Origin: Rubrivivax sp.
Lineage (GTDB): Bacteria; Pseudomonadota; Gammaproteobacteria; Burkholderiales; Burkholderiaceae
Assembly (NCBI GenBank): GCA_016790225.1
Contig: JAEUOZ010000038.1
Span: forward strand, 38,302 to 102,301
Direction of reading: 5' to 3'
Length of the DNA: 64,000 bases
The position numbers were made by a program, and so were the translations under genes. The notes under the pieces are model-generated. The model did not search any database. It had not been told where the DNA came from and saw nothing but the letters and a program-made list of their open reading frames with translations. This document shows positions 1-64,000 of the stretch, piece after piece. Every line of letters begins with the position of its first letter. The first letter of the stretch is position 1.

Positions 1-2
1 CA

Positions 3-752
3 ACGCCCCTTCCCTACCCGTCCGCCGACACAGCTTCGGCGCCGCCGCTCTCGTCCTCAACGCCCCACCCGAAGAGCGCCCGTGCGCTCGGCGCCCTGCT
101 GATCGCCGAAGGCCTGCTCGCGCTCGCGCCGATCGCGATCCTCGGGCCGGCGATCGGCTGGCCGGCCTCGCTGGACAAGCCGGCGGCCGAGCAGCTGGCC
201 GCGATCGCCGCCGCGCCCGGTGCCGTCACCGCGGGCTACGGCGTCTATCTCCTCTACTCGATCCTGATCGCGCCTGTGATGATCGTGCTGGCCTCCCGTC
301 TGCGGGGCGGCCTTGCGTCGCCGCTGGGCCTGACGGTGGCGGCCTTTGCGACGCTGTCGGCCCTGGCGCGCTCGATCGGCATCCTGCGCTGGCTCACCGT
401 GATGCCGGGCCTGGCCGCTGCGCACGCCGCCGCGGACCCCGCGGCGCGAGGCCAGATCGAACTCGTCTTCGATGCCCTCACCAGCTACGGCGGCGGCATC
501 GGCGAGATCCTCGGCGTGTCGCTGTTCATGGCGCTCGCACTCGGCCTGCTCGCCATCGGCGCGCTGCGTTCCGGCGGGCTGCCGACCTGGGCCTCGGCCT
601 TCGGCCTGGTCGCCGCGCTCAGCCTGGGCGCCCTTCTTCTCCCGGTCTTCGGAGCGCCTGATCTGATGCCGGTGGCCATTGCCGTGAGCGTGCTCTCGCT
701 GTGGATGATCGCGGTCGGCGTCCGCTGCTTCTGGCCTTGGGGGTCTCGTTGA
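3..752 (+). CDS. DUF4386-like integral membrane protein (5' end outside window)
   Basis: The frame is open from the first bases of the window to the stop at 752. No ATG occurs in frame before about 276, so the start most likely lies upstream. The visible protein (about 249 residues) has several hydrophobic segments rich in Ala, Leu and Gly, separated by short polar loops such as a Pro-Lys-Pro-Ala-Ala-Glu stretch after the second segment. Hydropathy pattern and length resemble the DUF4386 family of small multi-pass membrane proteins, whose function is unknown. The next gene starts 164 bp downstream. Membrane location is well supported; the family assignment is tentative. Confidence 0.6.
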   Translation, partial: TPLPYPSADTASAPPLSSSTPHPKSARALGALLIAEGLLALAPIAILGPAIGWPASLDKPAAEQLAAIAAAPGAVTAGYGVYLLYSILIAPVMIVLASRLRGGLASPLGLTVAAFATLSALARSIGILRWLTVMPGLAAAHAAADPAARGQIELVFDALTSYGGGIGEILGVSLFMALALGLLAIGALRSGGLPTWASAFGLVAALSLGALLLPVFGAPDLMPVAIAVSVLSLWMIAVGVRCFWPWGSR

Positions 753-916
753 TCAGCTCCTGGGCCGGCTGAGACCGATCGCCTCCGACATCCCATCTTC
801 GGCAACGGGGCGCGCGCCGGGCATGTGTCGGCCCGCGCTCAACTCCCGGCGCCCATGGCCGAAGACGCGAATACGGTCAGGGCCTGTCGGCCCGGCCACG
901 CCTTGGGGTCGAGAGC

Positions 917-2056
917 ATGCAACTGGAATCGCGTCACTTCAGCAAGGGCCACTGGAATGCCTCGCTGCCCGTGGGTTTCGACGGGCCAGACACCCTGGTG
1001 CTCGCCTTTGCCGCTCCCGAGTTCATGGATCAGCCGCAGCCCCTGCACGAGCTGGCCGCAGCGTTCCCGCAGGCCGTGATCGTGGGCTGCTCGACCTCCG
1101 GCGAAATCGTCGGCAGCGAGGTGCGCGACGCCAGCATCAGCGTCGCCATCGCCCGCTTCGAACACACGGCGCTGCGACACGCCAGCACGCCGATCGCGCA
1201 GTCTGCAGACTCCTTTGCCGCCGGCCAGCGTCTGGCGCAGCAGTTGACGGGCCCTGATCTGCGGGCGGTCTTCGTGCTGTCCGATGGTCTGGGCGTGAAC
1301 GGCACGCCCCTGGTCGATGCCCTCACACGCGAGCTGGGCGCAGGCGTGCTCATCACCGGCGGTCTCGCTGGCGACGGCAGCCGCTTTGCCCGCACCTGGG
1401 TGCTGGATCAAGGCCAGCCGAAGACCCACACCATCTGCGCCGTCGGCCTGTACGGCACACGCCTGAACGTGGGCCATGGCTGCGACGGCGGCTGGTCGGA
1501 TTTCGGGCCGGAGCGGCGCATCACGCGGGCCGAAGGCAACGTGCTGTTCGAGCTGGATGGCAAACCGGCACTGGAGCTGTACAAGAGCTACCTGGGCGAA
1601 CGCGCTGCCGGCCTGCCCGGGACGGCGCTGCTGTTTCCCCTGGCCGTCAAGCGCGACAGCAGCGATCAGGACACGCTGGTGCGCACCATCCTGGCCATCG
1701 ACGAATCGCGCCAGTCGCTGACCTTTGCGGGCGACCTGCCACAGGGCGGCGTGGCGCGGCTGATGCGCGCCAACACCGACAAGATCATCGGCAGTGCCGG
1801 CCTGGCCGGTGCCCAGGCTCGCGCAGGACATGCCGGCAGCAGCGCCGCGCTGGCGGTGTCCGTCAGCTGCGTCGGACGCCGCCTGGTGCTGGGCGAGCGT
1901 ACCGATGAGGAAGTCGAGACGGTCTGTGATGCCATGCCCATGCAGGCCGCGCACGTGGGCTTCTACTCGTACGGCGAGATTTCACCGGCCGCGCGTGGCG
2001 GCATGAGCGAGCTGCACAACCAGACCATGACCGTCACGGTCTTCAGCGAAGGCTGA
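917..2056 (+). CDS. FIST domain sensory protein
   Basis: The 379-residue protein has the FIST N then FIST C arrangement. The N-terminal half carries the Gly-Cys-Ser-Thr-Ser-Gly-Glu motif (about residues 57-63) and a Gly-Gly-Leu-Ala-Gly-Asp-Gly motif (about 150-156). The C-terminal half ends with a YGEISP motif followed by Leu-His-Asn-Gln-Thr, typical of FIST C. FIST domains are thought to bind small ligands, perhaps amino acids, and to feed signalling proteins. No signal peptide or membrane segment is seen, so it should be cytoplasmic. The next gene, 46 bp downstream on the same strand, is a cyclic-di-GMP enzyme, suggesting a sensor-effector pair. Family confidence is high; the ligand is unknown. 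Confidence 0.9.
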   Translation: MQLESRHFSKGHWNASLPVGFDGPDTLVLAFAAPEFMDQPQPLHELAAAFPQAVIVGCSTSGEIVGSEVRDASISVAIARFEHTALRHASTPIAQSADSFAAGQRLAQQLTGPDLRAVFVLSDGLGVNGTPLVDALTRELGAGVLITGGLAGDGSRFARTWVLDQGQPKTHTICAVGLYGTRLNVGHGCDGGWSDFGPERRITRAEGNVLFELDGKPALELYKSYLGERAAGLPGTALLFPLAVKRDSSDQDTLVRTILAIDESRQSLTFAGDLPQGGVARLMRANTDKIIGSAGLAGAQARAGHAGSSAALAVSVSCVGRRLVLGERTDEEVETVCDAMPMQAAHVGFYSYGEISPAARGGMSELHNQTMTVTVFSEG

Positions 2057-2102
2057 GGCGCGGTCGACAGACGGCATCGGTCCCGCAACACAGCACCTGC
2101 CC

Positions 2103-4067
2103 GTGACCCACACCTTGCACGCCCTGCTGCGGCGCCAGCTCAAGCGGCTGGGCATCGTGCTGGAGGGCAGCCCGCCCGCGCCGCCGGGTGCCGAGGCCTG
2201 GGCCGGCCTGCTGGAGCGCGTGAGCAAGGCCTATGACGAGAACGACCAGGAGCGCTACCTGCTGGAGCGGTCTCAGGCCCTGGCCGGTGAAGAGACCGCC
2301 CTGCTCTATGCCGAGCTGCGGCGCGAGCGCGACTTGCTGGAAGCGCGCGTCAAGGAGCGGACCGAAGCCCTGCGGCTGAGCGAGAGCCGCCTGTCCAGCC
2401 TGCTGACGCTGTCGGCGGACTGGGTCTGGGAACAGGATGCCGAGCTGCGCCTGACCTACCTCTCCGATGGGCTGACGAAGGCCTTGGGCATCGACGTCAG
2501 CCAGCTGCTGGGCCGACAAGGCTGGAGCGGCGATTTCAGTTCCGCACCGGAGGACTGGATCCAGCTGCTGGGCTGCCTGCAGGCACGTCAACCGTTTCGT
2601 GACGCGCTGCTGGAGTACAAGCCGCCGGGCGGTGGACAGACGCGCTACCTCACGGTCAGCGGCGAGCCGGTCTTCGATGGCGAAGGCCGGTTTGCGGGCT
2701 ACCGCGGCGTGGGCAGCGACATCACGCAGCGCAAGCTGGCCGAGCATCAGGTGCATCGGCTGGCACGCCATGACAACCTGACCGGCCTGCCCAACCGCAC
2801 CCTGTTCCTGGAAGAGCTGGACCGTGCCCTGTCGCGTTCTGCCCGCAGCGGCGAGCCCTTTGCGGTGTGCTTCATCGATCTGGACCGCTTCAAGGCCGTG
2901 AACGACAGCCTGGGGCATGCCGCGGGCGACGAGCTGCTCAAGACCATGGCCCACCGCCTGCGCGGCACCCTGCGCGCGACCGATACCGTCGCCCGCCTGG
3001 GCGGCGACGAGTTCGTGCTGCTGCTGGAGCGCTGCGGCGAACCCGCCGAAGTGCAGCACCTGATGGACAAGGTGCTGGCCACGATCGGCCAGCCGCTGCT
3101 GATCCAGGGCACCAGCTTCCTCGTCACCGGCAGCGTGGGCGTGGCCCGCCATCCTGCGGACAGCGACGACGCCTCCGAGCTGCTCAAGCACGCCGATGCC
3201 GCCATGTACCTGGCCAAGGAACGCGGCAAGAACATGGTGCAGTTCTACAGCTCCCAGCTGGCCGAACTGGCTGCCCAGAGCTTCGAGCTCGAATCGGCGC
3301 TGCGCCTGGCCCTGGTGCGTGAAGAGCTGGTGCTGCACTACCAGCCCAAGCTGGACGTGGCCAGCGGCGAACTGGTGGGCATGGAAGCGCTGGTGCGCTG
3401 GCATCACCCGCTGCGCGGCATGGTGCCGCCGGGCGACTTCATCTCGCTGGCCGAGGAACGCGGGCTGATCGTGCCGCTCGGCCGCTGGGTCATGCGCGCG
3501 GCCTGCAGGCAGGTGCGCGCGTGGCGCGACGCCGGTCTGCAGGTGCCACCCGTGGCCATCAACCTGTCGGCCCGGCAGTTTGCCGACGAGGCCCTGCTGG
3601 GCAGCCTTCGCGAGACGCTGGACGAGTACGGCCTGGCGCCGCAGGACTTCGACATGGAGCTGACCGAGAGCGTGCTGATGGCCGATCCGGAACGCGCCAA
3701 CGAGGTGCTGCAGGCCATGGTCAGCCTGGGCCTGAAGATCTCCATCGACGACTTCGGTACCGGCTACTCCTCGCTGTCCTATCTGAAGCGCTTCCCGGCG
3801 CACACGGTGAAGATCGACCGCTCCTTCATCGGCGGCCTGCCGGGCGACCAGGACGACACCGCGATCACGCAGGCCGTGATCGCCATGGCGCATTCGCTGG
3901 GCCTGAGCGTGGTGGCCGAAGGCGTGGAGACGCAGGCACAGTGGGCCGCACTCAAGGCCATGCGCTGCGACCAGGCCCAGGGCTACCTGCTGGGCAAGCC
4001 CATGCCGGCGGAGGCCCTGGCGCACCGGCTCGCGGCACAGCGCCCTCTGGTGCTGCTCAAGGCCTGA
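2103..4067 (+). CDS. PAS-GGDEF-EAL cyclic-di-GMP turnover protein
   Basis: The 654-residue protein begins at a GTG just after the FIST gene. A short coiled-coil segment (about residues 55-95) is followed by a PAS domain (about 95-210), a GGDEF domain with an intact GGDEF motif at 300-304, and an EAL domain with Glu-Ala-Leu at 428-430 and a later DDFGTGYSSL motif. Intact motifs in both domains suggest it can both make and degrade cyclic-di-GMP, though one activity may dominate. No membrane segment is seen. Adjacency to the FIST gene suggests that FIST ligand status and the PAS signal converge on cyclic-di-GMP. Architecture is certain; direction of regulation is inferred. Confidence 0.93.
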   Translation: MTHTLHALLRRQLKRLGIVLEGSPPAPPGAEAWAGLLERVSKAYDENDQERYLLERSQALAGEETALLYAELRRERDLLEARVKERTEALRLSESRLSSLLTLSADWVWEQDAELRLTYLSDGLTKALGIDVSQLLGRQGWSGDFSSAPEDWIQLLGCLQARQPFRDALLEYKPPGGGQTRYLTVSGEPVFDGEGRFAGYRGVGSDITQRKLAEHQVHRLARHDNLTGLPNRTLFLEELDRALSRSARSGEPFAVCFIDLDRFKAVNDSLGHAAGDELLKTMAHRLRGTLRATDTVARLGGDEFVLLLERCGEPAEVQHLMDKVLATIGQPLLIQGTSFLVTGSVGVARHPADSDDASELLKHADAAMYLAKERGKNMVQFYSSQLAELAAQSFELESALRLALVREELVLHYQPKLDVASGELVGMEALVRWHHPLRGMVPPGDFISLAEERGLIVPLGRWVMRAACRQVRAWRDAGLQVPPVAINLSARQFADEALLGSLRETLDEYGLAPQDFDMELTESVLMADPERANEVLQAMVSLGLKISIDDFGTGYSSLSYLKRFPAHTVKIDRSFIGGLPGDQDDTAITQAVIAMAHSLGLSVVAEGVETQAQWAALKAMRCDQAQGYLLGKPMPAEALAHRLAAQRPLVLLKA

Positions 4068-4209
4068 GGGCGATCTGCACGCCGCTCAGGGCGGCGCCAC
4101 ACCCGCATGGCCTGCCCAGGGGCGGTGTCTCCTGACGGGCTGTAACCTGCAGGCTGCCACCCACGACTGACAGGGGCGAGTCCTTTCCTCCCACCCCTCA
4201 GGAGACCTC

Positions 4210-4695
4210 ATGATGAGCCGCCGTTCCCTGCTGTCTTCCCTGCTCGGTGCCAGCCTGCCCTTGCATGCGATGGCAGCGACTGGCCCTGCTGCCGCGGGCG
4301 CCCCGCAGCGCCTGGTGCTCAGCGAGGCCGAGTGGCGCAAGCGGCTGAGCCCCGCGCAGTATGCGGTGCTGCGCGAGCACGGCACGGAGCGCGCCGGCAC
4401 CAGCCCGCTGAATGCCGAGAAGCGGCGCGGCATCTACCACTGCGCCGGCTGCGATGCGCCCTTGTTCGACTCTCAAGCCAAGTACGACAGCGGCACCGGC
4501 TGGCCCAGCTTCTTTGCGGCGCTGCCGGGCGCGGTGCAGACGTCCGTGGACTTCAAGCTCATCCTGCCGCGCACCGAGTACCACTGCGCGCGCTGCGGTG
4601 GACATCATGGCCATCGCTTCAATGACGGGCCTGCACCCACCGGCCACCGCTACTGCAACAACGGCGTGGCCCTGCGCTTCGTGGTGGCGGCATGA
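4210..4695 (+). CDS. msrB: Peptide-methionine (R)-S-oxide reductase, exported
   Basis: The 161-residue protein reduces the R form of methionine sulfoxide in proteins. Zinc-binding pairs are Cys78/Cys81 and Cys126/Cys129, and the catalytic cysteine is Cys149 in the Arg-Tyr-Cys-Asn motif. The N-terminus has a twin arginine followed by a hydrophobic stretch and an Ala-Met-Ala cleavage-like site, so export through Tat or Sec is likely. A GGAG at 4201-4204 supports either of two adjacent ATGs (4210 or 4213). The stop overlaps the start of msrA, giving a coupled R- and S-specific repair pair for envelope proteins. Confidence 0.92.
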   Translation: MMSRRSLLSSLLGASLPLHAMAATGPAAAGAPQRLVLSEAEWRKRLSPAQYAVLREHGTERAGTSPLNAEKRRGIYHCAGCDAPLFDSQAKYDSGTGWPSFFAALPGAVQTSVDFKLILPRTEYHCARCGGHHGHRFNDGPAPTGHRYCNNGVALRFVVAA

Positions 4696-5333
4696 GGGCC
4701 GGCCTTGACGGGTTGATCCGGTCCGCGGCCGGCCTGGCCGCGGCGCTGGCGATGATCGCGCCGGCCGCGGCCCAGACACCGAACGCTGCACCTCAGCAGA
4801 CAGCGCGCGCCATCTTTGCCGGCGGCTGCTTCTGGTGCGTGGAAGCGGACTTCGACAAGGTCAAGGGCGTGCTGCGCACGACCTCGGGCTACATCGGCGG
4901 CACGGTGGCCAACCCCAGCTACGAGCAGGTGTCCGGCAAGCGCACCGGCCACGCCGAAGCGGTGGAGATCGTCTACGACCCCCAGCGCGTCACCTACGAC
5001 GAACTGCTGCAGTATTTCTGGCGCACGACGGATCCGACCGCGAAGGACCGGCAGTTCTGCGACGTGGGCACGCCGTACCGCCATGCGATCTTCGCGGTGG
5101 GCGAGCTGCAGCTGAAGGCCGCCCAGGCCTCGCGGGCGGCCCTGGAGACCAGCAAGCCCTTCAAGGAGCCCATCGTCACCGAGATTAGCCTTGCCGGCGC
5201 CTTCTACCCGGCCGAGGAATACCACCAGGACTACTACAAGAAGAACCCGCTGCGCTACCAGTACTACCGCAGCGGCTGCGGGCGCGACGCGCGCCTGAAG
5301 TCCCTGTGGGGCAGCGCGCCCACGGCGCCTTGA
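4692..5333 (+). CDS. msrA: Peptide-methionine (S)-S-oxide reductase, exported
   Basis: The 213-residue protein overlaps msrB by an ATGA junction. The MsrA signature Gly-Cys-Phe-Trp-Cys is at residues 45-49, with Cys46 the expected nucleophile. Downstream motifs include Gly-Tyr-Ile-Gly-Gly, Gly-His-Ala-Glu and His-Gln-Asp-Tyr in the substrate pocket. An N-terminal hydrophobic segment ending in Ala-Gln near residue 28 looks like a signal peptide. Together with MsrB it probably repairs oxidised methionines in periplasmic proteins. The two enzymes are separate here rather than fused as in some bacteria. Confidence 0.93.
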   Translation: MRAGLDGLIRSAAGLAAALAMIAPAAAQTPNAAPQQTARAIFAGGCFWCVEADFDKVKGVLRTTSGYIGGTVANPSYEQVSGKRTGHAEAVEIVYDPQRVTYDELLQYFWRTTDPTAKDRQFCDVGTPYRHAIFAVGELQLKAAQASRAALETSKPFKEPIVTEISLAGAFYPAEEYHQDYYKKNPLRYQYYRSGCGRDARLKSLWGSAPTAP

Positions 5334-5334
5334 G

Positions 5335-5403
5335 ACAGACGCCTGCGGGGTCTTGAGCCAGACGCCTGCAGCGTCTTGAGCCGGACACCTGCGGCGTCGG
5401 GAG
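5335..5403. repeat. Three tandem 23-bp hairpin-forming units
   Basis: Units lie at 5335-5357, 5358-5380 and 5381-5403. Each carries a dyad whose arms in the middle unit are GACGC and GCGTC around a 5-nt loop; the first and third units have one changed base in an arm. The array starts one base after the msrA stop and may act as a terminator-like or transcript-stabilising structure before the ureide operon. There is no T-run. Confidence 0.6.
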
Positions 5404-5505
5404 GCGGCCGCCTGCGCGAAGCCGGCGCATCAGGGCGCGCGAGGAACAGCGTGCTCCAGGCTATGTTCCATTTCGACCCCGACCTCGGGAATCCCCGGGT
5501 TCGGC

Positions 5506-5521
5506 TGGCACGCTTGCTGCT
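5506..5521 (+). promoter_or_regulatory. Candidate sigma-54 promoter of the ureide operon
   Basis: TGGCACG at 5506-5512 followed by CTGCT ending at 5521 places GG at 5507-5508 and GC at 5519-5520 with exactly 10 nt between them, the -24/-12 arrangement of RpoN promoters. The predicted start near 5531 gives a leader of about 25 nt before the ATG at 5557. The only notable departure is C for T at the first base of the -12 element. No clear NtrC dyad was found immediately upstream. Confidence 0.6.
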
Positions 5522-5556
5522 CGCATTCCGTCTTGTATACCGATGCGTGCACCAAC

Positions 5557-7425
5557 ATGAAGCCCGGCGAAGCTCTCACCCAGACGACCCTGCCCCTCGG
5601 CGTGGCAGGCTGGCAGCAGTCGTGGGTTTCAGGCGCTGGGCTGCGCGAGTCACTGCTGGCCGCCTACACCAGAGTCTGGGCCAAGGCTGAAGACCCTGCC
5701 TGGATTGCGCGCATCAGCCAGGAGGCGCTGCAGGACAGGCTGGCCGAGCTGGAAGCCCAGGCCGCAGGCTGCGCATCGCCGGATGTGCTGCTGCAGCGGC
5801 ATCCGCTGTGGGGCGTGCCCTTCGCGGTGAAGGACAACATCGATGTCGCCGGCTGGCCCACCACGGCCGCCTGCCCGGCCTTCGCCCGTGTCGCCGAGAG
5901 CAGCGCCACGGTGGTGCAGCGGCTGCTTCAAGCCGGTGCGGTCCTGATGGGCAAGACCAACCTCGATCAGTTCGCCACGGGTCTGGTGGGTACGCGTTCC
6001 CCCTATGGCCAACCGTCCAGTACATGGGACGCCGATCGCGTGAGCGGCGGCTCCAGCTCGGGTTCGGCAGTGGTCGTGGCGCGCGGTGATGTGGCCTTTG
6101 CGCTGGGCACGGATACCGCCGGCTCAGGCCGCGTGCCGGCCGGCTTCAACCATCTGGTGGGCCTCAAGCCGACGCCGGGCCGTGTGAGCACGGCCGGGGT
6201 GGTGCCGGCCTGCCGAAGCCTGGATTGCGTCTCGGTCTTTGCGCTCACGGTGGCCGATGCTGCCGCCGTGCTGGCCGTCATCGAAGGCGCTGACGAAGCC
6301 GACATCTACAGCGCCTTCCTGCCCGGCGCTGGCGCGCTGCCGCACAGGGCCTCAGGCACGCTGCGTATCGGAATTCCGAGCGAGCCCCTGCTGGACACGG
6401 CGCTGGGCTACGACAGCGCGTGGCGGCAGACGCTGGGTCTTGCCTCGGGCCTGCAGATCGAATGGGTGCCTCTCGACATGGCCCCGCTGCAGGCGGTGGC
6501 ACGCCTGCTCTATGAAGGGCCCTGGGTGGCCGAGCGCCACGCGGTGGTCGATTTGCTGCTGGCGCAGCAGCCCGAGGCGCTGGATCCCACCGTCTCGGCG
6601 GTGATCGGTACGGCCACCCGCTTCAGTGCCGCGGATGCCTTCCGCGCGCAATACCGCCTGCGCGAAGCGGCCCGCGAGGCCAACGCGCTGTGGGAAACCG
6701 TGGATCTGCTGATGGTGCCCACGGCGCCGCGCCACCCGCGCTTCGACGAAGTGGCCGCAGATCCCATCGGCGCCAATGCGGTGCTCGGCACCTACACCAA
6801 TTTCGTCAACCTGCTGGGCTGGTGCGCGCTGGCGCTCCCGGCCGCCATCACCTCAGCAGGCCTGCCGTTCGGCGTCACCTTCATCGCGCCCGGCGGGCTG
6901 GATGCGGCGCTGGCGCGCTTCGGCCAGCGCTGGGAACGGGCCGGCGGGCAGGCGCCGGGTCGCTGCGGCGCACCCGCGCCCGGCGTGGGCGAGGCAGAGC
7001 GAGCTGCCCTGCCCTCGCTTCCCTGGCCGCAGAGCCGCCCCACGCTGCCGCTCGCGGTGGTCGGGGCGCACCTCAGCGGCCTGCCACTGAACGGCCAGCT
7101 GCTCGAGCGCGGCGCGACGCTGCGCGAGAGCACCAGCACGGCGCCCGTCTACCGGCTTTTTGCACTGCCCGGCACGCGCCCGCCCAAGCCCGGCCTGCAG
7201 CGCGTGCGCGAGGGCGGCCAGGCCATCGCACTGGAAGTGTGGGACATGCCGCAGGCGGCGCTGGGATCGTTCCTCGCGCTGATCCCTTCGCCGCTGGGCC
7301 TGGGAACGATCGAGCTGGCCGACGGCCGCCAGGTACACGGATTTCTCTGCGAGGCGCATGCGCTGGAAGGCGCCGCCGACATCAGCCATTTCGGCGGCTG
7401 GCGCCGCTATCTGCAAAGCCTCTGA
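5557..7425 (+). CDS. atzF: Allophanate hydrolase
   Basis: The 622-residue protein fits AtzF/TrzF, which hydrolyses allophanate to ammonia and carbon dioxide. The amidase-signature domain has the Ser-cisSer-Lys triad: Lys92, Ser166 in the Gly-Gly-Ser-Ser-Ser-Gly-Ser motif and Ser190 in Thr-Ala-Gly-Ser-Gly-Arg. Spacing agrees with AtzF. After about residue 460 a second domain contains a Pro-Pro-Lys-Pro-Gly-Leu motif, like the C-terminal domain of AtzF-type allophanate hydrolases. The ATG at 5557 is preferred over an upstream TTG at 5533, which would sit at the predicted transcription start. The ribosome-binding site is weak. It is the first gene of the operon and the last step of the pathway. 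Confidence 0.92.
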   Translation: MKPGEALTQTTLPLGVAGWQQSWVSGAGLRESLLAAYTRVWAKAEDPAWIARISQEALQDRLAELEAQAAGCASPDVLLQRHPLWGVPFAVKDNIDVAGWPTTAACPAFARVAESSATVVQRLLQAGAVLMGKTNLDQFATGLVGTRSPYGQPSSTWDADRVSGGSSSGSAVVVARGDVAFALGTDTAGSGRVPAGFNHLVGLKPTPGRVSTAGVVPACRSLDCVSVFALTVADAAAVLAVIEGADEADIYSAFLPGAGALPHRASGTLRIGIPSEPLLDTALGYDSAWRQTLGLASGLQIEWVPLDMAPLQAVARLLYEGPWVAERHAVVDLLLAQQPEALDPTVSAVIGTATRFSAADAFRAQYRLREAAREANALWETVDLLMVPTAPRHPRFDEVAADPIGANAVLGTYTNFVNLLGWCALALPAAITSAGLPFGVTFIAPGGLDAALARFGQRWERAGGQAPGRCGAPAPGVGEAERAALPSLPWPQSRPTLPLAVVGAHLSGLPLNGQLLERGATLRESTSTAPVYRLFALPGTRPPKPGLQRVREGGQAIALEVWDMPQAALGSFLALIPSPLGLGTIELADGRQVHGFLCEAHALEGAADISHFGGWRRYLQSL

Positions 7426-7449
7426 ATTCAACCATTGGAGCACGTCACC

Positions 7450-9057
7450 ATGGATCGTCGCGACTTTATCTCCTCCACCGCCGCCGGCACGCTCGTTCTG
7501 GGTGCACCGCTCGCCGCCCAGGCACAGGCACGCCCCAAGGATGTGCTGATCGTGGCCAACGAATTCGGCCCAAACAGCCTGGACATCCAGACCATCGGCG
7601 CCAACCGGCCGTCCTACGGCGTGAGCTGGCTCTGCTATGACCGGCTGATGACCTACGGCAAGCGCACCCTGCCCGATGGCCGGGTCATGTACGACCGCAA
7701 CAAGCTCGAGCCCGAACTGGCCGAGAGCTGGCAGATGGGCGCTGACGGCATGAGCGTCACCTTCAAGTTGCGCAAGAACGCCAAGTTCCACGACGGCACG
7801 CCTGTCACCGCCAAGGACGTGAAGTGGAGCTTCGACCGCGCGGTCAGCGTGGGCGGCTTTGCCACCTTCCAGATGGGCGCCGGCTCGCTGGAAAAGCCCG
7901 AGCAGTTCGTGGTGGTCGACGATCACACCTTCCGCGTCAATTTCATCCGCAAGGACAAGCTGACGATGAACAACATCGCCGTGCCGGTGCCCTGCATCTT
8001 CAACAGCGAGCTGGTCAAGAAGAACGTCACCGCCCAGGATCCCTGGGGGCTGAACTGGACGCGCAACAACATCGCCGGCGGCGGCGCCTACCGCGTGGAA
8101 GCTTTCCGGCCGGGCCAGGAAATCATCTACGTGCGCAACGACGACTGGAAGAGCGGCCCCCTGCCCAAGCTGCGCCGCATCGTGCAGCGCGAGGTCCCCA
8201 GCGCAGGCAACCGCCGCGCGCTGCTGCTCAAGGGCGACATCGACATGACCTACGACATGCCGCCCAAGGATTTCTCCGAGATGGCCAAGGAAGGCGGCGC
8301 CATCCGGGTCGTGAGCATGCCGGTGGAAAACGCCATGTTCTACGTGGGCATGAACGTGACCAAGCCGCCGTTTGACAACGTCAAGGTGCGCCAGGCCGTG
8401 GCCTGGGCCATCCCTTACGACAAGATTCATGAGACGGCGCTCTACGGCCGCGGCACCAAGCTCTGGGGCGCTGCCTCGGGTACGGTGAAGACCACCGCCT
8501 GGCCGCAACCCACGGGTTACAAGACCGACATCGCCAAGGCCAAGGCCCTGATGGCCGAGGCCGGCGCGGCGGCGGGCTTCGAGACCACGCTGAGTCTCGA
8601 TCTGGGCGGCGCCACCGTCGGCGAGCCCGCGGCCATCCTGATCCAGGAAAGTCTGGCGCAGATCGGCATCAAGACACAGATCAACAAGATCCCCGGCGCC
8701 ACCTGGCGCGCGGCCCTGCTGAAGAAGGACATGCCGCTGATCCTCAACCGCTTCGGCGGCTGGCTCGATTTCCCCGAGTACTTCTTCTACTGGTGCTACC
8801 ACGGCCAGAACGCCGTGTTCAACACGATGAGCTACCAGAACCCCAAGCTCGACCGCGTGATCACCAATGCACGATTCGCGGAGAGCAAGCCCATCTACGA
8901 CAGCAGCGTGCGCGAAATGATCCAGATCGCCTACGACGAAGTGCCGCGCATCCCGATGTTCCAGCCCAGCCAGGACGTGGCCATGCGCAGCGACGTCAAG
9001 GGCTACATGTACTGGTTCCACCTGCAGCCCGACTACCGCAACCTGTCCAAGGCCTGA
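7450..9057 (+). CDS. ABC transporter substrate-binding protein, oligopeptide (SBP_bac_5) family
   Basis: The 535-residue protein starts with a twin-arginine segment (Asp-Arg-Arg-Asp-Phe, residues 2-6), then a hydrophobic stretch ending in Ala-Gln-Ala, so Tat export is likely. Family-5 features include Lys-Phe-His-Asp-Gly-Thr-Pro-Val-Thr-Ala near residue 115 and a long two-lobe body. Its permeases and ATPases are probably the DppBCDF-like genes at 17241-21199, encoded almost 8 kb downstream. By context the ligand is a ureide rather than a peptide. It follows atzF by 24 bp. Confidence 0.88.
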   Translation: MDRRDFISSTAAGTLVLGAPLAAQAQARPKDVLIVANEFGPNSLDIQTIGANRPSYGVSWLCYDRLMTYGKRTLPDGRVMYDRNKLEPELAESWQMGADGMSVTFKLRKNAKFHDGTPVTAKDVKWSFDRAVSVGGFATFQMGAGSLEKPEQFVVVDDHTFRVNFIRKDKLTMNNIAVPVPCIFNSELVKKNVTAQDPWGLNWTRNNIAGGGAYRVEAFRPGQEIIYVRNDDWKSGPLPKLRRIVQREVPSAGNRRALLLKGDIDMTYDMPPKDFSEMAKEGGAIRVVSMPVENAMFYVGMNVTKPPFDNVKVRQAVAWAIPYDKIHETALYGRGTKLWGAASGTVKTTAWPQPTGYKTDIAKAKALMAEAGAAAGFETTLSLDLGGATVGEPAAILIQESLAQIGIKTQINKIPGATWRAALLKKDMPLILNRFGGWLDFPEYFFYWCYHGQNAVFNTMSYQNPKLDRVITNARFAESKPIYDSSVREMIQIAYDEVPRIPMFQPSQDVAMRSDVKGYMYWFHLQPDYRNLSKA

Positions 9058-9066
9058 GGCAGCGTG

Positions 9067-9273
9067 ATGGACTGGAACAGCTACGTGGACTCGCAATGCA
9101 CGCTGCTCGGCCTGCGGCTGACGGCGCAGCAGCGTGAAGGGGTGCTGCGCTACCTGGCGCTGGTGGGCGGCATGGCGCCGCGGGTGATGGATTTCCCGCT
9201 GACACCGGCCGACGAAAGCGGCAACGTGTTCCAGCCGGTGGCCCCTGAGGTTTCCGAAGGAACGGCATCATGA
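9067..9273 (+). CDS. atzG: AtzG-like small subunit of carboxybiuret hydrolase
   Basis: This 68-residue protein lies directly before atzE and overlaps it by 4 bp. It has the features of the AtzG/DUF4089 family: a short helical protein with a Gln-Arg-(Glu)-Gly-Val-Leu-Arg-Tyr-Leu segment followed by a Met-Asp-Phe-Pro-Leu region. AtzG forms a heterotetramer with AtzE, in a relationship like that of GatC to GatA, and stabilises it. A GAGG at about 9056-9059 supports the ATG at 9067; a GTG three bases earlier is an alternative. The assignment rests on size, motif and neighbour. Confidence 0.82.
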   Translation: MDWNSYVDSQCTLLGLRLTAQQREGVLRYLALVGGMAPRVMDFPLTPADESGNVFQPVAPEVSEGTAS

Positions 9274-10607
9274 CGGCGCTGGCTCAGGTGCAGGCAGCGC
9301 TGGCGCGCATCGAGGCCACCGATGACGCGGTGAATGCCTTCACCGCCGTCCTGGCTGAACGCGCACTCGCGCGCGCCGCTGCGGTGGACCGTCAGGGCCT
9401 GCAGGGTCCTCTGGCGGGCATGCCCTTTGCGGTGAAGAACCTGTTCGATATCCAGGGCCTGGCCACGCTGGCAGGCTCGAAGATCGAAGCGACGGCCGCA
9501 CCCGCCCGGCGCGACGCCGCCCTGGTGCGCCGCCTGGAAGCTGCCGGCGCCGTGCTGGTGGGCGCGCTCAACATGGACGAGTACGCGTACGGCTTCACCA
9601 CCGAGAATACGCACCACGGCGCGACGCACAACCCGCATGACCTGGCGCGCATCAGTGGCGGCTCTTCGGGCGGCTCGGCCGCGGCCGTGGCGGCCGGGCA
9701 AGTGCCGCTGACGCTGGGATCGGATACCAACGGCTCGATCCGCGTGCCCTCGTCGCTGTGCGGGGTCTTCGGCCTGAAGCCGACCTTCGGCCGCCTGTCG
9801 CGTGCGGGCTCCTACCCGTTCGTGGCGAGCCTCGACACACTCGGGCCCTTTGCGCGCAGCGTGCAGGACCTGGCCGCTGCCTACGACGCGATGCAGGGCC
9901 CGGATCCGGACGATCCGGCCCAGGTCGCCCGCCCGGTGGAGCCCGTGCTGCCCCTGCTGGAGCGCGGCGCCGAAGGTATCCGCGTGGGCGTGCTGGGCGG
10001 CTGGTTCAGGCAGATGGCCCTGCCGGAGGCGACGGCGGCGGTGGACCGCATGGCCGCCGCGCTGGGTACCGAGCGCATGGTCCACTGGCCCGAGGTCGAT
10101 CGGGCGCGAACGGCCGCGTTCATGATCACCAACGCCGAAGGTGCGGCGCTGCACTTGCCCGATCTGAAGACCCGCGCCGAGGACTTCGACCCCCACACAC
10201 GGGACCGCTTTCTCGCTGGCGCCCTGCTGCCTGCCGCCTGGGTGGTGCAGGCACAGCGCGTGAGGCACTGGTTTGCCAGGCAGGTGGCCCAGAGCTTCAG
10301 GGATGTGGATGTGCTGCTGGCACCGGCCACGCCCTGCACGGCGCCGGCCATCGGCACTGAGTGGATCGAGATCGACGGCAAGAAGCTGCCGGCCCGCGCC
10401 AGCATGGGCCTGCTGACCCAGCCGGTGTCCTGCATCGGCCTGCCCGTGGTCACCGTGCCGCGCTGGCACACCAATCCGGCTGCGCCGCATCTGCCGATCG
10501 GCGTTCAGGTCATCGCCGCGCCCTGGCGCGAGGACCTGGCCTTGCGCGTCGCCTACGCATTGGAGTGCCTGGCCGTGACCACCGCGCCGGTGGCGGAGCT
10601 GCCCTGA
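9270..10607 (+). CDS. atzE: AtzE-type 1-carboxybiuret hydrolase (amidase-signature)
   Basis: The 445-residue amidase-signature enzyme has the triad Lys56, Ser132 (Gly-Gly-Ser-Ser-Gly-Gly-Ser) and Ser156 (Asp-Thr-Asn-Gly-Ser-Ile-Arg). The Thr-Asn-Gly-Ser form and the adjacent atzG gene favour AtzE over a GatA or a general amidase. AtzE with AtzG deaminates 1-carboxybiuret to 1,3-dicarboxyurea. The gene lies between atzG and atzH with 4-bp and 1-bp overlaps, so the three are translationally coupled. The substrate assignment is by family and context. Confidence 0.88.
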
Positions 10608-10999
10608 TGGACATCAACCTGCCCGACATCCACGCCGAAGTCTCGGCGGTGTTTGCGCGCTACGAAGACGCGCTGGTACACAACAAGGTCGAGGTGCTCG
10701 ACGAGTTGTTCTGGGCCAGCCCGCACACCGTTCGCTTCGGCATCGCCGAAGACCTCTACGGCATCGAAGCCATCCGCGCCTTCCGCAACGCACGCTCGCC
10801 GCAGGGCCTGCAGCGACGGCTGATGAATACCGTCATCACCACCTATGGCACCGATTTTGCGACCGCCATGACCGAGTTCCGCCGCGAAGGCGGCAACAAG
10901 CTGGGCCGCCAGGCACAGACCTGGGCCCGCGTCACCGCTGGCCCGCAGGGCTGGCGTGTGGTGGCCGCCCACGTGTCCCTGATCGATCTGCCTAACTGA
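10607..10999 (+). CDS. atzH: AtzH/HpxZ-like DUF3225 protein (candidate dicarboxyurea deamidase)
   Basis: The 130-residue protein belongs to DUF3225 (SnoaL-like fold), recognisable from [11 protein letters not shown] and the Gly-Arg-Gln-(Ala)-Gln-Thr-Trp segment. Two family members have names: HpxZ, in oxalurate catabolism, and AtzH, which converts 1,3-dicarboxyurea to allophanate. Placement directly after atzG and atzE, with atzF in the same operon, favours the AtzH role. Its ATG overlaps the atzE stop by one base. HpxZ remains possible because annotation pipelines use that name for this family. Confidence 0.78.
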
Positions 11000-11024
11000 C
11001 ATCGTCATTCAACAGGAGAGAGCC

Positions 11025-12164
11025 ATGAACAAGCTGCCCCGCAACACACGCCCTGCGCACCAAAGCCGACGCCAGCTGCTGGCACTTGGCGCCCTGGGCG
11101 GTGCCTCACTGGCCCTGCCCGGCGCCCTGCGCAATGCCTGGGCCCAGAGCCCGATCACCGTGGGCATTCTCTATGTCGGCCCGCGTGACGACTTCGGCTA
11201 CAACCAGGCGCACGCCGAGGCGGCGGCGCAGCTGAAGAAGATGGCCGGCGTCAAGGTGGTCGAAGAAGAGAACGTGCCCGAAACCCAGGCCGTGCAGAAG
11301 AGCATGCAGGGCATGATTTCGCAGGACGGCGCCACGCTGCTGTTCCCCACCAGCTTCGGCTACTTTGATCCGCACATGCTGGCCGTGGCGGCGAAGAACG
11401 ACAAGGTGCGCTTCGCCCATTGCGGCGGCATGTGGACGCAGGGCAAGCACCCGGCCAATACCGGCAGCTTCTTCGGCTACATCGACGAAGCGCAGTACCT
11501 CAACGGCGTGATCGCCGGCCACATGAGCAAGAGCAAGAAGCTCGGCTTCGTGGCGGCCAAGCCCATCCCGCAGGTGCTGCGCAACATCAATGCCTTCACC
11601 ATGGGTGCGCGTTCGGTCGATCCGAAGATCACCACCACCGCCATCTTCACCGGTGACTGGAGCATGCCTGTCAAGGAGGCCGAGGCCACCAACAGCCTGG
11701 CCGACCAGGGTGTGGACGTCTTCACCATGCACGTGGACGGCCCCAAGGTGGTGGTGGAAACCGCCGCCCGGCGCGGCCGCATGGTCTGCGGCTACCACGC
11801 CAGCCAGGCCAAGCTGGCACCGAATGCCTACCTCACAGGCGCCGAGTGGAACTGGCTCACGGCCTACACGCGCATCGTCGACGCCGCACGCACCGGCAAG
11901 CCGCACCCCAACTTCGTGCGCGGTGGTCTGAAGGACGGCTTCGTCAAGAGCTCGCCCTATGGCGCGATGGTCAGCGAAGCTGCGCGCAAGAACGCCGAAG
12001 ACGTGCGCAAGAAGATGATGGCCGGCGGCTTCGACATCTTCGGGGGTGAGCTGAAGGACAACACCGGCAAGGTCGTGATCCCCAAGGGCACGATGCTCAA
12101 GCAGATCGACCCGGTGCTGGAGTCGATGAACTACCTGGTTGAAGGCGTGATCGGGAAGGTCTGA
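11025..12164 (+). CDS. BMP-family ABC transporter substrate-binding protein
   Basis: The 379-residue protein has a Ser-Arg-Arg-Gln-Leu-Leu twin-arginine signal ending in Ala-Trp-Ala near residue 40. The mature protein matches the BMP (basic membrane protein, PnrA-like) family: an Asp-Asp-Phe-Gly-Tyr-Asn segment at the N-terminus and a Gly-Tyr-His-Ala-Ser-Gln-Ala motif late in the protein. BMP proteins usually bind nucleosides or purine derivatives. The next two permeases and the ATPase at 14922 complete the importer. A GGAG motif precedes the ATG. Confidence 0.88.
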   Translation: MNKLPRNTRPAHQSRRQLLALGALGGASLALPGALRNAWAQSPITVGILYVGPRDDFGYNQAHAEAAAQLKKMAGVKVVEEENVPETQAVQKSMQGMISQDGATLLFPTSFGYFDPHMLAVAAKNDKVRFAHCGGMWTQGKHPANTGSFFGYIDEAQYLNGVIAGHMSKSKKLGFVAAKPIPQVLRNINAFTMGARSVDPKITTTAIFTGDWSMPVKEAEATNSLADQGVDVFTMHVDGPKVVVETAARRGRMVCGYHASQAKLAPNAYLTGAEWNWLTAYTRIVDAARTGKPHPNFVRGGLKDGFVKSSPYGAMVSEAARKNAEDVRKKMMAGGFDIFGGELKDNTGKVVIPKGTMLKQIDPVLESMNYLVEGVIGKV

Positions 12165-12204
12165 CGTCCAAGCTCTTAGAGCCAAGGACTGACCGCAAAC
12201 TGCC

Positions 12205-13269
12205 ATGAAGCTGCACGACATCACCGAAGCCCTCGCGCTGCCCCTGCTGGCGCTGGCCTGCGGCCTGGGCCTGTTCGGTGTGTTCGTGTGGTTTCACGGT
12301 CATGACCCAATGCAAGCCTGGGCGCTGCTGTTTCGCGGCGCCTTTGGCGATGCCTTCTCCATCCAGAACACCTTGCAGCGCGCGGCGCCGCTGATGCTCA
12401 CTGCCTTGTGCGTGGCCATCCCGGCGCGGGCCGGCTTGACGGTGATCGGCGGCGAAGGCGCGCTGGTGCTGGGCGGGCTGGCAGCGGCGGCCACGCCCTA
12501 TTTGTTTGCGCCGCCGGCGGGTGCTGCCGGCACCGCCGTCCTGCTGCTGTCGGCAGCGTTGGCGGGTGCGGCCTGGATCGCGCTGGCCGGCTGGTTGCGC
12601 CAGTGGCGGGGGGTCAACGAGACCATCTCCAGCCTGCTGCTGGGCTATATCGCCATCAACCTCTTCAAGCACATCGTCGAAGGCCCGCTGCGTGATCCGG
12701 CGAGCCTGAACAAGCCTTCCACGCTGCCGCTGGAAGAGAGCCTGCGCATCGGCACGCTGCCGGGCTGGGATGTCCACTGGGGCCTGGTCTTCGGCATCGT
12801 CGCCTGCCTGCTCGCGGCTTTCTGGCTCAGCGCCACCACCCATGGGCTGGCCACGCGCATCGTGGGTGGCAACCTGCGCGCTGCGCGCGGTGTCGGGCTA
12901 CCGGCCACGCGCCTGATCGTCACCGCCTGCGCACTCGGCGGCGCAGCGGCGGGGCTGGCCGGCGGCATCGAGGTGGCGGCGGTGCACACCTCGGCCAATG
13001 CCTCGCTCATCGTCGGCCTGGGCTACACCGGCATCCTGGTCAGCTTCGTGGCCAGGCATCAGCCGCTGGCGGTGATCCCCGTGGCCATCCTGTTTGGCGG
13101 CTTCCTGGCCGCCGGCAGCCTGCTGCAGCGCCGCATGGGCCTGCCCGATGCCTCGGTGCCCGTGCTGATGGGTTTCTGCTTCGTCTTCATCCTGGCCAGC
13201 GAAGCCTGGCGGGGTCGCTTGGGTGAACTCTTCGTGCTGCGCAGGCCGCCGGTGGCGGTGCCCGCATGA
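12205..13269 (+). CDS. ABC transporter permease, nucleoside/BMP-type
   Basis: The 354-residue protein has about eight to ten hydrophobic segments and the Val-Asn-Glu-Thr-Ile-Ser-Ser-Leu motif typical of permeases in the branched-chain/sugar/nucleoside (BPD_transp_2) family. It lies between the BMP binding protein and a second permease of the same class. It should form one half of the membrane channel for the BMP-type importer, in the inner membrane. The spacer after the BMP gene is 40 bp. Confidence 0.87.
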   Translation: MKLHDITEALALPLLALACGLGLFGVFVWFHGHDPMQAWALLFRGAFGDAFSIQNTLQRAAPLMLTALCVAIPARAGLTVIGGEGALVLGGLAAAATPYLFAPPAGAAGTAVLLLSAALAGAAWIALAGWLRQWRGVNETISSLLLGYIAINLFKHIVEGPLRDPASLNKPSTLPLEESLRIGTLPGWDVHWGLVFGIVACLLAAFWLSATTHGLATRIVGGNLRAARGVGLPATRLIVTACALGGAAAGLAGGIEVAAVHTSANASLIVGLGYTGILVSFVARHQPLAVIPVAILFGGFLAAGSLLQRRMGLPDASVPVLMGFCFVFILASEAWRGRLGELFVLRRPPVAVPA

Positions 13270-13300
13270 GCCGGCAGCCAGCAGTCCGAGGGAGCGTCCG

Positions 13301-14224
13301 ATGACATCATTCGATGATCTGTTGGGGGTTCTGCTCGGCGTGCTGGGCGGCGCCATCCGTGTGGGCACGCCCTTCCTCTTTGTCAGCCTGGGCGAGTGCA
13401 TCACGGAAAAGGCCGGCCGCATCAACCTGGGCCTGGAAGGCGTGCTGGTGTTCTCCGCCATGGCCGGCTTTGCGGGCTCCTACCTGACCGGGCACTGGTG
13501 GCTAGGGGTGCTGCTGGCGGGTTTCAGCGGCGCCTGCATCGCGGCGCTGCACGGCCTCATCGCCAGCCTGCCGCGAGTCAACGACATTGCAGCCGGCATC
13601 GCCATCATGATGTTCGGCGCAGGCCTGGCTTTCTACCTGGGCAAGCCGCTGATCCAGCCGCAGGCGCAGCAGATTCCTTCGCTGCCGCTGGGCGCCTGGT
13701 CAGACTCACCCAACGTGCAGGCGGCGCTGTCGATCAATGCGCTCTTCCCGGTGGGCGTGTTGCTGGCCCTGGCGCTGGCCTGGGGCCTGAAGAACACGGG
13801 CTGGGGGCTGACGGTGCGCATGGTGGGCGATTCGGCCGATGCCGCGCGTGCAGCGGGCACATCCGTCACAGCCGTGCGCGTGGCCGCCACCACGGCGGGC
13901 GGCTTCATCGCCGGCCTGGGTGGTGCTTCACTGAGCCTGTACTTCCCCGGCAGCTGGAACGAAGCACTGTCCAGCGGCCAGGGCCTCATCGCCGTGGCCC
14001 TGGTGATCTTTGCGCGCTGGCACCCGGTGCGTTGCCTGTGGGCGGCCTTGCTCTTCGGCGGCGCGGGGGCGCTCGGCCCGGCGCTGCAATCCATCGGCGT
14101 CAGTGGCTACACCTATCTCTTCAACGCCGTACCGTATGTGCTGACGCTGGCCATCCTGGTATGGACCTGCAGCCCGCGCCAAAGCCTGCGCGGCGCGCCG
14201 GCCGAGCTGGGAGTGACCCGCTGA
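13301..14224 (+). CDS. ABC transporter permease, nucleoside/BMP-type
   Basis: The 307-residue membrane protein is the second permease of the BMP-type importer. It carries Gly-Glu-(Cys)-Ile-Thr-Glu-Lys-Ala-Gly near residue 28, followed by a Gly-Leu-Glu-Gly motif, which is a hallmark of nucleoside-type BPD_transp_2 permeases. The ATG at 13301 follows a GGGAG. The frame is open further upstream, but that would overlap the preceding gene. Its stop overlaps the start of the cysteine hydrolase gene by one base, tying transport to hydrolysis. Confidence 0.87.
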
Positions 14225-14925
14225 TGAGCACCGCCAACACCATCGACGCCAACCCCTATCCGTGGCCCTTCGACGGCGACCTTCGGCCGGACAACACGGC
14301 GCTGATCGTCATCGACATGCAGACGGATTTCTGTGGCCGTGGTGGCTATGTGGACGCCATGGGTTACGACATCAGTCTCACGCGGGCGCCGATCGGGCCG
14401 ATCGCTAGCCTGCTGGCGGCCATGCGCCCCCTGGGCTACACCATCATCCACACCCGCGAAGGGCACCGGCCCGATCTGTCTGACCTGCCGGCCAACAAGC
14501 GCTGGCGATCGCAGCGCATCGGCGCTGACGGTGTCGGCATCGGCGACGTTGGCCCCTGCGGCCGCATCCTGGTGCGCGGCGAGCCGGGCTGGGAAATCAT
14601 CCCCGAGCTGGCGCCGCTGCCCGGCGAGGTGGTGCTGGACAAACCCGGCAAGGGCAGCTTCTGTGCCACCGATCTGGAGCTGATCCTGCGCACCCGCGGC
14701 ATCCGCAACCTTGTGCTCACCGGCATCACCACCGACGTCTGCGTGCACACGACCATGCGCGAAGCCAATGACCGCGGCTTCGAGTGCCTCATTGTCGAAG
14801 ACGCCACCGGCGCCACCGATCCGGGCAACCACCAGGCGGCGCTGAAGATGGTGACGATGCAGGGCGGCGTGTTCGGCGCGGTGGCCTCGTCGCAGGCGAT
14901 TCTGCGCACCTTGGGGCTCACATGA
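14224..14925 (+). CDS. biuH: Biuret-hydrolase-like cysteine hydrolase (isochorismatase family)
   Basis: The 233-residue protein belongs to the isochorismatase-like cysteine hydrolases. The expected catalytic triad is Asp31 (Ile-Asp-Met-Gln), Lys140 (Lys-Pro-Gly-Lys-Gly) and Cys173 (Thr-Asp-Val-Cys-Val), with the Lys-Cys distance of 33 known for BiuH. The N-terminal Pro-Tyr-Pro-Trp-Pro segment, the His-Arg-Pro-Asp-Leu-(x)-Asp-Leu-Pro-Ala-Asn-Lys-Arg stretch and a late Met-Gln-Gly-Gly-Val-Phe-Gly motif with a glutamine closely resemble BiuH as I recall it. BiuH converts biuret to allophanate, the substrate of AtzF encoded in the same operon. Confidence is good for BiuH-like, lower for exact substrate. 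Confidence 0.82.
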
Positions 14926-16568
14926 CCACAGCACTGTCTTTGGAGACCGTTGAGCTGGGCAAGCGCTTCGGCAGCTTCACCGCACTGGCCGATTGTTCGA
15001 TTCGCGTCGCACCCGGCACGGTGCACGCGCTGCTGGGCGAAAACGGGGCGGGCAAGAGCACGCTCGTGAAGTGCATCGTTGGCTATCAGGCCGCCGATAC
15101 GGGCGCCGTGCTCCTGGATGACCGCGAGCAGGCGATCACCAGCCCCACGGTGGCGCGCGCGCTGGGCATCGGCATGGTCTACCAGCACTTCACCGTGGTG
15201 CCCGGCATGACGGTGGCGGAAAACCTGCTCATCGCCAAAGGCCGGCTGCCCGCCATCATCCCCTGGCAGCGCCAGCGCGCCGAGCTGCGGGCCTTCATGC
15301 AGACCGCGCCCTTCAGGCTGGATCTGGACGCCACGCCGGCCGATCTCTCGGCGGGCGAAAAGCAGAAACTGGAGATCCTCAAGCAGCTGTACCTGCAGCC
15401 GCGCCTGCTGATCCTGGACGAACCGACCTCGGTGCTGACGCCGCAGGAGGCCGATGAAGTGCTGGGCGCCCTGCGCGACCGCGCCCATGCCGGCCAATGC
15501 ACGGTGCTGATGATCACGCACAAGTTCCGCGAGGTCATGGCCTTCGCCGACGACGTGACCGTGCTGCGCCGTGGCCGCGTGATGGTGAGCCGTTCGGTGG
15601 CCGGCAGCACGCCGGGCGAGCTGGCCGCCGCCATGGTGGGTGATGACAGCGCCGCGCGCGAAGAAGCCGCCGACAGCCCGGTGCTGAAGCGCGAAGCCAC
15701 GGCACCGGGGGCACCCCAAGCGCCTGTCAAGCTGGCGCTGCGAGGCCTCACGGTGCGCGGCGATCGCGGCGAGCTCGCCGTGGCGGGTGTCGATCTCGAG
15801 GTGCGCAGTGGCGAGATCGTGGGCATTGCCGGTGTCTCCGGCAACGGCCAGCGCGAACTGATGGAAGCCTTGTCGGGCCAGCGCCCGCGCGAGGCCGGGC
15901 AGGTGCAGGTGGCAGGCCACAGCTATCGCGCCACTCGAGCTCAGAACCGCGCGCTCAAGGTGCGGGGCCTGCCCGAAGAGCCGCTGCGCAACGCCTGCGT
16001 GGGCAGCATGAGCGTCGCCACCAACATCGGCCTGCGCAGCTTCGATGTGGCGCCGCACGCCCGTGGCGGCCTGCGCGTGCCCGGCACGCTGGCCCGGCGC
16101 GCGCGCGAGCTGATCGCGCAATACCGCGTCAAGACACAAGGCGAAGACGCACCGATCGCCTCGCTGTCCGGCGGCAACGTGCAGCGCGCCGTGCTCGCCC
16201 GCGAACTGTCGGACGATGCCGAGGTGCTGCTGGTCAGCAACCCGGTCTTCGGGCTGGATTTCACCGCCGTGGCCGAGGTGCATGCGCGGCTCATCGCCGC
16301 GCGCAACCGCGGCGCGGCAGTGCTGATGGTGAGCGAAGACCTCGACGAACTGCTGCATGTGGCTGACCGCATCGTGGTGATGAGCGGTGGCCAGCTGGTC
16401 CACGCCTGCGCTGCGGCGGGCGCCGACCGTCACCACATCGGCAGCTTCATGGGCGGTGGGCATGGGGCACACGGCGGACCGCTTGTGCAGCGCTCTGCGA
16501 TCGTCGCTGGAACGCCTGGAACGCCTGGATCACCGGACGCCCCGGTACCGCAGAAGGAAGCCGCATGA
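14922..16568 (+). CDS. Duplicated ABC transporter ATPase, sugar/nucleoside type
   Basis: The 548-residue protein has two ABC modules. The first has Walker A Gly-Glu-Asn-Gly-Ala-Gly-Lys-Ser-Thr at residues 39-47 and a Leu-Ser-Ala-Gly-Glu signature near 142. The second has a degenerate Walker A (Gly-Val-Ser-Gly-Asn-Gly-Gln, lacking Lys-Ser/Thr) and a Leu-Ser-Gly-Gly-Asn signature near 415, as is usual for the RbsA/NupO type. It powers the BMP-type importer. It overlaps the hydrolase genes on both sides by 4 bp. A short Gly-Thr-Pro repeat tail precedes the stop. Confidence 0.9.
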
Positions 16569-17239
16569 CGACCCCGGTCAGGGCCCGGCCCTTTGCCTTT
16601 GCGCTGCAACCCGGCCGCGCCGCGCTGCTGATCATCGACATGCAGCGTGACTTCATCGAACCCGGCGGCTTTGGCGCTTCCCTGGGCAACGATGTGTCGC
16701 TGCTGCAGGCCGCCATCGCGCCGACGCAGGCGCTCTTGCAGGCCTGGCGCCAGCGCGGCTGGACAGTGGTGCACACGCGCGAATCGCATGCGGCCGATCT
16801 GTCGGATTGCCCGCCGGCCAAGCGCGAACGGGGCACGCCCTCGCTGCGCATCGGCGACGCAGGCAGCATGGGCCGACTGCTGGTGCGCGGCGAGCCGGGC
16901 TGCGAGATCGTGCCCGCGCTCAGCCCGCTGCCGGGCGAGATCGTCATCGACAAGCCCGGCAAGGGCGCGTTCTACGCCACAGCGCTGCAGGCAGAGCTGC
17001 AGGCACGCGGCATCACGCAGCTGGTCGTCGCGGGTGTCACCACCGAGGTCTGCGTGCAGACCACTATGCGCGAAGCCAATGACCGCGGCTACGACGGCCT
17101 GCTGGTGGAAGAAGCCACCGCCAGCTACTTTCCGCAGTTCAAGGCCGCCACCCTCGAGATGATCGTGGCACAGGGCGGCATCGTCGGCTGGTCGGCACGA
17201 CTCGACGACCTGCTCTCGGCCCTGCCGGAGGTGCACTGA
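16565..17239 (+). CDS. Second isochorismatase-family cysteine hydrolase (candidate triuret or related ureide hydrolase)
   Basis: The 224-residue protein keeps the cysteine-hydrolase triad: Asp25, Lys130 and Cys163, again with a Lys-Cys distance of 33. It shares Met-Arg-Glu-Ala-Asn-Asp-Arg-Gly and the Gln-Gly-Gly segment with the hydrolase at 14224. It differs in the N-terminus, lacking the Pro-Tyr-Pro-Trp motif, and in the substrate-loop region, where Cys-Pro-Pro-Ala-Lys replaces Leu-Pro-Ala-Asn-Lys. A plausible role is an upstream ureide hydrolase such as TrtA, which turns triuret into carboxybiuret. That would explain AtzEG and AtzH without AtzD. Family is certain; substrate is inference. 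Confidence 0.8.
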
Positions 17240-17240
17240 G

Positions 17241-18254
17241 ATGCTGCGCGTCATCTTCAAACGCCTGCTCGCCGCGCTGCCCAATCTGGTGGGTGTGGTC
17301 ATCATCACCTTCCTGCTCACGCGCGCCATCCCGGGCGACCCGGCCGCCTACTTCGCCGGTGGCGCGGCCACGCAGGAAGCGGTGGAACAGGTGCGCAAGT
17401 CCCTGGGCCTGGACAAGCCGCTGATCGAGCAGTTCTTCATCTATGTCGGCAACCTGGCGCGCGGTGATCTGGGTCTTTCGCTCACCACGGGCCAGCCGGT
17501 GCTGAAGGAACTGCTGCACCGCCTGCCAGCCTCGTTGGAAGTGGTGCTGCTCGCGCTGCTGCTGAGCTGCGCCATCGCCATCCCCATGGGCGTGATGGCG
17601 GCCACGCGCCCGGGCTCCTGGATTGACCAGCTGGCCCGCCTGATCACCACGGCCGGCGTCTCTCTGCCCACCTTCTTCACCGGGCTGCTGCTGGCCTATG
17701 TCTTCTACTTCCTGCTGGGCTGGGCGCCCTCACCCTTGGGCCGGCTGGATCCGATGTTCTCTCCGCCACCCACGGTCACCGGCCTGTACCTGATCGACGC
17801 CGCCATCGCCGGGGACCGCGCCTTGTGGTGGGCCGCCTTCAAGCAGCTGATCCTGCCGGTGGTGACCATGGCCATCTTCGTGATGGCGCCCATTGCCCGC
17901 ATGACGCGCGCCTCCATGCTGGCCGTGCTGTCGGCTGATTTTGTGCGCACAGCACGTGCCAGCGGGCTGTCCGAAACCACGGTGCTGATCCGCTATGCCT
18001 TGCGCAATGCACTGCTGCCTGTCGTCACCACCCTGGGCATGGTCTTCGGCTTCATGATCGGCAGCTCGGTCATCATCGAGAAGGTCTTTGGCTGGCCTGG
18101 GGTGGGCAGTTATGCCATCGACGCGCTCACGGCCAGCGATTACGCGCCGGTGCAGGGCTTCGTGCTGACCATGGGCATTCTCTTTGTGTTGCTCAATCTG
18201 CTGGTTGATCTGCTCTATGTGCTGATCGATCCGCGTGTGCAGGTGGAATCATGA
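17241..18254 (+). CDS. ABC transporter permease, DppB/OppB type
   Basis: The 337-residue inner-membrane protein shows the DppB pattern: an N-terminal transmembrane helix, an Arg-Ala-Ile-Pro-Gly-Asp-Pro-Ala motif near residue 30, and the permease EAA-like loop (Arg-Thr-Ala-Arg-Ala-Ser-Gly-Leu) near residue 237. It forms the channel with the DppC-like protein encoded 4 bp overlapping downstream. The cognate binding protein is probably at 7450-9057. One base separates it from the preceding hydrolase gene. Confidence 0.9.
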   Translation: MLRVIFKRLLAALPNLVGVVIITFLLTRAIPGDPAAYFAGGAATQEAVEQVRKSLGLDKPLIEQFFIYVGNLARGDLGLSLTTGQPVLKELLHRLPASLEVVLLALLLSCAIAIPMGVMAATRPGSWIDQLARLITTAGVSLPTFFTGLLLAYVFYFLLGWAPSPLGRLDPMFSPPPTVTGLYLIDAAIAGDRALWWAAFKQLILPVVTMAIFVMAPIARMTRASMLAVLSADFVRTARASGLSETTVLIRYALRNALLPVVTTLGMVFGFMIGSSVIIEKVFGWPGVGSYAIDALTASDYAPVQGFVLTMGILFVLLNLLVDLLYVLIDPRVQVES

Positions 18255-19120
18255 GCGGCAGCAGCAGTTCAGGCACCAGCGGCACCTGGAGCCACGTCCG
18301 CCACGTGCTCACGGAGAACCCCGTCACGCTGATGGCCGCCATCCTGTGCGCAGGCTTCATCGTGCTGGCCTTGATCGGGCCGCTGATCGTGCCCTATGAC
18401 CCCTTGGCCAGCAACGCCAGCCGCGCGCTGGAGCCACCGAGTGCCGACTACTGGTTCGGCACCGATGCGCTGGGGCGCGACATCTTCTCGCGCGTCATCG
18501 TCGCCACGCGGCTGGATCTGGGCATCGCGCTGAGCGCGGTGATGCTGAGCTTCATCATCGGCATGCCGCTGGGCCTGGCGGCGGGCTTTCTGGGTGGCTG
18601 GTGGGACCGCATCGTCACGCGCGGCGCCGACACGATCATGGCCTTCCCACTCTTCGTGCTGGCCATGGGCATCGTGGCGGCGCTGGGCAATACCGTGGGC
18701 AACATCGTGCTGGCCACGGCGATCATCAACCTGCCCTTCTACATCCGCGTGGCGCGCGCCGAGGCCAACGTGCGGCGCGGCGCCGGCTGGATCGAAGCCG
18801 CACGCCTTTCAGGCAACAGCGACGCGCGCATCCTCGCCGTGCACCTGTTTCCCAATGCGCTGCCGCCGGCCATGGTGCAGCTGAGCCTGAACATGGGCTG
18901 GGCGATCCTGAATGCCGCGGGCCTGTCCTACATCGGCCTGGGCGTGCGGCCACCCGAGCCCGAGTGGGGCATCCTGGTGGCCGAGGGCGCGCAGTTCATC
19001 GTCTCCGGCGAATGGTGGGTGAGCTTCTTTCCCGGTGCCATGCTGATGCTGGCCGTCTTCACCTTCAACCTGCTGGGTGATGCACTGCGGGACATCTTTG
19101 ATCCCCGGAGGCGGACATGA
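18251..19120 (+). CDS. ABC transporter permease, DppC/OppC type
   Basis: The 289-residue protein has an N-terminal cytoplasmic tail rich in Ser/Gly, a first transmembrane helix, then a Phe-Gly-Thr-Asp-(x)-Leu-Gly-Arg-Asp motif near residue 73, characteristic of DppC/OppC. The EAA-type loop (Glu-Ala-Ala-Arg-Leu-Ser-Gly-Asn) follows near residue 180. It pairs with the preceding DppB-like permease. Overlaps with both neighbours are 4 bp, consistent with tight translational coupling. Confidence 0.9.
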   Translation: MSGSSSSGTSGTWSHVRHVLTENPVTLMAAILCAGFIVLALIGPLIVPYDPLASNASRALEPPSADYWFGTDALGRDIFSRVIVATRLDLGIALSAVMLSFIIGMPLGLAAGFLGGWWDRIVTRGADTIMAFPLFVLAMGIVAALGNTVGNIVLATAIINLPFYIRVARAEANVRRGAGWIEAARLSGNSDARILAVHLFPNALPPAMVQLSLNMGWAILNAAGLSYIGLGVRPPEPEWGILVAEGAQFIVSGEWWVSFFPGAMLMLAVFTFNLLGDALRDIFDPRRRT

Positions 19121-20166
19121 GCGCTCAATCTCAACCGCCCCTGCTGGACGTTCAGGGCTTCGGCCTGGAGTTCCGCACCCGTGGCGGCATCGTGCATGCG
19201 CTGCAGGCCATCGATCTGCGCATCCACAAGGGCGAGATCGTCGGCCTGGTGGGCGAAAGCGGCTCGGGCAAGAGCGTGCTCAGTTACGCGCTGCTGGGCA
19301 TCAGTGACCGTGCGGCGCGTGTCACCGGCGGCACAGCGCTGTTCGGCGGGCTGGATCTTCTGAAGGCCGACGCCGCCACGCTGGCCGATCTGCGCGGGCG
19401 CGAGGTCTCGATGATCTTCCAGAGCCCGCGCACGGCACTCAACCCGATCCGCGCCGTGGGCCTGCAGATCGAAGACGTGCTGCGCCGTCACGCCGCTGCG
19501 CGCGGCCCTGACCTCGGCACCAGCCTCAGGCAGCGCGCCGTGCAGGCCCTGCGCGATGTCGCGATTGCAGACCCCGAACGCCGCGCCTCAGCCTACCCGT
19601 TCGAGCTGAGCGGCGGCATGTGCCAGCGCGTGATGATTGCCCTGGCCCTGGCCTGCCGCCCCAGCCTGCTGATCGCCGACGAACCCACCACCGGCCTGGA
19701 TGTCACCACGCAGGCCGCCGTGATGGACTTGATCGCCGGCCTGGCGCGCGAGCGCCAGATGGCCACACTCTTCATCACGCACGATCTGGCGCTGGCCGCT
19801 GACCACTGCGACCGCATCGTCGTGATGCACGCCGGCCATGCGGTGGAATCGGCCCCCACGCGCAGCCTGTTTGCCACCCCGCGCCACCCCTACACCGCGC
19901 GCCTGATGGGCAGCACACCCGGCCATGGCCGCAGCCTCGCGCAGATGCAGTCCGTGCCCGGCAATCTGCCCGATCTGCGCCGCAACGATCTGCCAGCCTG
20001 CCGCTTCGCGGATCGCTGCGAGCGTGTCACCGAGCGCTGCCGCCGCGAACGCCCCGTGCTGGACGCCACTCAGGCACACGCCGTGGCCTGCTGGCACCCG
20101 CTGTCGGTGGATGCTGCGCTGCCCACCCCGCCTCACGCGCCGGCATCGGAGCCCCACCATGCTTGA
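19117..20166 (+). CDS. ABC transporter ATPase, DppD/OppD type
   Basis: The 349-residue ATPase has Walker A Gly-Glu-Ser-Gly-Ser-Gly-Lys-Ser at about residues 46-53, a Leu-Ser-Gly-Gly-Met signature and an Asp-Glu-Pro-Thr-Thr-Gly-Leu Walker B region. The C-terminal extension has the Cys-Arg-Phe-(x)-(x)-Arg-Cys-(x6)-Cys cluster of oligopeptide-type ATPases. It overlaps the DppC-like gene by 4 bp and the DppF-like gene by 8 bp. Confidence 0.91.
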   Translation: MSAQSQPPLLDVQGFGLEFRTRGGIVHALQAIDLRIHKGEIVGLVGESGSGKSVLSYALLGISDRAARVTGGTALFGGLDLLKADAATLADLRGREVSMIFQSPRTALNPIRAVGLQIEDVLRRHAAARGPDLGTSLRQRAVQALRDVAIADPERRASAYPFELSGGMCQRVMIALALACRPSLLIADEPTTGLDVTTQAAVMDLIAGLARERQMATLFITHDLALAADHCDRIVVMHAGHAVESAPTRSLFATPRHPYTARLMGSTPGHGRSLAQMQSVPGNLPDLRRNDLPACRFADRCERVTERCRRERPVLDATQAHAVACWHPLSVDAALPTPPHAPASEPHHA

Positions 20167-21199
20167 ACCGCTGTTGCGTGTTGAAGGGCTTCACAAGCGT
20201 TATGCCGTGACGGGGCCCAAGGCCAAGAAGGGCGCTCAGCTTCATGCCGTGGACGATGTCTCGCTGGACATCGCGCCCGGCGAGAGCGTCGGCCTGGTGG
20301 GTGAATCCGGCTGCGGCAAGAGCACGCTCTCGCGCCTGCTGGCCAGGCTGCATGACCCGACCGAAGGCCGCATCAGCTTCGATGGGCAGGATCTGGCGGC
20401 GATGCCGTCGCTGAAGTTTGCGCGTTCGCCCCAGCGGGCCGCGATCCAGATGGTGTTTCAGGACCCCACCGACAGCCTGAACCCGCGCTTCACCGCGCGT
20501 GAAGCCATCGGCGAGCCCTTGCAGCTGCTGCAAGGTCTGCGTGGCGATGCGCTGCGTGCCCGGGTGGACGAGGTGTCTACACAAGTCGGCCTGCCGCTGG
20601 AACTGCTGCCGCGCTATCCGCACCAGCTCTCCGGCGGCCAGAAGGCGCGCGTGGGCATCGCCCGCGCACTGGCCGTGAAGCCGCGGCTGCTGATCCTGGA
20701 CGAGCCCACCGCGGCGCTGGATGTCTCGGTGCAGGCCGTGGTGCTGCAACTGCTGGCGCGGCTGCGCGCCGAGCTGGGCCTGGCCTACCTCTTCGTCAGC
20801 CACGATCTGAACGTGGTGCGCCTGCTGACTGACCGCGTGGCTGTGATGTACCTGGGCAAGCTGGTCGAACTGGGCCCTTCAGAGCAGGTTTTCAGTGCCC
20901 CGCAGCACCCCTACACCCAGGCGCTGGTCTCGGCCATTCCGGGCCAGGGGCCACGCGTGAAGCTGCAGGGCGAAATCGGCAGCCCCATCGATCCTTCGCC
21001 CCACGCCTGCCGCTTTCACGGCCGTTGCCCACGCGGTGAAGACCGTTGCGGCCGCGAGGCGCCGCCCCTGCGCATGCTGGGGCCGCAGCATCAGGCGGCC
21101 TGCCACTTTGCCGGGCCCATCGAGCCGCACAGCGGGGCCGCGGTCTGGCCCCATCCCACGTCCGCAGAGCAGAACCCGGCGTCATCCACGTCATCATGA
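20159..21199 (+). CDS. ABC transporter ATPase, DppF/OppF type
   Basis: The 346-residue ATPase has Walker A Gly-Glu-Ser-Gly-Cys-Gly-Lys-Ser-Thr, a Leu-Ser-Gly-Gly-Gln-Lys signature and an Asp-Glu-Pro-Thr-Ala-Ala-Leu Walker B region. It also carries the C-terminal Cys-rich oligopeptide-ATPase extension. It completes the second importer of the operon. The ATG at 20159 is inside the end of the DppD-like gene; a longer open frame upstream lacks the family N-terminus and is not used. Its stop overlaps the regulator start. Confidence 0.91.
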
Positions 21200-21915
21200 C
21201 GGCCATGAATGCCGCACCCCGTGGCCCCGCACGCGCCGAGGCCCCCCGCACCAACCTCGCCGAACAGGCCTATACGCGCCTGAAAGCCGAACTGCACGAT
21301 TTCCTCTTCGTCCCCGGAGACCGTTTCAGCGAAGCCGAGATCGGCGAGCGCCTGGGCATGAGCCGCACGCCCGTGCGCGAAGCCCTGTTCCGCCTGCGCA
21401 ACGAGGGCTTTCTGGATGTCGAGAGCAAGAGCGGCTGGTTCGTCAAGCCCATCGATTTCGAACGCATCGATCAGCTCTACGACCTTCGCATCGTGCTGGA
21501 GACCGCCAGCCTCGCGCGCCTGGAGCAAAGGGATGACGATCCCCCGGAACTGCAGCAGCTCAAGCAGGTGTGGCTGGTGCCGGCCGCCGAGCGGCTGGCC
21601 GATGCGAGGCAGGTGGGCGAACTCGACGAGCGCTTCCACGCCCAGCTGGTTGCCGCCACCGGCAACGCCGAAATGGCCCGCGTCCACCAGGACGTGACCG
21701 AACGCATCCGCATCGTGCGCCGCCTGGATTTCACCCGCGCCGACCGCATTGAAGCCACCTACCTCGAACACGCCAAGATCCTGCGCGCCGTGATGCAGCG
21801 CCGCACGGATCAGGCGGCGCTGATGCTCAAGAGCCACATCGAGCAGAGCAAGCTGGAGGTGCGCAAGATCACCTTGCATGCGCTGTTGCAGGCGCGGGGG
21901 CGGGCGAGCGCCTGA
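21196..21915 (+). CDS. GntR-family (FadR/FCD type) transcriptional regulator
   Basis: The 239-residue protein has an N-terminal winged helix-turn-helix with the segment Leu-Gly-Met-Ser-Arg-Thr-Pro-Val-Arg-Glu-Ala near residues 55-65, and a C-terminal all-helical FCD ligand-binding domain. It is the last gene of the ureide operon and overlaps the DppF-like gene by an ATGA, so it is produced with the operon and may respond to a pathway intermediate. A GntR/FCD controller of a ureide operon differs from the LysR-type AtzR of the known cyanuric acid operon. Confidence 0.9.
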   Translation: MTAMNAAPRGPARAEAPRTNLAEQAYTRLKAELHDFLFVPGDRFSEAEIGERLGMSRTPVREALFRLRNEGFLDVESKSGWFVKPIDFERIDQLYDLRIVLETASLARLEQRDDDPPELQQLKQVWLVPAAERLADARQVGELDERFHAQLVAATGNAEMARVHQDVTERIRIVRRLDFTRADRIEATYLEHAKILRAVMQRRTDQAALMLKSHIEQSKLEVRKITLHALLQARGRASA

Positions 21916-22017
21916 GCGGTGGCGCGGCTGAAGCCGGATACGCACCGTTGCAGCGCCGCGCGGCCGTCAGCAAGGCCTTGTTCGGGGACCTCGGCCCTTC
22001 ACTCCAGCAATGGGCAA

Positions 22018-22043
22018 GGGGTCGAGACCCAAGTCCCGACCCC
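22018..22043. terminator. Hairpin between convergent genes
   Basis: GGGGTCG at 22018-22024 pairs with CGACCCC at 22037-22043 around a 12-nt loop. It lies between the regulator ending at 21915 and the convergent gene ending at 22098. No clean T-run follows on either strand, so it is only a possible terminator. The remainder of 21916-22097 shows no gene. Confidence 0.35.
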
Positions 22044-22097
22044 ATTCCCTACGACCCGAAGAAGATATTCTGCGGCTGGGCCCTCCAGCCGAAGTGA

Positions 22098-23297
22098 TCA
22101 ATTGGGCATGATCTTCCAGGAGGCATCCTGCTTGAAGAGCTCGCTCGGGTGCTGCGCGTCGATGTACAGGACAAAACCACGGTGCCGAAGGTAGAGTGAT
22201 TCACCAGAGGCGCCCCTGAGCTTGGATTCAAATGAAGTGAAGGTTTGTGCTTCTGGCGCTCTGGTGAAAGGCGTGATGCTGACGAACTGCACGCTCGGCG
22301 GCAATTGCTTGACATCAGCAGTAGCATTGTGGCAGTCGACCTTCACGACCGCATTGGCACCCGGGTTGGCCGTCAGAAAGGCTTGCTTGCCCGCACATTG
22401 CGGGTAGTTGGAGACCCTGAAGGCATAGGTTTCGGACCTGTCGTCGACCACAACCTTGTCGATGTTGAGCACCTCAGTATTGGGTGTGCCCACCTTGACG
22501 ATGCGTGCCGTCGAGTCATTCTTGTTGACGCCAAAGAACCACTGCCCCTTGTCCTGCCCCTGGTTGACCGAGAAGGCGTTGATCTTGAAATTCGAGGCCA
22601 CGATCTTGACGGGCGGTTCAGGCGAATAATCGACACCATCCTTGACGAACGAACTGTTGCCGCCGATCCAGGCGGGATCGGGTTTGATCTCCCTGCCGGC
22701 AACAGTGACCTTGATGCCACCGGTCAGGTTGCTCCTGCAGCAGTTGTCGTCCACCTGGACGATGAAGAAGGTATTGACTTCCCCAGCCACGACCTTGTCG
22801 CTGAAGTCGATCGTGACATCCTTGCCGCCGCGCTTGCCCTCCATGGCTTCGACGTAGACCTCCTGATTCCTGCTGTTGGAAATGATCGCGCGCGCCTGGT
22901 CATCCACTTGGCCGATCTGGACCAGGACAGGCTTGATCGAGTTGAGCTGGGCGGCCGAGACATTTCTGAGGTCCAGAAAAGCGCGGAAATAGGTGAAGTC
23001 GATGGCCTTGTCAAACTTGTTGTAGTCGTCCTTGCTCAAGCGGCTGTCTACGCTGTATTCCACTCTGTCACCCCTCATGGGCACCTTGGCCCACTTGGGA
23101 TCGTTCTTGGCGGGGACTTTGGCCAGTTCGTAAACCGTGGGGAGTCGATCACCTTTCGCGTCGCGCGAGGCAATCTTCCTTTCTTTCAGCGATGTCACTC
23201 CATCAGCTTGCCGAAATTGCCAGTCAGAGAGCGGCTGCGCGTGCGAGGACGCTGCAGCGGCAACAAGGGCGATCAAGGTGAACAGTTTCTTCATCAT
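22098..23297 (-). CDS. Secreted protein with C-terminal AbfB-like domain
   Basis: The 399-residue protein begins Met-Met-Lys-Lys-Leu followed by a hydrophobic stretch and a Ser-His-Ala cleavage-like site near residue 20, a clear Sec signal peptide. The central part (about 25-340) was not recognised. It contains a Cys-Cys pair near residue 187. The last 45 residues resemble an AbfB beta-trefoil repeat: Ser-Phe-Glu-Ser, then Tyr-Leu-Arg-His-Arg-Gly-Phe, then Phe-Lys-Gln-Asp-Ala-Ser-Trp-Lys-Ile. AbfB domains bind arabinose-containing glycans, so extracellular carbohydrate binding is possible. No glycoside hydrolase domain is evident. Its codon use is less GC-biased than its neighbours, which could indicate transfer. 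Confidence 0.6.
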   Translation of the reverse strand: MMKKLFTLIALVAAAASSHAQPLSDWQFRQADGVTSLKERKIASRDAKGDRLPTVYELAKVPAKNDPKWAKVPMRGDRVEYSVDSRLSKDDYNKFDKAIDFTYFRAFLDLRNVSAAQLNSIKPVLVQIGQVDDQARAIISNSRNQEVYVEAMEGKRGGKDVTIDFSDKVVAGEVNTFFIVQVDDNCCRSNLTGGIKVTVAGREIKPDPAWIGGNSSFVKDGVDYSPEPPVKIVASNFKINAFSVNQGQDKGQWFFGVNKNDSTARIVKVGTPNTEVLNIDKVVVDDRSETYAFRVSNYPQCAGKQAFLTANPGANAVVKVDCHNATADVKQLPPSVQFVSITPFTRAPEAQTFTSFESKLRGASGESLYLRHRGFVLYIDAQHPSELFKQDASWKIMPN

Positions 23298-23720
23298 GGG
23301 GTTGCTCACAGAAAGGGGGGAAATCGGAATCAGGTTTGCACCGCGCGCTTCCGGCTCCGCGGGTCGTGGCGGCTTTCGCGCAGGTACGCGACAGCTGGCT
23401 GGAATGATCGAAATACGGTTTGAACGACTCCCGGTTGCCCGCCATCGTCCAGATTGGGCAACGGCGTGCAGGTCAGCTCCCTGTTGCTGGGTCGGCACGC
23501 AGAAATCTCGTCACGCCGTTTCGGACAACCGGCAGGAAGGCCGCGCCACAAGCGACATCGAGTGACCGAAGGCGCCTCAGGAACTGCCCACGACACGAAG
23601 GATGTCGAACCGGGCTTCCCGAAAACTTCCAGTTGGAGCGCCACAGCCCTGGGATCCGACCTGTCAAGGCACGGACCCCGCAGCGGCAGCATGGGGTTAT
23701 CCCGAGGTCGAGCCTTGTTC
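23298..23720. other. No convincing gene between 23298 and 23720
   Basis: This stretch upstream of the AbfB-domain gene holds several short open frames on both strands. None has a recognisable family or a good ribosome-binding site. It should carry the promoter of the AbfB-domain gene, but no clear -35/-10 pair was identified. Confidence 0.5.
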
Positions 23721-23878
23721 GCGCTCTCAAGCAAATGTGGCTTTGCCACTTTGCTTGAACCCCCGCGGGGGGCGGGCTGGGCGCAGCCCGGCCCTGGGGG
23801 CGCTCTCAAGCAAATGTGGCTTTGCCACTTTGCTTGAACCCCCGCGGGGGGCGGGCTGGGCGCAGCCCGGCCCTGGGG
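23721..23878. repeat. Two perfect tandem copies of a 79-bp hairpin repeat
   Basis: Copies lie at 23721-23799 and 23800-23878, followed by the first bases of a third. Each contains a hairpin with arms CAAGCAAA and TTTGCTTG, continued inward by GTGGC/GCCAC with a bulged T and a 3-nt loop. A second GC-rich hairpin has stem GGGCTG/CAGCCC. The array ends 4 bp from the stop of the minus-strand regulator gene, so it may act as its terminator or be an inserted palindromic repeat. Confidence 0.85.
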
Positions 23879-23882
23879 GCGC

Positions 23883-26261
23883 TCAGACCCCCTTGAACTC
23901 GTACAGGTCCGAAGACGTCCGCTCGAAGCCGTAGGCGTACGACCGCCCGTCGGGCGTCATGCGCACGCCCAGGATCTGCCGCACCCCGGCGGCGTTCTGC
24001 GGACACAGCTCCCGCCACGGCTGCAGCGCGGCGTCAGACAAGCGGTAGCGGAAGACCGTGGCAGGCAAGTGGTAGAGGCGGCGCACAAACAGTTCAAGGC
24101 CGCCTTCTGCCCAACCGACCAGTCGGAATGCGCTGTCCAGGCCAGCGAGCGTTTCGTGGCTGCCATCGTCGACGCGGTACAGCCGAAGTCGCCCGTCGGG
24201 GCCGTTGAGCACGATGTGTCTGCCTGCCGGGCACACCGCGTCGTTGTGAAGCATCTTCAAGCCGGGCTCGTCGGGCGTGAAGCAACGTGGCAGGCCATCC
24301 TCCAGGTCTTGCAAGTAGATGCGGGCATCACCCGCGGCATCGTTGGCCCAGAAGGCGATGCGCCGACCGTCCGGGAAGAACGACACGTACTCCGTGTGCA
24401 ACAGCGGCTGCGCGTCGTCGATGGGCAGCGCCCGGCTCGCACCCGAGTCGACCTGCAGCAGCGTCAGTCCGCTTCGGGCCGCCGGCCGGCGCACGATCAC
24501 CTGGCTCAGATCGGCGCTCATCGCCAGCGGCGCCCCGTGCCCGATCAGCCGTGTCCCGGTGCCATCGATGCTGCGCAGATAGCTCAGAAAACCCTGACGG
24601 CCCGGCACGCCCATCTCCTCGATCAGCAGCGTGCGGCCGTCGGCGCTGATGCCTCTGGCCACGGTGTTGTCATGCCAGGTGATCTCACGCTCGGCGGCAT
24701 CGTCGGCGTGGCGCACGCACAGCGCCCGGTTGGCGCGGTAGGCCGCCACCAGCAGGCGCCGCGGTCGCGGCAAGGCGTCGTGGAGCGTCAGGCTGGCGCT
24801 GTCGCTGTGCACGCGGTGCTCGGCGCCGCTGGCGTTGATGCAGTGCAGCGCGCGCGCCGAGCCTCGCCGTGCCGCCGTGAACCAGAGCTGATCGCCCAGC
24901 CAGGCCAGCCCATGGATGGTCAGGAAGCCACCGGCAGCCTGTCGAACGGCGCCGGGTGCATGTGACTGCGGATCGAGATCCAGCACGACCAGATGGCCTT
25001 CGTCGTCCATCGGGATCGGGTGTTCGACAAAGGCCAGCCGGCGCCCGTCCGGCGAGAAGCGCAGCCGGCTGATCCAGCCGTCCGACTCGTGCCGCAGCGT
25101 GCCGATGGGGTACTCGATGCAGGTGCGCTGGCGGCGCTGACAGACGATGGCCAGGCGCTGCGCCGGCGGCTCATCGGGATCCGAGGGATGCCAGTCGGCG
25201 CACTGCACCGCTTCGGCCAGCACCAGGGGCTCGCCGCCCGCGGCCGGCACGACCGCCAGGGTCGCGAGCTGCATGAGGGTGTTCCAGAAGCTCGGGGCCA
25301 GACCGAGCGCCAGTTCGCCCTGCGGGGAGATCGCGTACAGCTCGGCACCCGGGGGCGGCATCGACTCGGCTGCGCCGCTGTCCATCGCCAGCCGGAACAA
25401 GCCCATGCGGTCTGCCGCCCATTGCGCCGTGGCCACGACGTCGCCTCCATCCGGCGCATACCGTGCCGTGAGGATGGGGCCGCGCTTCGTCGTCACCGGG
25501 ACGATGTCGAGCAAGGGCGCCGTACCGGCCGGGCCCGCGGCTGCCCAGAGCGCTTCGGCCACTTCTGCGTCGGCTTCGAAGCGGTGCGCCCGAAGGGCGT
25601 TCAGCCACATCAGGAGCCGTTGCAGCGATTCGTCGGCCGGTTCTGCTGCGGCCAGAGGTTTGACGATGTCGACCGCGAGTTCGGGTTCTCGACGGCGTGC
25701 GAGCTGCCGCGCCGCGCCGACGGCCGTGGTCTTGACCAGCTGCCGCAGCGATTGCCTGCGTGCTTCGCTCCAGGCTCCGGCCGGCTCGCCGGCGAGCAGC
25801 TCGCCCCGATGGAGCGCGAGCGCCGCCAGGGCAGGCTGCGGGTCAGCGTGCCGGTAGGCCTCGTAGGCAGCCCGCTCGAAGAGCAGCACATCCACGCGCA
25901 GCGCACCCGGCGCGGCCAGCGTGATCTGATGGCGCCGCGTCAGCACAAAGCGCGAATCCGGTCCGCGCGTGAGCCCAGGCTCGAGCGCCCGCCTCGCAGC
26001 ATGGATGGCCTTGTCGAGGTGATTGGCGGCGCGGGACGGCGGCATCCGGGGCCACAGGGCCTCCATCACCTGTTCTCGGTGCAGCGTGCCGGCTTCAGAC
26101 AGCGCCAGCAGCTGCACCAGCGAACGGGCCGAGCTGCGCTCCCAGCGCGACGCGGGCACGGCTTGACCATCAACCACTGCCGCAAAGCCGCCCAGCAGCT
26201 GCAGCTCCAGTGAGGGGCCACCGGCTTCGGCCGAACCGGGCACGGGCTCGTCAACCGACAT
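23883..26261 (-). CDS. BTAD/SARP-type regulator with beta-propeller C-terminus (paralogue 2)
   Basis: The 792-residue protein starts with an OmpR-like winged helix region (about 15-110), in which Ala-Leu-Trp-Pro and Ala-Ala-Asn-His-Leu-Asp-Lys-Ala are diagnostic. A helical BTAD region follows (about 120-255). The remaining 500 residues contain repeated Phe-Ser-Pro-Asp-Gly-Arg-Arg and Phe-Phe-Pro-Asp-Gly-Arg-Arg motifs of a TolB/WD40-like beta-propeller. No signal peptide or membrane segment is seen. The start codon lies within the last codons of the upstream paralogue, giving an 11-bp overlap. It is probably a ligand- or partner-responsive transcription factor; targets are unknown. Confidence 0.8.
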   Translation of the reverse strand: MSVDEPVPGSAEAGGPSLELQLLGGFAAVVDGQAVPASRWERSSARSLVQLLALSEAGTLHREQVMEALWPRMPPSRAANHLDKAIHAARRALEPGLTRGPDSRFVLTRRHQITLAAPGALRVDVLLFERAAYEAYRHADPQPALAALALHRGELLAGEPAGAWSEARRQSLRQLVKTTAVGAARQLARRREPELAVDIVKPLAAAEPADESLQRLLMWLNALRAHRFEADAEVAEALWAAAGPAGTAPLLDIVPVTTKRGPILTARYAPDGGDVVATAQWAADRMGLFRLAMDSGAAESMPPPGAELYAISPQGELALGLAPSFWNTLMQLATLAVVPAAGGEPLVLAEAVQCADWHPSDPDEPPAQRLAIVCQRRQRTCIEYPIGTLRHESDGWISRLRFSPDGRRLAFVEHPIPMDDEGHLVVLDLDPQSHAPGAVRQAAGGFLTIHGLAWLGDQLWFTAARRGSARALHCINASGAEHRVHSDSASLTLHDALPRPRRLLVAAYRANRALCVRHADDAAEREITWHDNTVARGISADGRTLLIEEMGVPGRQGFLSYLRSIDGTGTRLIGHGAPLAMSADLSQVIVRRPAARSGLTLLQVDSGASRALPIDDAQPLLHTEYVSFFPDGRRIAFWANDAAGDARIYLQDLEDGLPRCFTPDEPGLKMLHNDAVCPAGRHIVLNGPDGRLRLYRVDDGSHETLAGLDSAFRLVGWAEGGLELFVRRLYHLPATVFRYRLSDAALQPWRELCPQNAAGVRQILGVRMTPDGRSYAYGFERTSSDLYEFKGV

Positions 26262-28650
26262 CGTTGAAGCAGTAGAGATCGGAAGCCTCCTGCGCGTAGC
26301 CATAGGCGCAGGAGCGGCCGTCGCCGCTGAGCCGGATATTCAGGATCCGGGTCACGCCGCTCACGCCTGAGGGCATCAGCTCCAGCCAAGGCCGCGTCTG
26401 CGCGCTGTCCAGGTTGTAGCGAAGCACGATGGCCGGCACGGCGGCCGAGCGGCGAAGAAACAGCTCCCGGCCATCGTCGGCCCAGCGGATGAAGTCGACC
26501 TGCGCCGGGAGTCCCGGCAGCGTCACGATCGATCCGTCGGCAACACTGCAGCGGCCCAGGCGACCGTCAGACTGCTGCACGATCACCCATTCGCCGCTTG
26601 GCGACACCGCGTGGTTCGACGGCAGGCGCAGCCCGGCGTTGCGCGGCGACATGGAGCGCGGCGTCAGGCAGCGCGGCGCGCCGCCATGCAGCGACTGCAA
26701 GTAGAGCTGGCTGGCGCCTCCGCCGGCCCCGGCGGTAAAGGCGATCTGCTGCCCATCGGGGAAGAACGACGCCTGCAGCCCGTGCAGCAGCGGCGCCGCG
26801 GGATCCTGGCTCAGGGGCCGTTGCTGCCCATCGCGCAGATCCAGCAGCGACAGCTGCGTCGGCGGACCGGCCCGACGCAACAGCACGGTCCGCTCGTCCG
26901 GCGCCAAGGCGACAGGCACGCCGTCACCGACGCGCCGCGTCCCGCTGCCATCAACGTGGCGCAGGTAGGCACCTTGGCTGCGGCGCCCGGCACTGCCCAC
27001 ATCCTCGACCAGCAGGCGCGACCCGTCGCGGCTGATGTCGCAGGGCACGGTGCTGTCCTGCCAGGACAGGTCGCGTTCAGCGGGCTCGGCGGCATGCCGC
27101 ACCGCCATGCCCAGCCGGCAGCGCTCGGCCGCGACCAGCAACGTCTTCGATGCCGAGCCGTCGTGCACGGTCAGGTTGCCCAGCCCGCGGTAGAGGCCGC
27201 GCTGCGCGCCGTCCAGACCCACGCCATGCAGCGATCGATCCAGCCCGGTGGCCGAGGCCGCGAAGCAGATCTGATCGCCCTGCCAGGCCAGGCCGCGGAT
27301 CGTGCGGTGGACAGCCGTCAGCGTGCGCGCGCGTCCGGCGCGATCGTTCAGGTCAAGCAGCGCAATGGCGCCGGCTGCGTCGCCAGCCACCGGATGTTCG
27401 ATGAAGGCGATCCAGCGGCCATCGGCGGAAAACCTCGGGTGGCTGATCCGGCCGCCGCAGTCGTGGCGCAGGGTGCCCAGCGGAAACTCCAGACGGCTGG
27501 TGCCAGCGGCCTCTCGCACGACCGCCAGGCGGCTGATGAAGGCCCCCGCTGCGCCGCTGCCGCTGCCGCTGCCGCGGCCGGGCTGCCAGTCCGCGGCCAG
27601 CACGCGGTCGGCAAGTTCGATCGGCTCGGCGCCGTCACCCGGCTGGATGGTCAGGCTGCCGATACGGGCGTCGGCGCCGGCGGGCCGCGGGTCGCGCGCG
27701 AGCGCGAGGTGGCCCTCGGCGCAGACGGCCAGCAGCTCGACGTCTTCGGCCACCACGGGCACGGTGGTGTCTGCGCCGACCGAACAGCGGTAGACGAAGA
27801 AGTCGCGGCGATCCCAGTTGGCGTTGGCCAGCAGCTGCGCGCCGGCACCGGTGAAGCGGGCGCTGCGGATGATGCCGTTGCGAAAGCTCGCGGCCACGAT
27901 CAGCGGCGCCGCCGCAGCGGTATCCGGCGGCGCCACCGCAGCCGGCAGGACGCCAGCGCCCGGCTCGCGATCGGCGCCTGCGGCGCGCTTCACGGCGCTG
28001 CGTCGCGCCCCTGCGGCTTCCGCTTCGGCTTCGTCGTGCAGCCCTTGCAGCAGTTGCGCAGCCTCATCGTCTTCGGGATCCAGCTGGACCAACCGCTGCA
28101 CGGCTTCGATGGCGCTGACGCGGTCGCCGCGTTGCCTGAAGCGTTCGGCGGTTTCGAGGGACAGGGTGCGCAGCAGACGCAGCAGCGCCTGCCGGCGATG
28201 CGTCGTCCATGGCGCGAAGAGTTCGTCCACCAGCAAGGGCGCGGCGAACAGCTGCAGCGCCTGCCGGGCCAGATCGGCATCGCCACGCCGCAGCGCGTCA
28301 GCCGCAGCCGCTTCGAAGCGCTCGGCATCGACGACGATGCCGTCGGGCGCCGTGAGGGCGACGCGGTCGTCTTCGGTCAGCACGAAGGCCGAATCGCGCC
28401 CGCGCGCCAGCGCCGGCTGCAAGGCCCGGCGGGCGCCGTGGACGGCCTTGTCGAGCGCGTTGGCGGCGGATGACGCGTCCTGCTGCGGCCAGAGCAGCGC
28501 AACGATCCGCCGCCGCGGCAGCGTGTGGTCCGGCGTCAAGGCCAGCAGTTTGACCAGTGAGGTGGCCGAGCGACGCAGCCAACGGTCGTTGGCCACCGCC
28601 AACCCGTCGATCCTGACCGCGAAGGTCCCGAACAGCTGTATCTCGAGCAA
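26251..28650 (-). CDS. BTAD/SARP-type regulator with beta-propeller C-terminus (paralogue 1)
   Basis: The 799-residue protein has the same layout as the gene it overlaps downstream: winged helix (about 1-95, with Ala-Leu-Leu-Trp-Pro-Gln), BTAD helices (about 105-235), a linker rich in Ala and Glu, and a propeller from about 265. The propeller has Phe-Ser-Ala-Asp-Gly-Arg and Phe-Phe-Pro-Asp-Gly-Gln repeats and ends in a Gly-Asp-Gly-Arg-Ser-(x)-Ala-Tyr-Gly-Tyr motif shared with the paralogue. The pair is a tandem duplication that has diverged substantially. Translational coupling suggests equal amounts, perhaps a heterodimer. Confidence 0.8.
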   Translation of the reverse strand: MLEIQLFGTFAVRIDGLAVANDRWLRRSATSLVKLLALTPDHTLPRRRIVALLWPQQDASSAANALDKAVHGARRALQPALARGRDSAFVLTEDDRVALTAPDGIVVDAERFEAAAADALRRGDADLARQALQLFAAPLLVDELFAPWTTHRRQALLRLLRTLSLETAERFRQRGDRVSAIEAVQRLVQLDPEDDEAAQLLQGLHDEAEAEAAGARRSAVKRAAGADREPGAGVLPAAVAPPDTAAAAPLIVAASFRNGIIRSARFTGAGAQLLANANWDRRDFFVYRCSVGADTTVPVVAEDVELLAVCAEGHLALARDPRPAGADARIGSLTIQPGDGAEPIELADRVLAADWQPGRGSGSGSGAAGAFISRLAVVREAAGTSRLEFPLGTLRHDCGGRISHPRFSADGRWIAFIEHPVAGDAAGAIALLDLNDRAGRARTLTAVHRTIRGLAWQGDQICFAASATGLDRSLHGVGLDGAQRGLYRGLGNLTVHDGSASKTLLVAAERCRLGMAVRHAAEPAERDLSWQDSTVPCDISRDGSRLLVEDVGSAGRRSQGAYLRHVDGSGTRRVGDGVPVALAPDERTVLLRRAGPPTQLSLLDLRDGQQRPLSQDPAAPLLHGLQASFFPDGQQIAFTAGAGGGASQLYLQSLHGGAPRCLTPRSMSPRNAGLRLPSNHAVSPSGEWVIVQQSDGRLGRCSVADGSIVTLPGLPAQVDFIRWADDGRELFLRRSAAVPAIVLRYNLDSAQTRPWLELMPSGVSGVTRILNIRLSGDGRSCAYGYAQEASDLYCFNDVG

Positions 28651-28791
28651 TGGACTGCCACTCCGACGCTGGCCCTTCGCGGCGATTCTCGCCCGGCGTC
28701 ATCGATGCCCGACACGTGACCCGGGACAAGGCGCAGCCGCTTCGAAGCCGCATCGGCTGGCAGGGCGCCGCCTGCAAGCCGAAGCGCCGCA

Positions 28792-29025
28792 TCACCCCAT
28801 CCGCAACAGGCGGTGCCGCCGCAAGCGCGCCGCCCAGCGCGTTGCGGAGCGCAGCGCGCGCGTCGCAGCGTCCCCGATCGCCGCATCGGCATCGCGCCAG
28901 AAGTCGTCGATGGCCGCTTGGCGCAGCAAGGGCGCCTCGGCGCGAGCACGTTCGTAGGGGTCTTGCACGGCTTGTTGACGGGCTGCAGCGACAGGACCGT
29001 GGCTCGATTCGTGAAGCGTTTGCAT
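28792..29025 (-). CDS. Small basic protein, unknown function
   Basis: This 77-residue frame has a strong AAAGGAG ribosome-binding site about 5 nt before its ATG. The sequence is acidic and helical in the first half and ends in an Arg-rich segment (Arg-Trp-Ala-Ala-Arg-Leu-Arg-Arg), a layout resembling the small DUF1127-related proteins of Burkholderiales. That resemblance is weak. It is divergent from the LysR gene at 29130 and shares an intergenic region with two dyads, so it may be controlled by that regulator. 28651-28791 downstream shows no gene. Confidence 0.6.
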   Translation of the reverse strand: MQTLHESSHGPVAAARQQAVQDPYERARAEAPLLRQAAIDDFWRDADAAIGDAATRALRSATRWAARLRRHRLLRMG

Positions 29026-29040
29026 GGCAACTCCTTTGAG

Positions 29041-29056
29041 ACAGTGTTTGCACTGT
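29041..29056. promoter_or_regulatory. Operator-like dyad
   Basis: Perfect inverted repeat ACAGTG-TTTG-CACTGT in the intergenic region between the small minus-strand gene and the LysR gene. It lies 15 bp before the small gene's ATG, close enough to control it. Confidence 0.45.
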
Positions 29057-29101
29057 ATGGAGATACCCAGAGCTCGGAAACCGCGCCTGAGCCAATTCGG
29101 C

Positions 29102-29118
29102 ATTGCAGAAACTGCAAT
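29102..29118. promoter_or_regulatory. LysR-type binding site candidate
   Basis: Perfect inverted repeat ATTGCAG-AAA-CTGCAAT, 11 bp before the LysR start codon. Dyad size and placement in a divergent intergenic region fit an autoregulatory LysR recognition site. Confidence 0.55.
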
Positions 29119-29129
29119 ACCATCGCCGC

Positions 29130-30050
29130 ATGGATCTGGACGACATCGGGCTGTTCATCCGCATCGTGGAGCTTGGCACGCTCTCGGCAGCGGCGCGTGA
29201 ACGGGATGTGCCGGTCAGCCAGGTCACCCGCGCGCTGGTGCGGCTGGAAGGCCAGTGCGGCGTGCGGCTGCTGCATCGCAGTACGCACGGCCTGAGCCTC
29301 ACGGACGAAGGGGATCGCTTTCTCGCGCAGGCCCGGCGGCTGGCCGAGATCGAGGCCGAGCTGCAGGCCGAGCTGGCCGGCCCGCGCGCCGAGCCCAGCG
29401 GCTGGGTGCGCGTGAGCGTGAGCCCGATCATCGCGCAGATGCTGATCGCCCCCAGCCTGCCGTCCCTGATCGAGCGACATCCGCGCCTGCACCTGGACAT
29501 CGCCGCGGATGACCGCATCGTGGACATGGTGCGCGAAGGCATCGACGTGGCCATCCGCACGGGCAGCCCGGCGGGCGACAGCCTCGTGGCCCGCCCCATC
29601 GGGCAGCTTCAGCGGCGGCTCTACGCCGCGCCGGCCTACGCGCAGCGCCACGGCCTGCCGCAGCATCCGGACGAGCTGTCGCAGCACCGGCTCATCAGCA
29701 ACGGCGCCAATCCGGCGCTCAACGAGTGGGCCCTGGCCCGCGGCCGCGAGCGTCAGCACTTGAGCGTGCGCGGCCACGCACGCGCCGACAACACCGCCGT
29801 GGTGCTGAGCCTGGTGCAGCATGGCGTGGGGATCGGCCGCTTCATCAGCATCGCCGCCGAGCCGCTGGTGCGCAGCGGCCAGCTGCTGCCGGTGCTGCCG
29901 GATTGGGGCACTGGCGAGCCCTTGCCCGTCTTTGCCGTGATGCTGAAGGAACGCCACCGCATGCCCAAGCTGCGTGCCTGCATCGATCATTGGCAGCAAT
30001 GGCTCGGAGCGGCGATGCCAGCCGCACCAGAACCGCAGGCGATGCCTTGA
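29130..30050 (+). CDS. LysR-family transcriptional regulator
   Basis: The 306-residue protein has the LysR N-terminal helix-turn-helix (Gly-Thr-Leu-Ser-Ala-Ala-Ala, then Val-Ser-Gln-Val-Thr-Arg-Ala, residues about 16-38) and a substrate-binding domain. The ATG at 29130 is chosen because the family N-terminus begins at Met-Asp-Leu-Asp-Asp; a TTG at 29103 would place the start inside the dyad. The alpha/beta hydrolase gene follows directly and is probably co-transcribed. The inducer is unknown. Confidence 0.9.
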   Translation: MDLDDIGLFIRIVELGTLSAAARERDVPVSQVTRALVRLEGQCGVRLLHRSTHGLSLTDEGDRFLAQARRLAEIEAELQAELAGPRAEPSGWVRVSVSPIIAQMLIAPSLPSLIERHPRLHLDIAADDRIVDMVREGIDVAIRTGSPAGDSLVARPIGQLQRRLYAAPAYAQRHGLPQHPDELSQHRLISNGANPALNEWALARGRERQHLSVRGHARADNTAVVLSLVQHGVGIGRFISIAAEPLVRSGQLLPVLPDWGTGEPLPVFAVMLKERHRMPKLRACIDHWQQWLGAAMPAAPEPQAMP

Positions 30051-30051
30051 C

Positions 30052-30915
30052 ATGGCCACGACACCAACCCTGCTGCAGCGACTGGCCCACAGCGCCCGCC
30101 GTCACGAAACCCCATGCGCAGCGGGCCGCGTGGTCTGGCACAGCTGGGGCGAGACAGGCGCGGCGCCGCTGATCCTGCTGCACGGCGGATCGGGCAGCTG
30201 GACACACTGGGTGCGCAACATCGAGCCGCTGCAGCAGGCGGGCTGGCAGCTGTGGGTGCCGGACATGCCGGGCTTCGGCGACTCTGACGCCCCACCCGAT
30301 GGGCAGGACGCCGATGCGCTGGTGCCCTGGCTGGAAGCCGGCGCGGCACGGCTGCTGGGCCACCAGGCCGTCCCCGTGGTGGGCTTCTCCTTCGGCGGGC
30401 TGGTGGGCGGCCTGTGGGCGGCTGCCGAGCCGGCGCGCGCAAGCCAGCTGGTGCTGGTGGGCGCGCCGGGCTTCAGCAACGAGACCCTCACGCCGCTGGC
30501 CCTGCGCGCCTGGGAAACCGAAGCACCCGGCCCGGCGCGCGAGGCCGCGCACCGCCACAACCTGATGCAGCTGATGCTGGCCCACGCGTCCTCGGCCGAT
30601 GCGCTGGCGGTGCACATCCACGGCGCCAATGTGGAGCGCGATCGGCTGCGCCGACGGCGCCTGATGCGCACCGATCTGCTGCTGCGCACGCTGCCGCAGC
30701 TGCGCTGCCGGGTCGATGGCCTGTGGGGCGCGCTGGATTTCATCGAGCGTCTGCGCCCGGGCCTGGTAGCACGCTCGCTGCCGCAGGCGCCGCATTTCGG
30801 CAGCCTGCAGTTGCTGCCGGACGCCGGCCATTGGGTCAGCTACGAGGCGGCCGAGGCGTTCAACGCCGCCTTGCTGAAGCTGCTGGGTCCCGCGCGGGCG
30901 TCTCCATACGCCTGA
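30052..30915 (+). CDS. Alpha/beta-fold hydrolase
   Basis: The 287-residue protein has the oxyanion-hole motif His-Gly-Gly-Ser at about 44-47, the nucleophile elbow Gly-Phe-Ser-Phe-Gly with Ser113, and a C-terminal Asp-Ala-Gly-His-Trp containing the catalytic His. No signal peptide is seen. It lies one base after the LysR stop. Substrate cannot be told from sequence; esterases, C-C bond hydrolases and haloalkane dehalogenase relatives share these motifs. Confidence 0.85.
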   Translation: MATTPTLLQRLAHSARRHETPCAAGRVVWHSWGETGAAPLILLHGGSGSWTHWVRNIEPLQQAGWQLWVPDMPGFGDSDAPPDGQDADALVPWLEAGAARLLGHQAVPVVGFSFGGLVGGLWAAAEPARASQLVLVGAPGFSNETLTPLALRAWETEAPGPAREAAHRHNLMQLMLAHASSADALAVHIHGANVERDRLRRRRLMRTDLLLRTLPQLRCRVDGLWGALDFIERLRPGLVARSLPQAPHFGSLQLLPDAGHWVSYEAAEAFNAALLKLLGPARASPYA

Positions 30916-31063
30916 CGATGGATTTTCTGCGCCCAGGCTCCTAGACTCCGCCCGACGCCGAACCGGCCCGCCCTTGGCGGGCACTGTGCACTGCACGAAG
31001 CAGGGGCGAGTCCGGTGCGTCTGGGTCGATCACAACAAGCTCAAACCTCAACAGGAGATCGTC

Positions 31064-32101
31064 ATGGCCAAGGTCCCGCGTCCTCACGTCTGCTTCGACC
31101 GCATCCTTCCGCGCGAGCTGTTCCGTCCCCAGGCCACCACCGGCATGCGCGGCGGCCGCGAGCGTGCCATATCGCCCATCGGCAAGACCTGGATGAACGG
31201 CAGCACCCTGCGCGTGCGCTTCATGGGCGGCAGCGCCGCCGAGCGCGCCAATGCGCAGGCCCAGGCGGCCTGGTGGGAGGCCGTGGCCAACCTGAAGTTC
31301 GTCTGGGACAACTCGCCGCAGGCGGAGATCCGCATCGCCTTCGACACCGGCGATGGCGCCTGGTCCTACGTGGGCACGGATGCCAAGGGCATTCCCTTCG
31401 ACCAGCCGACCATGAACCTCGGCTTCGAGGACGGCGGCACGGCGGCACACGAGTTCGGCCACGCCATCGGCCTGGCCCACGAGCACCAGAACCCCAACGG
31501 CGGCATCCAGTGGAACGAGGCCGTCGTGATCCGCGAGATGGCCAAGGGCCCCAACTTCTGGGATGAGCCGACCACCCGCCACAACATCCTCAAGCGCTAT
31601 TCGGCCGAGCAGATCAACGGCACGGCCTTCGATCCCGACTCGATCATGCTGTACTTCTTCCCGGCCGAATGGACGCTCAACGGCATCGCCACCAAGGCCA
31701 ACTCGACGCTTTCCACGGTGGACAAGGCCTTCGTGGCCGGCGCCAAGATGTACCCGCGCAACAGGCCGACCGTGGCGCAGGCCACGCCGCTGACTGTCAA
31801 TGCGCGCCAGCGCACGGCCGCCTCCATCGGCAAGTTCGGCGAAGAGGACCTGTTCACCTTCAAGGCCGAGGTGGCCGGCAACTACGTCATCGATACGCAA
31901 GGGCCGACGGACGTGGTGATGAAGCTCTTCGGCCCCAACAGCGAGACGCAGCTGATCGCCGAAGACGATGACTCCGGCCTGGGCAGCAATGCGCGCATCG
32001 CGCAGCCGCTGGTGCCTGGCACCTACTGGGTGCAGGTGCGCCACTACAACCGGGCCAGTGGCCAGGGCGACTACTCCATCAAGGTGCGGCGCGCGCGCTG
32101 A
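31064..32101 (+). CDS. Zinc metallopeptidase (M12A-like) with C-terminal PPC domain
   Basis: The 345-residue protein has the metzincin zinc motif His129-Glu130-(x)-(x)-His133-(x5)-His139, with a Ser-Ile-Met Met-turn candidate near residue 198. The last 110 residues resemble a bacterial pre-peptidase C-terminal (PPC) beta-sandwich, with Leu-Phe-Thr-Phe and Gly-Thr-Tyr-Trp-Val-Gln-Val strands. PPC domains normally occur on secreted proteases, yet no Sec or Tat signal is visible at the N-terminus, so export is unexplained. An AGGAG precedes the ATG. The region 30916-31063 shows no gene. Confidence 0.82.
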   Translation: MAKVPRPHVCFDRILPRELFRPQATTGMRGGRERAISPIGKTWMNGSTLRVRFMGGSAAERANAQAQAAWWEAVANLKFVWDNSPQAEIRIAFDTGDGAWSYVGTDAKGIPFDQPTMNLGFEDGGTAAHEFGHAIGLAHEHQNPNGGIQWNEAVVIREMAKGPNFWDEPTTRHNILKRYSAEQINGTAFDPDSIMLYFFPAEWTLNGIATKANSTLSTVDKAFVAGAKMYPRNRPTVAQATPLTVNARQRTAASIGKFGEEDLFTFKAEVAGNYVIDTQGPTDVVMKLFGPNSETQLIAEDDDSGLGSNARIAQPLVPGTYWVQVRHYNRASGQGDYSIKVRRAR

Positions 32102-32129
32102 GGCCATGCGGCGGCGGCCTGATCCGGCG

Positions 32130-32600
32130 TCATTCGGCTGCAGGCGCCGGCCGCTGCAGGCGCTGCAGCGCTTCGCGGATGCGTGCGGGAATCGGCACCG
32201 GGCGCGAGCTGGCGGTATCCACAAAGGCATGCACCATCGAGGCCCGGGCGCAGAGGCTTTCACTGCCGGCCTCGAAAAGGCCCAGCGCATAGGTGACCGA
32301 GCTGTTGCCCAGCTTGTCCACACGCAGCCCCACCGTCACATCGGCCGGGTAGGCCACGGCGCGCAGGTAGTCGCAGCGCGAGTGCACGATGAAGCCCACG
32401 ATGCTTCCATCGTGGATGTCCAGCCCGGCTTCGTGGATCAGATAGTGGTTGATGACGCTGTCGAAGTACTGGTAGTAGACGGCGTTGTTGATGTGGCCGT
32501 AGACGTCGTTGTCGCCCCAGCGCGTGCTCATGCGGCGCAGGCAGGGGTAGGCCTGCGGCGCGTCAGCCGCTGGCGTGGCCAGGGAGTCTTCAGAAGGCAT
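32130..32600 (-). CDS. Acyl-CoA thioesterase, 4HBT (YbgC/FadM-like) family
   Basis: The 156-residue hotdog-fold protein has the motif Arg-Trp-Gly-Asp-Asn-Asp-Val-Tyr-Gly-His-Ile-Asn-Asn near residues 27-39, in which Asp32 corresponds to the catalytic aspartate. It should hydrolyse acyl-CoA thioesters in the cytoplasm. It is convergent with the metallopeptidase gene (28-bp gap) and divergent from the PGDYG gene. Chain-length specificity is not predictable. Confidence 0.87.
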   Translation of the reverse strand: MPSEDSLATPAADAPQAYPCLRRMSTRWGDNDVYGHINNAVYYQYFDSVINHYLIHEAGLDIHDGSIVGFIVHSRCDYLRAVAYPADVTVGLRVDKLGNSSVTYALGLFEAGSESLCARASMVHAFVDTASSRPVPIPARIREALQRLQRPAPAAE

Positions 32601-32734
32601 GGCAGTCGGGTCCGTAGTCAGGCGGGCGCCGCAATCGATGAGCCGGCACTCGGGATGCTATCCAGCCGCGCTGCCGGATGGTTCAATCCCGCTTCAGCTT
32701 CAGCGCCGATCCAGGTTTGCCCTGGCCAACTGCC

Positions 32735-33133
32735 ATGACACAGCGTTATCGCCGCCGGCCCGACCAGGCCGTCACCGCCATCTGCCTGCAGCTCGAATGC
32801 GAGGGCATCGCCTACCGCAAGTGGGGACACGAGCAGCGCGCCAACCCGGGCGACTGGCTGGTGGACAACGCGGGGGATGTCTACACGGTGGAAGCCAGCA
32901 CCTTCCGGCAGACCTACCGGCAGGTCGGGCCCGGGCGCTGGGTCAAGGCGGCGCCCGTGTGGGCCGAGCAGGCCGTGCAGGCCGGCAGCGTGGCCACCAA
33001 GGAAGGGCGCACGGATTACCAGGCCGGCGACTGGCTGGTGGCCAACCATCCCGATGGCAGCGATGCCTACGCGATCTCGGCCGCCCGGTTCGAGCAGCTC
33101 TACGAGATCGACCCCGACAACCCCAGGGAGTGA
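32735..33133 (+). CDS. PGDYG-domain protein
   Basis: The 132-residue protein holds two related segments: Asn-Pro-Gly-Asp-Trp-Leu-Val (residues 37-43) followed by Thr-Phe-(x)-(x)-Thr-Tyr, and Gln-Ala-Gly-Asp-Trp-Leu-Val (96-102) followed by Arg-Phe-(x)-(x)-Leu-Tyr. This duplicated pattern matches the small PGDYG family, whose function is unknown. Three bases separate it from the large signalling-like gene at 33137, so they are one transcript. An earlier ATG at 32678 gives a longer N-terminus with no family match. Confidence 0.65.
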   Translation: MTQRYRRRPDQAVTAICLQLECEGIAYRKWGHEQRANPGDWLVDNAGDVYTVEASTFRQTYRQVGPGRWVKAAPVWAEQAVQAGSVATKEGRTDYQAGDWLVANHPDGSDAYAISAARFEQLYEIDPDNPRE

Positions 33134-33136
33134 GCC

Positions 33137-35164
33137 ATGCGTGCCTTCGTCATCCGCGGTTTCAACAAGAAGTCCGATTCCAAGGGACAGGAGATCGATT
33201 TCGAGCGTGTGCAGACCGAGCTGATCACGCCCGCGCTGCAGGCCTGCGGGCTGGCTGGCACGACCACGGGCGAAGTGAAGGACGCCGGCAACATCCGCGC
33301 CGACATGTTCGCGATGATCCTGGAAGCCGATCTGGTCATCTGCGACATCACGGTGCACAACGCCAATGTGTTCTACGAACTCGGCATCCGCCACGCGCTG
33401 CGCAAGAAGCACACGCTGCTGCTCAAGGGCGACCCTTCCGCGGACAGCACGCCCTTCGACCTGTCCACCGATCGTTATCTGAAGTACCCGGTCGCATCGC
33501 CCAAGGACGCCGTGCCGGACCTGATCGAGAAGATCCGGGCCTCGATCAACTCCTCGCGCGAGACCGACAGCCCCATCTTCCTGATGCTGCCCGGCCTGAG
33601 CCAGGCCGATCCGGCGCAGATCAACCTGGTGCCGCTGGAACTGATCGAGGAGATCGAGCGCGCCGATGCGGCCAAGGACAAGGGCTGGCTGCGCGTGATC
33701 GCGCAGGATCTGCGAGGCCAGCGCTACCAGTGGGAGGGCCTGCGCCGCGTGGCGCGCAAGCAGTGGATACGGCAGGACTTTGCCGGTGCCCGAGACAGCT
33801 GGGATGCCATCCGCAAGGCCATGCCCGATGACGTGGAAGCCTGCCTGGCGCTGGCCAATGTGTACGAACGCCAGTACCGCAGCGACAAGCGCGAGGCGCT
33901 GCTGGAGAGTTCCAACCAGATGATCGACCGCGTGCTGGACAACGAGTCGGCCACGCGGGGCCAGCGTGCCGAGGCACTGGCGCTGGAGGGTCGCAACTTC
34001 AAGACCTTGTGGCGGCAACGCTTTGCCGGCCAGAACGAGGTGCAGCAGGTGCTGCCGCTGGCGCTGGACATGAAGGCCCTGCAGTCCTACGAGGCCTACC
34101 GCAAGGCCTTCGATCACGACCTGAATGCCTTCTACCCCGGCCTGGCGGCGCTGCAGATGGGCTACGTGCTGCAGCGGCTGGCCACCCTGCCCGGCTGGCG
34201 CACGCCGTTCAAGGGCAAGGACCGCGACGCGCAGCGCCGGCGCGAGGACCTGGAAGACGAACTCCCGGCGCTGCACCAGGTGGTGGCCGCCTCGATCCGG
34301 CGCGCGCTGGCCCATGCCAAGGCCGACGATCTGAAGTGGGCGCAGATCGCCGATGCCGACCTGCTGTACCTGCAGCAGTCCGAAGACGCCTCGGATGAGG
34401 ACCTGGCCTCGCTGGTCCAGGCCTACACCGACGCCATCCCCGGCGGCGACCGCTTTGCGCTGGACGCCACGGGCGGCCAGATCGCCCTCTTTGCGCAGCT
34501 GGGCCTGCGTGCCCGCGCCGCAGCGGCGGTGCTCAAGGCCTTGGGCAGCCCGTCTGCCGCGGGCCAGAGCCAGCAGCAGGAACACCTGGTGGTGTTTGCC
34601 GGCCACAACTTCGATGCGCCGGGGGCTCCGCGCCGCTTCCCGGAAACAGCCGAGGCCGCCGCCCGCGCGCAGATCGAGCAGAAGCTGCTGGCCCTGAAGA
34701 CTGCGCTGCCGCCGGGCCGGCAGCTCACCGTGCTGGCCAGCGCGGCGCGCGGCGCCGATCTGCTGGCCCACGAGCTGTGTGCCTCGCTGGCGATCCCCAG
34801 CCGGCTGTGCCTGCCGATGCCGGCCGAAGATGTCTCGCGCCTGGCCTTTGCCGAAGGCGATGCCTGGCGTCGGCGCTTCCTCGATCTGGCCCAGCTGCAC
34901 GAGGCCCGCACGCTGCAGATGGCCGACAGCGCGGAACTGCCACGCTGGCTGGCCACCCGCGAAGAGATCGACGTCTGGGAGCGCGGCAACCGCTGGGTCA
35001 TGGCGCTGGCCGATGCCTGGGGGGCGAGCCAGCTGACCTTGCTGGTGCTGTGGGACAAGTTCGATGACGGGCGCACGGGAGGCACGGCGCACATGGTGCG
35101 CCTGGCGCGCAGTGCACCCGACTTCGAGATCGAGGAGATCGACAGCCGCCAGTTTCTGGGCTGA
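33137..35164 (+). CDS. Deoxyribosyltransferase-like / helical-repeat / SLOG-like multidomain protein
   Basis: The 675-residue protein appears to have three parts. The N-terminal domain (about 1-150) has Ala-Asp-Leu-Val-Ile-Cys-Asp-Ile-Thr then Asn-Val-Phe-Tyr-Glu-Leu-Gly, with Glu81 placed like the catalytic Glu of nucleoside 2-deoxyribosyltransferases. A helical region (about 170-470) resembles the TPR-like TRAFs-binding (DUF4071) domain. The C-terminal region (about 480-675) has Val-Val-Phe-Ala-Gly-His and Ala-Arg-Gly-Ala-Asp-Leu-Leu-Ala-His-Glu near 537-546, like SLOG nucleotide-binding Rossmann domains. Such architectures are predicted in nucleotide-based signalling and conflict systems. 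Domain calls are by eye. Confidence 0.65.
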   Translation: MRAFVIRGFNKKSDSKGQEIDFERVQTELITPALQACGLAGTTTGEVKDAGNIRADMFAMILEADLVICDITVHNANVFYELGIRHALRKKHTLLLKGDPSADSTPFDLSTDRYLKYPVASPKDAVPDLIEKIRASINSSRETDSPIFLMLPGLSQADPAQINLVPLELIEEIERADAAKDKGWLRVIAQDLRGQRYQWEGLRRVARKQWIRQDFAGARDSWDAIRKAMPDDVEACLALANVYERQYRSDKREALLESSNQMIDRVLDNESATRGQRAEALALEGRNFKTLWRQRFAGQNEVQQVLPLALDMKALQSYEAYRKAFDHDLNAFYPGLAALQMGYVLQRLATLPGWRTPFKGKDRDAQRRREDLEDELPALHQVVAASIRRALAHAKADDLKWAQIADADLLYLQQSEDASDEDLASLVQAYTDAIPGGDRFALDATGGQIALFAQLGLRARAAAAVLKALGSPSAAGQSQQQEHLVVFAGHNFDAPGAPRRFPETAEAAARAQIEQKLLALKTALPPGRQLTVLASAARGADLLAHELCASLAIPSRLCLPMPAEDVSRLAFAEGDAWRRRFLDLAQLHEARTLQMADSAELPRWLATREEIDVWERGNRWVMALADAWGASQLTLLVLWDKFDDGRTGGTAHMVRLARSAPDFEIEEIDSRQFLG

Positions 35165-35171
35165 CAGCCCG

Positions 35172-36323
35172 TCAGCCGAAGTGGGCGGCCTGCACCAGCT
35201 TGCTGCCCGCCAGGCGCCCCAGGCGATCCAGTTCGCCCATGTTGTCGGGCTCGTCCATCGCTTCCAGTGATTTCAGGGCCTTGGCACTCAAGGTCTCGCC
35301 CAGGAATTCCTGGCACCAGTCGCTCTGCAACAGCACGTTGTAGCGCAGGTAGCTGCACATCGGCGTGCCGCCCAGCGCCGGCCCGGCGGTGCGCATCTCG
35401 CGGTCGATCATGCGCGCCGTGGGGCTGCGCGAGATCCACTGCATGATGGCTTCCACCTGATCGGCGCAATCCTCCATCAGCGCCTTGAGCGAAAGCACGG
35501 CGTGGATGGCGGCCGTGCCTTCAACGATATTGGCGTGGCCCACTTCCGCGTTGGCCTTGCCGGTGCCCACGGAGACCACCTCCAGCGCCTGCTCGCCCAC
35601 GGGCCAGTTCAGGTTGTAGCCCTCCATCGTGGCCGTCATCAGTGCCATCAGCGTGGGGTTGTTGCCGGGGCTGACGCCGCCATCGACAAAGTCCCCCTTC
35701 ACGGCCTTCAGCCCGTTGGCACTGCGCCCAATCTGGATGGTCTCCGGATCGAAGAAGTACGGCGCTGCGGTGCTGGCGCGCACCACCTGCCACAGCGGGT
35801 ATTCGCCGTTGGGGATGGTGGTGGATCGCGTGCCGGCCTTGAAGTAGCGCGCCTTGGGGTTGTTGGTGATGGGCCAGGTGCTGCCGGTGTCCAGCCGCTT
35901 GGTCACCACCAGCAGCCCGGTGTGGAAGTCGGGGCTGTCCATGCGGCGATCGCCCAGCACGCCGATCAGGGCCTCCTTCACCTTGTCGGCATCGAACTTG
36001 GCGCGCAGGGCGCCCCAGCGCAGCAGGCTGCGCTTGAACACCACCTTGCCCAGGGCCAGGTAGTGCTGGTGAACCTCCTCCACCGACATGCCCAGCGACA
36101 GGGCCGCCGCAATGATGGCGCCGGTGGAGGTGCCGGCGATCAGGTCGAAGTGATCGGACAGGCGCAGATCGGGATCGCCGTGCTTGTCGCGCAGCAGCCG
36201 TTCGATCTCGCGCAGGATGCCTAACGTCAGAATGCCGCGCAGTCCACCGCCATCGAGCGCCAGGATGCGCTTGGGGCCGACGGCCGGGTCCAGGTGTTCG
36301 GCAAAGCTGCGGGTTCGGGCCAT
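35172..36323 (-). CDS. Patatin-like phospholipase
   Basis: The 383-residue protein has the patatin oxyanion loop Asp-Gly-Gly-Gly-Leu-Arg-Gly at 24-30, the nucleophile elbow Gly-Thr-Ser-Thr-Gly with Ser66, and the catalytic Asp214 in Val-Asp-Gly-Gly. A Ser-Asp dyad hydrolase acting on membrane lipids is expected. No signal peptide is present, so it acts in the cytoplasm on the inner membrane unless exported by another route. The GGAGAA before the ATG at 36323 sets the start. Its stop lies 7 bp from the convergent multidomain gene. Patatin-like effectors are known in CBASS defence, but no cyclase is adjacent. Confidence 0.9.
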   Translation of the reverse strand: MARTRSFAEHLDPAVGPKRILALDGGGLRGILTLGILREIERLLRDKHGDPDLRLSDHFDLIAGTSTGAIIAAALSLGMSVEEVHQHYLALGKVVFKRSLLRWGALRAKFDADKVKEALIGVLGDRRMDSPDFHTGLLVVTKRLDTGSTWPITNNPKARYFKAGTRSTTIPNGEYPLWQVVRASTAAPYFFDPETIQIGRSANGLKAVKGDFVDGGVSPGNNPTLMALMTATMEGYNLNWPVGEQALEVVSVGTGKANAEVGHANIVEGTAAIHAVLSLKALMEDCADQVEAIMQWISRSPTARMIDREMRTAGPALGGTPMCSYLRYNVLLQSDWCQEFLGETLSAKALKSLEAMDEPDNMGELDRLGRLAGSKLVQAAHFG

Positions 36324-36568
36324 GGGGTTCTCCGGGCAGGTGGCGATGCGCGTATGTGACCCGTTGCACCGCCCGGGGTCAAGAGGGATGGTCCTGCCAT
36401 GTCCTGCCGACGATGGAGAACGCATCGCATCGGCGGCCTCGCGGAGATGACGCATTTGTCATCTTCGTGTTCGCCAGCGCTCGGCTGGCCGGCTCACAGT
36501 TCGATCCATGGACGGCGCATCGCCGGCCAGCCACAGACGAACCACCCTTCTCTCAACTGGAGCCTCTC

Positions 36569-36913
36569 ATGAACACGAACCGCCTCGTTTCCGTTCTCGC
36601 CTTCGCCGCCATCGGTCTGGGCGCCACCAGCGCCGCGCTGGCCCAGGAAGCCACCACCGACGCCTGGATGGCCGCCGCCTCCACCCAGAGCCGCAGCGCC
36701 GTGCAGGCCGATCTGATGAAGGCCCGCGCCGACGGCAGCATCCGCTTCGCCCGCGCCGGCTACGTCGAACCCCTGCGCAGCGTCAGCAGCCGCGAGCAGG
36801 TGCGCGACACCGCGCTGGCCGCACGCCGCTCGGGTGAACTGTCAGCCATCGATGCAGTTGTCTACAACCACGTGCCGCAGAGCCCGGTGATGCTGGCTCG
36901 CGCGACGCGCTGA
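36569..36913 (+). CDS. DUF4148-like secreted protein
   Basis: The 114-residue protein has a signal peptide (Met-Asn-Thr-Asn-Arg, hydrophobic core, Ala-Leu-Ala-Gln) and a mature domain of the DUF4148 type, with Ser-Arg-Ser-Ala-Val-Gln-Ala-Asp-Leu and a later Ser-Arg-Glu-Gln-Val-Arg segment. Such proteins are abundant in Burkholderiales and probably periplasmic; their function is unknown. It shares a 245-bp divergent intergenic region with the patatin gene. Confidence 0.75.
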   Translation: MNTNRLVSVLAFAAIGLGATSAALAQEATTDAWMAAASTQSRSAVQADLMKARADGSIRFARAGYVEPLRSVSSREQVRDTALAARRSGELSAIDAVVYNHVPQSPVMLARATR

Positions 36914-36968
36914 AGCGGACTTCGACCACAACAGGGTCCGGGGCTCGCGCCCCGGGCCCTTCGCGCGT

Positions 36969-39134
36969 TCAGGACGACCGATCCAGACGTTGGCGAAGCC
37001 CGCTCATGCGCCAGGTCCGGCGCTGCAGCGCCTGCGCGATCAGCGTGTCGTCGGCGCCTGCGATGCTCAGCCAGCGGCGGGCGCGTGTGATGCCGGTATA
37101 GAGCAGCTCCCGCGTCAGCAGGGGCATGTCGCTTTCCGGCAGCGCCAGCAGCACATGCTCGAATTCGGAGCCCTGGCTCTTGTGCACCGTCATCGCAAAG
37201 GCCGTCTGCACCGGCGGCAACCGGCCCACGGCCACGCTGCGAAGCCCTTCGGCTTCGGCAAACCAGGCGCGCAAGCCGCTGGCTGAATCCGTTCTCTGGC
37301 CGGGTTCGGCCGGCGCGCGCAACACCAGCCCGATGTCGCCGTTGTACAGGCGCAAGGCCGGATCGTTGCGCGTCACCATCACGGGACGCCCTTCGTACCA
37401 GCTGCCGCGCGCCTGCAACCAGCCTTGGGCCGTGGCCTGGCGCTCGATCAGCGCATTCAGCCCCTGCACGCCGCGCGGGCCTTCGCGCAGCGCACACAGC
37501 ACGCGAAAGCGCTCGAAGCCCGCCAGCAATTGCAGCACCCAGGGTTCGAATGCCTCGCGCTCACGCGGGCGGTGGCGAAGCTGGCGCAGCCAGCCGGCAT
37601 GGCTGGGTGCGGCATCCGCCGTGGCGGTGGGCTGGGCCGGCGACTCGGCATCCGCCGCGCCGCCGGGCGGCAAGCTGTCAACCACGCGGCCCAGCGCCCA
37701 GCGCGCGATCTCCGCTGACGCGGCCTCGGCGGCGGCGGGCGTTGCGGCCTTTGGCACAGGCAGCCGCCGCAGCTGCACCTGCTGCGGATCACCCAAGCAG
37801 CGGCCAAAGGCCGCGGCGTCGCCGGCATGGGTGGCCTGGGCCAGCTGACCGATCCCGCCCCCAAAACGGTGGCTGTGCAGCAGCCGCACCGTCTGGCCCG
37901 CCAGCGGCGAACCCGGGTCCACCGCGCACAGCTCGCCCAATACCGAGCCCGCCTCCACTGAGGCCAGCTGTTCGCTGTCGCCCAAGAGCACCAGCCTTGC
38001 CGCGGGCGGCAAGGCCTTCAGCAGTGCGGCCATCAGCTCCAGATGCACCATCGAAGCCTCGTCGACCAGCAGCACATCCAGCGGCAGCGGGCGCTGCTCA
38101 TCGTGGGCGAAGTGCCGCGTGCGCGGGCGCACGCCCAGCAGCGCGTGCAGTGTTCGCGCTGGCGGCAAGGGCTCCAGTGCCTGCAGCGTCACGGCGTCGA
38201 TGCCCTCGGCGCGAAGCTCGGCCAGACCACGCGCGATGGATTGCCGCAGGCGTGCAGCCGCCTTGCCGGTGGGCGCTGCCAGGCCCACACGCAGCGGCGG
38301 CCTGAGCGGCGTGCCAGAGGCGTCCGATGCGTCCATGCCGTCTGAAGCGTGCAGCGCCTGCAGCAGCACCAGCAGCCGCGCCGCCGTGTACGTCTTGCCG
38401 GTGCCCGGGCCCCCGGTGATGAGGGTCAGGCCCGCGCGCAGGGCGCGCTCGCAGGCCAGGCGCTGCAGGTCCGGCTGGGCCACCCCTGCGGGCGCTGCAG
38501 CACCAGCCACGCCCGTCATCCGCGCCGGCGGGAACAGGCGATCCAGCCAGCCCTGCATCCGGTGCTCGGCCGCAGCGTCCCGCGCCGGCAGCCGGCGTGC
38601 ACGTCGTGCCAGGTGCCAGGCCAGCTCGCGCTCCAGCTGCGCGTAGCGGCGCAGGTACAGGCGGTTGCCCTGCAGGACCAGCGGCGTCTGCGGCTCTGCC
38701 CCAGGATCCTCTGTGCTGTCCTGCGTGTGCGGCGGCAAGCGGTCCCCGACGCCTGCGCAAACCGTCCCATGGGCCTGCCAGCGCAGGCGCGCGGCCTCAG
38801 CGTCGGGTGGCAGCTCGCGCAGACGGGCCTGCCAGCTGGCCAGGATCGCGTCACCCGATCCGTCGATCGGACTTGAGGCCGCCGAAGGGCGTTCACGCGA
38901 TGGAGACAGCGCTTGCAGCACACGCGCGGGAGCGCGCGCCAGCTCGGCCAGGTCCAGGCACACGTGGCCTTCGGCCTCCAGCCGGCTCAGCAGGCTGATG
39001 GCCCGCAGCAGGTCCGCCGGCGTGGCAGGCGCGTGCGCGGCGATGAAGCGGGCCAGCTCCACATCCAGCGCTCGCAGCAGGCCCAGCTGGCGCGCGGCGT
39101 CCCACTCGGCCCAGGGCACGGGGCTGTCGGTCAT
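36969..39134 (-). CDS. recD: RecBCD enzyme subunit RecD (exonuclease V alpha)
   Basis: The 721-residue SF1 helicase has Walker A Gly-Gly-Pro-Gly-Thr-Gly-Lys-Thr at about 241-248, a Val-Asp-Glu-Ala-Ser-Met Walker B region, and a C-terminal Val-His-Lys-Ser-Gln-Gly-Ser-Glu-Phe motif. It is the 5'-3' helicase of RecBCD, acting in double-strand break repair and degradation of foreign linear DNA. The recD start lies 13 bp after the recB stop. The gene order recC-recB-recD without ptr between them is common in Betaproteobacteria. Confidence 0.95.
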   Translation of the reverse strand: MTDSPVPWAEWDAARQLGLLRALDVELARFIAAHAPATPADLLRAISLLSRLEAEGHVCLDLAELARAPARVLQALSPSRERPSAASSPIDGSGDAILASWQARLRELPPDAEAARLRWQAHGTVCAGVGDRLPPHTQDSTEDPGAEPQTPLVLQGNRLYLRRYAQLERELAWHLARRARRLPARDAAAEHRMQGWLDRLFPPARMTGVAGAAAPAGVAQPDLQRLACERALRAGLTLITGGPGTGKTYTAARLLVLLQALHASDGMDASDASGTPLRPPLRVGLAAPTGKAAARLRQSIARGLAELRAEGIDAVTLQALEPLPPARTLHALLGVRPRTRHFAHDEQRPLPLDVLLVDEASMVHLELMAALLKALPPAARLVLLGDSEQLASVEAGSVLGELCAVDPGSPLAGQTVRLLHSHRFGGGIGQLAQATHAGDAAAFGRCLGDPQQVQLRRLPVPKAATPAAAEAASAEIARWALGRVVDSLPPGGAADAESPAQPTATADAAPSHAGWLRQLRHRPREREAFEPWVLQLLAGFERFRVLCALREGPRGVQGLNALIERQATAQGWLQARGSWYEGRPVMVTRNDPALRLYNGDIGLVLRAPAEPGQRTDSASGLRAWFAEAEGLRSVAVGRLPPVQTAFAMTVHKSQGSEFEHVLLALPESDMPLLTRELLYTGITRARRWLSIAGADDTLIAQALQRRTWRMSGLRQRLDRSS

Positions 39135-39147
39135 CGCGTGGCGCTCT

Positions 39148-42100
39148 TCATGCTGTGTCGGTGGCCTCGGCGGGCCCTGCGGGCAGCTGCTTGTCCAGCG
39201 CCATCAGCAGATCCAGCGGCGCCGGCAGCGTGCAGCAGCCGGCCGTCGGCGCGGCGACGCCGCGCAGGAAGAAGTAGATCGCGCCACCCAGGTGCCGGGC
39301 CGGTTCGTAGCGCGCGCCCAGCCGGGTGCGCAGCAACCGGTGCAACGGCAGCAGATACAGCACGGCCTGCACGTCGTAGCGATGCTCCAGCACGGCCCGT
39401 TCCATCGCGGCCAGGGTGTAGGCCGCATCGTCCGGGCCCAGCGCGTTGCTCTTGTAGTCCAGCACCCACCAGCGCCCGCCATGCTCGAACACCAGATCGG
39501 CAAAACCCATCAGCAGGCCGCGCAGCGGGCGCTGGGCCAGCGCCGGCCGGCGCTGCTGCGGCAGCACCTGCTGCTGGCAGGCCAGGTCCAGCGCAGCGGT
39601 ATCCAGGCCGTCGTCGGGCAGCCAGAACTCCATCTCGGGCAGCGGTGCCTGAAGTTCATGCAAGCCCGCCCCCAGCGGCGGCAGGCGGCGCGTGCAGACG
39701 GCCGACAGCCAGGCCTGCACCTCGGCCGCGCGCTGGCCCCAGCCTTCCCGCTCGCAGCGGCGCTGCAGCGCGCGCTGGATGGCCGGCTCCTGCACGCGCG
39801 CAAAGCCTTCGCCGGCCAGCCACTCCAGCTGGCCGTGCAGGAAGTTGCCGGCAAAGGCCCCGCGCGGAAAGCGGTGCCAGGGCGCGACGGGTGCGCCGAC
39901 GGCAGGCGCCTCGGGCACGGCGGCCGGCTGGCCCACGGGCGGCTCGTCCTGCCGCAGCAGGCTGTCGCGCACCCAGCCTTCGCCGCTTGATGGCGCCGCG
40001 GCGGACAGCGCGGCCGCGACATCCGCGCCGGCAGCCGCGCCAGATTCCGCGCCGGCATCACGCACCAGCGCCGAGTAGCTGCTGATCGCCCACTGCCGGT
40101 CAAAGCCGGCGTGGCAGCTCAGCGGCGGCGCGAGCGGCGCATCCACCTGACCCAGGCGCGCCTGCTGCCGCGGCTGCAAGGCCGGATCCTCGGCAGCTGT
40201 CCAGACATCCAGGCGGGCCTGCGGCAGGGCGCCCACCAGGGTCCGCAGATCCTCCAGGATCTTTGCGGGCTCCGCGGCCTGATCGCCACTGACCAGATGG
40301 CCCAGGGCACTCTGGTGCCAGACGCACACGTTGCCATTGCCGACCCTGTGCAGCGAGGCACCCAGCCACAGGTGATGGCGCGCCCGCGTCAGCGCCACGT
40401 AGAGCAGGCGCACGTCCTCGCGCCGCTGCTCGAGTTCGGCCCATTGGTGGTCGTCTTCACCCGGCTCCAGCACCAGGCTCGCGCGTCCGCTGGGATCGAC
40501 GCGCCGCAGGGCCCAGGGCCGGTTCTTGCGCGGATCCCGGAAGAAGCTGGCAAAGGGCACGAAGACCACCGGGTACTCCAGGCCCTTGGCCTTGTGCACG
40601 GTGACCACCTGCACGCGGTCGGCATCGCTTTCCAGGCGCAGCACCTGCTCTTCGGCCTCGCCGGCCTCGGCCGAGGGCTGCTGGATCTGCCGCTCCAGCC
40701 AGCGCAGCAGCGCGCCGGGGCTGTCCAGCCGCGCGGCGGCCTGCTGCAGCAGCTCGGCCAGGTGCAGCACGTTGGTCAGCCGTCGCTCGCCTTCCGGGCT
40801 GGCCAGCCAGCGTGCAGGCAGCGCCCACCCGTGCAGAGCGGCGCGCAAGGCGGCCAGCACGCCCTGGCTGTGCCAGAGTGCCTGCAGGCGCACCAGGGCT
40901 TCGGCTTCCGCCTCGAACTGCTCATCGTCATCGGCCAGTTGCCGCAGCCGCGCCAGCGACAGGCCGCGCAGCGCCGTGGCCAGCGCCGCGCGCACCAGCC
41001 GCTCATCGCGTGGATCGTTGGCTGCCTGCAGCCAGCGCAGCAGGTCGCGCGCTTCCGGCGTCTCGAAGACCGAATCGCGGTCGGACAGAAACACCGAAGG
41101 CAGATCGCGCCGCTGCATCTCGCGCCGCACCCGCCGAGCTTCGTGGTGGCTGCGCACCAGGATGGCGACGTCGCCCGGGCGCAGGCGTTTCCAGGGCTTG
41201 CCCGGCTCTTCGAAGCCCATGGCCGGATCGCTGAGCCACTCCACCAGCGTCTGCGCGCAACGGGCGGCATAGCGCTGGCGCGACACCACGGTGCCTTGCA
41301 GCTCCGGCTCGGTCCCCACGATGAGCGCCGGCCAGGGCGCCCCGCCCCGGATCAGCCTCTCGGCACGGCCCTGTGCGCGCACGGGCCCGAAGGGCAGCGC
41401 GCCGGGCGCACCCCGGCCGCCGAAACGGAAGGCGCCCTGATCCTGCTGCTCTTCGGCGTGCCCGAACAGCTGGTTCACGGCGGCCACCATGCCGGGGCTG
41501 GAGCGGCGGTTGACCGCCAGCCGGTGATGCCGGCCCTGCGTGGCCCGGCGCGCGCGCAGGTAGCTGTGGATGTCGGCGCCGCGGAAGGCGTAGATCGACT
41601 GCTTGGGATCGCCGATCAGCAGGATCAGGCGCGCGGGATCGTTGCTCGCGATGCGGTAGAGACGGTCCAGGATGCCCAGCTGCAGCGGCGAGGTGTCCTG
41701 GAATTCGTCCACCAGCGCCACGGGGTAGCGCTGCAGGATGCGTTCGCGCAGGTGCTGCGCCCGCTCGCCGTGGCGTGCCTCGTCCAGGGCGTCATGCAGC
41801 TGCTGCTGCACATCGTGGTGGCTGCTCAGCTGACGCTGCGCCTTCAAGGCCTGGGCCTGCCGCAGCACGGCCGCCACCAGCGTCGCGCGCAGGCGCACGG
41901 CACGCGGCGTCTGGTTCTCCAGGGTGTCGATCAGGGCCTGGAATTCATCGAAGCACGGCGGCAGCCGGGGCAGCGTGTGGTTGTTCTTCAGCGCGGACCG
42001 CAAGCCCGCGGGTGTGAGCTTGCCCAGTGGCGAGTCCTTCAGAGGCAAGGCTTCCTTCGCGGGATCCAGCGCCCAGGCGCTCAGTGCCTTCAGGGCCGCG

Positions 42101-42969
42101 CGCACCCTTTCGGGCTTGATGCGCGACTTGTTGAACGGAGAATCCGGCCGCACAAGCCAGGGCTCCAGGGCGGCCGCCATGGCGTCGGCCCGTTCGGCCC
42201 AGCCGGCCTTCACCTGCGCCAGGGTCTGCAGGCTGGCAGCGATCATGTCGGAGAACTCGGCCCCACGCCAGCTGGCGTCCTGCGCCAGATCGGATTCGGC
42301 CACCACCTGGGCATCCCTGGCCAGGTCGTCCGGCGAAGTCCACAGCTCGCGCACGACCTCCAGCGCCACTTCATTGAGCGGGTAGACCTGGCGCCGCCAC
42401 ACGTCGCGCGCCGCTTCCTGCAGCAAGGCCGGCCCGTCGGGCATCACCTCACCCTGCACCGGCGCATCATGATCGAAGCGGTGATCCCGCAGCACACGCT
42501 GGCACCAGGCATCGAGCGTATGGATTGCGGCGTCGTCCATCGCCTGCGCGGCACGCTCCAGACGCCAGGCGGCGATTTCGCGCTCGCCGGCGGCCGGGTA
42601 ATCGGCCAGCAGGCGCTGCAGCAACGTGTCTTCGGTGGCCCGCTGGCCGCGGAAGACGGCGGCGGCCTGCGCCAGCCGATCGCGCACGCGGCCCGCCAGC
42701 TCACGCGTGGCCGCCCGCGTGAAGGTCATCACCAGGATCTCGCCCGGCAGCAGCGCACGGTCTTCGCGCTGCACGGCATCGCCGTGGCCCAGCACCAGGC
42801 GCAGGAACAGCGCAGCCAGGGTCCAGGTCTTGCCCGTGCCGGCGCTGGCTTCGATCAGCGCGCTGCCACGCAGGCGCAGCGCGCCGACATCCAGCTCGCC
42901 ATCTCCTGTGGCGAGAGCGGGATCCGGGCCTTCCGAGGCCGGGGACAAGGGTCTTGACGACTCAGTCAT
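39148..42969 (-). CDS. recB: RecBCD enzyme subunit RecB
   Basis: The 1273-residue protein has UvrD-type Walker A Ala-Ser-Ala-Gly-Thr-Gly-Lys-Thr at about 40-47, an Asp-Glu-Phe-Gln-Asp-Thr Walker B motif and a Val-His-Lys-Ala-Lys-Gly-Leu-Glu-Tyr motif VI region. The C-terminal RecB nuclease domain ends with Val-Leu-Asp-Tyr-Lys-Ser-Asn near 1170, containing the metal-binding Asp and the Lys. It is the 3'-5' helicase and nuclease. Its start overlaps the recC end by 8 bp. Confidence 0.95.
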   Translation of the reverse strand: MTESSRPLSPASEGPDPALATGDGELDVGALRLRGSALIEASAGTGKTWTLAALFLRLVLGHGDAVQREDRALLPGEILVMTFTRAATRELAGRVRDRLAQAAAVFRGQRATEDTLLQRLLADYPAAGEREIAAWRLERAAQAMDDAAIHTLDAWCQRVLRDHRFDHDAPVQGEVMPDGPALLQEAARDVWRRQVYPLNEVALEVVRELWTSPDDLARDAQVVAESDLAQDASWRGAEFSDMIAASLQTLAQVKAGWAERADAMAAALEPWLVRPDSPFNKSRIKPERVRAALKALSAWALDPAKEALPLKDSPLGKLTPAGLRSALKNNHTLPRLPPCFDEFQALIDTLENQTPRAVRLRATLVAAVLRQAQALKAQRQLSSHHDVQQQLHDALDEARHGERAQHLRERILQRYPVALVDEFQDTSPLQLGILDRLYRIASNDPARLILLIGDPKQSIYAFRGADIHSYLRARRATQGRHHRLAVNRRSSPGMVAAVNQLFGHAEEQQDQGAFRFGGRGAPGALPFGPVRAQGRAERLIRGGAPWPALIVGTEPELQGTVVSRQRYAARCAQTLVEWLSDPAMGFEEPGKPWKRLRPGDVAILVRSHHEARRVRREMQRRDLPSVFLSDRDSVFETPEARDLLRWLQAANDPRDERLVRAALATALRGLSLARLRQLADDDEQFEAEAEALVRLQALWHSQGVLAALRAALHGWALPARWLASPEGERRLTNVLHLAELLQQAAARLDSPGALLRWLERQIQQPSAEAGEAEEQVLRLESDADRVQVVTVHKAKGLEYPVVFVPFASFFRDPRKNRPWALRRVDPSGRASLVLEPGEDDHQWAELEQRREDVRLLYVALTRARHHLWLGASLHRVGNGNVCVWHQSALGHLVSGDQAAEPAKILEDLRTLVGALPQARLDVWTAAEDPALQPRQQARLGQVDAPLAPPLSCHAGFDRQWAISSYSALVRDAGAESGAAAGADVAAALSAAAPSSGEGWVRDSLLRQDEPPVGQPAAVPEAPAVGAPVAPWHRFPRGAFAGNFLHGQLEWLAGEGFARVQEPAIQRALQRRCEREGWGQRAAEVQAWLSAVCTRRLPPLGAGLHELQAPLPEMEFWLPDDGLDTAALDLACQQQVLPQQRRPALAQRPLRGLLMGFADLVFEHGGRWWVLDYKSNALGPDDAAYTLAAMERAVLEHRYDVQAVLYLLPLHRLLRTRLGARYEPARHLGGAIYFFLRGVAAPTAGCCTLPAPLDLLMALDKQLPAGPAEATDTA

Positions 42970-45900
42970 CGCCCGCCTCCACGGATCCTCTCGCGGCCTC
43001 TTCCCTGGCAGCGCCGCCCGAAAGATCTCGCCAGCTCACCTGACTTTGCAGGTCAGACAGTGCAGCGGCATACAGCCACTCGGTATCGCGCCCGAACGAG
43101 TGTTCGCCACTCAAGGCCTCGAAATCCGGATACAGGCGCTGCAGGCAGGGCTCTTTGACGTCAGCCCGCGGGGAATGCTCGTCGCCTTCATAGGCCCTCT
43201 GCGCGGCGCGTGCCGCGGCGTCCAGGCTGCCCTCTTCAGCTTGCTGCGCGCTGAGCCAGGCCAGCCCCGTGGCGGCCACCGTGGCCAACGGCCTGCCCTG
43301 CTCCAGGCTCAGCGTCGCCGCCCGCAGCAACTCGGTCAACTGCGCGCGGGCCTGGGCGGGATCCGCGGCGGCGATCTCGGCCACGGCGTCACTGCCGATC
43401 ACCACAGCCCGCGCCGGGCGCCCCGCGGCCGCGCAGGCCAGCACCCGCAGCCACGGGCCCAGCAGCTTGTCCAGCCGCGGCTGCGGGTTGTTGCCGCGAA
43501 CCAACCGCAGAGTACCCGGCTGCAGCTGCAGAAAAACCGCATGGCCGCTGGCATCACCGCGCAGGCCGCCCAGCGTGTCCTGCAGCTCAACCCGCCAGGG
43601 CTGGGTTTGCGTCAGCACAGCGGCGGCATCCGGCACCTGTAGCGTGAGCGCCGGCAGGCCATGCGGATGGACTGCGCGCCAGCGACGGTCTTCCGCCAGC
43701 ATCGGCTCCGCCAGCGAACGCAAGGCCTTGGTGGCCTGATCGCCGGCCGCCGCCAGCGGCAGACGCCCTTCGCGGGCCAGGCGGCGCAGCGCGGCCTCCA
43801 GCCCCTGCGCGGGCGCCTGCTCCAGCAGCCGCGCCAGCCACTGTGCACGCTCCAGCGCATCGGTGCCGAAGCTCTCGTCGTCGCCAGGACCCTCGTCCTC
43901 GGCATCGTCCAGACTGACGCGGAGGCGGTGTCGGAAGAAGGCCTTGACCGGGTTGCGCACAAAGGCCGTGAGCTGCGCGAGTGACCAGATGCGCGGGCCT
44001 TCGCCAGCTTCGGCCGGCAGGCCGGGATCCCCGCTCTGCGAGCCTGCCGTGACTCTGCCGGCCTCAGCCTCAGGATTGGCGTCGGATGCAGGCTGCGGCG
44101 GCAGGTGCACCTGCCGCCAGGCCGCGGCGTAGGTGAAGAGCGACTGCGGTGAATCGTCAGCCTCGGCCTCGAAGTAGCGCCGGCTGAAGGGCTGCAGCGG
44201 GTGTTCCACCGTGCGCTGCGCACTGACGCCCTCGCCCCAGCCGGCATCGAGGTAGTCGCGCAGTTGCGCCACCAGCACGGAGGGCGGCTCTTCACTGTTG
44301 TCGCGCTGGCTGCGGCCGACCCAGCTGATGTGCAGGGCGCGGCGCGCCGAGAGCAGCGCATCCAGCATCAGCTGGCGGTCATCGCTGCGGCGCGAGCGAT
44401 CGCCCGGGCGGCTCAGGCCGGGCAGCGCCATCAGGTCCAGATCGGTGGGGCCTGGCGCGCGGGGGTAATCGGCCTCGTTCATGCCCAGCAGGCACACCAG
44501 CTCGAACGGGATCGCGCGCAGCGGCAGCAGGGTGCAGAAGGTCACCCCACCCGCCTTGAATCGCCGCGCGCCGCCAGGCTCCTGCAGGCCGCCCAGCCAG
44601 GCCTCGCGCAGCACCGCCAGATCCACCGCTTCTTCGAATCCGGCCGCCTCGCAGGCCAGCAGCCAGCGTGACAGCTCTTCGTCCAGCGCGGCCAGGCCTT
44701 CGCGCTCGTCTGCGTCGGCGGGCTCGAACATCGATTGCAGCAGGACGCGCGCGCGCTGCGCCCAGGCCTCGGGCGGTCGCGTGCCGCAGGCATCGGCCCA
44801 CCAGTCGCGCAGCACCTGCGCCATCTCGGCCAGTGCGCCGGCCACGCCGGCGGCGAGCCCGCCCACCTCATCCAGCGGCTGCACGCCCTGCCAGCCTTCA
44901 TCCAGCGCGCCCGCGGCGTGGCCCAGCAGCAGCCGGTCGATCCCGAAGCGCCAACTGCCCACCTCACCGGCGGCCTGCAGGCCCAGGCCCGCACGCTGCG
45001 TGGCATCCAGGCCCCAGCGCACGCCGGCCGCCGCCAGCCACTGCAGGGCCAGGGGCCGATCCGCATCGCCGATGCCGAAGCGCCTGGCGCAGGCAGGCAG
45101 CTCCAGCAGTTCGCGCCACTGGCTGGCGGTGAAGCGCTGGCAAGGGGCCTGAAGCAACCACTCCAGCACGCGCATCAAGGGCGCCGGGCCGGCTTCGGTG
45201 GCGTCAGCCAGACCCCAGGGGATGTGGCGCGGATCGCCCCGCGGCACGGCACCGAAGACGGCACGGATCGCGGCCGCATGCGTCTGGATATCCGGCACCA
45301 TCACCACGATGTCGCGTGGGTTCAGCGGCGCCTCGTCGGCCGCCGGCCGGGACAGCCGCCGCAGCAGCTGGTCGTGCAGGATCTCCACCTCGCGCTGCGG
45401 GCTGTGGGCGATGTGGAAGACGATCGAATCATCGTCCGCGGCCGGCGCCGCATCCGCGTGTTCGGTCAGCGGCCGGCCTTCGCGGATGTGCGCCTGCACC
45501 TGGGTCAGCAGCGTGCGGCCGGGCGTGTCGTCGAACAGGTCGATGCGCAGCAGCTCGAAGCGCTCTCGCGCGCGCTGCACGTCGTCGAAGGCATCCAGCT
45601 GGCGCACGAAGTCCCGCGCCTGTCGGCCCCAGGCGGCCAGCAGCGGGTGGCCGTGGGCGTGCAGCACCTGGGGCGGCAGCGCGGTCAGCTCCACGCCGCC
45701 ACGGGGCGTGTGGCGGCGCCGGCTGATGGCCAGCTGCTCGCGGCCATCGATCAGATCGGACCAGAAGTGCCGGCACGGGTTGGGCACCGCCAGCATCACC
45801 TGGGTCTGCCCGGCCAGCGCGGCCAGCAGTTCCAGCGTGGGCTGTGGCAGCTGCGTGCTGCCAAACAGGATCACCCGGCGCGGCAAGGACGGCCAGGGTC

Positions 45901-46606
45901 TTTCACCCGGTGTCGCTTGCTGCAGGGCGGCCAGGCAGCGGCGCTGCAATGCCGGGCGCGTGGACTCGCGCGCATCAGCCGGCAGGCGCGCCAGGATCTC
46001 GCGCCACAGCATCGGCTGCCAGGCCTGCTCCGCCGGCAGCGGCGCCGCGGCTGCGCCGGCCTGCAGCGGTGCGCCGCGCAGGCGGTCCAAGCCCTGGGCC
46101 CAATCCTCCAGCCAGTCACTTCGGTAGACCTGGTACTGATCGAAGAGATCGGCCAGCCGCTCGCACAGCTGCAGAAGGCGAGGCAGGTCCTGCGCTGCGC
46201 CCAGAGCAAGGCGCAGCGGCTGCAGCGCGGCCGAGCCAGGCGCCGCGTCCAGCCAGGCCGGCAGCCAGGTCATCAAGCGCCAGACGAGCGGCTGCTTGTC
46301 GGTGGGCAGAACGCCAGGCACGCTAGCCGGCCCCAGCACGGCGCGGTAGGCGCGCCAGACGAAGCGCGCGGGCAGTTCCACGCGGGCGGCGGCGCACACA
46401 CCCTGAAAACCCGCCAGGTTCATCTTGAACCACTCGGCCATGCCGTTGCTGGGCACCAGCACCGTTTCCAGCTCCAGCGGATCCAGCGGATGCTCAGCCA
46501 GCCAGGCAAAGACCGCCTCGGCCAGCGCTTCAAGCCGGTTGCCGTGCAGCACCAGCAGCCCCGGGCGGCCGATGTCCGAGCGAGCGTTCATCTCCAGCGG
46601 GTGCAT
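42962..46606 (-). CDS. recC: RecBCD enzyme subunit RecC
   Basis: The 1214-residue protein has the RecC N-terminal motif Val-Pro-Ser-Asn-Gly-Met-Ala-Glu-Trp near residue 51 and a later Leu-Leu-Gly-Met-Asn-Glu-(x)-Asp-Tyr-Pro-Arg segment. RecC is the Chi-recognition subunit. Two in-frame ATGs, at 46606 and 46591, are possible; the second follows CTGGAG and may be the true start. It is the first gene of the recCBD unit. Confidence 0.94.
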   Translation of the reverse strand: MHPLEMNARSDIGRPGLLVLHGNRLEALAEAVFAWLAEHPLDPLELETVLVPSNGMAEWFKMNLAGFQGVCAAARVELPARFVWRAYRAVLGPASVPGVLPTDKQPLVWRLMTWLPAWLDAAPGSAALQPLRLALGAAQDLPRLLQLCERLADLFDQYQVYRSDWLEDWAQGLDRLRGAPLQAGAAAAPLPAEQAWQPMLWREILARLPADARESTRPALQRRCLAALQQATPGERPWPSLPRRVILFGSTQLPQPTLELLAALAGQTQVMLAVPNPCRHFWSDLIDGREQLAISRRRHTPRGGVELTALPPQVLHAHGHPLLAAWGRQARDFVRQLDAFDDVQRARERFELLRIDLFDDTPGRTLLTQVQAHIREGRPLTEHADAAPAADDDSIVFHIAHSPQREVEILHDQLLRRLSRPAADEAPLNPRDIVVMVPDIQTHAAAIRAVFGAVPRGDPRHIPWGLADATEAGPAPLMRVLEWLLQAPCQRFTASQWRELLELPACARRFGIGDADRPLALQWLAAAGVRWGLDATQRAGLGLQAAGEVGSWRFGIDRLLLGHAAGALDEGWQGVQPLDEVGGLAAGVAGALAEMAQVLRDWWADACGTRPPEAWAQRARVLLQSMFEPADADEREGLAALDEELSRWLLACEAAGFEEAVDLAVLREAWLGGLQEPGGARRFKAGGVTFCTLLPLRAIPFELVCLLGMNEADYPRAPGPTDLDLMALPGLSRPGDRSRRSDDRQLMLDALLSARRALHISWVGRSQRDNSEEPPSVLVAQLRDYLDAGWGEGVSAQRTVEHPLQPFSRRYFEAEADDSPQSLFTYAAAWRQVHLPPQPASDANPEAEAGRVTAGSQSGDPGLPAEAGEGPRIWSLAQLTAFVRNPVKAFFRHRLRVSLDDAEDEGPGDDESFGTDALERAQWLARLLEQAPAQGLEAALRRLAREGRLPLAAAGDQATKALRSLAEPMLAEDRRWRAVHPHGLPALTLQVPDAAAVLTQTQPWRVELQDTLGGLRGDASGHAVFLQLQPGTLRLVRGNNPQPRLDKLLGPWLRVLACAAAGRPARAVVIGSDAVAEIAAADPAQARAQLTELLRAATLSLEQGRPLATVAATGLAWLSAQQAEEGSLDAAARAAQRAYEGDEHSPRADVKEPCLQRLYPDFEALSGEHSFGRDTEWLYAAALSDLQSQVSWRDLSGGAAREEAARGSVEAGDD

Positions 46607-46814
46607 GGCAGCGTGCGCGCACCGGAAGGCTGATCAGGAACGGGCATCGGCACGGTGGCAGGCGCTGGCGGCACGGGATGAGACGGCGGGAAGCATACGG
46701 GCACGCCCCGGATTTGACACGGCGGCCCGAGCAGCGTCACGCCGACGCGCACCGGACAGCGGCTGGACATCAGCGCTGCAGGCAGGCTGCGCGCACAGGC
46801 GAAGAAAATCCTGC

Positions 46815-46843
46815 TTGCCAAGACTACTGGTGTTTTGTACAGT
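46815..46843 (+). promoter_or_regulatory. Sigma-70 promoter candidate
   Basis: TTGCCA at 46815-46820 and TACAGT at 46838-46843 are separated by 17 bp, close to the RpoD consensus and notable in this GC-rich DNA. It points away from recC and toward the small gene at 46946. The rest of 46607-46945 shows no gene. Confidence 0.5.
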
Positions 46844-46945
46844 GTTTTCGACGGACCGACAAATCCGCCGCCGTGTTGAGCAGCCACCCGGGCCCATGCC
46901 CGAAGCCTCCGACCCGAAACCCAGGCACAAGACCAGGATCAGACC

Positions 46946-47170
46946 ATGAGCTCACGTTTTCACGATCTGGATGATGGCCCCGCTGGCCCCTTCGCCGCCG
47001 ATGCCGCACCCGGCTTCGAAGCAGGCGCCCTGGGCGCACGCCATCCCAGGCCAGGCCGTGGCGGCGCGGGCGCTGCGTCGGGCGCTTCGCGCCTGCGGGC
47101 CCGCCAGCACTTCCGGCCGGCGCCGCTGCGCGCACCCCGCTGGCTTCAGCGTGTCTGGGGCTGGTTCTGA
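46946..47170 (+). CDS. Small hypothetical protein
   Basis: A 74-residue frame begins about 100 bp after the candidate sigma-70 promoter, with AGGATC upstream of its ATG. The sequence is rich in Gly, Ala and Arg and ends in aromatic residues (Trp-Leu-Gln-Arg-Val-Trp-Gly-Trp-Phe). No family was recognised. The composition could arise by chance in GC-rich DNA; promoter and position give modest support. Confidence 0.35.
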   Translation: MSSRFHDLDDGPAGPFAADAAPGFEAGALGARHPRPGRGGAGAASGASRLRARQHFRPAPLRAPRWLQRVWGWF

Positions 47171-47200
47171 ATCGACATCGGCTTCTGCTCTCGCCCGCAC

Positions 47201-47467
47201 ATGACCGCCATGCCTCTGCCAGAATGCCTGCTGCTGCAGGCACAAAGCCCGCAGACCCCGCTGCCCCTGGCCAGCGAAGGCGTGATGCGCTGGGTCTGGG
47301 AAAGCCGCTTTGGCGCCATGCTGATCGAGGTGAAGAACGATCAGGTCTTCGTCAATGGCGAGCGCGTGGAACCGCATGCGCGGCCTCCGCTGCCGGCCTC
47401 GCAGGCCCAGAGTCACCTGCCGTTTGATCGCCCACCGCCCCGCGCTCAGGAACCCCCGGCCGACTGA
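47201..47467 (+). CDS. Small conserved-looking hypothetical protein
   Basis: The 88-residue protein has a plausible core, Val-Met-Arg-Trp-Val-Trp-Glu-Ser-Arg-Phe-Gly-Ala-Met-Leu-Ile-Glu-Val, followed by Asn-Gly-Glu-Arg-Val-Glu-Pro and a Pro-rich tail. The alternation of hydrophobic and polar residues suggests a small beta-sheet protein. No function can be assigned. Its last 22 bp overlap the end of the convergent LysR gene. Confidence 0.55.
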   Translation: MTAMPLPECLLLQAQSPQTPLPLASEGVMRWVWESRFGAMLIEVKNDQVFVNGERVEPHARPPLPASQAQSHLPFDRPPPRAQEPPAD

Positions 47468-48471
47468 TCGCGCAGTGCTGGCGCGGCCTCATCGCGCGGT
47501 GCGTGTGCAGCCTCATCGCGCACTGCGTGCGCATCCTGCTCGCGCACTGCGTGCGCGGCCTGTTCACCCAGAGCGCGCGCCGCCTGCCGCAGGTGGGCAC
47601 GCAGCCAGCGGTGCATCGCATCGTCGTCAAAGCGCTGGTGCCAGATCATGCGCATCGGCAAGGGCGGGCTGGGCACCGGCAGCGCGCAGGCGGCCAGGCC
47701 CTGCATCAGGTGCACCCGCGTCAGTGAAGGCAAGGTAGCCAGGCGGCGGCTGCCGCGGATGAACGGTGCCACGCCGGAGAACTCCGCCACGTCCACGGCA
47801 AAGCGCCGCTCGTGCCCCCGCTCCGCCAGAAAGCGGTCGATATCCAGGGAACGCCCGGATTCGTAGCGCACCGTCACATGTTCCGCAGCCAGGTAGTCTT
47901 CCAGCGACTGCGGCGCGGCGCGCTCCTGACGGTCGTAGAACACACACCAGTGGTCATCAAACAAGGCCTCCTGGCGGATATCGGCATCGTCCGGAGCGCG
48001 CGGCGAAATGGCCAGATGCCAGCCAGGGCTTCTCAGCCGCTCCGCGGTGGGCACATCCGATGGCGTCACGCGCAGTCGCAGGCCGGGCGCTTCCAGCTTC
48101 AGCTGGCTGAACCAGCGCGGCAGCAGCAGATCGCGCTGCAGCGGGTTGGCGGCGATGTGCACCTGCGCCTCGCAGCGATCGGGCACAAACGCCGGCGCGG
48201 CCGCAAAGTGCTGCAGCTGCTCCAGCAGCTCGCGCGCCTGCTGCGCCAGCGCTTCGGCACGCGGCGTCAAGGCGATGCCCCGGCCGGCCTTCACCACCAG
48301 CGCATCGCCGCTCAGCTGGCGCAGCCGCTCGATGCCGTGACTCACGGCCGATTGCGTGAGCGCCAGCCGCTCGGCCGCGCCGGTGACGGAGCGCGCGTCG
48401 GCCACGGCCACCAGCAGCTGCAGCAGCCGGCCATCCACGTCCCAGGCATCGATGCGCTTCATGGATCGCAT
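47446..48471 (-). CDS. LysR-family regulator, probably of the lig/pob cluster
   Basis: The roughly 341-residue protein has a LysR helix-turn-helix (Ser-Val-Thr-Gly-Ala-Ala-Glu-Arg-Leu then Gln-Ser-Ala-Val-Ser-His-Gly) and an effector domain. It is divergent from ligA, so it probably controls protocatechuate 4,5-cleavage or pobA. Several in-frame ATGs exist; 48471 and 48462 fit the usual LysR N-terminus best. The C-terminus is extended by about 40 residues of repeated Ala-His-Ala-(Val/Pro)-Arg-(Asp/Glu) units encoded by 24-bp DNA repeats, and its end overlaps the convergent gene. Confidence 0.85.
   Translation of the reverse strand: MRSMKRIDAWDVDGRLLQLLVAVADARSVTGAAERLALTQSAVSHGIERLRQLSGDALVVKAGRGIALTPRAEALAQQARELLEQLQHFAAAPAFVPDRCEAQVHIAANPLQRDLLLPRWFSQLKLEAPGLRLRVTPSDVPTAERLRSPGWHLAISPRAPDDADIRQEALFDDHWCVFYDRQERAAPQSLEDYLAAEHVTVRYESGRSLDIDRFLAERGHERRFAVDVAEFSGVAPFIRGSRRLATLPSLTRVHLMQGLAACALPVPSPPLPMRMIWHQRFDDDAMHRWLRAHLRQAARALGEQAAHAVREQDAHAVRDEAAHAPRDEAAPALRDQSAGGS
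47468..47587. repeat. Five imperfect 24-bp tandem repeats inside the LysR 3' end
   Basis: Units start at 47468, 47492, 47516, 47540 and 47564 and share a TCGCGC...GC...CCT pattern; the third and fourth are nearly identical. The 24-bp period keeps the reading frame and encodes an 8-residue repeat at the regulator's C-terminus. Confidence 0.7.
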
Positions 48472-48624
48472 GATCGCAGCGCTCTTCATCGCGTGGGAGG
48501 GGCTCTCCATACTGCTGCAGCGCGTCAAGCCACGGCATCTTGATCCGGCTCAAACCGGTCGAAACCCCGATCTGGCGCGCGTCCCTGCCCTGCCGGCAGC
48601 CACCCAGACATCGCGAAGTCCACC

Positions 48625-48978
48625 ATGCGCCAGATCGCACAAGACATCCCCGGCACGCCGCTCTTCGATTCGCGCGCTGCGCGCAAGGGCTACGCGCTGA
48701 ACAAGATGTGCTACTCGTTCAACCACAAGGCCAACCGCGACGCCTTCCTGGCCGATGAAGATGGCTATTGCGCGCGATTCGGTCTGAATGCCGCGCAGCG
48801 CCAGGCGATCGCCAGCCGCCAGGTGCTGGACCTGCTGGAAGCCGGCGGCAATGCCTACTACCTGGCCAAGTTTGCGGGCATCTTTGGCCTGGACATGCAG
48901 GACATCGGCGCGCAGCAGACCGGCCTGAGCAAGGAAGCCTTCAAGGCCCGGCTGCTGGCGGCGCGCGATCAGCGCTGA
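48625..48978 (+). CDS. ligA: Protocatechuate 4,5-dioxygenase alpha subunit
   Basis: The 117-residue protein matches LigA: Gly-Tyr-Ala-Leu-Asn-Lys-Met-Cys followed by Leu-Glu-Ala-Gly-Gly-Asn-Ala-Tyr-Tyr-Leu-Ala-Lys. The alpha subunit closes the active site of the LigAB ring-cleaving enzyme. The catalytic beta subunit is encoded 67 bp downstream. Protocatechuate is made by PobA, encoded third in the cluster. The ribosome-binding site is weak. Confidence 0.9.
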   Translation: MRQIAQDIPGTPLFDSRAARKGYALNKMCYSFNHKANRDAFLADEDGYCARFGLNAAQRQAIASRQVLDLLEAGGNAYYLAKFAGIFGLDMQDIGAQQTGLSKEAFKARLLAARDQR

Positions 48979-49045
48979 CGCTCCGGTTCAGCCACACCGA
49001 CCGCCGCGCGCAGTGACAGCACCCCCACACGCCCAGGAGCCCCCC

Positions 49046-49882
49046 ATGGCCCGCATCATCGGCGGCATCTTCAGCTCGCACGTACCCGCCATCGGCGGCG
49101 CGATCGCCCGCGGGCACCAGCAGCAGCCCTACTGGAAGCCCTTCTTCGACGCCTTCATCCCGCTGCGCCAGTGGCTGCAGGAGGCGCGGCCGGACGTGGC
49201 CGTGGTCTTCTACAACGATCACGGCCTGAACTTCTTCCTGGACAAGATGCCCACCTTCGCCATCGGCGCGGCGCCCGGCTACTGCAACGCTGACGAAGGC
49301 TGGGGCATTCCGCAGGTGGCGCCCTTCACGGGTGAGGAAGGGCTCTCCTGGCACCTGATCGAGTCTCTGGTGGCCAAGGATTTCGACATCGTCAGCTGCC
49401 AGGAGATGACGGTCGACCACGCCTTCACCCTGCCCTTGCAGCTGCTGTGGCCGGATCAGGCCTGGCCGGTGAAGGTGGTGCCCGTGTGCATCAACACCGT
49501 GCTCTTTCCGCTGCCCTCGGCCCGGCGCTGCTGGCATCTGGGCCAGGCAGTCGGCCAGGCCATCGGCTCCTGGCAGCACGAGGCCCGCGTCCTGGTGCTG
49601 GGCACCGGCGGCCTGTCTCACCAGCTGGAAGGTGAGCGCGCCGGCCACATCAACGCACCCTACGACCGCCGCTTCATGGACAGCCTGACAGCAGACCCGA
49701 GCTGGGCCACGCAGCAGAGCATCAACGACATCGTGCGCGAGGTGGGCACGCAGGGGATCGAGCTGCTCAACTGGCTGGCGGCGCGCGGCGCGCTCACCGG
49801 CCAGGTGCGCGAGCTGCACCGCACCTACCACATCCCCATCTCCAACACCGCGGCGGCCGTGATGTCGATGTCCAACGACTGA
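49046..49882 (+). CDS. ligB: Protocatechuate 4,5-dioxygenase beta subunit
   Basis: The 278-residue extradiol dioxygenase subunit has His12 in Ser-Ser-His-Val-Pro and His59 in Asn-Asp-His-Gly, with Glu239 as the likely third Fe(II) ligand. It cleaves protocatechuate between C4 and C5 to 4-carboxy-2-hydroxymuconate 6-semialdehyde. The ATG at 49046 fits the family N-terminus; an in-frame upstream extension has no similarity. Later meta-pathway genes are not in the window. Confidence 0.92.
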   Translation: MARIIGGIFSSHVPAIGGAIARGHQQQPYWKPFFDAFIPLRQWLQEARPDVAVVFYNDHGLNFFLDKMPTFAIGAAPGYCNADEGWGIPQVAPFTGEEGLSWHLIESLVAKDFDIVSCQEMTVDHAFTLPLQLLWPDQAWPVKVVPVCINTVLFPLPSARRCWHLGQAVGQAIGSWQHEARVLVLGTGGLSHQLEGERAGHINAPYDRRFMDSLTADPSWATQQSINDIVREVGTQGIELLNWLAARGALTGQVRELHRTYHIPISNTAAAVMSMSND

Positions 49883-49923
49883 CTGCCGCCAACAGACCCA
49901 AGACTCACGATCCGGAGACGACC

Positions 49924-51096
49924 ATGCAAACCCAAGTCTGCATCATCGGCGGCGGCCCTTCGGGGCTGCTGCTGTCGCAACTGCTGCACCGCCAGGGCAT
50001 CGCCAACGTGGTGCTGGAAAAGCACAGCCGCGAATACGTGCTGGCGCGCATCCGCGCCGGCGTGCTGGAGCATGGCTTTGCAGCGCTGATGCGCGAAGCC
50101 GGCTGCGGCGAGCGCATGGACCGAGAAGGCGAAGTCCACCACGGCTTCTACATCGCCGATCAAGGCCGGATGCAGCGCGTGGACCTCCACCACCACAGCG
50201 GCGGCAGCTCGGTCGTGGTCTATGGACAGACCGAGCTGACGCGCGATCTCTACGACGCCCGCGCGCGCATGCAGGGCGATGTGCGACACAACGTCGACGA
50301 TGTGCAACTGCACGATCTGGCCAGCGCAAGGCCCTCCGTCACCTACCGTCACGGCGACGAGATCGTGCGCATCGAGTGCGATTACGTGATCGGCGCCGAC
50401 GGCTTTCACGGCGTGAGCCGCAAGGCCATTCCCAGGAGCGTGCTCACCGAGTACGAGAAGATCTATCCCTTCGGCTGGCTGGGTGTGCTCTCGCGCACAC
50501 CGCCTGTTTCGCCCGAGCTGATCTACGCCCGCCACGAACGCGGCTTTGCGCTGTGTTCGCTGCGCTCCCAGGTGCTCAGCCGCTACTACATCCAGGTGCC
50601 GCTGATCGACACGGTGGAAGACTGGCCAGACGAGGCTTTCTGGCCCGAACTGCAGCGCCGCCTGCCAGACGAAGTCTCGGCCCGCATGATCACCGGGCCT
50701 TCGATCGAAAAGAGCATCGCGCCGCTGCGCAGCTTCGTCGCCGAGCCCATGCGCCACGGCAGGCTCTTTCTCGCTGGCGATGCTGCCCACATCGTGCCAC
50801 CCACCGGAGCCCGCGGCCTCAACAGCGCGGCCTCCGACATCCACTACCTCTACCACGCCATGCTCGCGCACTACCAGCGCGGCGACGACAGCGGCCTGGA
50901 CGGCTACAGCGCCAAGGCCCTGGCCCGCGTCTGGAAGGCGCAGCGCTTCTCCTGGTGGATGACGATGATGCTGCACACCTTCCCGCAGTCTCTGCCCTAT
51001 GACCGCAAGCTGCAGGACACCGACCTGGCCTACCTGTTCTCTTCAGAAGTCGCCATGCGCTCGCTGGCGGAGAACTACGTGGGCCTGCCGTTCTGA
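49924..51096 (+). CDS. pobA: 4-Hydroxybenzoate 3-monooxygenase
   Basis: The 390-residue flavoprotein monooxygenase has an N-terminal FAD motif Ile-Ile-Gly-Gly-Gly-Pro-Ser-Gly, a Gly-Ala-Asp-Gly-(x)-His-Gly motif near 158 and a Gly-Asp-Ala-Ala-His FAD site near 285. Length and the late Pro-Pro-Thr-Gly-Ala-(x)-Gly-Leu-Asn segment match PobA. It hydroxylates 4-hydroxybenzoate to protocatechuate, the substrate of LigAB encoded just upstream. The spacer after ligB is 41 bp. Confidence 0.93.
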   Translation: MQTQVCIIGGGPSGLLLSQLLHRQGIANVVLEKHSREYVLARIRAGVLEHGFAALMREAGCGERMDREGEVHHGFYIADQGRMQRVDLHHHSGGSSVVVYGQTELTRDLYDARARMQGDVRHNVDDVQLHDLASARPSVTYRHGDEIVRIECDYVIGADGFHGVSRKAIPRSVLTEYEKIYPFGWLGVLSRTPPVSPELIYARHERGFALCSLRSQVLSRYYIQVPLIDTVEDWPDEAFWPELQRRLPDEVSARMITGPSIEKSIAPLRSFVAEPMRHGRLFLAGDAAHIVPPTGARGLNSAASDIHYLYHAMLAHYQRGDDSGLDGYSAKALARVWKAQRFSWWMTMMLHTFPQSLPYDRKLQDTDLAYLFSSEVAMRSLAENYVGLPF

Positions 51097-51175
51097 GCGG
51101 CCAGGCCCGCCCGTGCGGCTCTCCAGAGTCGCCAGAGGCACGGTCATGCGGGCAGCCAAGCGATCCGAAAGACGC

Positions 51176-51478
51176 TCACCAGGGCCGCAGATCGGATTCG
51201 GGGATACCGTGAGCTTCCACACGGGCGTTCTGGTCTGAGATCCACGCGCTGTACTCAGCCTCCAAGCCCTTGCGCCTCGCCAACCGCGCTGCCTTGCCGT
51301 GAACTGCCTGAAGCGCCCGGTAGTGCTCGACACACAGAATGACCGTGTCGACCTGCCCGGACCAACCAGGTGGCGGCTGCTTCGACTCGGTATTGGAGTG
51401 GGAAGGGTGGTGATCCACCGCACCTCGATGCCCGGCGAGCGAAGCTCGAGCCGCCAGTCCCAGCTCGCTGAGTGGCAT
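51176..51478 (-). pseudogene. CcdA-like antitoxin C-terminal relic
   Basis: The last 40 or so residues of this 100-codon frame (Leu-Glu-Ala-Glu-Tyr, then Asn-Ala-Arg-Val-Glu-(x)-His-Gly-(Ile)-Pro and a terminal Arg-Pro-Trp) resemble the C-terminus of CcdA antitoxins, which binds CcdB. The N-terminal half does not look like a ribbon-helix-helix domain, and no ccdB follows at 51097-51175. It is probably a remnant. The rest of 51097-51513 shows no gene. Confidence 0.4.
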
Positions 51479-51513
51479 ATACTTGCGCCATATCCCAATC
51501 AGGGAACGCCGCC

Positions 51514-51747
51514 ATGAGCATCACAACTGTGTTCACCAACAACCGCTCGCAGGCCGTGCGCCTGCCTGCTGACGTGCGCCTGCCAGACGGAGTCAAGAAG
51601 GTGCAAGTCCGTGCCCGCGGCGTGGACCGGATCATCTCGCCGGTCGGGCACACCTGGGACCAGTTCTTCTTGAACGGACCGCGGCCCTCAGACGACTTCA
51701 TGGTGGAGCGCGCCCCCCAACTACAGCCCGATCGCGAAGCCTTCTGA
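51514..51747 (+). CDS. vapB: VapB-type antitoxin
   Basis: The 77-residue protein has the AbrB-like N-terminus of VapB antitoxins, Thr-Asn-Asn-Arg-Ser-Gln-Ala-Val-Arg-Leu-Pro at about 7-17, and a C-terminal tail that should wrap the toxin. It lies 13 bp before vapC. The ATG at 51514 follows an AGGGAA; a longer frame starting at 51472 has no similarity. The pair is expected to autoregulate its promoter. Confidence 0.88.
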   Translation: MSITTVFTNNRSQAVRLPADVRLPDGVKKVQVRARGVDRIISPVGHTWDQFFLNGPRPSDDFMVERAPQLQPDREAF

Positions 51748-51760
51748 GGCCAAGGGCGGG

Positions 51761-52171
51761 ATGCTCAAATACCTGCTCGACACCAACATCGCGATCTACG
51801 TCATCAAGCGGCGTCCGATCGAGGTGATGGGTGTCTTCAACGAGAACGCCGGCCGCATGGCCATCTCCGCGATCAGCTTGAGCGAGCTTCTCCACGGTGC
51901 GGAGAAGAGCGCCAAGGTCGCGCAAAACCTTGCGGTGGTGGAAGAGTTCGCCAGCTTGCTCGAAGTGCTGCCGTACACCGCGAAGGCCTCGCAGCACTAC
52001 GGTGCGATCCGCAGTTCGCTGGAAAGGCTGGGGCGCCCGATCGGCGTGAACGATCTGCACATCGCAGCCCATGCACGCAGCGAAGGGTTGACGCTGGTCA
52101 CCAACAACGTTGGCGAGTTCGAGAGGATACCCGGCCTGCTCATGGAGAACTGGGTCGTCGGGCCTGGCTGA
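51761..52171 (+). CDS. vapC: VapC-type PIN-domain ribonuclease toxin
   Basis: The 136-residue PIN protein has the acidic site Asp7 (Leu-Leu-Asp-Thr-Asn), Glu42 (Ser-Glu-Leu), Asp98 (Asn-Asp) and a Thr-Asn-Asn-(x3)-Glu-Phe motif near 114-120. VapC toxins cleave specific RNAs, often tRNA. With vapB it forms a type II toxin-antitoxin module just outside the integrated element, so it belongs to the chromosome side of the junction. Confidence 0.92.
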   Translation: MLKYLLDTNIAIYVIKRRPIEVMGVFNENAGRMAISAISLSELLHGAEKSAKVAQNLAVVEEFASLLEVLPYTAKASQHYGAIRSSLERLGRPIGVNDLHIAAHARSEGLTLVTNNVGEFERIPGLLMENWVVGPG

Positions 52172-52390
52172 GCGCGTCGGGCACTCGGCGACTCGGGAAC
52201 GGGTTCGAAGATGTTTGCCCACCTTCGCCAAGGCGCTTGAACCGCCAACCCTTAGGTTCCCACCCGCACATCAGTTGGACGTGCGTCAGACCTGGGCGCG
52301 CTGACGCTCCACATCGCACGCGACCAAGCCTGTCCATGCCAACCGATCCCAGATCTGCCGCACGGCATCGCCTACTGGTTTCCTGCCACA

Positions 52391-52416
52391 AACAAAACCG
52401 CCACCCGAAGGTGGCG
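52391..52416 (-). terminator. Rho-independent terminator of the disrupted tRNA-Val locus
   Basis: A perfect 7-bp stem (CGCCACC/GGTGGCG, 52399-52405 and 52410-52416) with a 4-nt loop is followed on the minus strand by a T-rich run (52398 down to 52391). It lies 28 bp after the tRNA 3' end on the same strand, so it is the original tRNA terminator left on the chromosome side. Confidence 0.75.
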
Positions 52417-52443
52417 CAATTTGCTGAACGATCTGGGTATCTC

Positions 52444-52491
52444 TGGTGGGCGGTGCAGGGTTCGAACCTGCGACCCCTGCCGTGTGAAGGC
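52444..52491 (-). other. att site: 3' half of tRNA-Val(CAC)
   Basis: On the minus strand these 48 bases read from the 5' anticodon-stem end, through loop TTCACAC (anticodon CAC), the stem strand GGCAG, a GGGTC variable loop, a T arm with TTCGAAC and acceptor strand ACCGCCC, ending ACCA. Upstream of GCC the sequence no longer pairs, so the 5' half is missing. This is the att core at the element's left end. Confidence 0.85.
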
Positions 52492-52688
52492 GTTTTTCAG
52501 CCACGGTCGCGAGCGCTACAGGAGTCCCCAGGGGCACTTTCTTGCACTTATGGGACTCCACTGGCCTCACGTTTTCATAGGCAAAAAGCAACAAGACCCC
52601 TGCCTTCTTTGCTACGCTTGCACTTCCAGGCACCAAGGCTGCACTTTGCCTAGCTTGGAGTCCCCGTGGAGTCCCAGGAGTCAGCAGC

Positions 52689-54044
52689 ATGAAACGCCTT
52701 GTCAGCACCGCCGAGTCGGCCAAGACCAAAACCACAATCACCAAGGCCTTGATCGACGAGTTGAAGCGCGCCGCCGACGAACGTGAAGCAGCGGGTGTGA
52801 AGGGCGAGCGCCGGGTCTTCCGCGACGACAAGTCCACCGGCCTCTTGCTGCGGGTGAACGCCGACGGGACCATGGGCTGGTATCTGGATTACCGGTCGCC
52901 GACAGTCGGCCGCACCTCGTTCAAGATCGGTGACGCGCTGCGCATGGATCCGGGTGAAGCGCGCAAGGCGCTGAAGGCGCTTGGCCCCGACCCGGCAGCC
53001 GACCGGAAGGCCCAGCGTGCCGCGCTCGACGCCCAGCGCGCGGCGGATGAACGCGCTGAAGGCCGCACGCTGCGCAAGTTCCTGCTGGGCACCTACTGGG
53101 ACCGCCACCTCAAGTTGGCCCCCAGTGGTCTGGCGACCCAGAAGCGCATCCTGGCCGCGTGGGCCACCTTGCTGGACGAGGACATGCAGGCCCTGACCTC
53201 CGACAGAGTGCTCAGGCATCGCTCCAAGCGGCTGTCCGAAGGAACGAACCCCCGCACCCTCAACCGGGACCGCATCGCGTTGATGGCCGCGCTGAACAAG
53301 GCGGTTCACTGGGGCCTGGTGGATCGCAACCCGGTCGACACGCCGGCGTTCAAGCCGCTGGCCAACGTGGCAGCGAACGACGACGAGGACACCGACACGG
53401 ACGACGGCAAACGCGTCCGGTGGCTCGGCAAGCGCGACGACATCGAGGACATCCGGGACGCGGCGGGTCAGAAGCTCGGCGAGCGGCAGCGATTCATGGC
53501 TGCCCTCAAACACCCGGCGACGCCTGCCTACTTGCGCGACCTGTGTCTGGTGGCGATGAACACCGGTCTGCGTCGCGGCGAGTTGTTCAAGCTCCAGTGG
53601 TCGCGCGTCAGCATCACCGGCGCGCTCCTGACCGTCGCTGCAGCTACCAGCCGCAAGAGCAAACGTCAGCGGCACGTGGCCCTCAACTCCGTCGCATTGG
53701 ACGTGTTCACGCGGCTGTGGGCACAGCGCGAAGAAGCGATTCGCCAAGCCAAGGAGGCCGGCGAGACCATCAAACCGAGCCCCTACGTCTTCGTCAACGC
53801 CGACACCGGGATGGCCTTCACCACGCTGAAAAAGTCGTGGGCAGCATTGACCGCCCGGGCCGCGCTGACGGACTTCACCTTCCACGACCTGCGCCACGAC
53901 TTCGCCAGCCGCCTCGTGCAGGCCGGGGTCAATCTGTACGAAGTCAAGGACCTCTTGGGGCACAGCTCGATCACGTTGACCGAGCGCTACGCCCACCTCG
54001 CGCCGCACCACAAGCGCGCGGCCGTCGCTGTGCTGGAAGCGTAG
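52689..54044 (+). CDS. int: Tyrosine-type site-specific integrase
   Basis: The 451-residue recombinase has the catalytic set Arg295 (Thr-Gly-Leu-Arg), His399-(x)-(x)-Arg402, His425 and nucleophile Tyr434 (Glu-Arg-Tyr-Ala-His). The N-terminus has the DUF4102-like arm-binding domain seen in tRNA-targeting integrases, and the SAM-like core-binding domain lies at about 120-230. It lies 197 bp from the tRNA-Val att core and directs integration there. A GGAG precedes the ATG. The interval 52492-52688 holds repeated motifs that may be arm-type binding sites. Confidence 0.93.
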   Translation: MKRLVSTAESAKTKTTITKALIDELKRAADEREAAGVKGERRVFRDDKSTGLLLRVNADGTMGWYLDYRSPTVGRTSFKIGDALRMDPGEARKALKALGPDPAADRKAQRAALDAQRAADERAEGRTLRKFLLGTYWDRHLKLAPSGLATQKRILAAWATLLDEDMQALTSDRVLRHRSKRLSEGTNPRTLNRDRIALMAALNKAVHWGLVDRNPVDTPAFKPLANVAANDDEDTDTDDGKRVRWLGKRDDIEDIRDAAGQKLGERQRFMAALKHPATPAYLRDLCLVAMNTGLRRGELFKLQWSRVSITGALLTVAAATSRKSKRQRHVALNSVALDVFTRLWAQREEAIRQAKEAGETIKPSPYVFVNADTGMAFTTLKKSWAALTARAALTDFTFHDLRHDFASRLVQAGVNLYEVKDLLGHSSITLTERYAHLAPHHKRAAVAVLEA

Positions 54045-54046
54045 AC

Positions 54047-54481
54047 ATGGGGACCAAGCGCATCACCAACGAAACCGGCGGGCCGGCAGACCCTGTCGAG
54101 GCGAAGCGTTTGCTTCGGACACGGCACCTGCAAACCCACCCGACCGTCGCGCCGGGCATGGAACTGCTCGATGTGCTTCTCTCGGCACACCCTGAGGCAC
54201 AGCTTCCACCGTCTGACGACGGCGAGCCCGGGGGGACCGATTGGCAGAGGTTGGCCTGGGCGCTGGCGATGGACTTCGTGCCGGCCTTCCAGCCCGGCAA
54301 GGCACAGGGCCGGCCACCCGCGCGCAAGGACGGACTCGTGGAGGCCGTGGAGCGGCTGATCCGGTCCGGCGAAGCCAGGACCGTCACGCACGCCTGCAGC
54401 ATCATCGACCGGCGCCGCATGTTCCCCGAAATCACCAGCGCCCGCACCGCCTACTACCGGCGCAGAAAGCTGTCTCGATAA
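54047..54481 (+). CDS. Hypothetical phage protein
   Basis: The 144-residue protein starts two bases after the integrase stop. It has a basic C-terminus (Arg-Arg-Arg-Met, then Tyr-Tyr-Arg-Arg-Arg-Lys) and a central Arg-Pro-Pro-Ala-Arg-Lys-Asp segment, which suggests nucleic-acid binding, but no family was recognised. Co-transcription with the integrase is likely, so a role in recombination directionality or regulation is possible. Confidence 0.6.
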   Translation: MGTKRITNETGGPADPVEAKRLLRTRHLQTHPTVAPGMELLDVLLSAHPEAQLPPSDDGEPGGTDWQRLAWALAMDFVPAFQPGKAQGRPPARKDGLVEAVERLIRSGEARTVTHACSIIDRRRMFPEITSARTAYYRRRKLSR

Positions 54482-54544
54482 ATCGCGGTCCGGTTTCTGC
54501 GACGACACCATGGGGAACCACTGACACACCAGTGGAGCCCCAAC

Positions 54545-54862
54545 ATGCAGACCTCTCACACCGGCGCCGAGACGCCGCAACTGAACCGGCCCGTTTCTGT
54601 CATCACGCCCCGCGCACTGCGGGAGCACGACGCGGCGGCTTACCTCGGCTTCTCGTCCAGCTATCTTCGGAACCAGCGCGTGGCCGACATGCGCAAGATG
54701 GCCAAGGGCGAGGAGATCGACGGCCCGCGCTGGGTCAACATCGGGACCGCCGTGCGGTACCTGCGCGAGGACCTCGACGCCTGGATCGATTCGTTTCGCG
54801 TCGACCCTGGGCAGGGTGACCCCTCGCTGCCAAGCGTGCGCGATGGGTTGGCCACACCGTGA
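54545..54862 (+). CDS. Helix-turn-helix protein, excisionase/AlpA-like
   Basis: The 105-residue protein contains Asp-Ala-Ala-Ala-Tyr-Leu-Gly-Phe-Ser-Ser-Ser-Tyr-Leu at about 29-41, followed by Gly-Pro-Arg-Trp-Val and a Tyr-Leu-Arg-Glu-Asp-Leu-Asp-Ala-Trp segment. This pattern is typical of MerR-like DNA-binding domains in excisionases and AlpA-type regulators. It overlaps the next gene by 4 bp. It may control excision or early transcription. Confidence 0.7.
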   Translation: MQTSHTGAETPQLNRPVSVITPRALREHDAAAYLGFSSSYLRNQRVADMRKMAKGEEIDGPRWVNIGTAVRYLREDLDAWIDSFRVDPGQGDPSLPSVRDGLATP

Positions 54863-55164
54863 GCCGCCCCTACGGCGCCCGCCACCCAAACGCTCGGTTG
54901 TCCGAAGCGGAAGTGCTCAACCTGCTGGCCAAACGCGCGGCCGGCGCAAAGCTGGGTGCGCTGATAGCAGAGTTTGGCATTTCGAAAAGCCAGGCCGCGC
55001 GTATTTGCAGAGGCGCTCAATGGGGTCATGTGCAGCCACTTGACGATAGCGAGCTAATGCCGCGCCGCAGGTGCGATGACCCGTTACCCGTGCTGCCCCC
55101 AGTCATCCCGGGCACATGCGCTGGAGCGCGAGCCTTCGACCTGATCGCTCTTAGCTGCAGCTAA
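54859..55164 (+). CDS. Small protein with HTH-like segment
   Basis: The 101-residue frame starts at a GTG overlapping the previous stop. The N-terminal half holds a helix-turn-helix-like segment, Gly-Ala-Leu-Ile-Ala-Glu-Phe-Gly-Ile-Ser-Lys-Ser-Gln-Ala-Ala-Arg-Ile at about 33-49. The C-terminal half is Pro-rich and unremarkable. Position in an overlapping cluster supports it as a real gene with a probable DNA-binding role. Confidence 0.55.
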   Translation: MSRPYGARHPNARLSEAEVLNLLAKRAAGAKLGALIAEFGISKSQAARICRGAQWGHVQPLDDSELMPRRRCDDPLPVLPPVIPGTCAGARAFDLIALSCS

Positions 55165-55245
55165 TGTGTCTCGTTGGGGCGTGCCCTTGAAGCGAACTCT
55201 TTGCAGCACACTGCGAGTGTTCGCAACTCTTTGAGGACAAATTCC

Positions 55246-55449
55246 GTGAACGCAAACACTCAACCGCAGGCCATGAATGCGCAGCAGCTCGCTGCGGCGC
55301 TCACGGTCCATCGCACGACCATTTGGCGGCTACTTCAAGCGAAGCGCATCCCCCAACCCGTCCGGCTCGGCTATCGCACGTTGCGCTGGCCGCCAGAGGT
55401 AGTGGCCCAGATCCTGCGCGAAATTGGACCGCAGGAGGTGCAGCGATGA
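55246..55449 (+). CDS. AlpA-like DNA-binding protein
   Basis: The 67-residue protein begins at a GTG preceded by a GAGGAC ribosome-binding motif. It has an AlpA/MerR-type motif: Gln-Gln-Leu-Ala-Ala-Ala-Leu-Thr-Val-His-Arg-Thr-Thr-Ile-Trp-Arg-Leu, then Arg-Trp-Pro-Pro-Glu-Val. Longer in-frame starts upstream add no family similarity. The leader (55165-55245) contains a TGCGA-GTGT-TCGCA dyad and a direct repeat AACTCTTTG at 55195 and 55225, which could be operators. Confidence 0.65.
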   Translation: MNANTQPQAMNAQQLAAALTVHRTTIWRLLQAKRIPQPVRLGYRTLRWPPEVVAQILREIGPQEVQR

Positions 55450-55556
55450 CCAACGCCAGCACGGCGCCGCTTGGCGTGAGCTCCGGTCCATCGAGGACGC
55501 CGAAAGCCTGGTCGTCACGACCGCCAAAGATGGGAGGGCCGCGCGATGACGGATAA
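55446..55556 (+). CDS. Possible 36-residue coupled peptide
   Basis: A short frame starts at an ATG overlapping the previous stop and ends just inside the replication gene. It has no family match and is rich in Ser, Pro and Arg. Both overlaps suggest translational coupling, but the frame could also be chance. Confidence 0.3.
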   Translation: MTNASTAPLGVSSGPSRTPKAWSSRPPKMGGPRDDG

Positions 55557-58182
55557 CGACTTCAATGTGAAGGCCCTGTGCGGCGATCCGCTGCAACTGG
55601 GTCGATCGCTTCAGGCTCGCCAATCCGGCCGACGACCCCATAGCCCAAAGGAGCGCGCCCCAGCCGCGGGAACGACGGGGGCGCACGAAGCGGACCAAAG
55701 CAATGACGCAGTGGATGATGCACCAGATTCCAGTCAGCACGGGCACGACGACGACTGGCCGCACTGGCCAGACAGCGCGCCGGCATCGGCCGAGGAGTTC
55801 GATGACCTGAGTTTCGCGCAGGCAGTAATTGCCGAGTCGCGCAGGCCGCGACTGACCCTGACGCTGTTCGCCAGCCACAGCGCTAACCAGGGGCGCCGAC
55901 AGGGCTACTCCTGGTCGCAGGCTGTGCAGATGTTTCAGAAGCCAGCCCTGAGGCGCGCAAAGGCCGCCTGCGGCATGTTCCGGACAGGGACCAGCGAGGA
56001 CAACTCCAAGGCGAATGGCCATGCCCCCATTACCCAGTGGTCGGCGCTGGTGGTCGAGCACGATGCGGAGACTGTGCCGCTGCACGAGGGCGCTGCGATG
56101 CTGCGCGCCGCCGGCGTTTGGGCGCTGCTATCGACCAGCGCCAGCCACCTGACCGTGGGCGAGAAGTCACGAGGCGGGCCTCGCTGGCGAGCGGTCCTCC
56201 CCCTCGCGCGCCCGGCGTCGTCCCAGGCTGAGTACCAGCGCCTTGTTAGGTGCACCAACGGGCCAATGCAGGGGTGCCTCGCGCCCGAAAGTAACGACAC
56301 AGCACGCGTCTGGTACTACGGGCGTGTGCGAGGTGTCCCTTACGCCTTCGAAGCTGTGGAGGGGGCGGTTTGCATCGACGAGCTTGATGAACTGGTGGGG
56401 CTCGAAGAAGTGTCGTGGGTCGGACACCCAGGGGCGACACGTGGTCGTGACGAGGGCGGCCAGCAGCTGGCGGAGCCGGACAGCTTTGAGCGGCTCACGC
56501 TTGCCCACGAAGTAAGCGCGCGGACGATTCACGACCTGCGGTTCGCACTGGAAGTGATCCCATCTGACGCCCGGGCGATGTGGATCGACAAGGTCGGCCA
56601 CGCGCTGGCCTTCCTGCGCGAATCAGCCTTCGGCGATCAGGTCCGCGACCTGTGGATCGAGTACACGACCAAGAGCCTGTCCTATCAACCCGGCGACGAG
56701 GACCAATGGGACACGATCAAGCGGGTTGACCGCATCGCCCACGTGTCGATCTTCTTCTGGGCCGACGAGATCGACCCGAGTTGGCGGGAGCGCGCTGCAG
56801 CCTCGTGGGTTGACGCCGACGTGGCGGTGGACCTGCAGTCGCTTCCCGTTGCCCCCGTGATGGCCACAGTAACGCCGCAGGCGCTGGAAGCCCCGCACGG
56901 CTTCCCCGAGCCCTACCCGGGAGTGATGGCCGAGGCGGTGGCAGCTGGCCTGCGCGTGGCACCCAAGCCCCAGCCGGAGCTCACCACGCTGGCCGTACTC
57001 ACCGGCATGGCCGCAGGCTGCCCGGGCCGCTATCGCCTGCCCGGCGACGGGCGATTGAACCTCTACGCGCTCGGCCTCGCCGAGACTGGAGCGGGCAAGG
57101 ATCTACCCCGGCGCGTGGGCGTCGAGATCGCGAATCTCGCGGGGGCCGCAGTGATTGGCGAGCCAGCCAGTGGCCAGGGCCTGGAGGACGCGTTGACGCC
57201 GGGCCAGGGCATGCTGGTCGCCATCGACGAGGCGGCGCACATGCTGGCCGCGATGAACGACGCGAACGCGCCGGCACACCTCAAGGTTCTCGCAGGGAAC
57301 CTCCTGAAGCTCTACTCGGCCGGCAGTGGGCACTACGCCTGCCGGGTGCGGGCTCGAACGAAAGAGACGGGCGCGGCAAGTCGGGGCATCGCGAACCCGT
57401 GCCTCAATGTCCTGGGCTTCACGACGCCCGAGAGCCTCGGGACGGCCGTCAGCGCAGCGAACGTCGGCGACGGCCTGCTGGGGCGCGTGCTTATGGTGAG
57501 TGGCCGCTCGGGCGTCCGGCCGCGCCTCCTTCGTGGTGGCCTCGATCTCCCCGATCTGGTCCGGACAGCCGCCGCGAAGGTCTGTGAGGCCGATAACGCG
57601 CTGGCCTTCGGCGCGGGCACTGCGCTGATCGACATCGACGTGGCTGACGAGGCCAAGCCTCAACTGGAGCAGTTGCTGGTGCGCCTGGACGACGAGGCCA
57701 ACGCGCCGCAACAGTCGCCCTTCGCGCGCGCAGTTCTGCAGCGCACGTTCGAGAAGGCCCTTCGCATCGCGGGCGTGCTCGCAGTCTGGGATCACCCGCC
57801 GGCCCCTGTCATCTCCCTGGCTCACCTGGCGTGGGCCGAGAGGGCCGTGCGGGCCTCCAACGAGGCCATGCTCGCTTTCATCACCGGGGCCATGCACGAG
57901 GGACCGACCCAGGCCAACGCGGCCCGGATCTTGGACGTAGTGCGGAAGGCGCTGCGAGGCGAACTGAGGGCTGACCGCGGAGGTGAGGCTGAGGCGCTGG
58001 CCAAGGGCTGGGTGCCGGCGAGCCTTGTCCTTCGCAGGTCCAAGCTCGCGGCCCGCGAGATGACCGATGCCGTCCAGCACTTGAAGGCCGCAGGCGAAAT
58101 CGAGGTAGGCGCAGAGAAACGCGACGGCGCCAAGGGTGGCACGCGCATCGTGCAGTTACTGCGCATCCTGGAGGGCGAGTGA
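55546..58182 (+). CDS. DUF3987-type replication protein with N-terminal primase-like region
   Basis: The 878-residue protein has an N-terminal part (about 100-290) resembling replication primase-like domains of mobile elements, with Val-Val-Glu-His-Asp-Ala-Glu near 168 and Ala-Arg-Val-Trp-Tyr-Tyr-Gly near 258. The C-terminal region (from about 450) resembles DUF3987 ATPases, with Gly-Leu-Ala-Glu-Thr-Gly-Ala-Gly-Lys-Asp near 506-515 as the P-loop (Asp instead of Ser/Thr) and Ile-Asp-Glu-Ala-Ala-His near 560. Such proteins replicate phages and integrative elements. The structured repeats at 58242-58475 follow directly. Confidence 0.7.
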   Translation: MTDNDFNVKALCGDPLQLGRSLQARQSGRRPHSPKERAPAAGTTGAHEADQSNDAVDDAPDSSQHGHDDDWPHWPDSAPASAEEFDDLSFAQAVIAESRRPRLTLTLFASHSANQGRRQGYSWSQAVQMFQKPALRRAKAACGMFRTGTSEDNSKANGHAPITQWSALVVEHDAETVPLHEGAAMLRAAGVWALLSTSASHLTVGEKSRGGPRWRAVLPLARPASSQAEYQRLVRCTNGPMQGCLAPESNDTARVWYYGRVRGVPYAFEAVEGAVCIDELDELVGLEEVSWVGHPGATRGRDEGGQQLAEPDSFERLTLAHEVSARTIHDLRFALEVIPSDARAMWIDKVGHALAFLRESAFGDQVRDLWIEYTTKSLSYQPGDEDQWDTIKRVDRIAHVSIFFWADEIDPSWRERAAASWVDADVAVDLQSLPVAPVMATVTPQALEAPHGFPEPYPGVMAEAVAAGLRVAPKPQPELTTLAVLTGMAAGCPGRYRLPGDGRLNLYALGLAETGAGKDLPRRVGVEIANLAGAAVIGEPASGQGLEDALTPGQGMLVAIDEAAHMLAAMNDANAPAHLKVLAGNLLKLYSAGSGHYACRVRARTKETGAASRGIANPCLNVLGFTTPESLGTAVSAANVGDGLLGRVLMVSGRSGVRPRLLRGGLDLPDLVRTAAAKVCEADNALAFGAGTALIDIDVADEAKPQLEQLLVRLDDEANAPQQSPFARAVLQRTFEKALRIAGVLAVWDHPPAPVISLAHLAWAERAVRASNEAMLAFITGAMHEGPTQANAARILDVVRKALRGELRADRGGEAEALAKGWVPASLVLRRSKLAAREMTDAVQHLKAAGEIEVGAEKRDGAKGGTRIVQLLRILEGE

Positions 58183-58241
58183 TGGCCTGCCGGTTCGCGG
58201 TTCCCTCTGAGTTCTCGCAGGGTTCCGGGACACCGCAAACC

Positions 58242-58475
58242 CGCGCCAGTGCTTGCTCTCCGGCCGATTTGGCTGTGCGTTCCCGCACCGGGTCATACAC
58301 ACACGCGGAGACGATGATGGAGAGAGAAGTTTGCAAATCCTGCACGTTCGTGACAGCAGTTGAAGATGGAGGGGGAGAGGTGGGGAACGCACAGCCAAAT
58401 CGGCCGCTAAGCCGCGCCAGTGCTAGCTCTCCGCGTTCCCGGAACTCAATGGGAACGCAAGGGAACCGGGGAACC
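58242..58475. repeat. Structured repeat region: 24-bp inverted repeat, 21-bp direct repeat and GCGTTCCC motifs
   Basis: A perfect 24-bp inverted repeat has arms at 58261-58284 and 58383-58406. A 21-bp direct repeat with one mismatch is at 58242-58262 and 58413-58433. The octamer GCGTTCCC occurs at 58277 and 58433 and its complement at 58383 and 58451; the last two form an 8-bp hairpin with a 10-nt loop. Two further GGGAAC copies follow near 58461 and 58469. It may be an origin, oriT-like or regulatory RNA region. Confidence 0.75.
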
Positions 58476-58934
58476 CGCAATGCCGCTGGCATACCCCCGA
58501 TGCAAAGCCAGTGCGAGATCAACAGGCCACAGCGCAAGGGCCAGCCGGTGAGGTCGCGGGTTGAAAAACGCACGTTCGTCGAGATGGTGCCAACGAATGC
58601 CAGGGGCTGGCCAATTGGGGTCGCCAACCCTGCAGCCCGCTGGGCTGACGAGACCGTGGCCCGTGCCCGAGAGCTTCACGCTGGGGGCCTCTCTGCCTGG
58701 AAGGTGGCGAAATCGCTTGGCGTCGCGAATCGCACGGTGCGAGCCTGGCTTGATGGCACGCGCCGGCCCCCGCCCGCTCGACACGTCGCGCGCCTGCGTG
58801 TCGTCGATGAGCCCGAAACGCCTGCACAAGGCAGGGGTCTGGCATCGGAGCACGCAGGAGAAACCGCCTTCAACGCGCACGCCGGCGCCGTGGGACTCCA
58901 CGGGGACGCCGACATTGACGACCCCATTGCATGA
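58317..58934 (+). CDS. HTH-containing protein, start uncertain
   Basis: The last 100 residues contain a clear helix-turn-helix candidate: Leu-Ser-Ala-Trp-Lys-Val-Ala-Lys-Ser-Leu-Gly-Val-Ala-Asn-Arg-Thr-Val-Arg-Ala-Trp-Leu. The frame is open from 58179, but that part lies in the repeat region. A GCGGAG 6 nt before the ATG at 58317 gives a 205-residue product that includes a Cys-(x)-(x)-Cys pair. ATGs at 58500 or 58584 are alternatives that would leave the repeats non-coding. A resolvase-like or regulatory role is possible. Confidence 0.5.
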   Translation: MEREVCKSCTFVTAVEDGGGEVGNAQPNRPLSRASASSPRSRNSMGTQGNRGTRNAAGIPPMQSQCEINRPQRKGQPVRSRVEKRTFVEMVPTNARGWPIGVANPAARWADETVARARELHAGGLSAWKVAKSLGVANRTVRAWLDGTRRPPPARHVARLRVVDEPETPAQGRGLASEHAGETAFNAHAGAVGLHGDADIDDPIA

Positions 58935-59284
58935 AGAGGCAGACCACCATGAACACCTTAAACACCCTGAACACCCCGGACGCCACGCTGCAAGTGGGAC
59001 GGCATCGCGGGCGCCTCGTCAGCGCCGTCGCGCGCACCGATGGGAGCTGGCTGCTTTGGCTGGCGTCGGTACCCAAGTTCCGGCACGACTCCAGGCTGCG
59101 CGCTGCCCTGGCTGCCCACCTTCCGGCGGCGCTGGAAAGCGCTGCCCGTGCTGATCAGGCCCGCCTTGATCGCCTGGAGGCAGAGGCCACGGCGCGGCGC
59201 CAGCGGTGGGCCGCGCTGAAAGCCAGGCACGCCAGCGAGAAGGCGCTGAAAGCGGCCCAGAACGACCCTGAGGCCATCGCATGA
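58931..59284 (+). CDS. Hypothetical phage protein with coiled-coil tail
   Basis: The 117-residue protein overlaps the previous gene by an ATGA. It has a Gly-Arg-His-Arg-Gly-Arg-Leu-Val segment, then a predicted long helix rich in Ala, Arg and Glu (about 65-110). No family was recognised. An ATG at 58949 is an alternative start. Overlaps on both sides support a real gene in the same transcript. Confidence 0.55.
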   Translation: MKRQTTMNTLNTLNTPDATLQVGRHRGRLVSAVARTDGSWLLWLASVPKFRHDSRLRAALAAHLPAALESAARADQARLDRLEAEATARRQRWAALKARHASEKALKAAQNDPEAIA

Positions 59285-59706
59285 CGGACGAGACCTTTCT
59301 CCTGAGCGTGGCCGCGCTCGCAAGGCAGTCCGGAGCCTATGACCTCGCCGCCGAAGCTGGCCGCCGGGCGCTTCAAGCCCGACAGCGACGGCACCAGCGC
59401 GCGACGCTGCGCCTTGACGGCAGTGCGCTGATCATCAACGGCATGAGACACGAAGCTGCGCCGTTAGGTGCAGCGCTGGCCATAGCGGTGCTCGGACGGC
59501 CCGGTATCCCCACCTGCTGGGGCTTCCACGCATCGACGCACAACGCGACCCGCAACGCACTGCGCCGGCTCGCTGAGTGGCTTGTTGACCGTGGGCACCA
59601 CGACCTGGGCGACAGCGTCCGGGGCATCAAGGTGTTCGGCCCCCGCCGCCCCGCCGATGACGGAGAGCCCGACCCGCTGGACGGGTGCGCTCTGCTGGAG
59701 CGCTGA
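59281..59706 (+). CDS. Hypothetical phage protein
   Basis: The 141-residue protein overlaps its upstream neighbour by 4 bp. It is helical at the N-terminus (Ala-Glu-Ala-Gly-Arg-Arg-Ala-Leu-Gln-Ala-Arg) and has a Cys-Trp-Gly-Phe-His-Ala-Ser motif in the middle. No family could be recognised. It is the last gene before a spacer with a hairpin that separates it from the packaging-side genes. Confidence 0.55.
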   Translation: MTDETFLLSVAALARQSGAYDLAAEAGRRALQARQRRHQRATLRLDGSALIINGMRHEAAPLGAALAIAVLGRPGIPTCWGFHASTHNATRNALRRLAEWLVDRGHHDLGDSVRGIKVFGPRRPADDGEPDPLDGCALLER

Positions 59707-59716
59707 GGGCGTATCT

Positions 59717-59753
59717 CCCGCGTGTGTGCGGCACCTCGGTGATGGCACGCGGG
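59717..59753. other. Hairpin in the spacer before the packaging-side genes
   Basis: CCCGCGTG at 59717-59724 and CACGCGGG at 59746-59753 form an 8-bp inverted repeat with a 21-nt loop. It lies in the 96-bp spacer between two gene blocks. No T-run follows. Confidence 0.35.
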
Positions 59754-59802
59754 GGACGATAACGGTCATGCACACACCCGTTCCATTCCGGAGCCCCGCC
59801 CA

Positions 59803-60474
59803 ATGAGCAACCAGATCGCCCACATCGAAACCCAGCTCACCGCGGTGGCGCAAGCCGAAGCCGCGGCACAGGCAGACCTCGGCCGCGCCGCGCTGGCCCT
59901 GGCCACCGGCAAGGCCTCGGTCACCTCGATCGAAGACTTGGAAGCCGAAATCAGCGGCCTGCAAGCCCACCGCCGCCGGCTGGATGCTGCCCTGACCGCT
60001 GCCCGCGCCGCGGAGGCTCATGCCTCTGATGCCGACCTACAGACCCAGCTCACCGCGGCCATCAGCAAGGCACAGGACGCGACCGAGCAGATCAAGCATG
60101 CCCAAGCCCTCGACAAGGCGCTGCGCGCTGCTCTCCTGGCTGCCCAAGCCCTGCGCGAGACAGGCGCGCAGCGGCGCGCAGCGCTTGCGGATGCCGGCCG
60201 GGCTTTATCCCGCCTTGCAGCAGGCAGCCAGGGCCTGGAAGCCGCTGCCATGTGCTCCCATTTCGTGGATGGGACCGTCGGGCAGCGCGGCAGCGCCTCA
60301 GCGCTCCTCAATGCCATCGGCGAAGCCCTTGGGCTTCCCATCGAGCTGCAACAGTTCGGCGCCTTGTGCAGCACCGCCGAGCTGCTGGAGGCGGAAAGCA
60401 AGCTACTGGCTGAGCGCTTGGCCACCTGGACTCCCGAAGCTGCGCGCGCCGCCTCGGTCGCTTTGGAGGATTAA
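59803..60474 (+). CDS. Helical, coiled-coil phage protein
   Basis: The 223-residue protein is almost entirely helical and rich in Ala, Gln and Glu, with heptad-like stretches at about 1-60 and 75-140. This composition suggests a coiled coil, as in phage scaffolding or tape-measure-associated proteins, but no family was recognised. It is the first gene after the spacer and precedes terminase genes. The ATG has no strong ribosome-binding site. Confidence 0.55.
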   Translation: MSNQIAHIETQLTAVAQAEAAAQADLGRAALALATGKASVTSIEDLEAEISGLQAHRRRLDAALTAARAAEAHASDADLQTQLTAAISKAQDATEQIKHAQALDKALRAALLAAQALRETGAQRRAALADAGRALSRLAAGSQGLEAAAMCSHFVDGTVGQRGSASALLNAIGEALGLPIELQQFGALCSTAELLEAESKLLAERLATWTPEAARAASVALED

Positions 60475-60477
60475 CCC

Positions 60478-61071
60478 ATGGCCCTCGATCTCAACGCAGC
60501 AGCGGCCAGCCTGTACGGCCCCGCGCAGCCCGCACAGTCCGAACCCCCCGCCCAGTCCCGGCCATCGTCACCGACGACGCCCGACACACAGAGCGCTGCG
60601 CCGCAGCACAACCCCGCCACCGCGTTCTACGACGACCCTGCCGATCAGCTCGACCACACCGGGCTGGACAGGCTGCACGCCTCGACCCAGCGCTCAATCA
60701 TCGAGGCCGGCGTAGAGCGCTTTGGCCTGGAGCCCGAGGCAGCGCGTGATTCGGCGATGGCGTGGGGCCGTGTGTTTCGTGAGTTTGATCTCGCACCGGA
60801 TGAATCTGCTCAACTGGCCGCCATCGCCCTGCCCTTCATGGATGGCAGCGTCGACGTCGACCTGCTCGATCTCACCAACCGATCGCGTGCCGCCCTGACC
60901 GCTGAGTATGGCGCTCGTGCCGATCAGGTGCTTGACGCCGCGCGCCAGCTGATCGCCAAGCACACACAGTTGGCCAGTCTGCTGGAACAGACCGGTCTTG
61001 GGTCGCACCCTGCAGTGGTGACGGCTATCGCACGCAAGGCATACGCACTCAAGCGGGCCGGCAAGCTGTGA
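60478..61071 (+). CDS. Hypothetical phage protein, possible scaffold-like
   Basis: The 197-residue protein has a Pro/Ser/Gln-rich N-terminus (about 15-50), an acidic middle and a helical C-terminus ending in basic residues (Arg-Lys-Ala-Tyr-Ala-Leu-Lys-Arg-Ala-Gly-Lys). The layout resembles some phage head-assembly proteins but no family is recognised. It starts 3 bp after the previous stop and overlaps the next gene by 4 bp. Confidence 0.55.
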   Translation: MALDLNAAAASLYGPAQPAQSEPPAQSRPSSPTTPDTQSAAPQHNPATAFYDDPADQLDHTGLDRLHASTQRSIIEAGVERFGLEPEAARDSAMAWGRVFREFDLAPDESAQLAAIALPFMDGSVDVDLLDLTNRSRAALTAEYGARADQVLDAARQLIAKHTQLASLLEQTGLGSHPAVVTAIARKAYALKRAGKL

Positions 61072-61577
61072 GCCAACCGCTCCCCCCTGCCGACGGCCGC
61101 GACCCGGTCACCGGCCGGTTGGCGCCCGGTCACTCCGTCGCGCCGCGCAACCGATGGCGGCCGGGCCAGCCGACGCAGGCTGACCTAATCAAGGCCAAGC
61201 TCGAACCGCACCGGGAGCAGATCCTCGACAAAGCGATCGAGCTGGCCAAGGCAGGAGACCCCAAGAGCATGGCCCTGGTTTTGCAGTACCTGGCACCGCC
61301 GGCCCGCCCCGAAGGCGAGCGCATGGTCATCCCCAAGCTTGCTGCTGCCACCACGCTGCAGGAGCGTGCGAGCGCAGTGATCGAGGCTGTGGCTGATGGC
61401 ACCATCACTGCGGAGGCCGGGGCCATCGCGTTGGGCCTGCTGGACAAGTTCGCGCGTCTGGTGACGGTTGATGAGCACGAGCGCCGACTGGCCGCCCTCG
61501 AAGGCCGAAGCCCCAAACCCTCAACCCCCGCCGCTGACGTCGTCGACCTGACCGACACCAGCGATGACATCGCCTAA
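61068..61577 (+). CDS. Candidate terminase small subunit
   Basis: The 169-residue protein starts at GTG overlapping the previous stop. An N-terminal basic segment (Asn-Arg-Trp-Arg-Pro-Gly-Gln-Pro) is followed by helices with Ala-Lys-Ala-Gly-Asp-Pro-Lys-Ser-Met-Ala-Leu, a pattern found in small-terminase and DUF5681-like proteins. Its position two genes before the large terminase supports this. DNA recognition for packaging is the expected role; the family call is tentative. Confidence 0.55.
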   Translation: MSQPLPPADGRDPVTGRLAPGHSVAPRNRWRPGQPTQADLIKAKLEPHREQILDKAIELAKAGDPKSMALVLQYLAPPARPEGERMVIPKLAAATTLQERASAVIEAVADGTITAEAGAIALGLLDKFARLVTVDEHERRLAALEGRSPKPSTPAADVVDLTDTSDDIA

Positions 61578-61590
61578 CTCGGAGCCTCAC

Positions 61591-61863
61591 ATGCAACCAC
61601 AGAAGATCACCCCGACCACCACACGCGACCAGGACGAGGCCGCAGTACGCGACGCCGTGCGCGCCATCAACGCCAGCCCTCAAGGCGCAGCCCAGGCCAC
61701 CGCGCAGGCCGCGCACGCGCAGCTGGTCCAGGCGTACCGGGAAAAGTGGGGCGGGGTCCCTCCGGGAGTAGCCACCGTGACCGACCCTTACGAGGCAAGG
61801 CCGCTCGGCCGAGTGCAATTCCCGTGGCGGGCCTACCCCACGTCTGTGCCGGGCATCAAGTGA
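61591..61863 (+). CDS. Small hypothetical phage protein
   Basis: The 90-residue protein starts at an ATG preceded by GGAGCC. It has an acidic helical N-terminus and a compact C-terminal region with Val-Gln-Phe-Pro-Trp-Arg-Ala-Tyr-Pro. No family was recognised. It lies between the small-terminase candidate and the large terminase. An earlier in-frame ATG at 61564 overlaps the previous gene. Confidence 0.5.
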   Translation: MQPQKITPTTTRDQDEAAVRDAVRAINASPQGAAQATAQAAHAQLVQAYREKWGGVPPGVATVTDPYEARPLGRVQFPWRAYPTSVPGIK

Positions 61864-61882
61864 ACAGGCCAAGGCCAAGGCC

Positions 61883-63676
61883 ATGACCAAGAGCATTCGC
61901 ACCCGCCTGGACAAGCTGGAGGCCCACCACGCCCAAGCAGTTGGCGCGGATGTCAGAAGCCAGCTACCCGCCCTGCGCTACGCCGAACCGCGGGTCTACA
62001 ACACTGGTCAATTGCTGGAGTTGCGCGACGAAAGCGGCCAAGCCGGCGCCGTCGCGCGCGGGCTGCTACGCCTGAAGCGGCATGCCGAAGACGCGCCGCG
62101 CATAGCCTTTGACGCCGAGGCCGAGCTGATCCGCACCTGTGCGAGCTGCTACGCCGACCCGCTGGCCTGGGTCATTTTCGCGTTTGACTGGGGCACCGAA
62201 GCACCACTCAAGCTTGTACCGCTGCCCGAGCGGCTGCGTGACCGCTTCGCGGTCCAGCACGGCCCGGACGACTGGGCGGCGCAGTTCCTCGAAGATCTGG
62301 GCGCAGAGGTGCTTGCCCGGCCGTTCGACCGGGCAAGCGCCGTGCCGGCGGTCCGCATGGCCGTGGCCTCGGGCCACAGCATCGGCAAGACGGTCGCGCA
62401 GTCCTGGCTGGTGCTCTGGAGCATGGCCACGCGGGAGAACTGCCGGGGCGTGGCCACCAGCACAACCAGCGCACAGCTTGCCACGCGACTGTGGCCCGAG
62501 ATGCAGGCGTGGGTCAAACGCTCGCTGGTGTCGCACTGGTTCGACTGCAATACGGCGCGCAACAACATGCGCCTGTTCCACCGCGACCACCCCGAGGTGT
62601 GGCGCTTCGACGGTGCCACCGCTGCGCCGGAGAACTCCGAGGCCTTCGCCGGCTTGCACAACGCGACGAGTTCGACCGTGTTCCTGCTAGACGAGGCCAG
62701 CGGCATCGACGCACGCATCTGGCGGGCTATCGAGGGCTCGATGGTGGACGGCGCGCCGCTTCTGGTGGCAACGGGCAACCCGCTGCGCCGCGACGGCGAG
62801 TTCTACCGGGTGTTCACCGACCAGGCGCACCGCTGGAACCTGCGGCACGTCGACAGCCGCGAGGCGCACCTCACCAACAAGGCCCAGATCGGCGACTGGC
62901 TCGCTGATTGGGGCGAGGACTCGGATTTCTTCAAGTGCCGTGTGCGCGGGCTGTTCCCCTCGCAGAGCTTGAGCCAGTTCATCAGCGCCGACTCGGTGGC
63001 CGTTGCACGCGCTCGCGATGCCGGCATCCCGCCGCTGACCGAGGGCGCGATTCTGGGCTGCGACGTGGCCCGCTTCGGTACAGACGCCAGCACCATCGCC
63101 ACGCGCATCGGGCGCGACGCTCGCAGCTTCCCCATCAAGAGCTTCCGCGGCCTGGACACGCGGCAGTTGGCCATGGAGATAGGCCGCTGGGCCAACGAGT
63201 TGCGCACGCTCTACCGCATCCCCCGCGTGCTGACCTGCGTGGACGGCATCGGCATCGGCGCGGGCGTGGTCGACACGCTGCGGGCCATGGGCTTCGACGT
63301 GATCGACGTGCAGGCCGCTGGCCGGGCGCGCGACGAGCGCAAGCACGCCAATGTCCGCGCCGAGCTGTGGGGCGGCATGCGCGACTGGATCACCTCAGAG
63401 GGGCTGCTCGCTGACGACGACGAACTGGCCGAAGACCTCGCCGCACCGGACTACCTGTTCGACAAACGTGGCCGCATCCAGATCGAGAAGAAGGACGCCA
63501 TCCGCGCCCGCCTCGGCCGCTCGCCAGACCGTGGGGACGCGCTGGCGCTGACCTTCGCGGTCGCAACGCCAGTCGTGAAGCCCGGGGCGTGGGACGACGA
63601 GTTCGGGGAGTACAACGAGGCCGAGCGGCAGACTGTGCTGGCCTACAACCCGTTCGCCGCGTCAGGGTTTGCGTGA
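61883..63676 (+). CDS. terL: Phage terminase large subunit
   Basis: The 597-residue protein has an ATPase Walker A-like Ser-Gly-His-Ser-Ile-Gly-Lys-Thr at 163-170 and Walker B Leu-Leu-Asp-Glu-Ala at 268-272. The RNase H-like nuclease domain has Asp394 (Gly-Cys-Asp-Val-Ala-Arg-Phe-Gly), an Asp-Gly-Ile-Gly-Ile-Gly segment near 455, and a C-terminal Asp-Arg-Gly-Asp-Ala-Leu-Ala. It cuts concatemeric phage DNA and drives it into the prohead. A complete terminase supports a headful or cos phage ancestry. Confidence 0.88.
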   Translation: MTKSIRTRLDKLEAHHAQAVGADVRSQLPALRYAEPRVYNTGQLLELRDESGQAGAVARGLLRLKRHAEDAPRIAFDAEAELIRTCASCYADPLAWVIFAFDWGTEAPLKLVPLPERLRDRFAVQHGPDDWAAQFLEDLGAEVLARPFDRASAVPAVRMAVASGHSIGKTVAQSWLVLWSMATRENCRGVATSTTSAQLATRLWPEMQAWVKRSLVSHWFDCNTARNNMRLFHRDHPEVWRFDGATAAPENSEAFAGLHNATSSTVFLLDEASGIDARIWRAIEGSMVDGAPLLVATGNPLRRDGEFYRVFTDQAHRWNLRHVDSREAHLTNKAQIGDWLADWGEDSDFFKCRVRGLFPSQSLSQFISADSVAVARARDAGIPPLTEGAILGCDVARFGTDASTIATRIGRDARSFPIKSFRGLDTRQLAMEIGRWANELRTLYRIPRVLTCVDGIGIGAGVVDTLRAMGFDVIDVQAAGRARDERKHANVRAELWGGMRDWITSEGLLADDDELAEDLAAPDYLFDKRGRIQIEKKDAIRARLGRSPDRGDALALTFAVATPVVKPGAWDDEFGEYNEAERQTVLAYNPFAASGFA

Positions 63677-63888
63677 TGCATCGTCGGCCCGTGTTCATCG
63701 TGCTGGGCACCCCGCCCGCCTTCGTGCTGGGTTGGGCCCTGATTGACCCGCAGGCCGATCTCATCACCGTGACGGCGCCCAACGGCCGCAGCGAGACCAC
63801 GCAGATCGGCGGCGGCTATGCGCCGGCACTGGCCAAGCAGTTGTTGTCGGAAAGCTTGACTAGGAGTCCGCGCGGCAGAACCGGGTAG
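63676..63888 (+). CDS. Small hypothetical phage protein, possibly truncated by the IS
   Basis: The 70-residue frame overlaps the terminase stop by one base. It starts with a hydrophobic stretch (Val-Phe-Ile-Val-Leu-Gly) and no family was recognised. Its end lies about 40 bp before the transposase start codon, so the C-terminus may have been replaced by IS sequence. Confidence 0.45.
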   Translation: MHRRPVFIVLGTPPAFVLGWALIDPQADLITVTAPNGRSETTQIGGGYAPALAKQLLSESLTRSPRGRTG

Positions 63889-63928
63889 ATCCTGATGCCC
63901 AGTGGCATGCGGCATGCATTGAAGGGGC

Positions 63929-64000
63929 ATGCCTGGAAGCTATCGCCCCTACGAACCTGACCAAGTGATGCTGCTGCCGGCGGCGCCGCAAGACTGGCTG
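63929..64000 (+). CDS. IS1182-type transposase, N-terminus only (runs off the window)
   Basis: Only 24 codons are visible. They encode Tyr-Arg-Pro-Tyr-Glu-Pro-Asp-Gln near residues 5-12, followed by Leu-Leu-Pro and ending in Asp-Trp-Leu, matching the conserved start of IS1182-family transposases. AAGGGG lies 2-7 bases before the ATG. The left inverted repeat should lie between about 63880 and 63925; imperfect GGCATGC motifs occur there. Confidence 0.65.
   Translation, partial: MPGSYRPYEPDQVMLLPAAPQDWL

Follow-up and report, generated by a model that had tools for sequence, protein, structure and literature searches.

What substrate would an operon serve that carries the lower enzymes of the cyanuric acid pathway and has no ring-opening gene beside them? 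The question is raised by a run of 16 genes, all on the + strand at 5557–21915 of a 64-kb stretch of Rubrivivax sp. DNA (the whole stretch analysed, hereafter the window), with spacers of −8 to +40 bp. Every gene named in the original prediction is present, on that strand and in the order proposed; the upper end of its 0–40 bp range for the spacers held, while the lower end gave way to overlaps, the largest of them the 8 bp by which dppF, with its preferred start, overlaps dppD; before starts were revised, the gaps ranged from −5 to +40 bp. Starts preferred from the translations were used for four genes (10607, atzH; 13301, permease 2; 14224, biuH; 20159, dppF), and families were assigned using scores against NCBIfam cut-offs, Pfam gathering thresholds, and best matches in the PDB:

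5506..5521, + strand, sigma-54-type −24/−12 promoter site (TGGCAC-N5-CTGCT), 35 bp upstream of the atzF start
5557..7425, + strand, atzF, allophanate hydrolase, 622 aa (TIGR02713, 745 bits; cut-off, 511)
7450..9057, + strand, family 5 (oligopeptide-type) binding protein (PF00496, 284 bits)
9064..9273, + strand, atzG, small subunit, GTG start, 69 aa (PF13318 AtzG-like, 43.8 bits; gathering, 24)
9270..10607, + strand, atzE, 1-carboxybiuret hydrolase subunit (TIGR02715, 680 bits; cut-off, 426)
10607..10999, + strand, atzH, AtzH-like, Arg66 kept (PF11533, 193 bits)
11025..12164, + strand, BMP-family binding protein (PF02608; best PDB match AtzT, 6pi5)
12205..13269, + strand, ABC permease 1 (NF047929, 152 bits, below the cut-off of 400)
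13301..14224, + strand, ABC permease 2 (NF047928, 136 bits, below the cut-off of 465)
14224..14925, + strand, biuH, predicted biuret hydrolase (NF050097, 419 bits; cut-off, 370)
14922..16568, + strand, double ABC ATPase of the BMP transporter (NF047930, 426 bits, below the cut-off of 670)
16565..17239, + strand, trtA, predicted triuret hydrolase (PDB 6xix, TrtA, 294 bits; residues)
17241..18254, + strand, dppB-like permease (family level)
18251..19120, + strand, dppC-like permease (family level)
19117..20166, + strand, dppD-like ATPase (family level)
20159..21199, + strand, dppF-like ATPase (family level)
21196..21915, + strand, GntR/FCD regulator (PF00392 and PF07729)

Judged by sequence scores, AtzF, AtzE, and AtzH are clear members of their families. 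The best PDB match of AtzF is the allophanate hydrolase 4gyr and that of AtzE is 6c62 (554 bits; next best, 225), with AtzE identity reaching 60% to the AtzE of Pseudomonas sp. ADP (hereafter ADP) and 55% to Klebsiella HpxY. AtzH scores 199 bits against the AtzH/HpxZ model NF033625 (cut-off, 135), possesses the Tyr22 and Arg46 that go with its PF11533 family, and keeps 9 of the 9 pocket residues listed for the ADP AtzH. AtzG is the weak member of the set, at 25 bits against NCBIfam HpxX (cut-off, 70) and E 0.78 against the ADP AtzG. The BMP protein, permeases, double ATPase, family 5 binding protein, DppBCDF-like proteins, and GntR/FCD regulator had been named correctly at the family level.

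The two cysteine hydrolases are predicted to be one BiuH and one TrtA. For the former, the BiuH-like assignment of the original prediction is borne out by a score above the equivalog cut-off, by the match to PDB 6azo (395 bits), and by the residues Y, Y, S, D, T, and V at six positions that discriminate TrtA from BiuH, the same as in the Rhizobium leguminosarum BiuH (L081). The second hydrolase falls below the cut-off of the BiuH profile (256 bits) and has as its best solved relative 6xix, listed as TrtA (PMC7948467), compared to 194–223 bits for the BiuH entries of the PDB. All of the published catalytic and specificity residues that were checked match in it (14/14; PMC7948467), including the catalytic Asp24, Lys129, and Cys162, and at the discriminating positions it possesses the TrtA-type F35, N41, A134, E160, Y187, and I205 instead of the BiuH residues (6/6). 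TrtA is defined as an enzyme that acts on triuret and has hardly any activity on biuret.

The absence of a ring-opening gene was confirmed for the window using tblastn with one query per protein (E 1e-3; the operon's own proteins, used as a control, were matched), which returned no match in the 64 kb for AtzD or a further ring-opening amidohydrolase, nor for a cupin, an MTHFS-like protein, a formamidase, or an HpxW-type gamma-glutamyltransferase. This absence is not odd but normal for such clusters, as biuret metabolism is apparently mostly independent of cyanuric acid (PMC7948467) and AtzD lies within the core of just one of 55 complete trtA loci drawn from the best 80 of 584 relatives. The claim that both a decarboxylating and an AtzEG/AtzH route are present stood for the second, whose genes are there, and was not borne out for the first, as the search of the window turned up none of the candidate carboxybiuret decarboxylases that occur in sister operons; the product of TrtA should thus pass via AtzEG and AtzH. 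In the TrtA-TrtB-BiuH-AtzF pathway, carboxybiuret decarboxylation is the role of TrtB, which may correspond to either the solo AtzH-like protein or the cupin of other trtA loci. Spontaneous decarboxylation of carboxybiuret is slow (half-life, about 20 min; PMC7948467), and since the AtzH is of the AtzE-linked, Arg66 type, biuret would come from this slow reaction or from import.

Use of biuret and triuret is the best reading of the operon and is well supported, with gene identities, the residues that determine the substrate, the gene context, and a promoter site of the nitrogen type agreeing on the uptake and hydrolysis for nitrogen that had been proposed at the outset; the idea of an oxidised-purine ureide as the source is already in PMC7948467. 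Overall, we consider it probable that this is a composite, sigma-54-driven system for scavenging nitrogen from triuret and biuret, with flow through BiuH and through TrtA, AtzEG, AtzH, and AtzF. From the identities, residues, architecture, and promoter pattern observed, we infer the substrates, regulation, flow of intermediates, and order of events: sigma-54 would turn the operon on under nitrogen limitation, ureides would be imported by the BMP transporter and perhaps also by the Dpp-type transporter, and TrtA would release ammonia from triuret to give carboxybiuret, which AtzEG would deaminate to 1,3-dicarboxyurea; AtzH would convert this to allophanate, leaving AtzF to free the last ammonia, with BiuH handling biuret that comes from import or from spontaneous decarboxylation. 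The carboxybiuret activity of AtzEG is suggested by its linkage to TrtA and its identity to the ADP AtzE.

The promoter site at 5506..5521 is the sole match to TGGCACNNNNNYTGCW in the 64 kb (0.42 expected). A similar site occurs near the start of atzF in 25 of 32 loci where this gene is first in its operon (window included) and near only one of 21 internal atzF genes (background, 0.013 per stretch searched; five atzF genes set aside as cut). A guess at a palindromic site for the regulator gave nothing. The BMP protein differs from AtzT at T139Q, E165Q, N218H, and N220D, as do those of four other trtA operons, and its pocket is the same at nine positions in every one of the five trtA operons examined (window, L081, L082, L084, and L091), which makes these pockets unlike that of the guanine-binding AtzT.

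Using the best 80 of 584 relatives, the gene neighbourhood of trtA was surveyed in the 55 loci with at least 9 kb before and at least 3 kb after trtA; layouts were taken from tblastn, as clustering of ORFs was swamped by antisense ORFs in this GC-rich DNA. The core BMP-permease-permease-biuH-ATPase-trtA is kept in 52/55 of these loci, and exactly one of three modules, AtzE(GH), a solo AtzH-like gene, or a cupin, accompanies TrtA in 52/55. The relative Rubrivivax rivuli (L002) carries the set of core genes, and Ideonella dechloratans (L082) is an example with a solo AtzH-like protein. The AtzE or AtzH-like genes lie upstream of BMP, downstream of trtA, divergently, or inside a Dpp operon. The operon in the window resembles a hybrid of two distinct operon types, both with atzGEH: a block of atzGEH-BMP-permeases-biuH-ATPase-trtA would have its place within an atzF-sbp5-atzGEH-dppBCDF operon, after the binding protein and ahead of dppB. 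The block occurs without Dpp genes in close relatives, and the atzF-sbp5-atzGEH-dppBCDF operon also occurs alone. This composite layout was found in the window, L001, L003, L004, and L151, though in L001, L003, and L004 the fetched stretch ends before the position of atzF, which is not visible there. Of the composite binding proteins, the three that are complete group as a single clade (99), placed with those of L115, L120, L131, and L147 (97), and the composite AtzE groups with trtA-linked AtzE (99).

As AtzEGH-AtzF operons exist with no trtA nearby, AtzEGH may act on a different substrate. Of 16 fetched genomes carrying atzF and atzE and no nearby trtA, all but that of L144 were searched; 10/15 had no TrtA at 50% identity or above, and 5/15, in genomes that may be incomplete, were also without any AtzD-family gene. 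It is conceivable that one transcript serves two pathways that both end at AtzF, with triuret and biuret handled by BMP-BiuH-TrtA through spontaneous decarboxylation and a different imported acylurea handled by SBP5-Dpp-AtzGEH. These five genomes, the atzF-sbp5-atzEH-dpp operon found without nearby trtA, and the retention of both importers in the window all favour such a division, but in many loci AtzE and AtzH adjoin trtA with these Dpp genes missing, and the mutual exclusion of AtzE(GH), solo AtzH-like genes, and cupins in complete trtA loci is expected if all three act on the product of TrtA, so that we regard two pathways as rather unlikely.

That the operon degrades cyanuric acid with a ring-opening gene elsewhere in the genome appears improbable: AtzD also yields carboxybiuret (PMC7948467) and in L008 and L081 is flanked by biuH and the ATPase, but TrtA provides an alternative source within the operon itself and AtzD is rare in the surveyed cores. 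Service of oxalurate in an Hpx-type purine breakdown, instead of carboxybiuret, is very improbable. The NCBIfam names for relatives of AtzH and AtzG are HpxZ and HpxX, of oxalurate catabolism, and AtzE is not far from Klebsiella HpxY, though somewhat closer to the ADP AtzE. In the AtzE tree a single clade (97) holds the two HpxY rows, L172, and five AtzEs linked to trtA, so kinship of AtzE does not sort by substrate; the AtzE of the window falls in a different clade. An HpxW-type gamma-glutamyltransferase next to AtzE defines the Hpx oxalurate pathway, and the 64 kb held no match to one, while AtzF and TrtA occur in the same operon.

Clusters of the kind preferred here, for triuret and biuret, are already in print and the layout is not unreported. 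Operons with trtA, biuH, and atzF, shared with the window, have been described from Herbaspirillum sp. BH-1 and R. leguminosarum (PMC7948467). In R. leguminosarum bv. viciae 248, trtA is accompanied by a BMP transporter, as in the window, but the locus possesses AtzD, a small cupin, and a formamidase and lacks AtzGEH, and the window has AtzGEH and a second, Dpp-type transporter. Beta-proteobacterial clusters described in PMC6219798 have atzF first, a transporter gene between in about half, then atzGEH, with ABC transporter and amidase genes downstream; the describing passages name no substrate, while in the window the “amidases” can be assigned to BiuH and TrtA. The atzDGEHF operon of pADP-1 shares AtzG, AtzE, AtzH, and AtzF, with its BMP-type AtzT in a divergent operon, whereas the window has TrtA and not AtzD as the carboxybiuret source, BiuH, and the changed BMP pocket. 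The Klebsiella hpx genes resemble the window in an AtzE family amidohydrolase, HpxX, and HpxZ, but have an amino-acid-type ABC transporter and no TrtA, BiuH, or AtzF within 14 kb.

Within ureide operons, Arg66 of AtzH was present in all 45 cases with AtzE and absent from all 31 without it, making it a candidate specificity switch, though published Arg66 mutants were not reported as impaired. The matches examined were the 67 strongest (at least 142 bits) besides that of L002 itself, with 16 weaker rows left out. The count excludes short stretches L097–L105, whose seven source genomes were already represented; among them were the otherwise unsampled AtzH-like genes of L100 (Arg66, AtzE present) and L103 (Arg66, without AtzE), stretches with neither trtA nor biuH. 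Loci cut by contig ends were set aside, comprising the ureide operons L039 (Arg66), L011, and L080 (both without Arg66) and five others. With four independent pairs on the best tree and one on well-supported branches, a phylogenetic sign test of the rule cannot reach significance. That Arg66 marks AtzE linkage everywhere was rejected, as 16 Arg66 proteins outside ureide operons have no nearby AtzE and L172 has AtzE with R66C. For ureide operons, it offers a simple candidate rule for annotating AtzH-like genes, whose products NCBIfam now names “oxalurate catabolism protein HpxZ”; PMC6219798 concluded that atzH-like gene contexts said little on the specific function of AtzH.

The gene combination, though its parts are mostly known, suggests an origin for a portion of the cyanuric acid pathway of herbicide degradation. 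We tentatively propose that AtzGEH evolved in triuret operons to process the product of TrtA and was borrowed by the ADP cyanuric acid pathway, with AtzH-like proteins that lack an AtzE partner losing Arg66 and becoming carboxybiuret decarboxylases. If so, Arg66 would hold the carboxylate made by AtzE, and one residue would predict the route of a ureide operon. The position of AtzGEH beside trtA in several arrangements would provide these enzymes with carboxybiuret of natural origin, independent of herbicide breakdown, and offers a possible route by which the atrazine-degrading plasmid obtained its lower pathway; in the tree, the ADP AtzE shares a clade with ten trtA-linked AtzEs.

The original prediction's gene list for the ureide operon was correct, with the following genes identified in order:

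5557–21915, + strand: 16-gene operon of atzF, an SBP family 5 binding protein (sbp5), atzG, atzE, atzH, a BMP binding protein, two permeases, biuH, a double ATPase, trtA, dppB, dppC, dppD, dppF, and a GntR/FCD regulator

Intergenic gaps range from −5 to +40 bp, with an 8-bp overlap at dppF if the preferred start (20159) is used. AtzF, AtzE, AtzH, and BiuH all exceed curated family cut-offs, and AtzG is the weakest call (NCBIfam, 25 bits against a cut-off of 70; Pfam, 43.8 bits against 24). The first cysteine hydrolase is BiuH (419 bits, cut-off 370; top PDB match 6azo), identical to the BiuH of Rhizobium leguminosarum bv. viciae 248 (L081, one of the loci fetched from other genomes) at all six discriminating positions. 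The second falls under the BiuH cut-off (256 bits); its top PDB match is 6xix (294 bits), listed as TrtA in the available portion of PMC7948467, and it possesses 14 of 14 catalytic, binding, or specificity residues taken from that portion.

The accessible parts of PMC7948467 place trtA, biuH, and atzF within one operon, describe biuret metabolism as apparently mostly independent of cyanuric acid metabolism, and mention only in a remark that AtzEG exists to hydrolyse carboxybiuret, the TrtA product. In the beta-proteobacterial clusters described in the accessible parts of PMC6219798, atzF lies 5′ of atzGEH, about half of the clusters have intervening ABC transporter genes, and genes for ABC transporters and amidases follow downstream. 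For nitrifiers, TrtA-TrtB-BiuH-AtzF pathways with BMP transporters are proposed in the accessible text of PMC12625717. No description of AtzGEH acting after TrtA in one operon was found in the available portions of these three papers, and searches of an open-licence library listed no other paper on the subject.

From at least 584 TrtA relatives, the best 80 were fetched and the 55 loci with enough flank were counted, with gene presence judged by identity thresholds. The full core (BMP-permease-permease-biuH-ATPase-trtA) occurred in 52 of the 55. AtzD was scored in three, inside the core only in L008 among these, and also lies inside the core on the R. leguminosarum plasmid (L081). In 23/55 complete loci (e.g., L022), and at L081:4668–5684, a formamidase is also encoded, in most cases between permease 2 and biuH; common as it is in trtA operons, this gene was not found in the window. 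AtzE was present in 25 loci (22 with detected AtzH, three without), an AtzH-like protein without AtzE in 18, a small cupin in nine, and none of these in three; the cupin never co-occurred with AtzE or AtzH in the 55 loci. As all loci have TrtA in common, the simplest reading is that AtzE(H), the solo AtzH-like protein, and the cupin are alternative ways of handling carboxybiuret, though the mutual exclusion is partly due to kinship, since all nine cupin loci are, going by the titles of their records, alphaproteobacterial. A PF01812 (MTHFS-like) protein also occurred in 4/55 loci, and a gene of this family (5-formyltetrahydrofolate cyclo-ligase-like) adjoins the AtzH-like gene in alphaproteobacterial trtA loci L013, L026, L062, L065, L069, and L080.

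The AtzH-like proteins were divided by position 66, Arg in Pseudomonas sp. ADP AtzH and one of nine pocket residues listed in the available text of PMC6219798. In the first set, from trtA loci, position 66 was Arg in all AtzE-linked AtzH (25/25) and non-Arg in all solo proteins outside the AtzE-linked group (23/23). Four more solo proteins cluster with AtzE-linked AtzH, three from Variovorax with Leu and L039 with Arg, where the contig stops at the AtzH-like gene so that AtzE presence cannot be judged. For a second sample, PF11533 was sought in 399 genomes of the order of Rubrivivax rivuli (L002), yielding 77 with a match and 67 further loci. Across ureide loci (those whose fetched stretch contains trtA or biuH, window included; three set aside as cut), 45 paired Arg66 with AtzE within 6.5 kb and 31 paired non-Arg with no AtzE, with no crossovers. 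In four of the 45 (L093, L163, L166, L168) the TrtA relative is an outgroup member, and in two (L118, L119) biuH alone is seen; among the 31, two (L070, L075) have a distant amidase (~35% identical) ~16.7 kb off that was not scored as AtzE. Strong in counts, the tie represents few events, as the tree requires four changes for each trait and offers only four independent pairs, one on well-supported branches. Beyond ureide operons the rule fails: Arg66 occurred with AtzE in 30 loci and without it in 16, and non-Arg with AtzE in one (L172; five cut). A further family context is seen in L127, L129, L135, and related loci, with Arg66 AtzH-like proteins and no AtzE, TrtA, or BiuH within ~7–9 kb.

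Weighing against a straightforward reading of this residue, Arg66Ala and Arg66Lys were made in PMC6219798 and, in its accessible parts, are absent from the variants reported impaired in the reconstituted pathway, suggesting that Arg66 may keep carboxybiuret out rather than being needed for dicarboxyurea. If true, such exclusion would keep a host that lacks BiuH from a dead end at biuret. With both Arg66 and AtzEG encoded, the window AtzH would be expected to act downstream of AtzEG.

AtzE kinship does not settle the substrate: L172 and five trtA-linked AtzEs fall together with the two HpxY rows in one clade (support 97), and the Acidithiobacillus caldus AtzE (L086), next to a gamma-glutamyltransferase, groups with alphaproteobacterial trtA-linked ones (96). 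The Pseudomonas sp. ADP AtzE belongs to a clade of 12 rows (100), the others being ten trtA-linked AtzEs and a second AtzE from an AtzD operon (L089). It had strong matches in 46 of 399 genomes from the order of R. rivuli; this set overlaps largely with the PF11533 sample, is small, and was partly chosen via trtA. Only two exceeded 65% identity, both trtA-linked: G002 (79%; the genome of L022, picked as sample centre) and G056 (70%; L109). The chief doubt concerns the AtzEG substrate. Sixteen genomes carrying atzF and atzE without a nearby trtA were fetched and 15 searched; five had a TrtA of 59–70% identity elsewhere and ten an AtzD-family gene. Because five (G182, G356, G270, G159, G257; genomes possibly incomplete) had neither, AtzEG may have a further substrate, which the operon's Dpp-type transporter could import.

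The window operon joins two operon types. An atzF-sbp5-atzE-atzH-dppBCDF type without trtA or biuH nearby occurs in L115, L120, L131, and L147 (gntR at the end in 3/4), with order variants in L108, L146, and L172; an atzGEH-BMP-permeases-biuH-ATPase-trtA-gntR type without those Dpp genes alongside occurs in L002 and L006. The window, L001, L003, L004, and L151 combine them as sbp5-atzGEH-[BMP...trtA]-dppB, with atzF visible 5′ of sbp5 in the window and L151 (the fetched stretches of the other three stop before it). Three complete composite binding proteins form a clade (99) nested in a clade (97) with L115, L120, L131, and L147, while the composite AtzEs cluster (99) with trtA-linked AtzEs from eight loci, mostly of Variovorax, and from L002, L006, and L036. 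The shared atzGEH may be the crossing point. Compared to the window, L151 is 76–84% identical in sbp5, atzE, and dppBCD, 62% in atzF, and 71% in AtzH; its BMP...trtA block closely resembles that of the window in biuH alone (80%; remainder, 55–70%). Forcing L151 BMP-BiuH-TrtA into the window/L001–L004/L006 clade was disfavoured (p-AU = 0.026; group picked after seeing the tree, long branch), and together these differences may point to more than one insertion or exchange of the block.

The closest solved relative of the window BMP protein is AtzT, which binds guanine according to the available text of PMC6834077. Tyr45, Ser97, Phe98, Asn169, and Trp194 are kept, and the window protein has Gln139, Gln165, His218, and Asp220 in place of the AtzT residues. 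The same residues occur in each of four BMPs from further trtA operons (L081, L084, L091, and L082 from Ideonella dechloratans). This pattern is compatible with a flat, non-guanine ligand, for which triuret or biuret would be the likely candidate.

TGGCAC-N5-YTGCW, a type of site we take to be the sigma-54 signature of nitrogen control, has a single match in the window (5506–5521; 0.42 expected anywhere), 35 bp 5′ of atzF. A looser pattern picked after seeing this site, TGG[CT]RY-N5-YTGC, was sought from 150 bp before to ~30 bp after inferred atzF starts and occurred at 25 of 32 operon-first genes (window included; several of the 25 close kin; operon-first judged solely against the gene families searched) compared to 1 of 21 internal genes (background, 0.013 per stretch; five cut genes set aside), with none on the reverse strand of the same stretches. 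By these counts, the site before atzF would represent the expected sigma-54 signature. Upstream of it, a direct repeat occurs three times at 23-bp spacing (5330–5415; 78–100% alike).

Beyond the operon, a 466-aa ORF (22098–23498, − strand) has only a sub-threshold AbfB match and lies in a stretch with a GC of 0.60, below the rest of the window. Genes with RecD, UvrD-helicase (RecB-like), and RecC-type Pfam domains form a RecBCD-like cluster (36969–46606, − strand). A phage-type integrase (52689–54044, + strand) and the DUF3987 protein that follows it (55546–58182, + strand) hint at an integrated element in the right-hand portion of the window.
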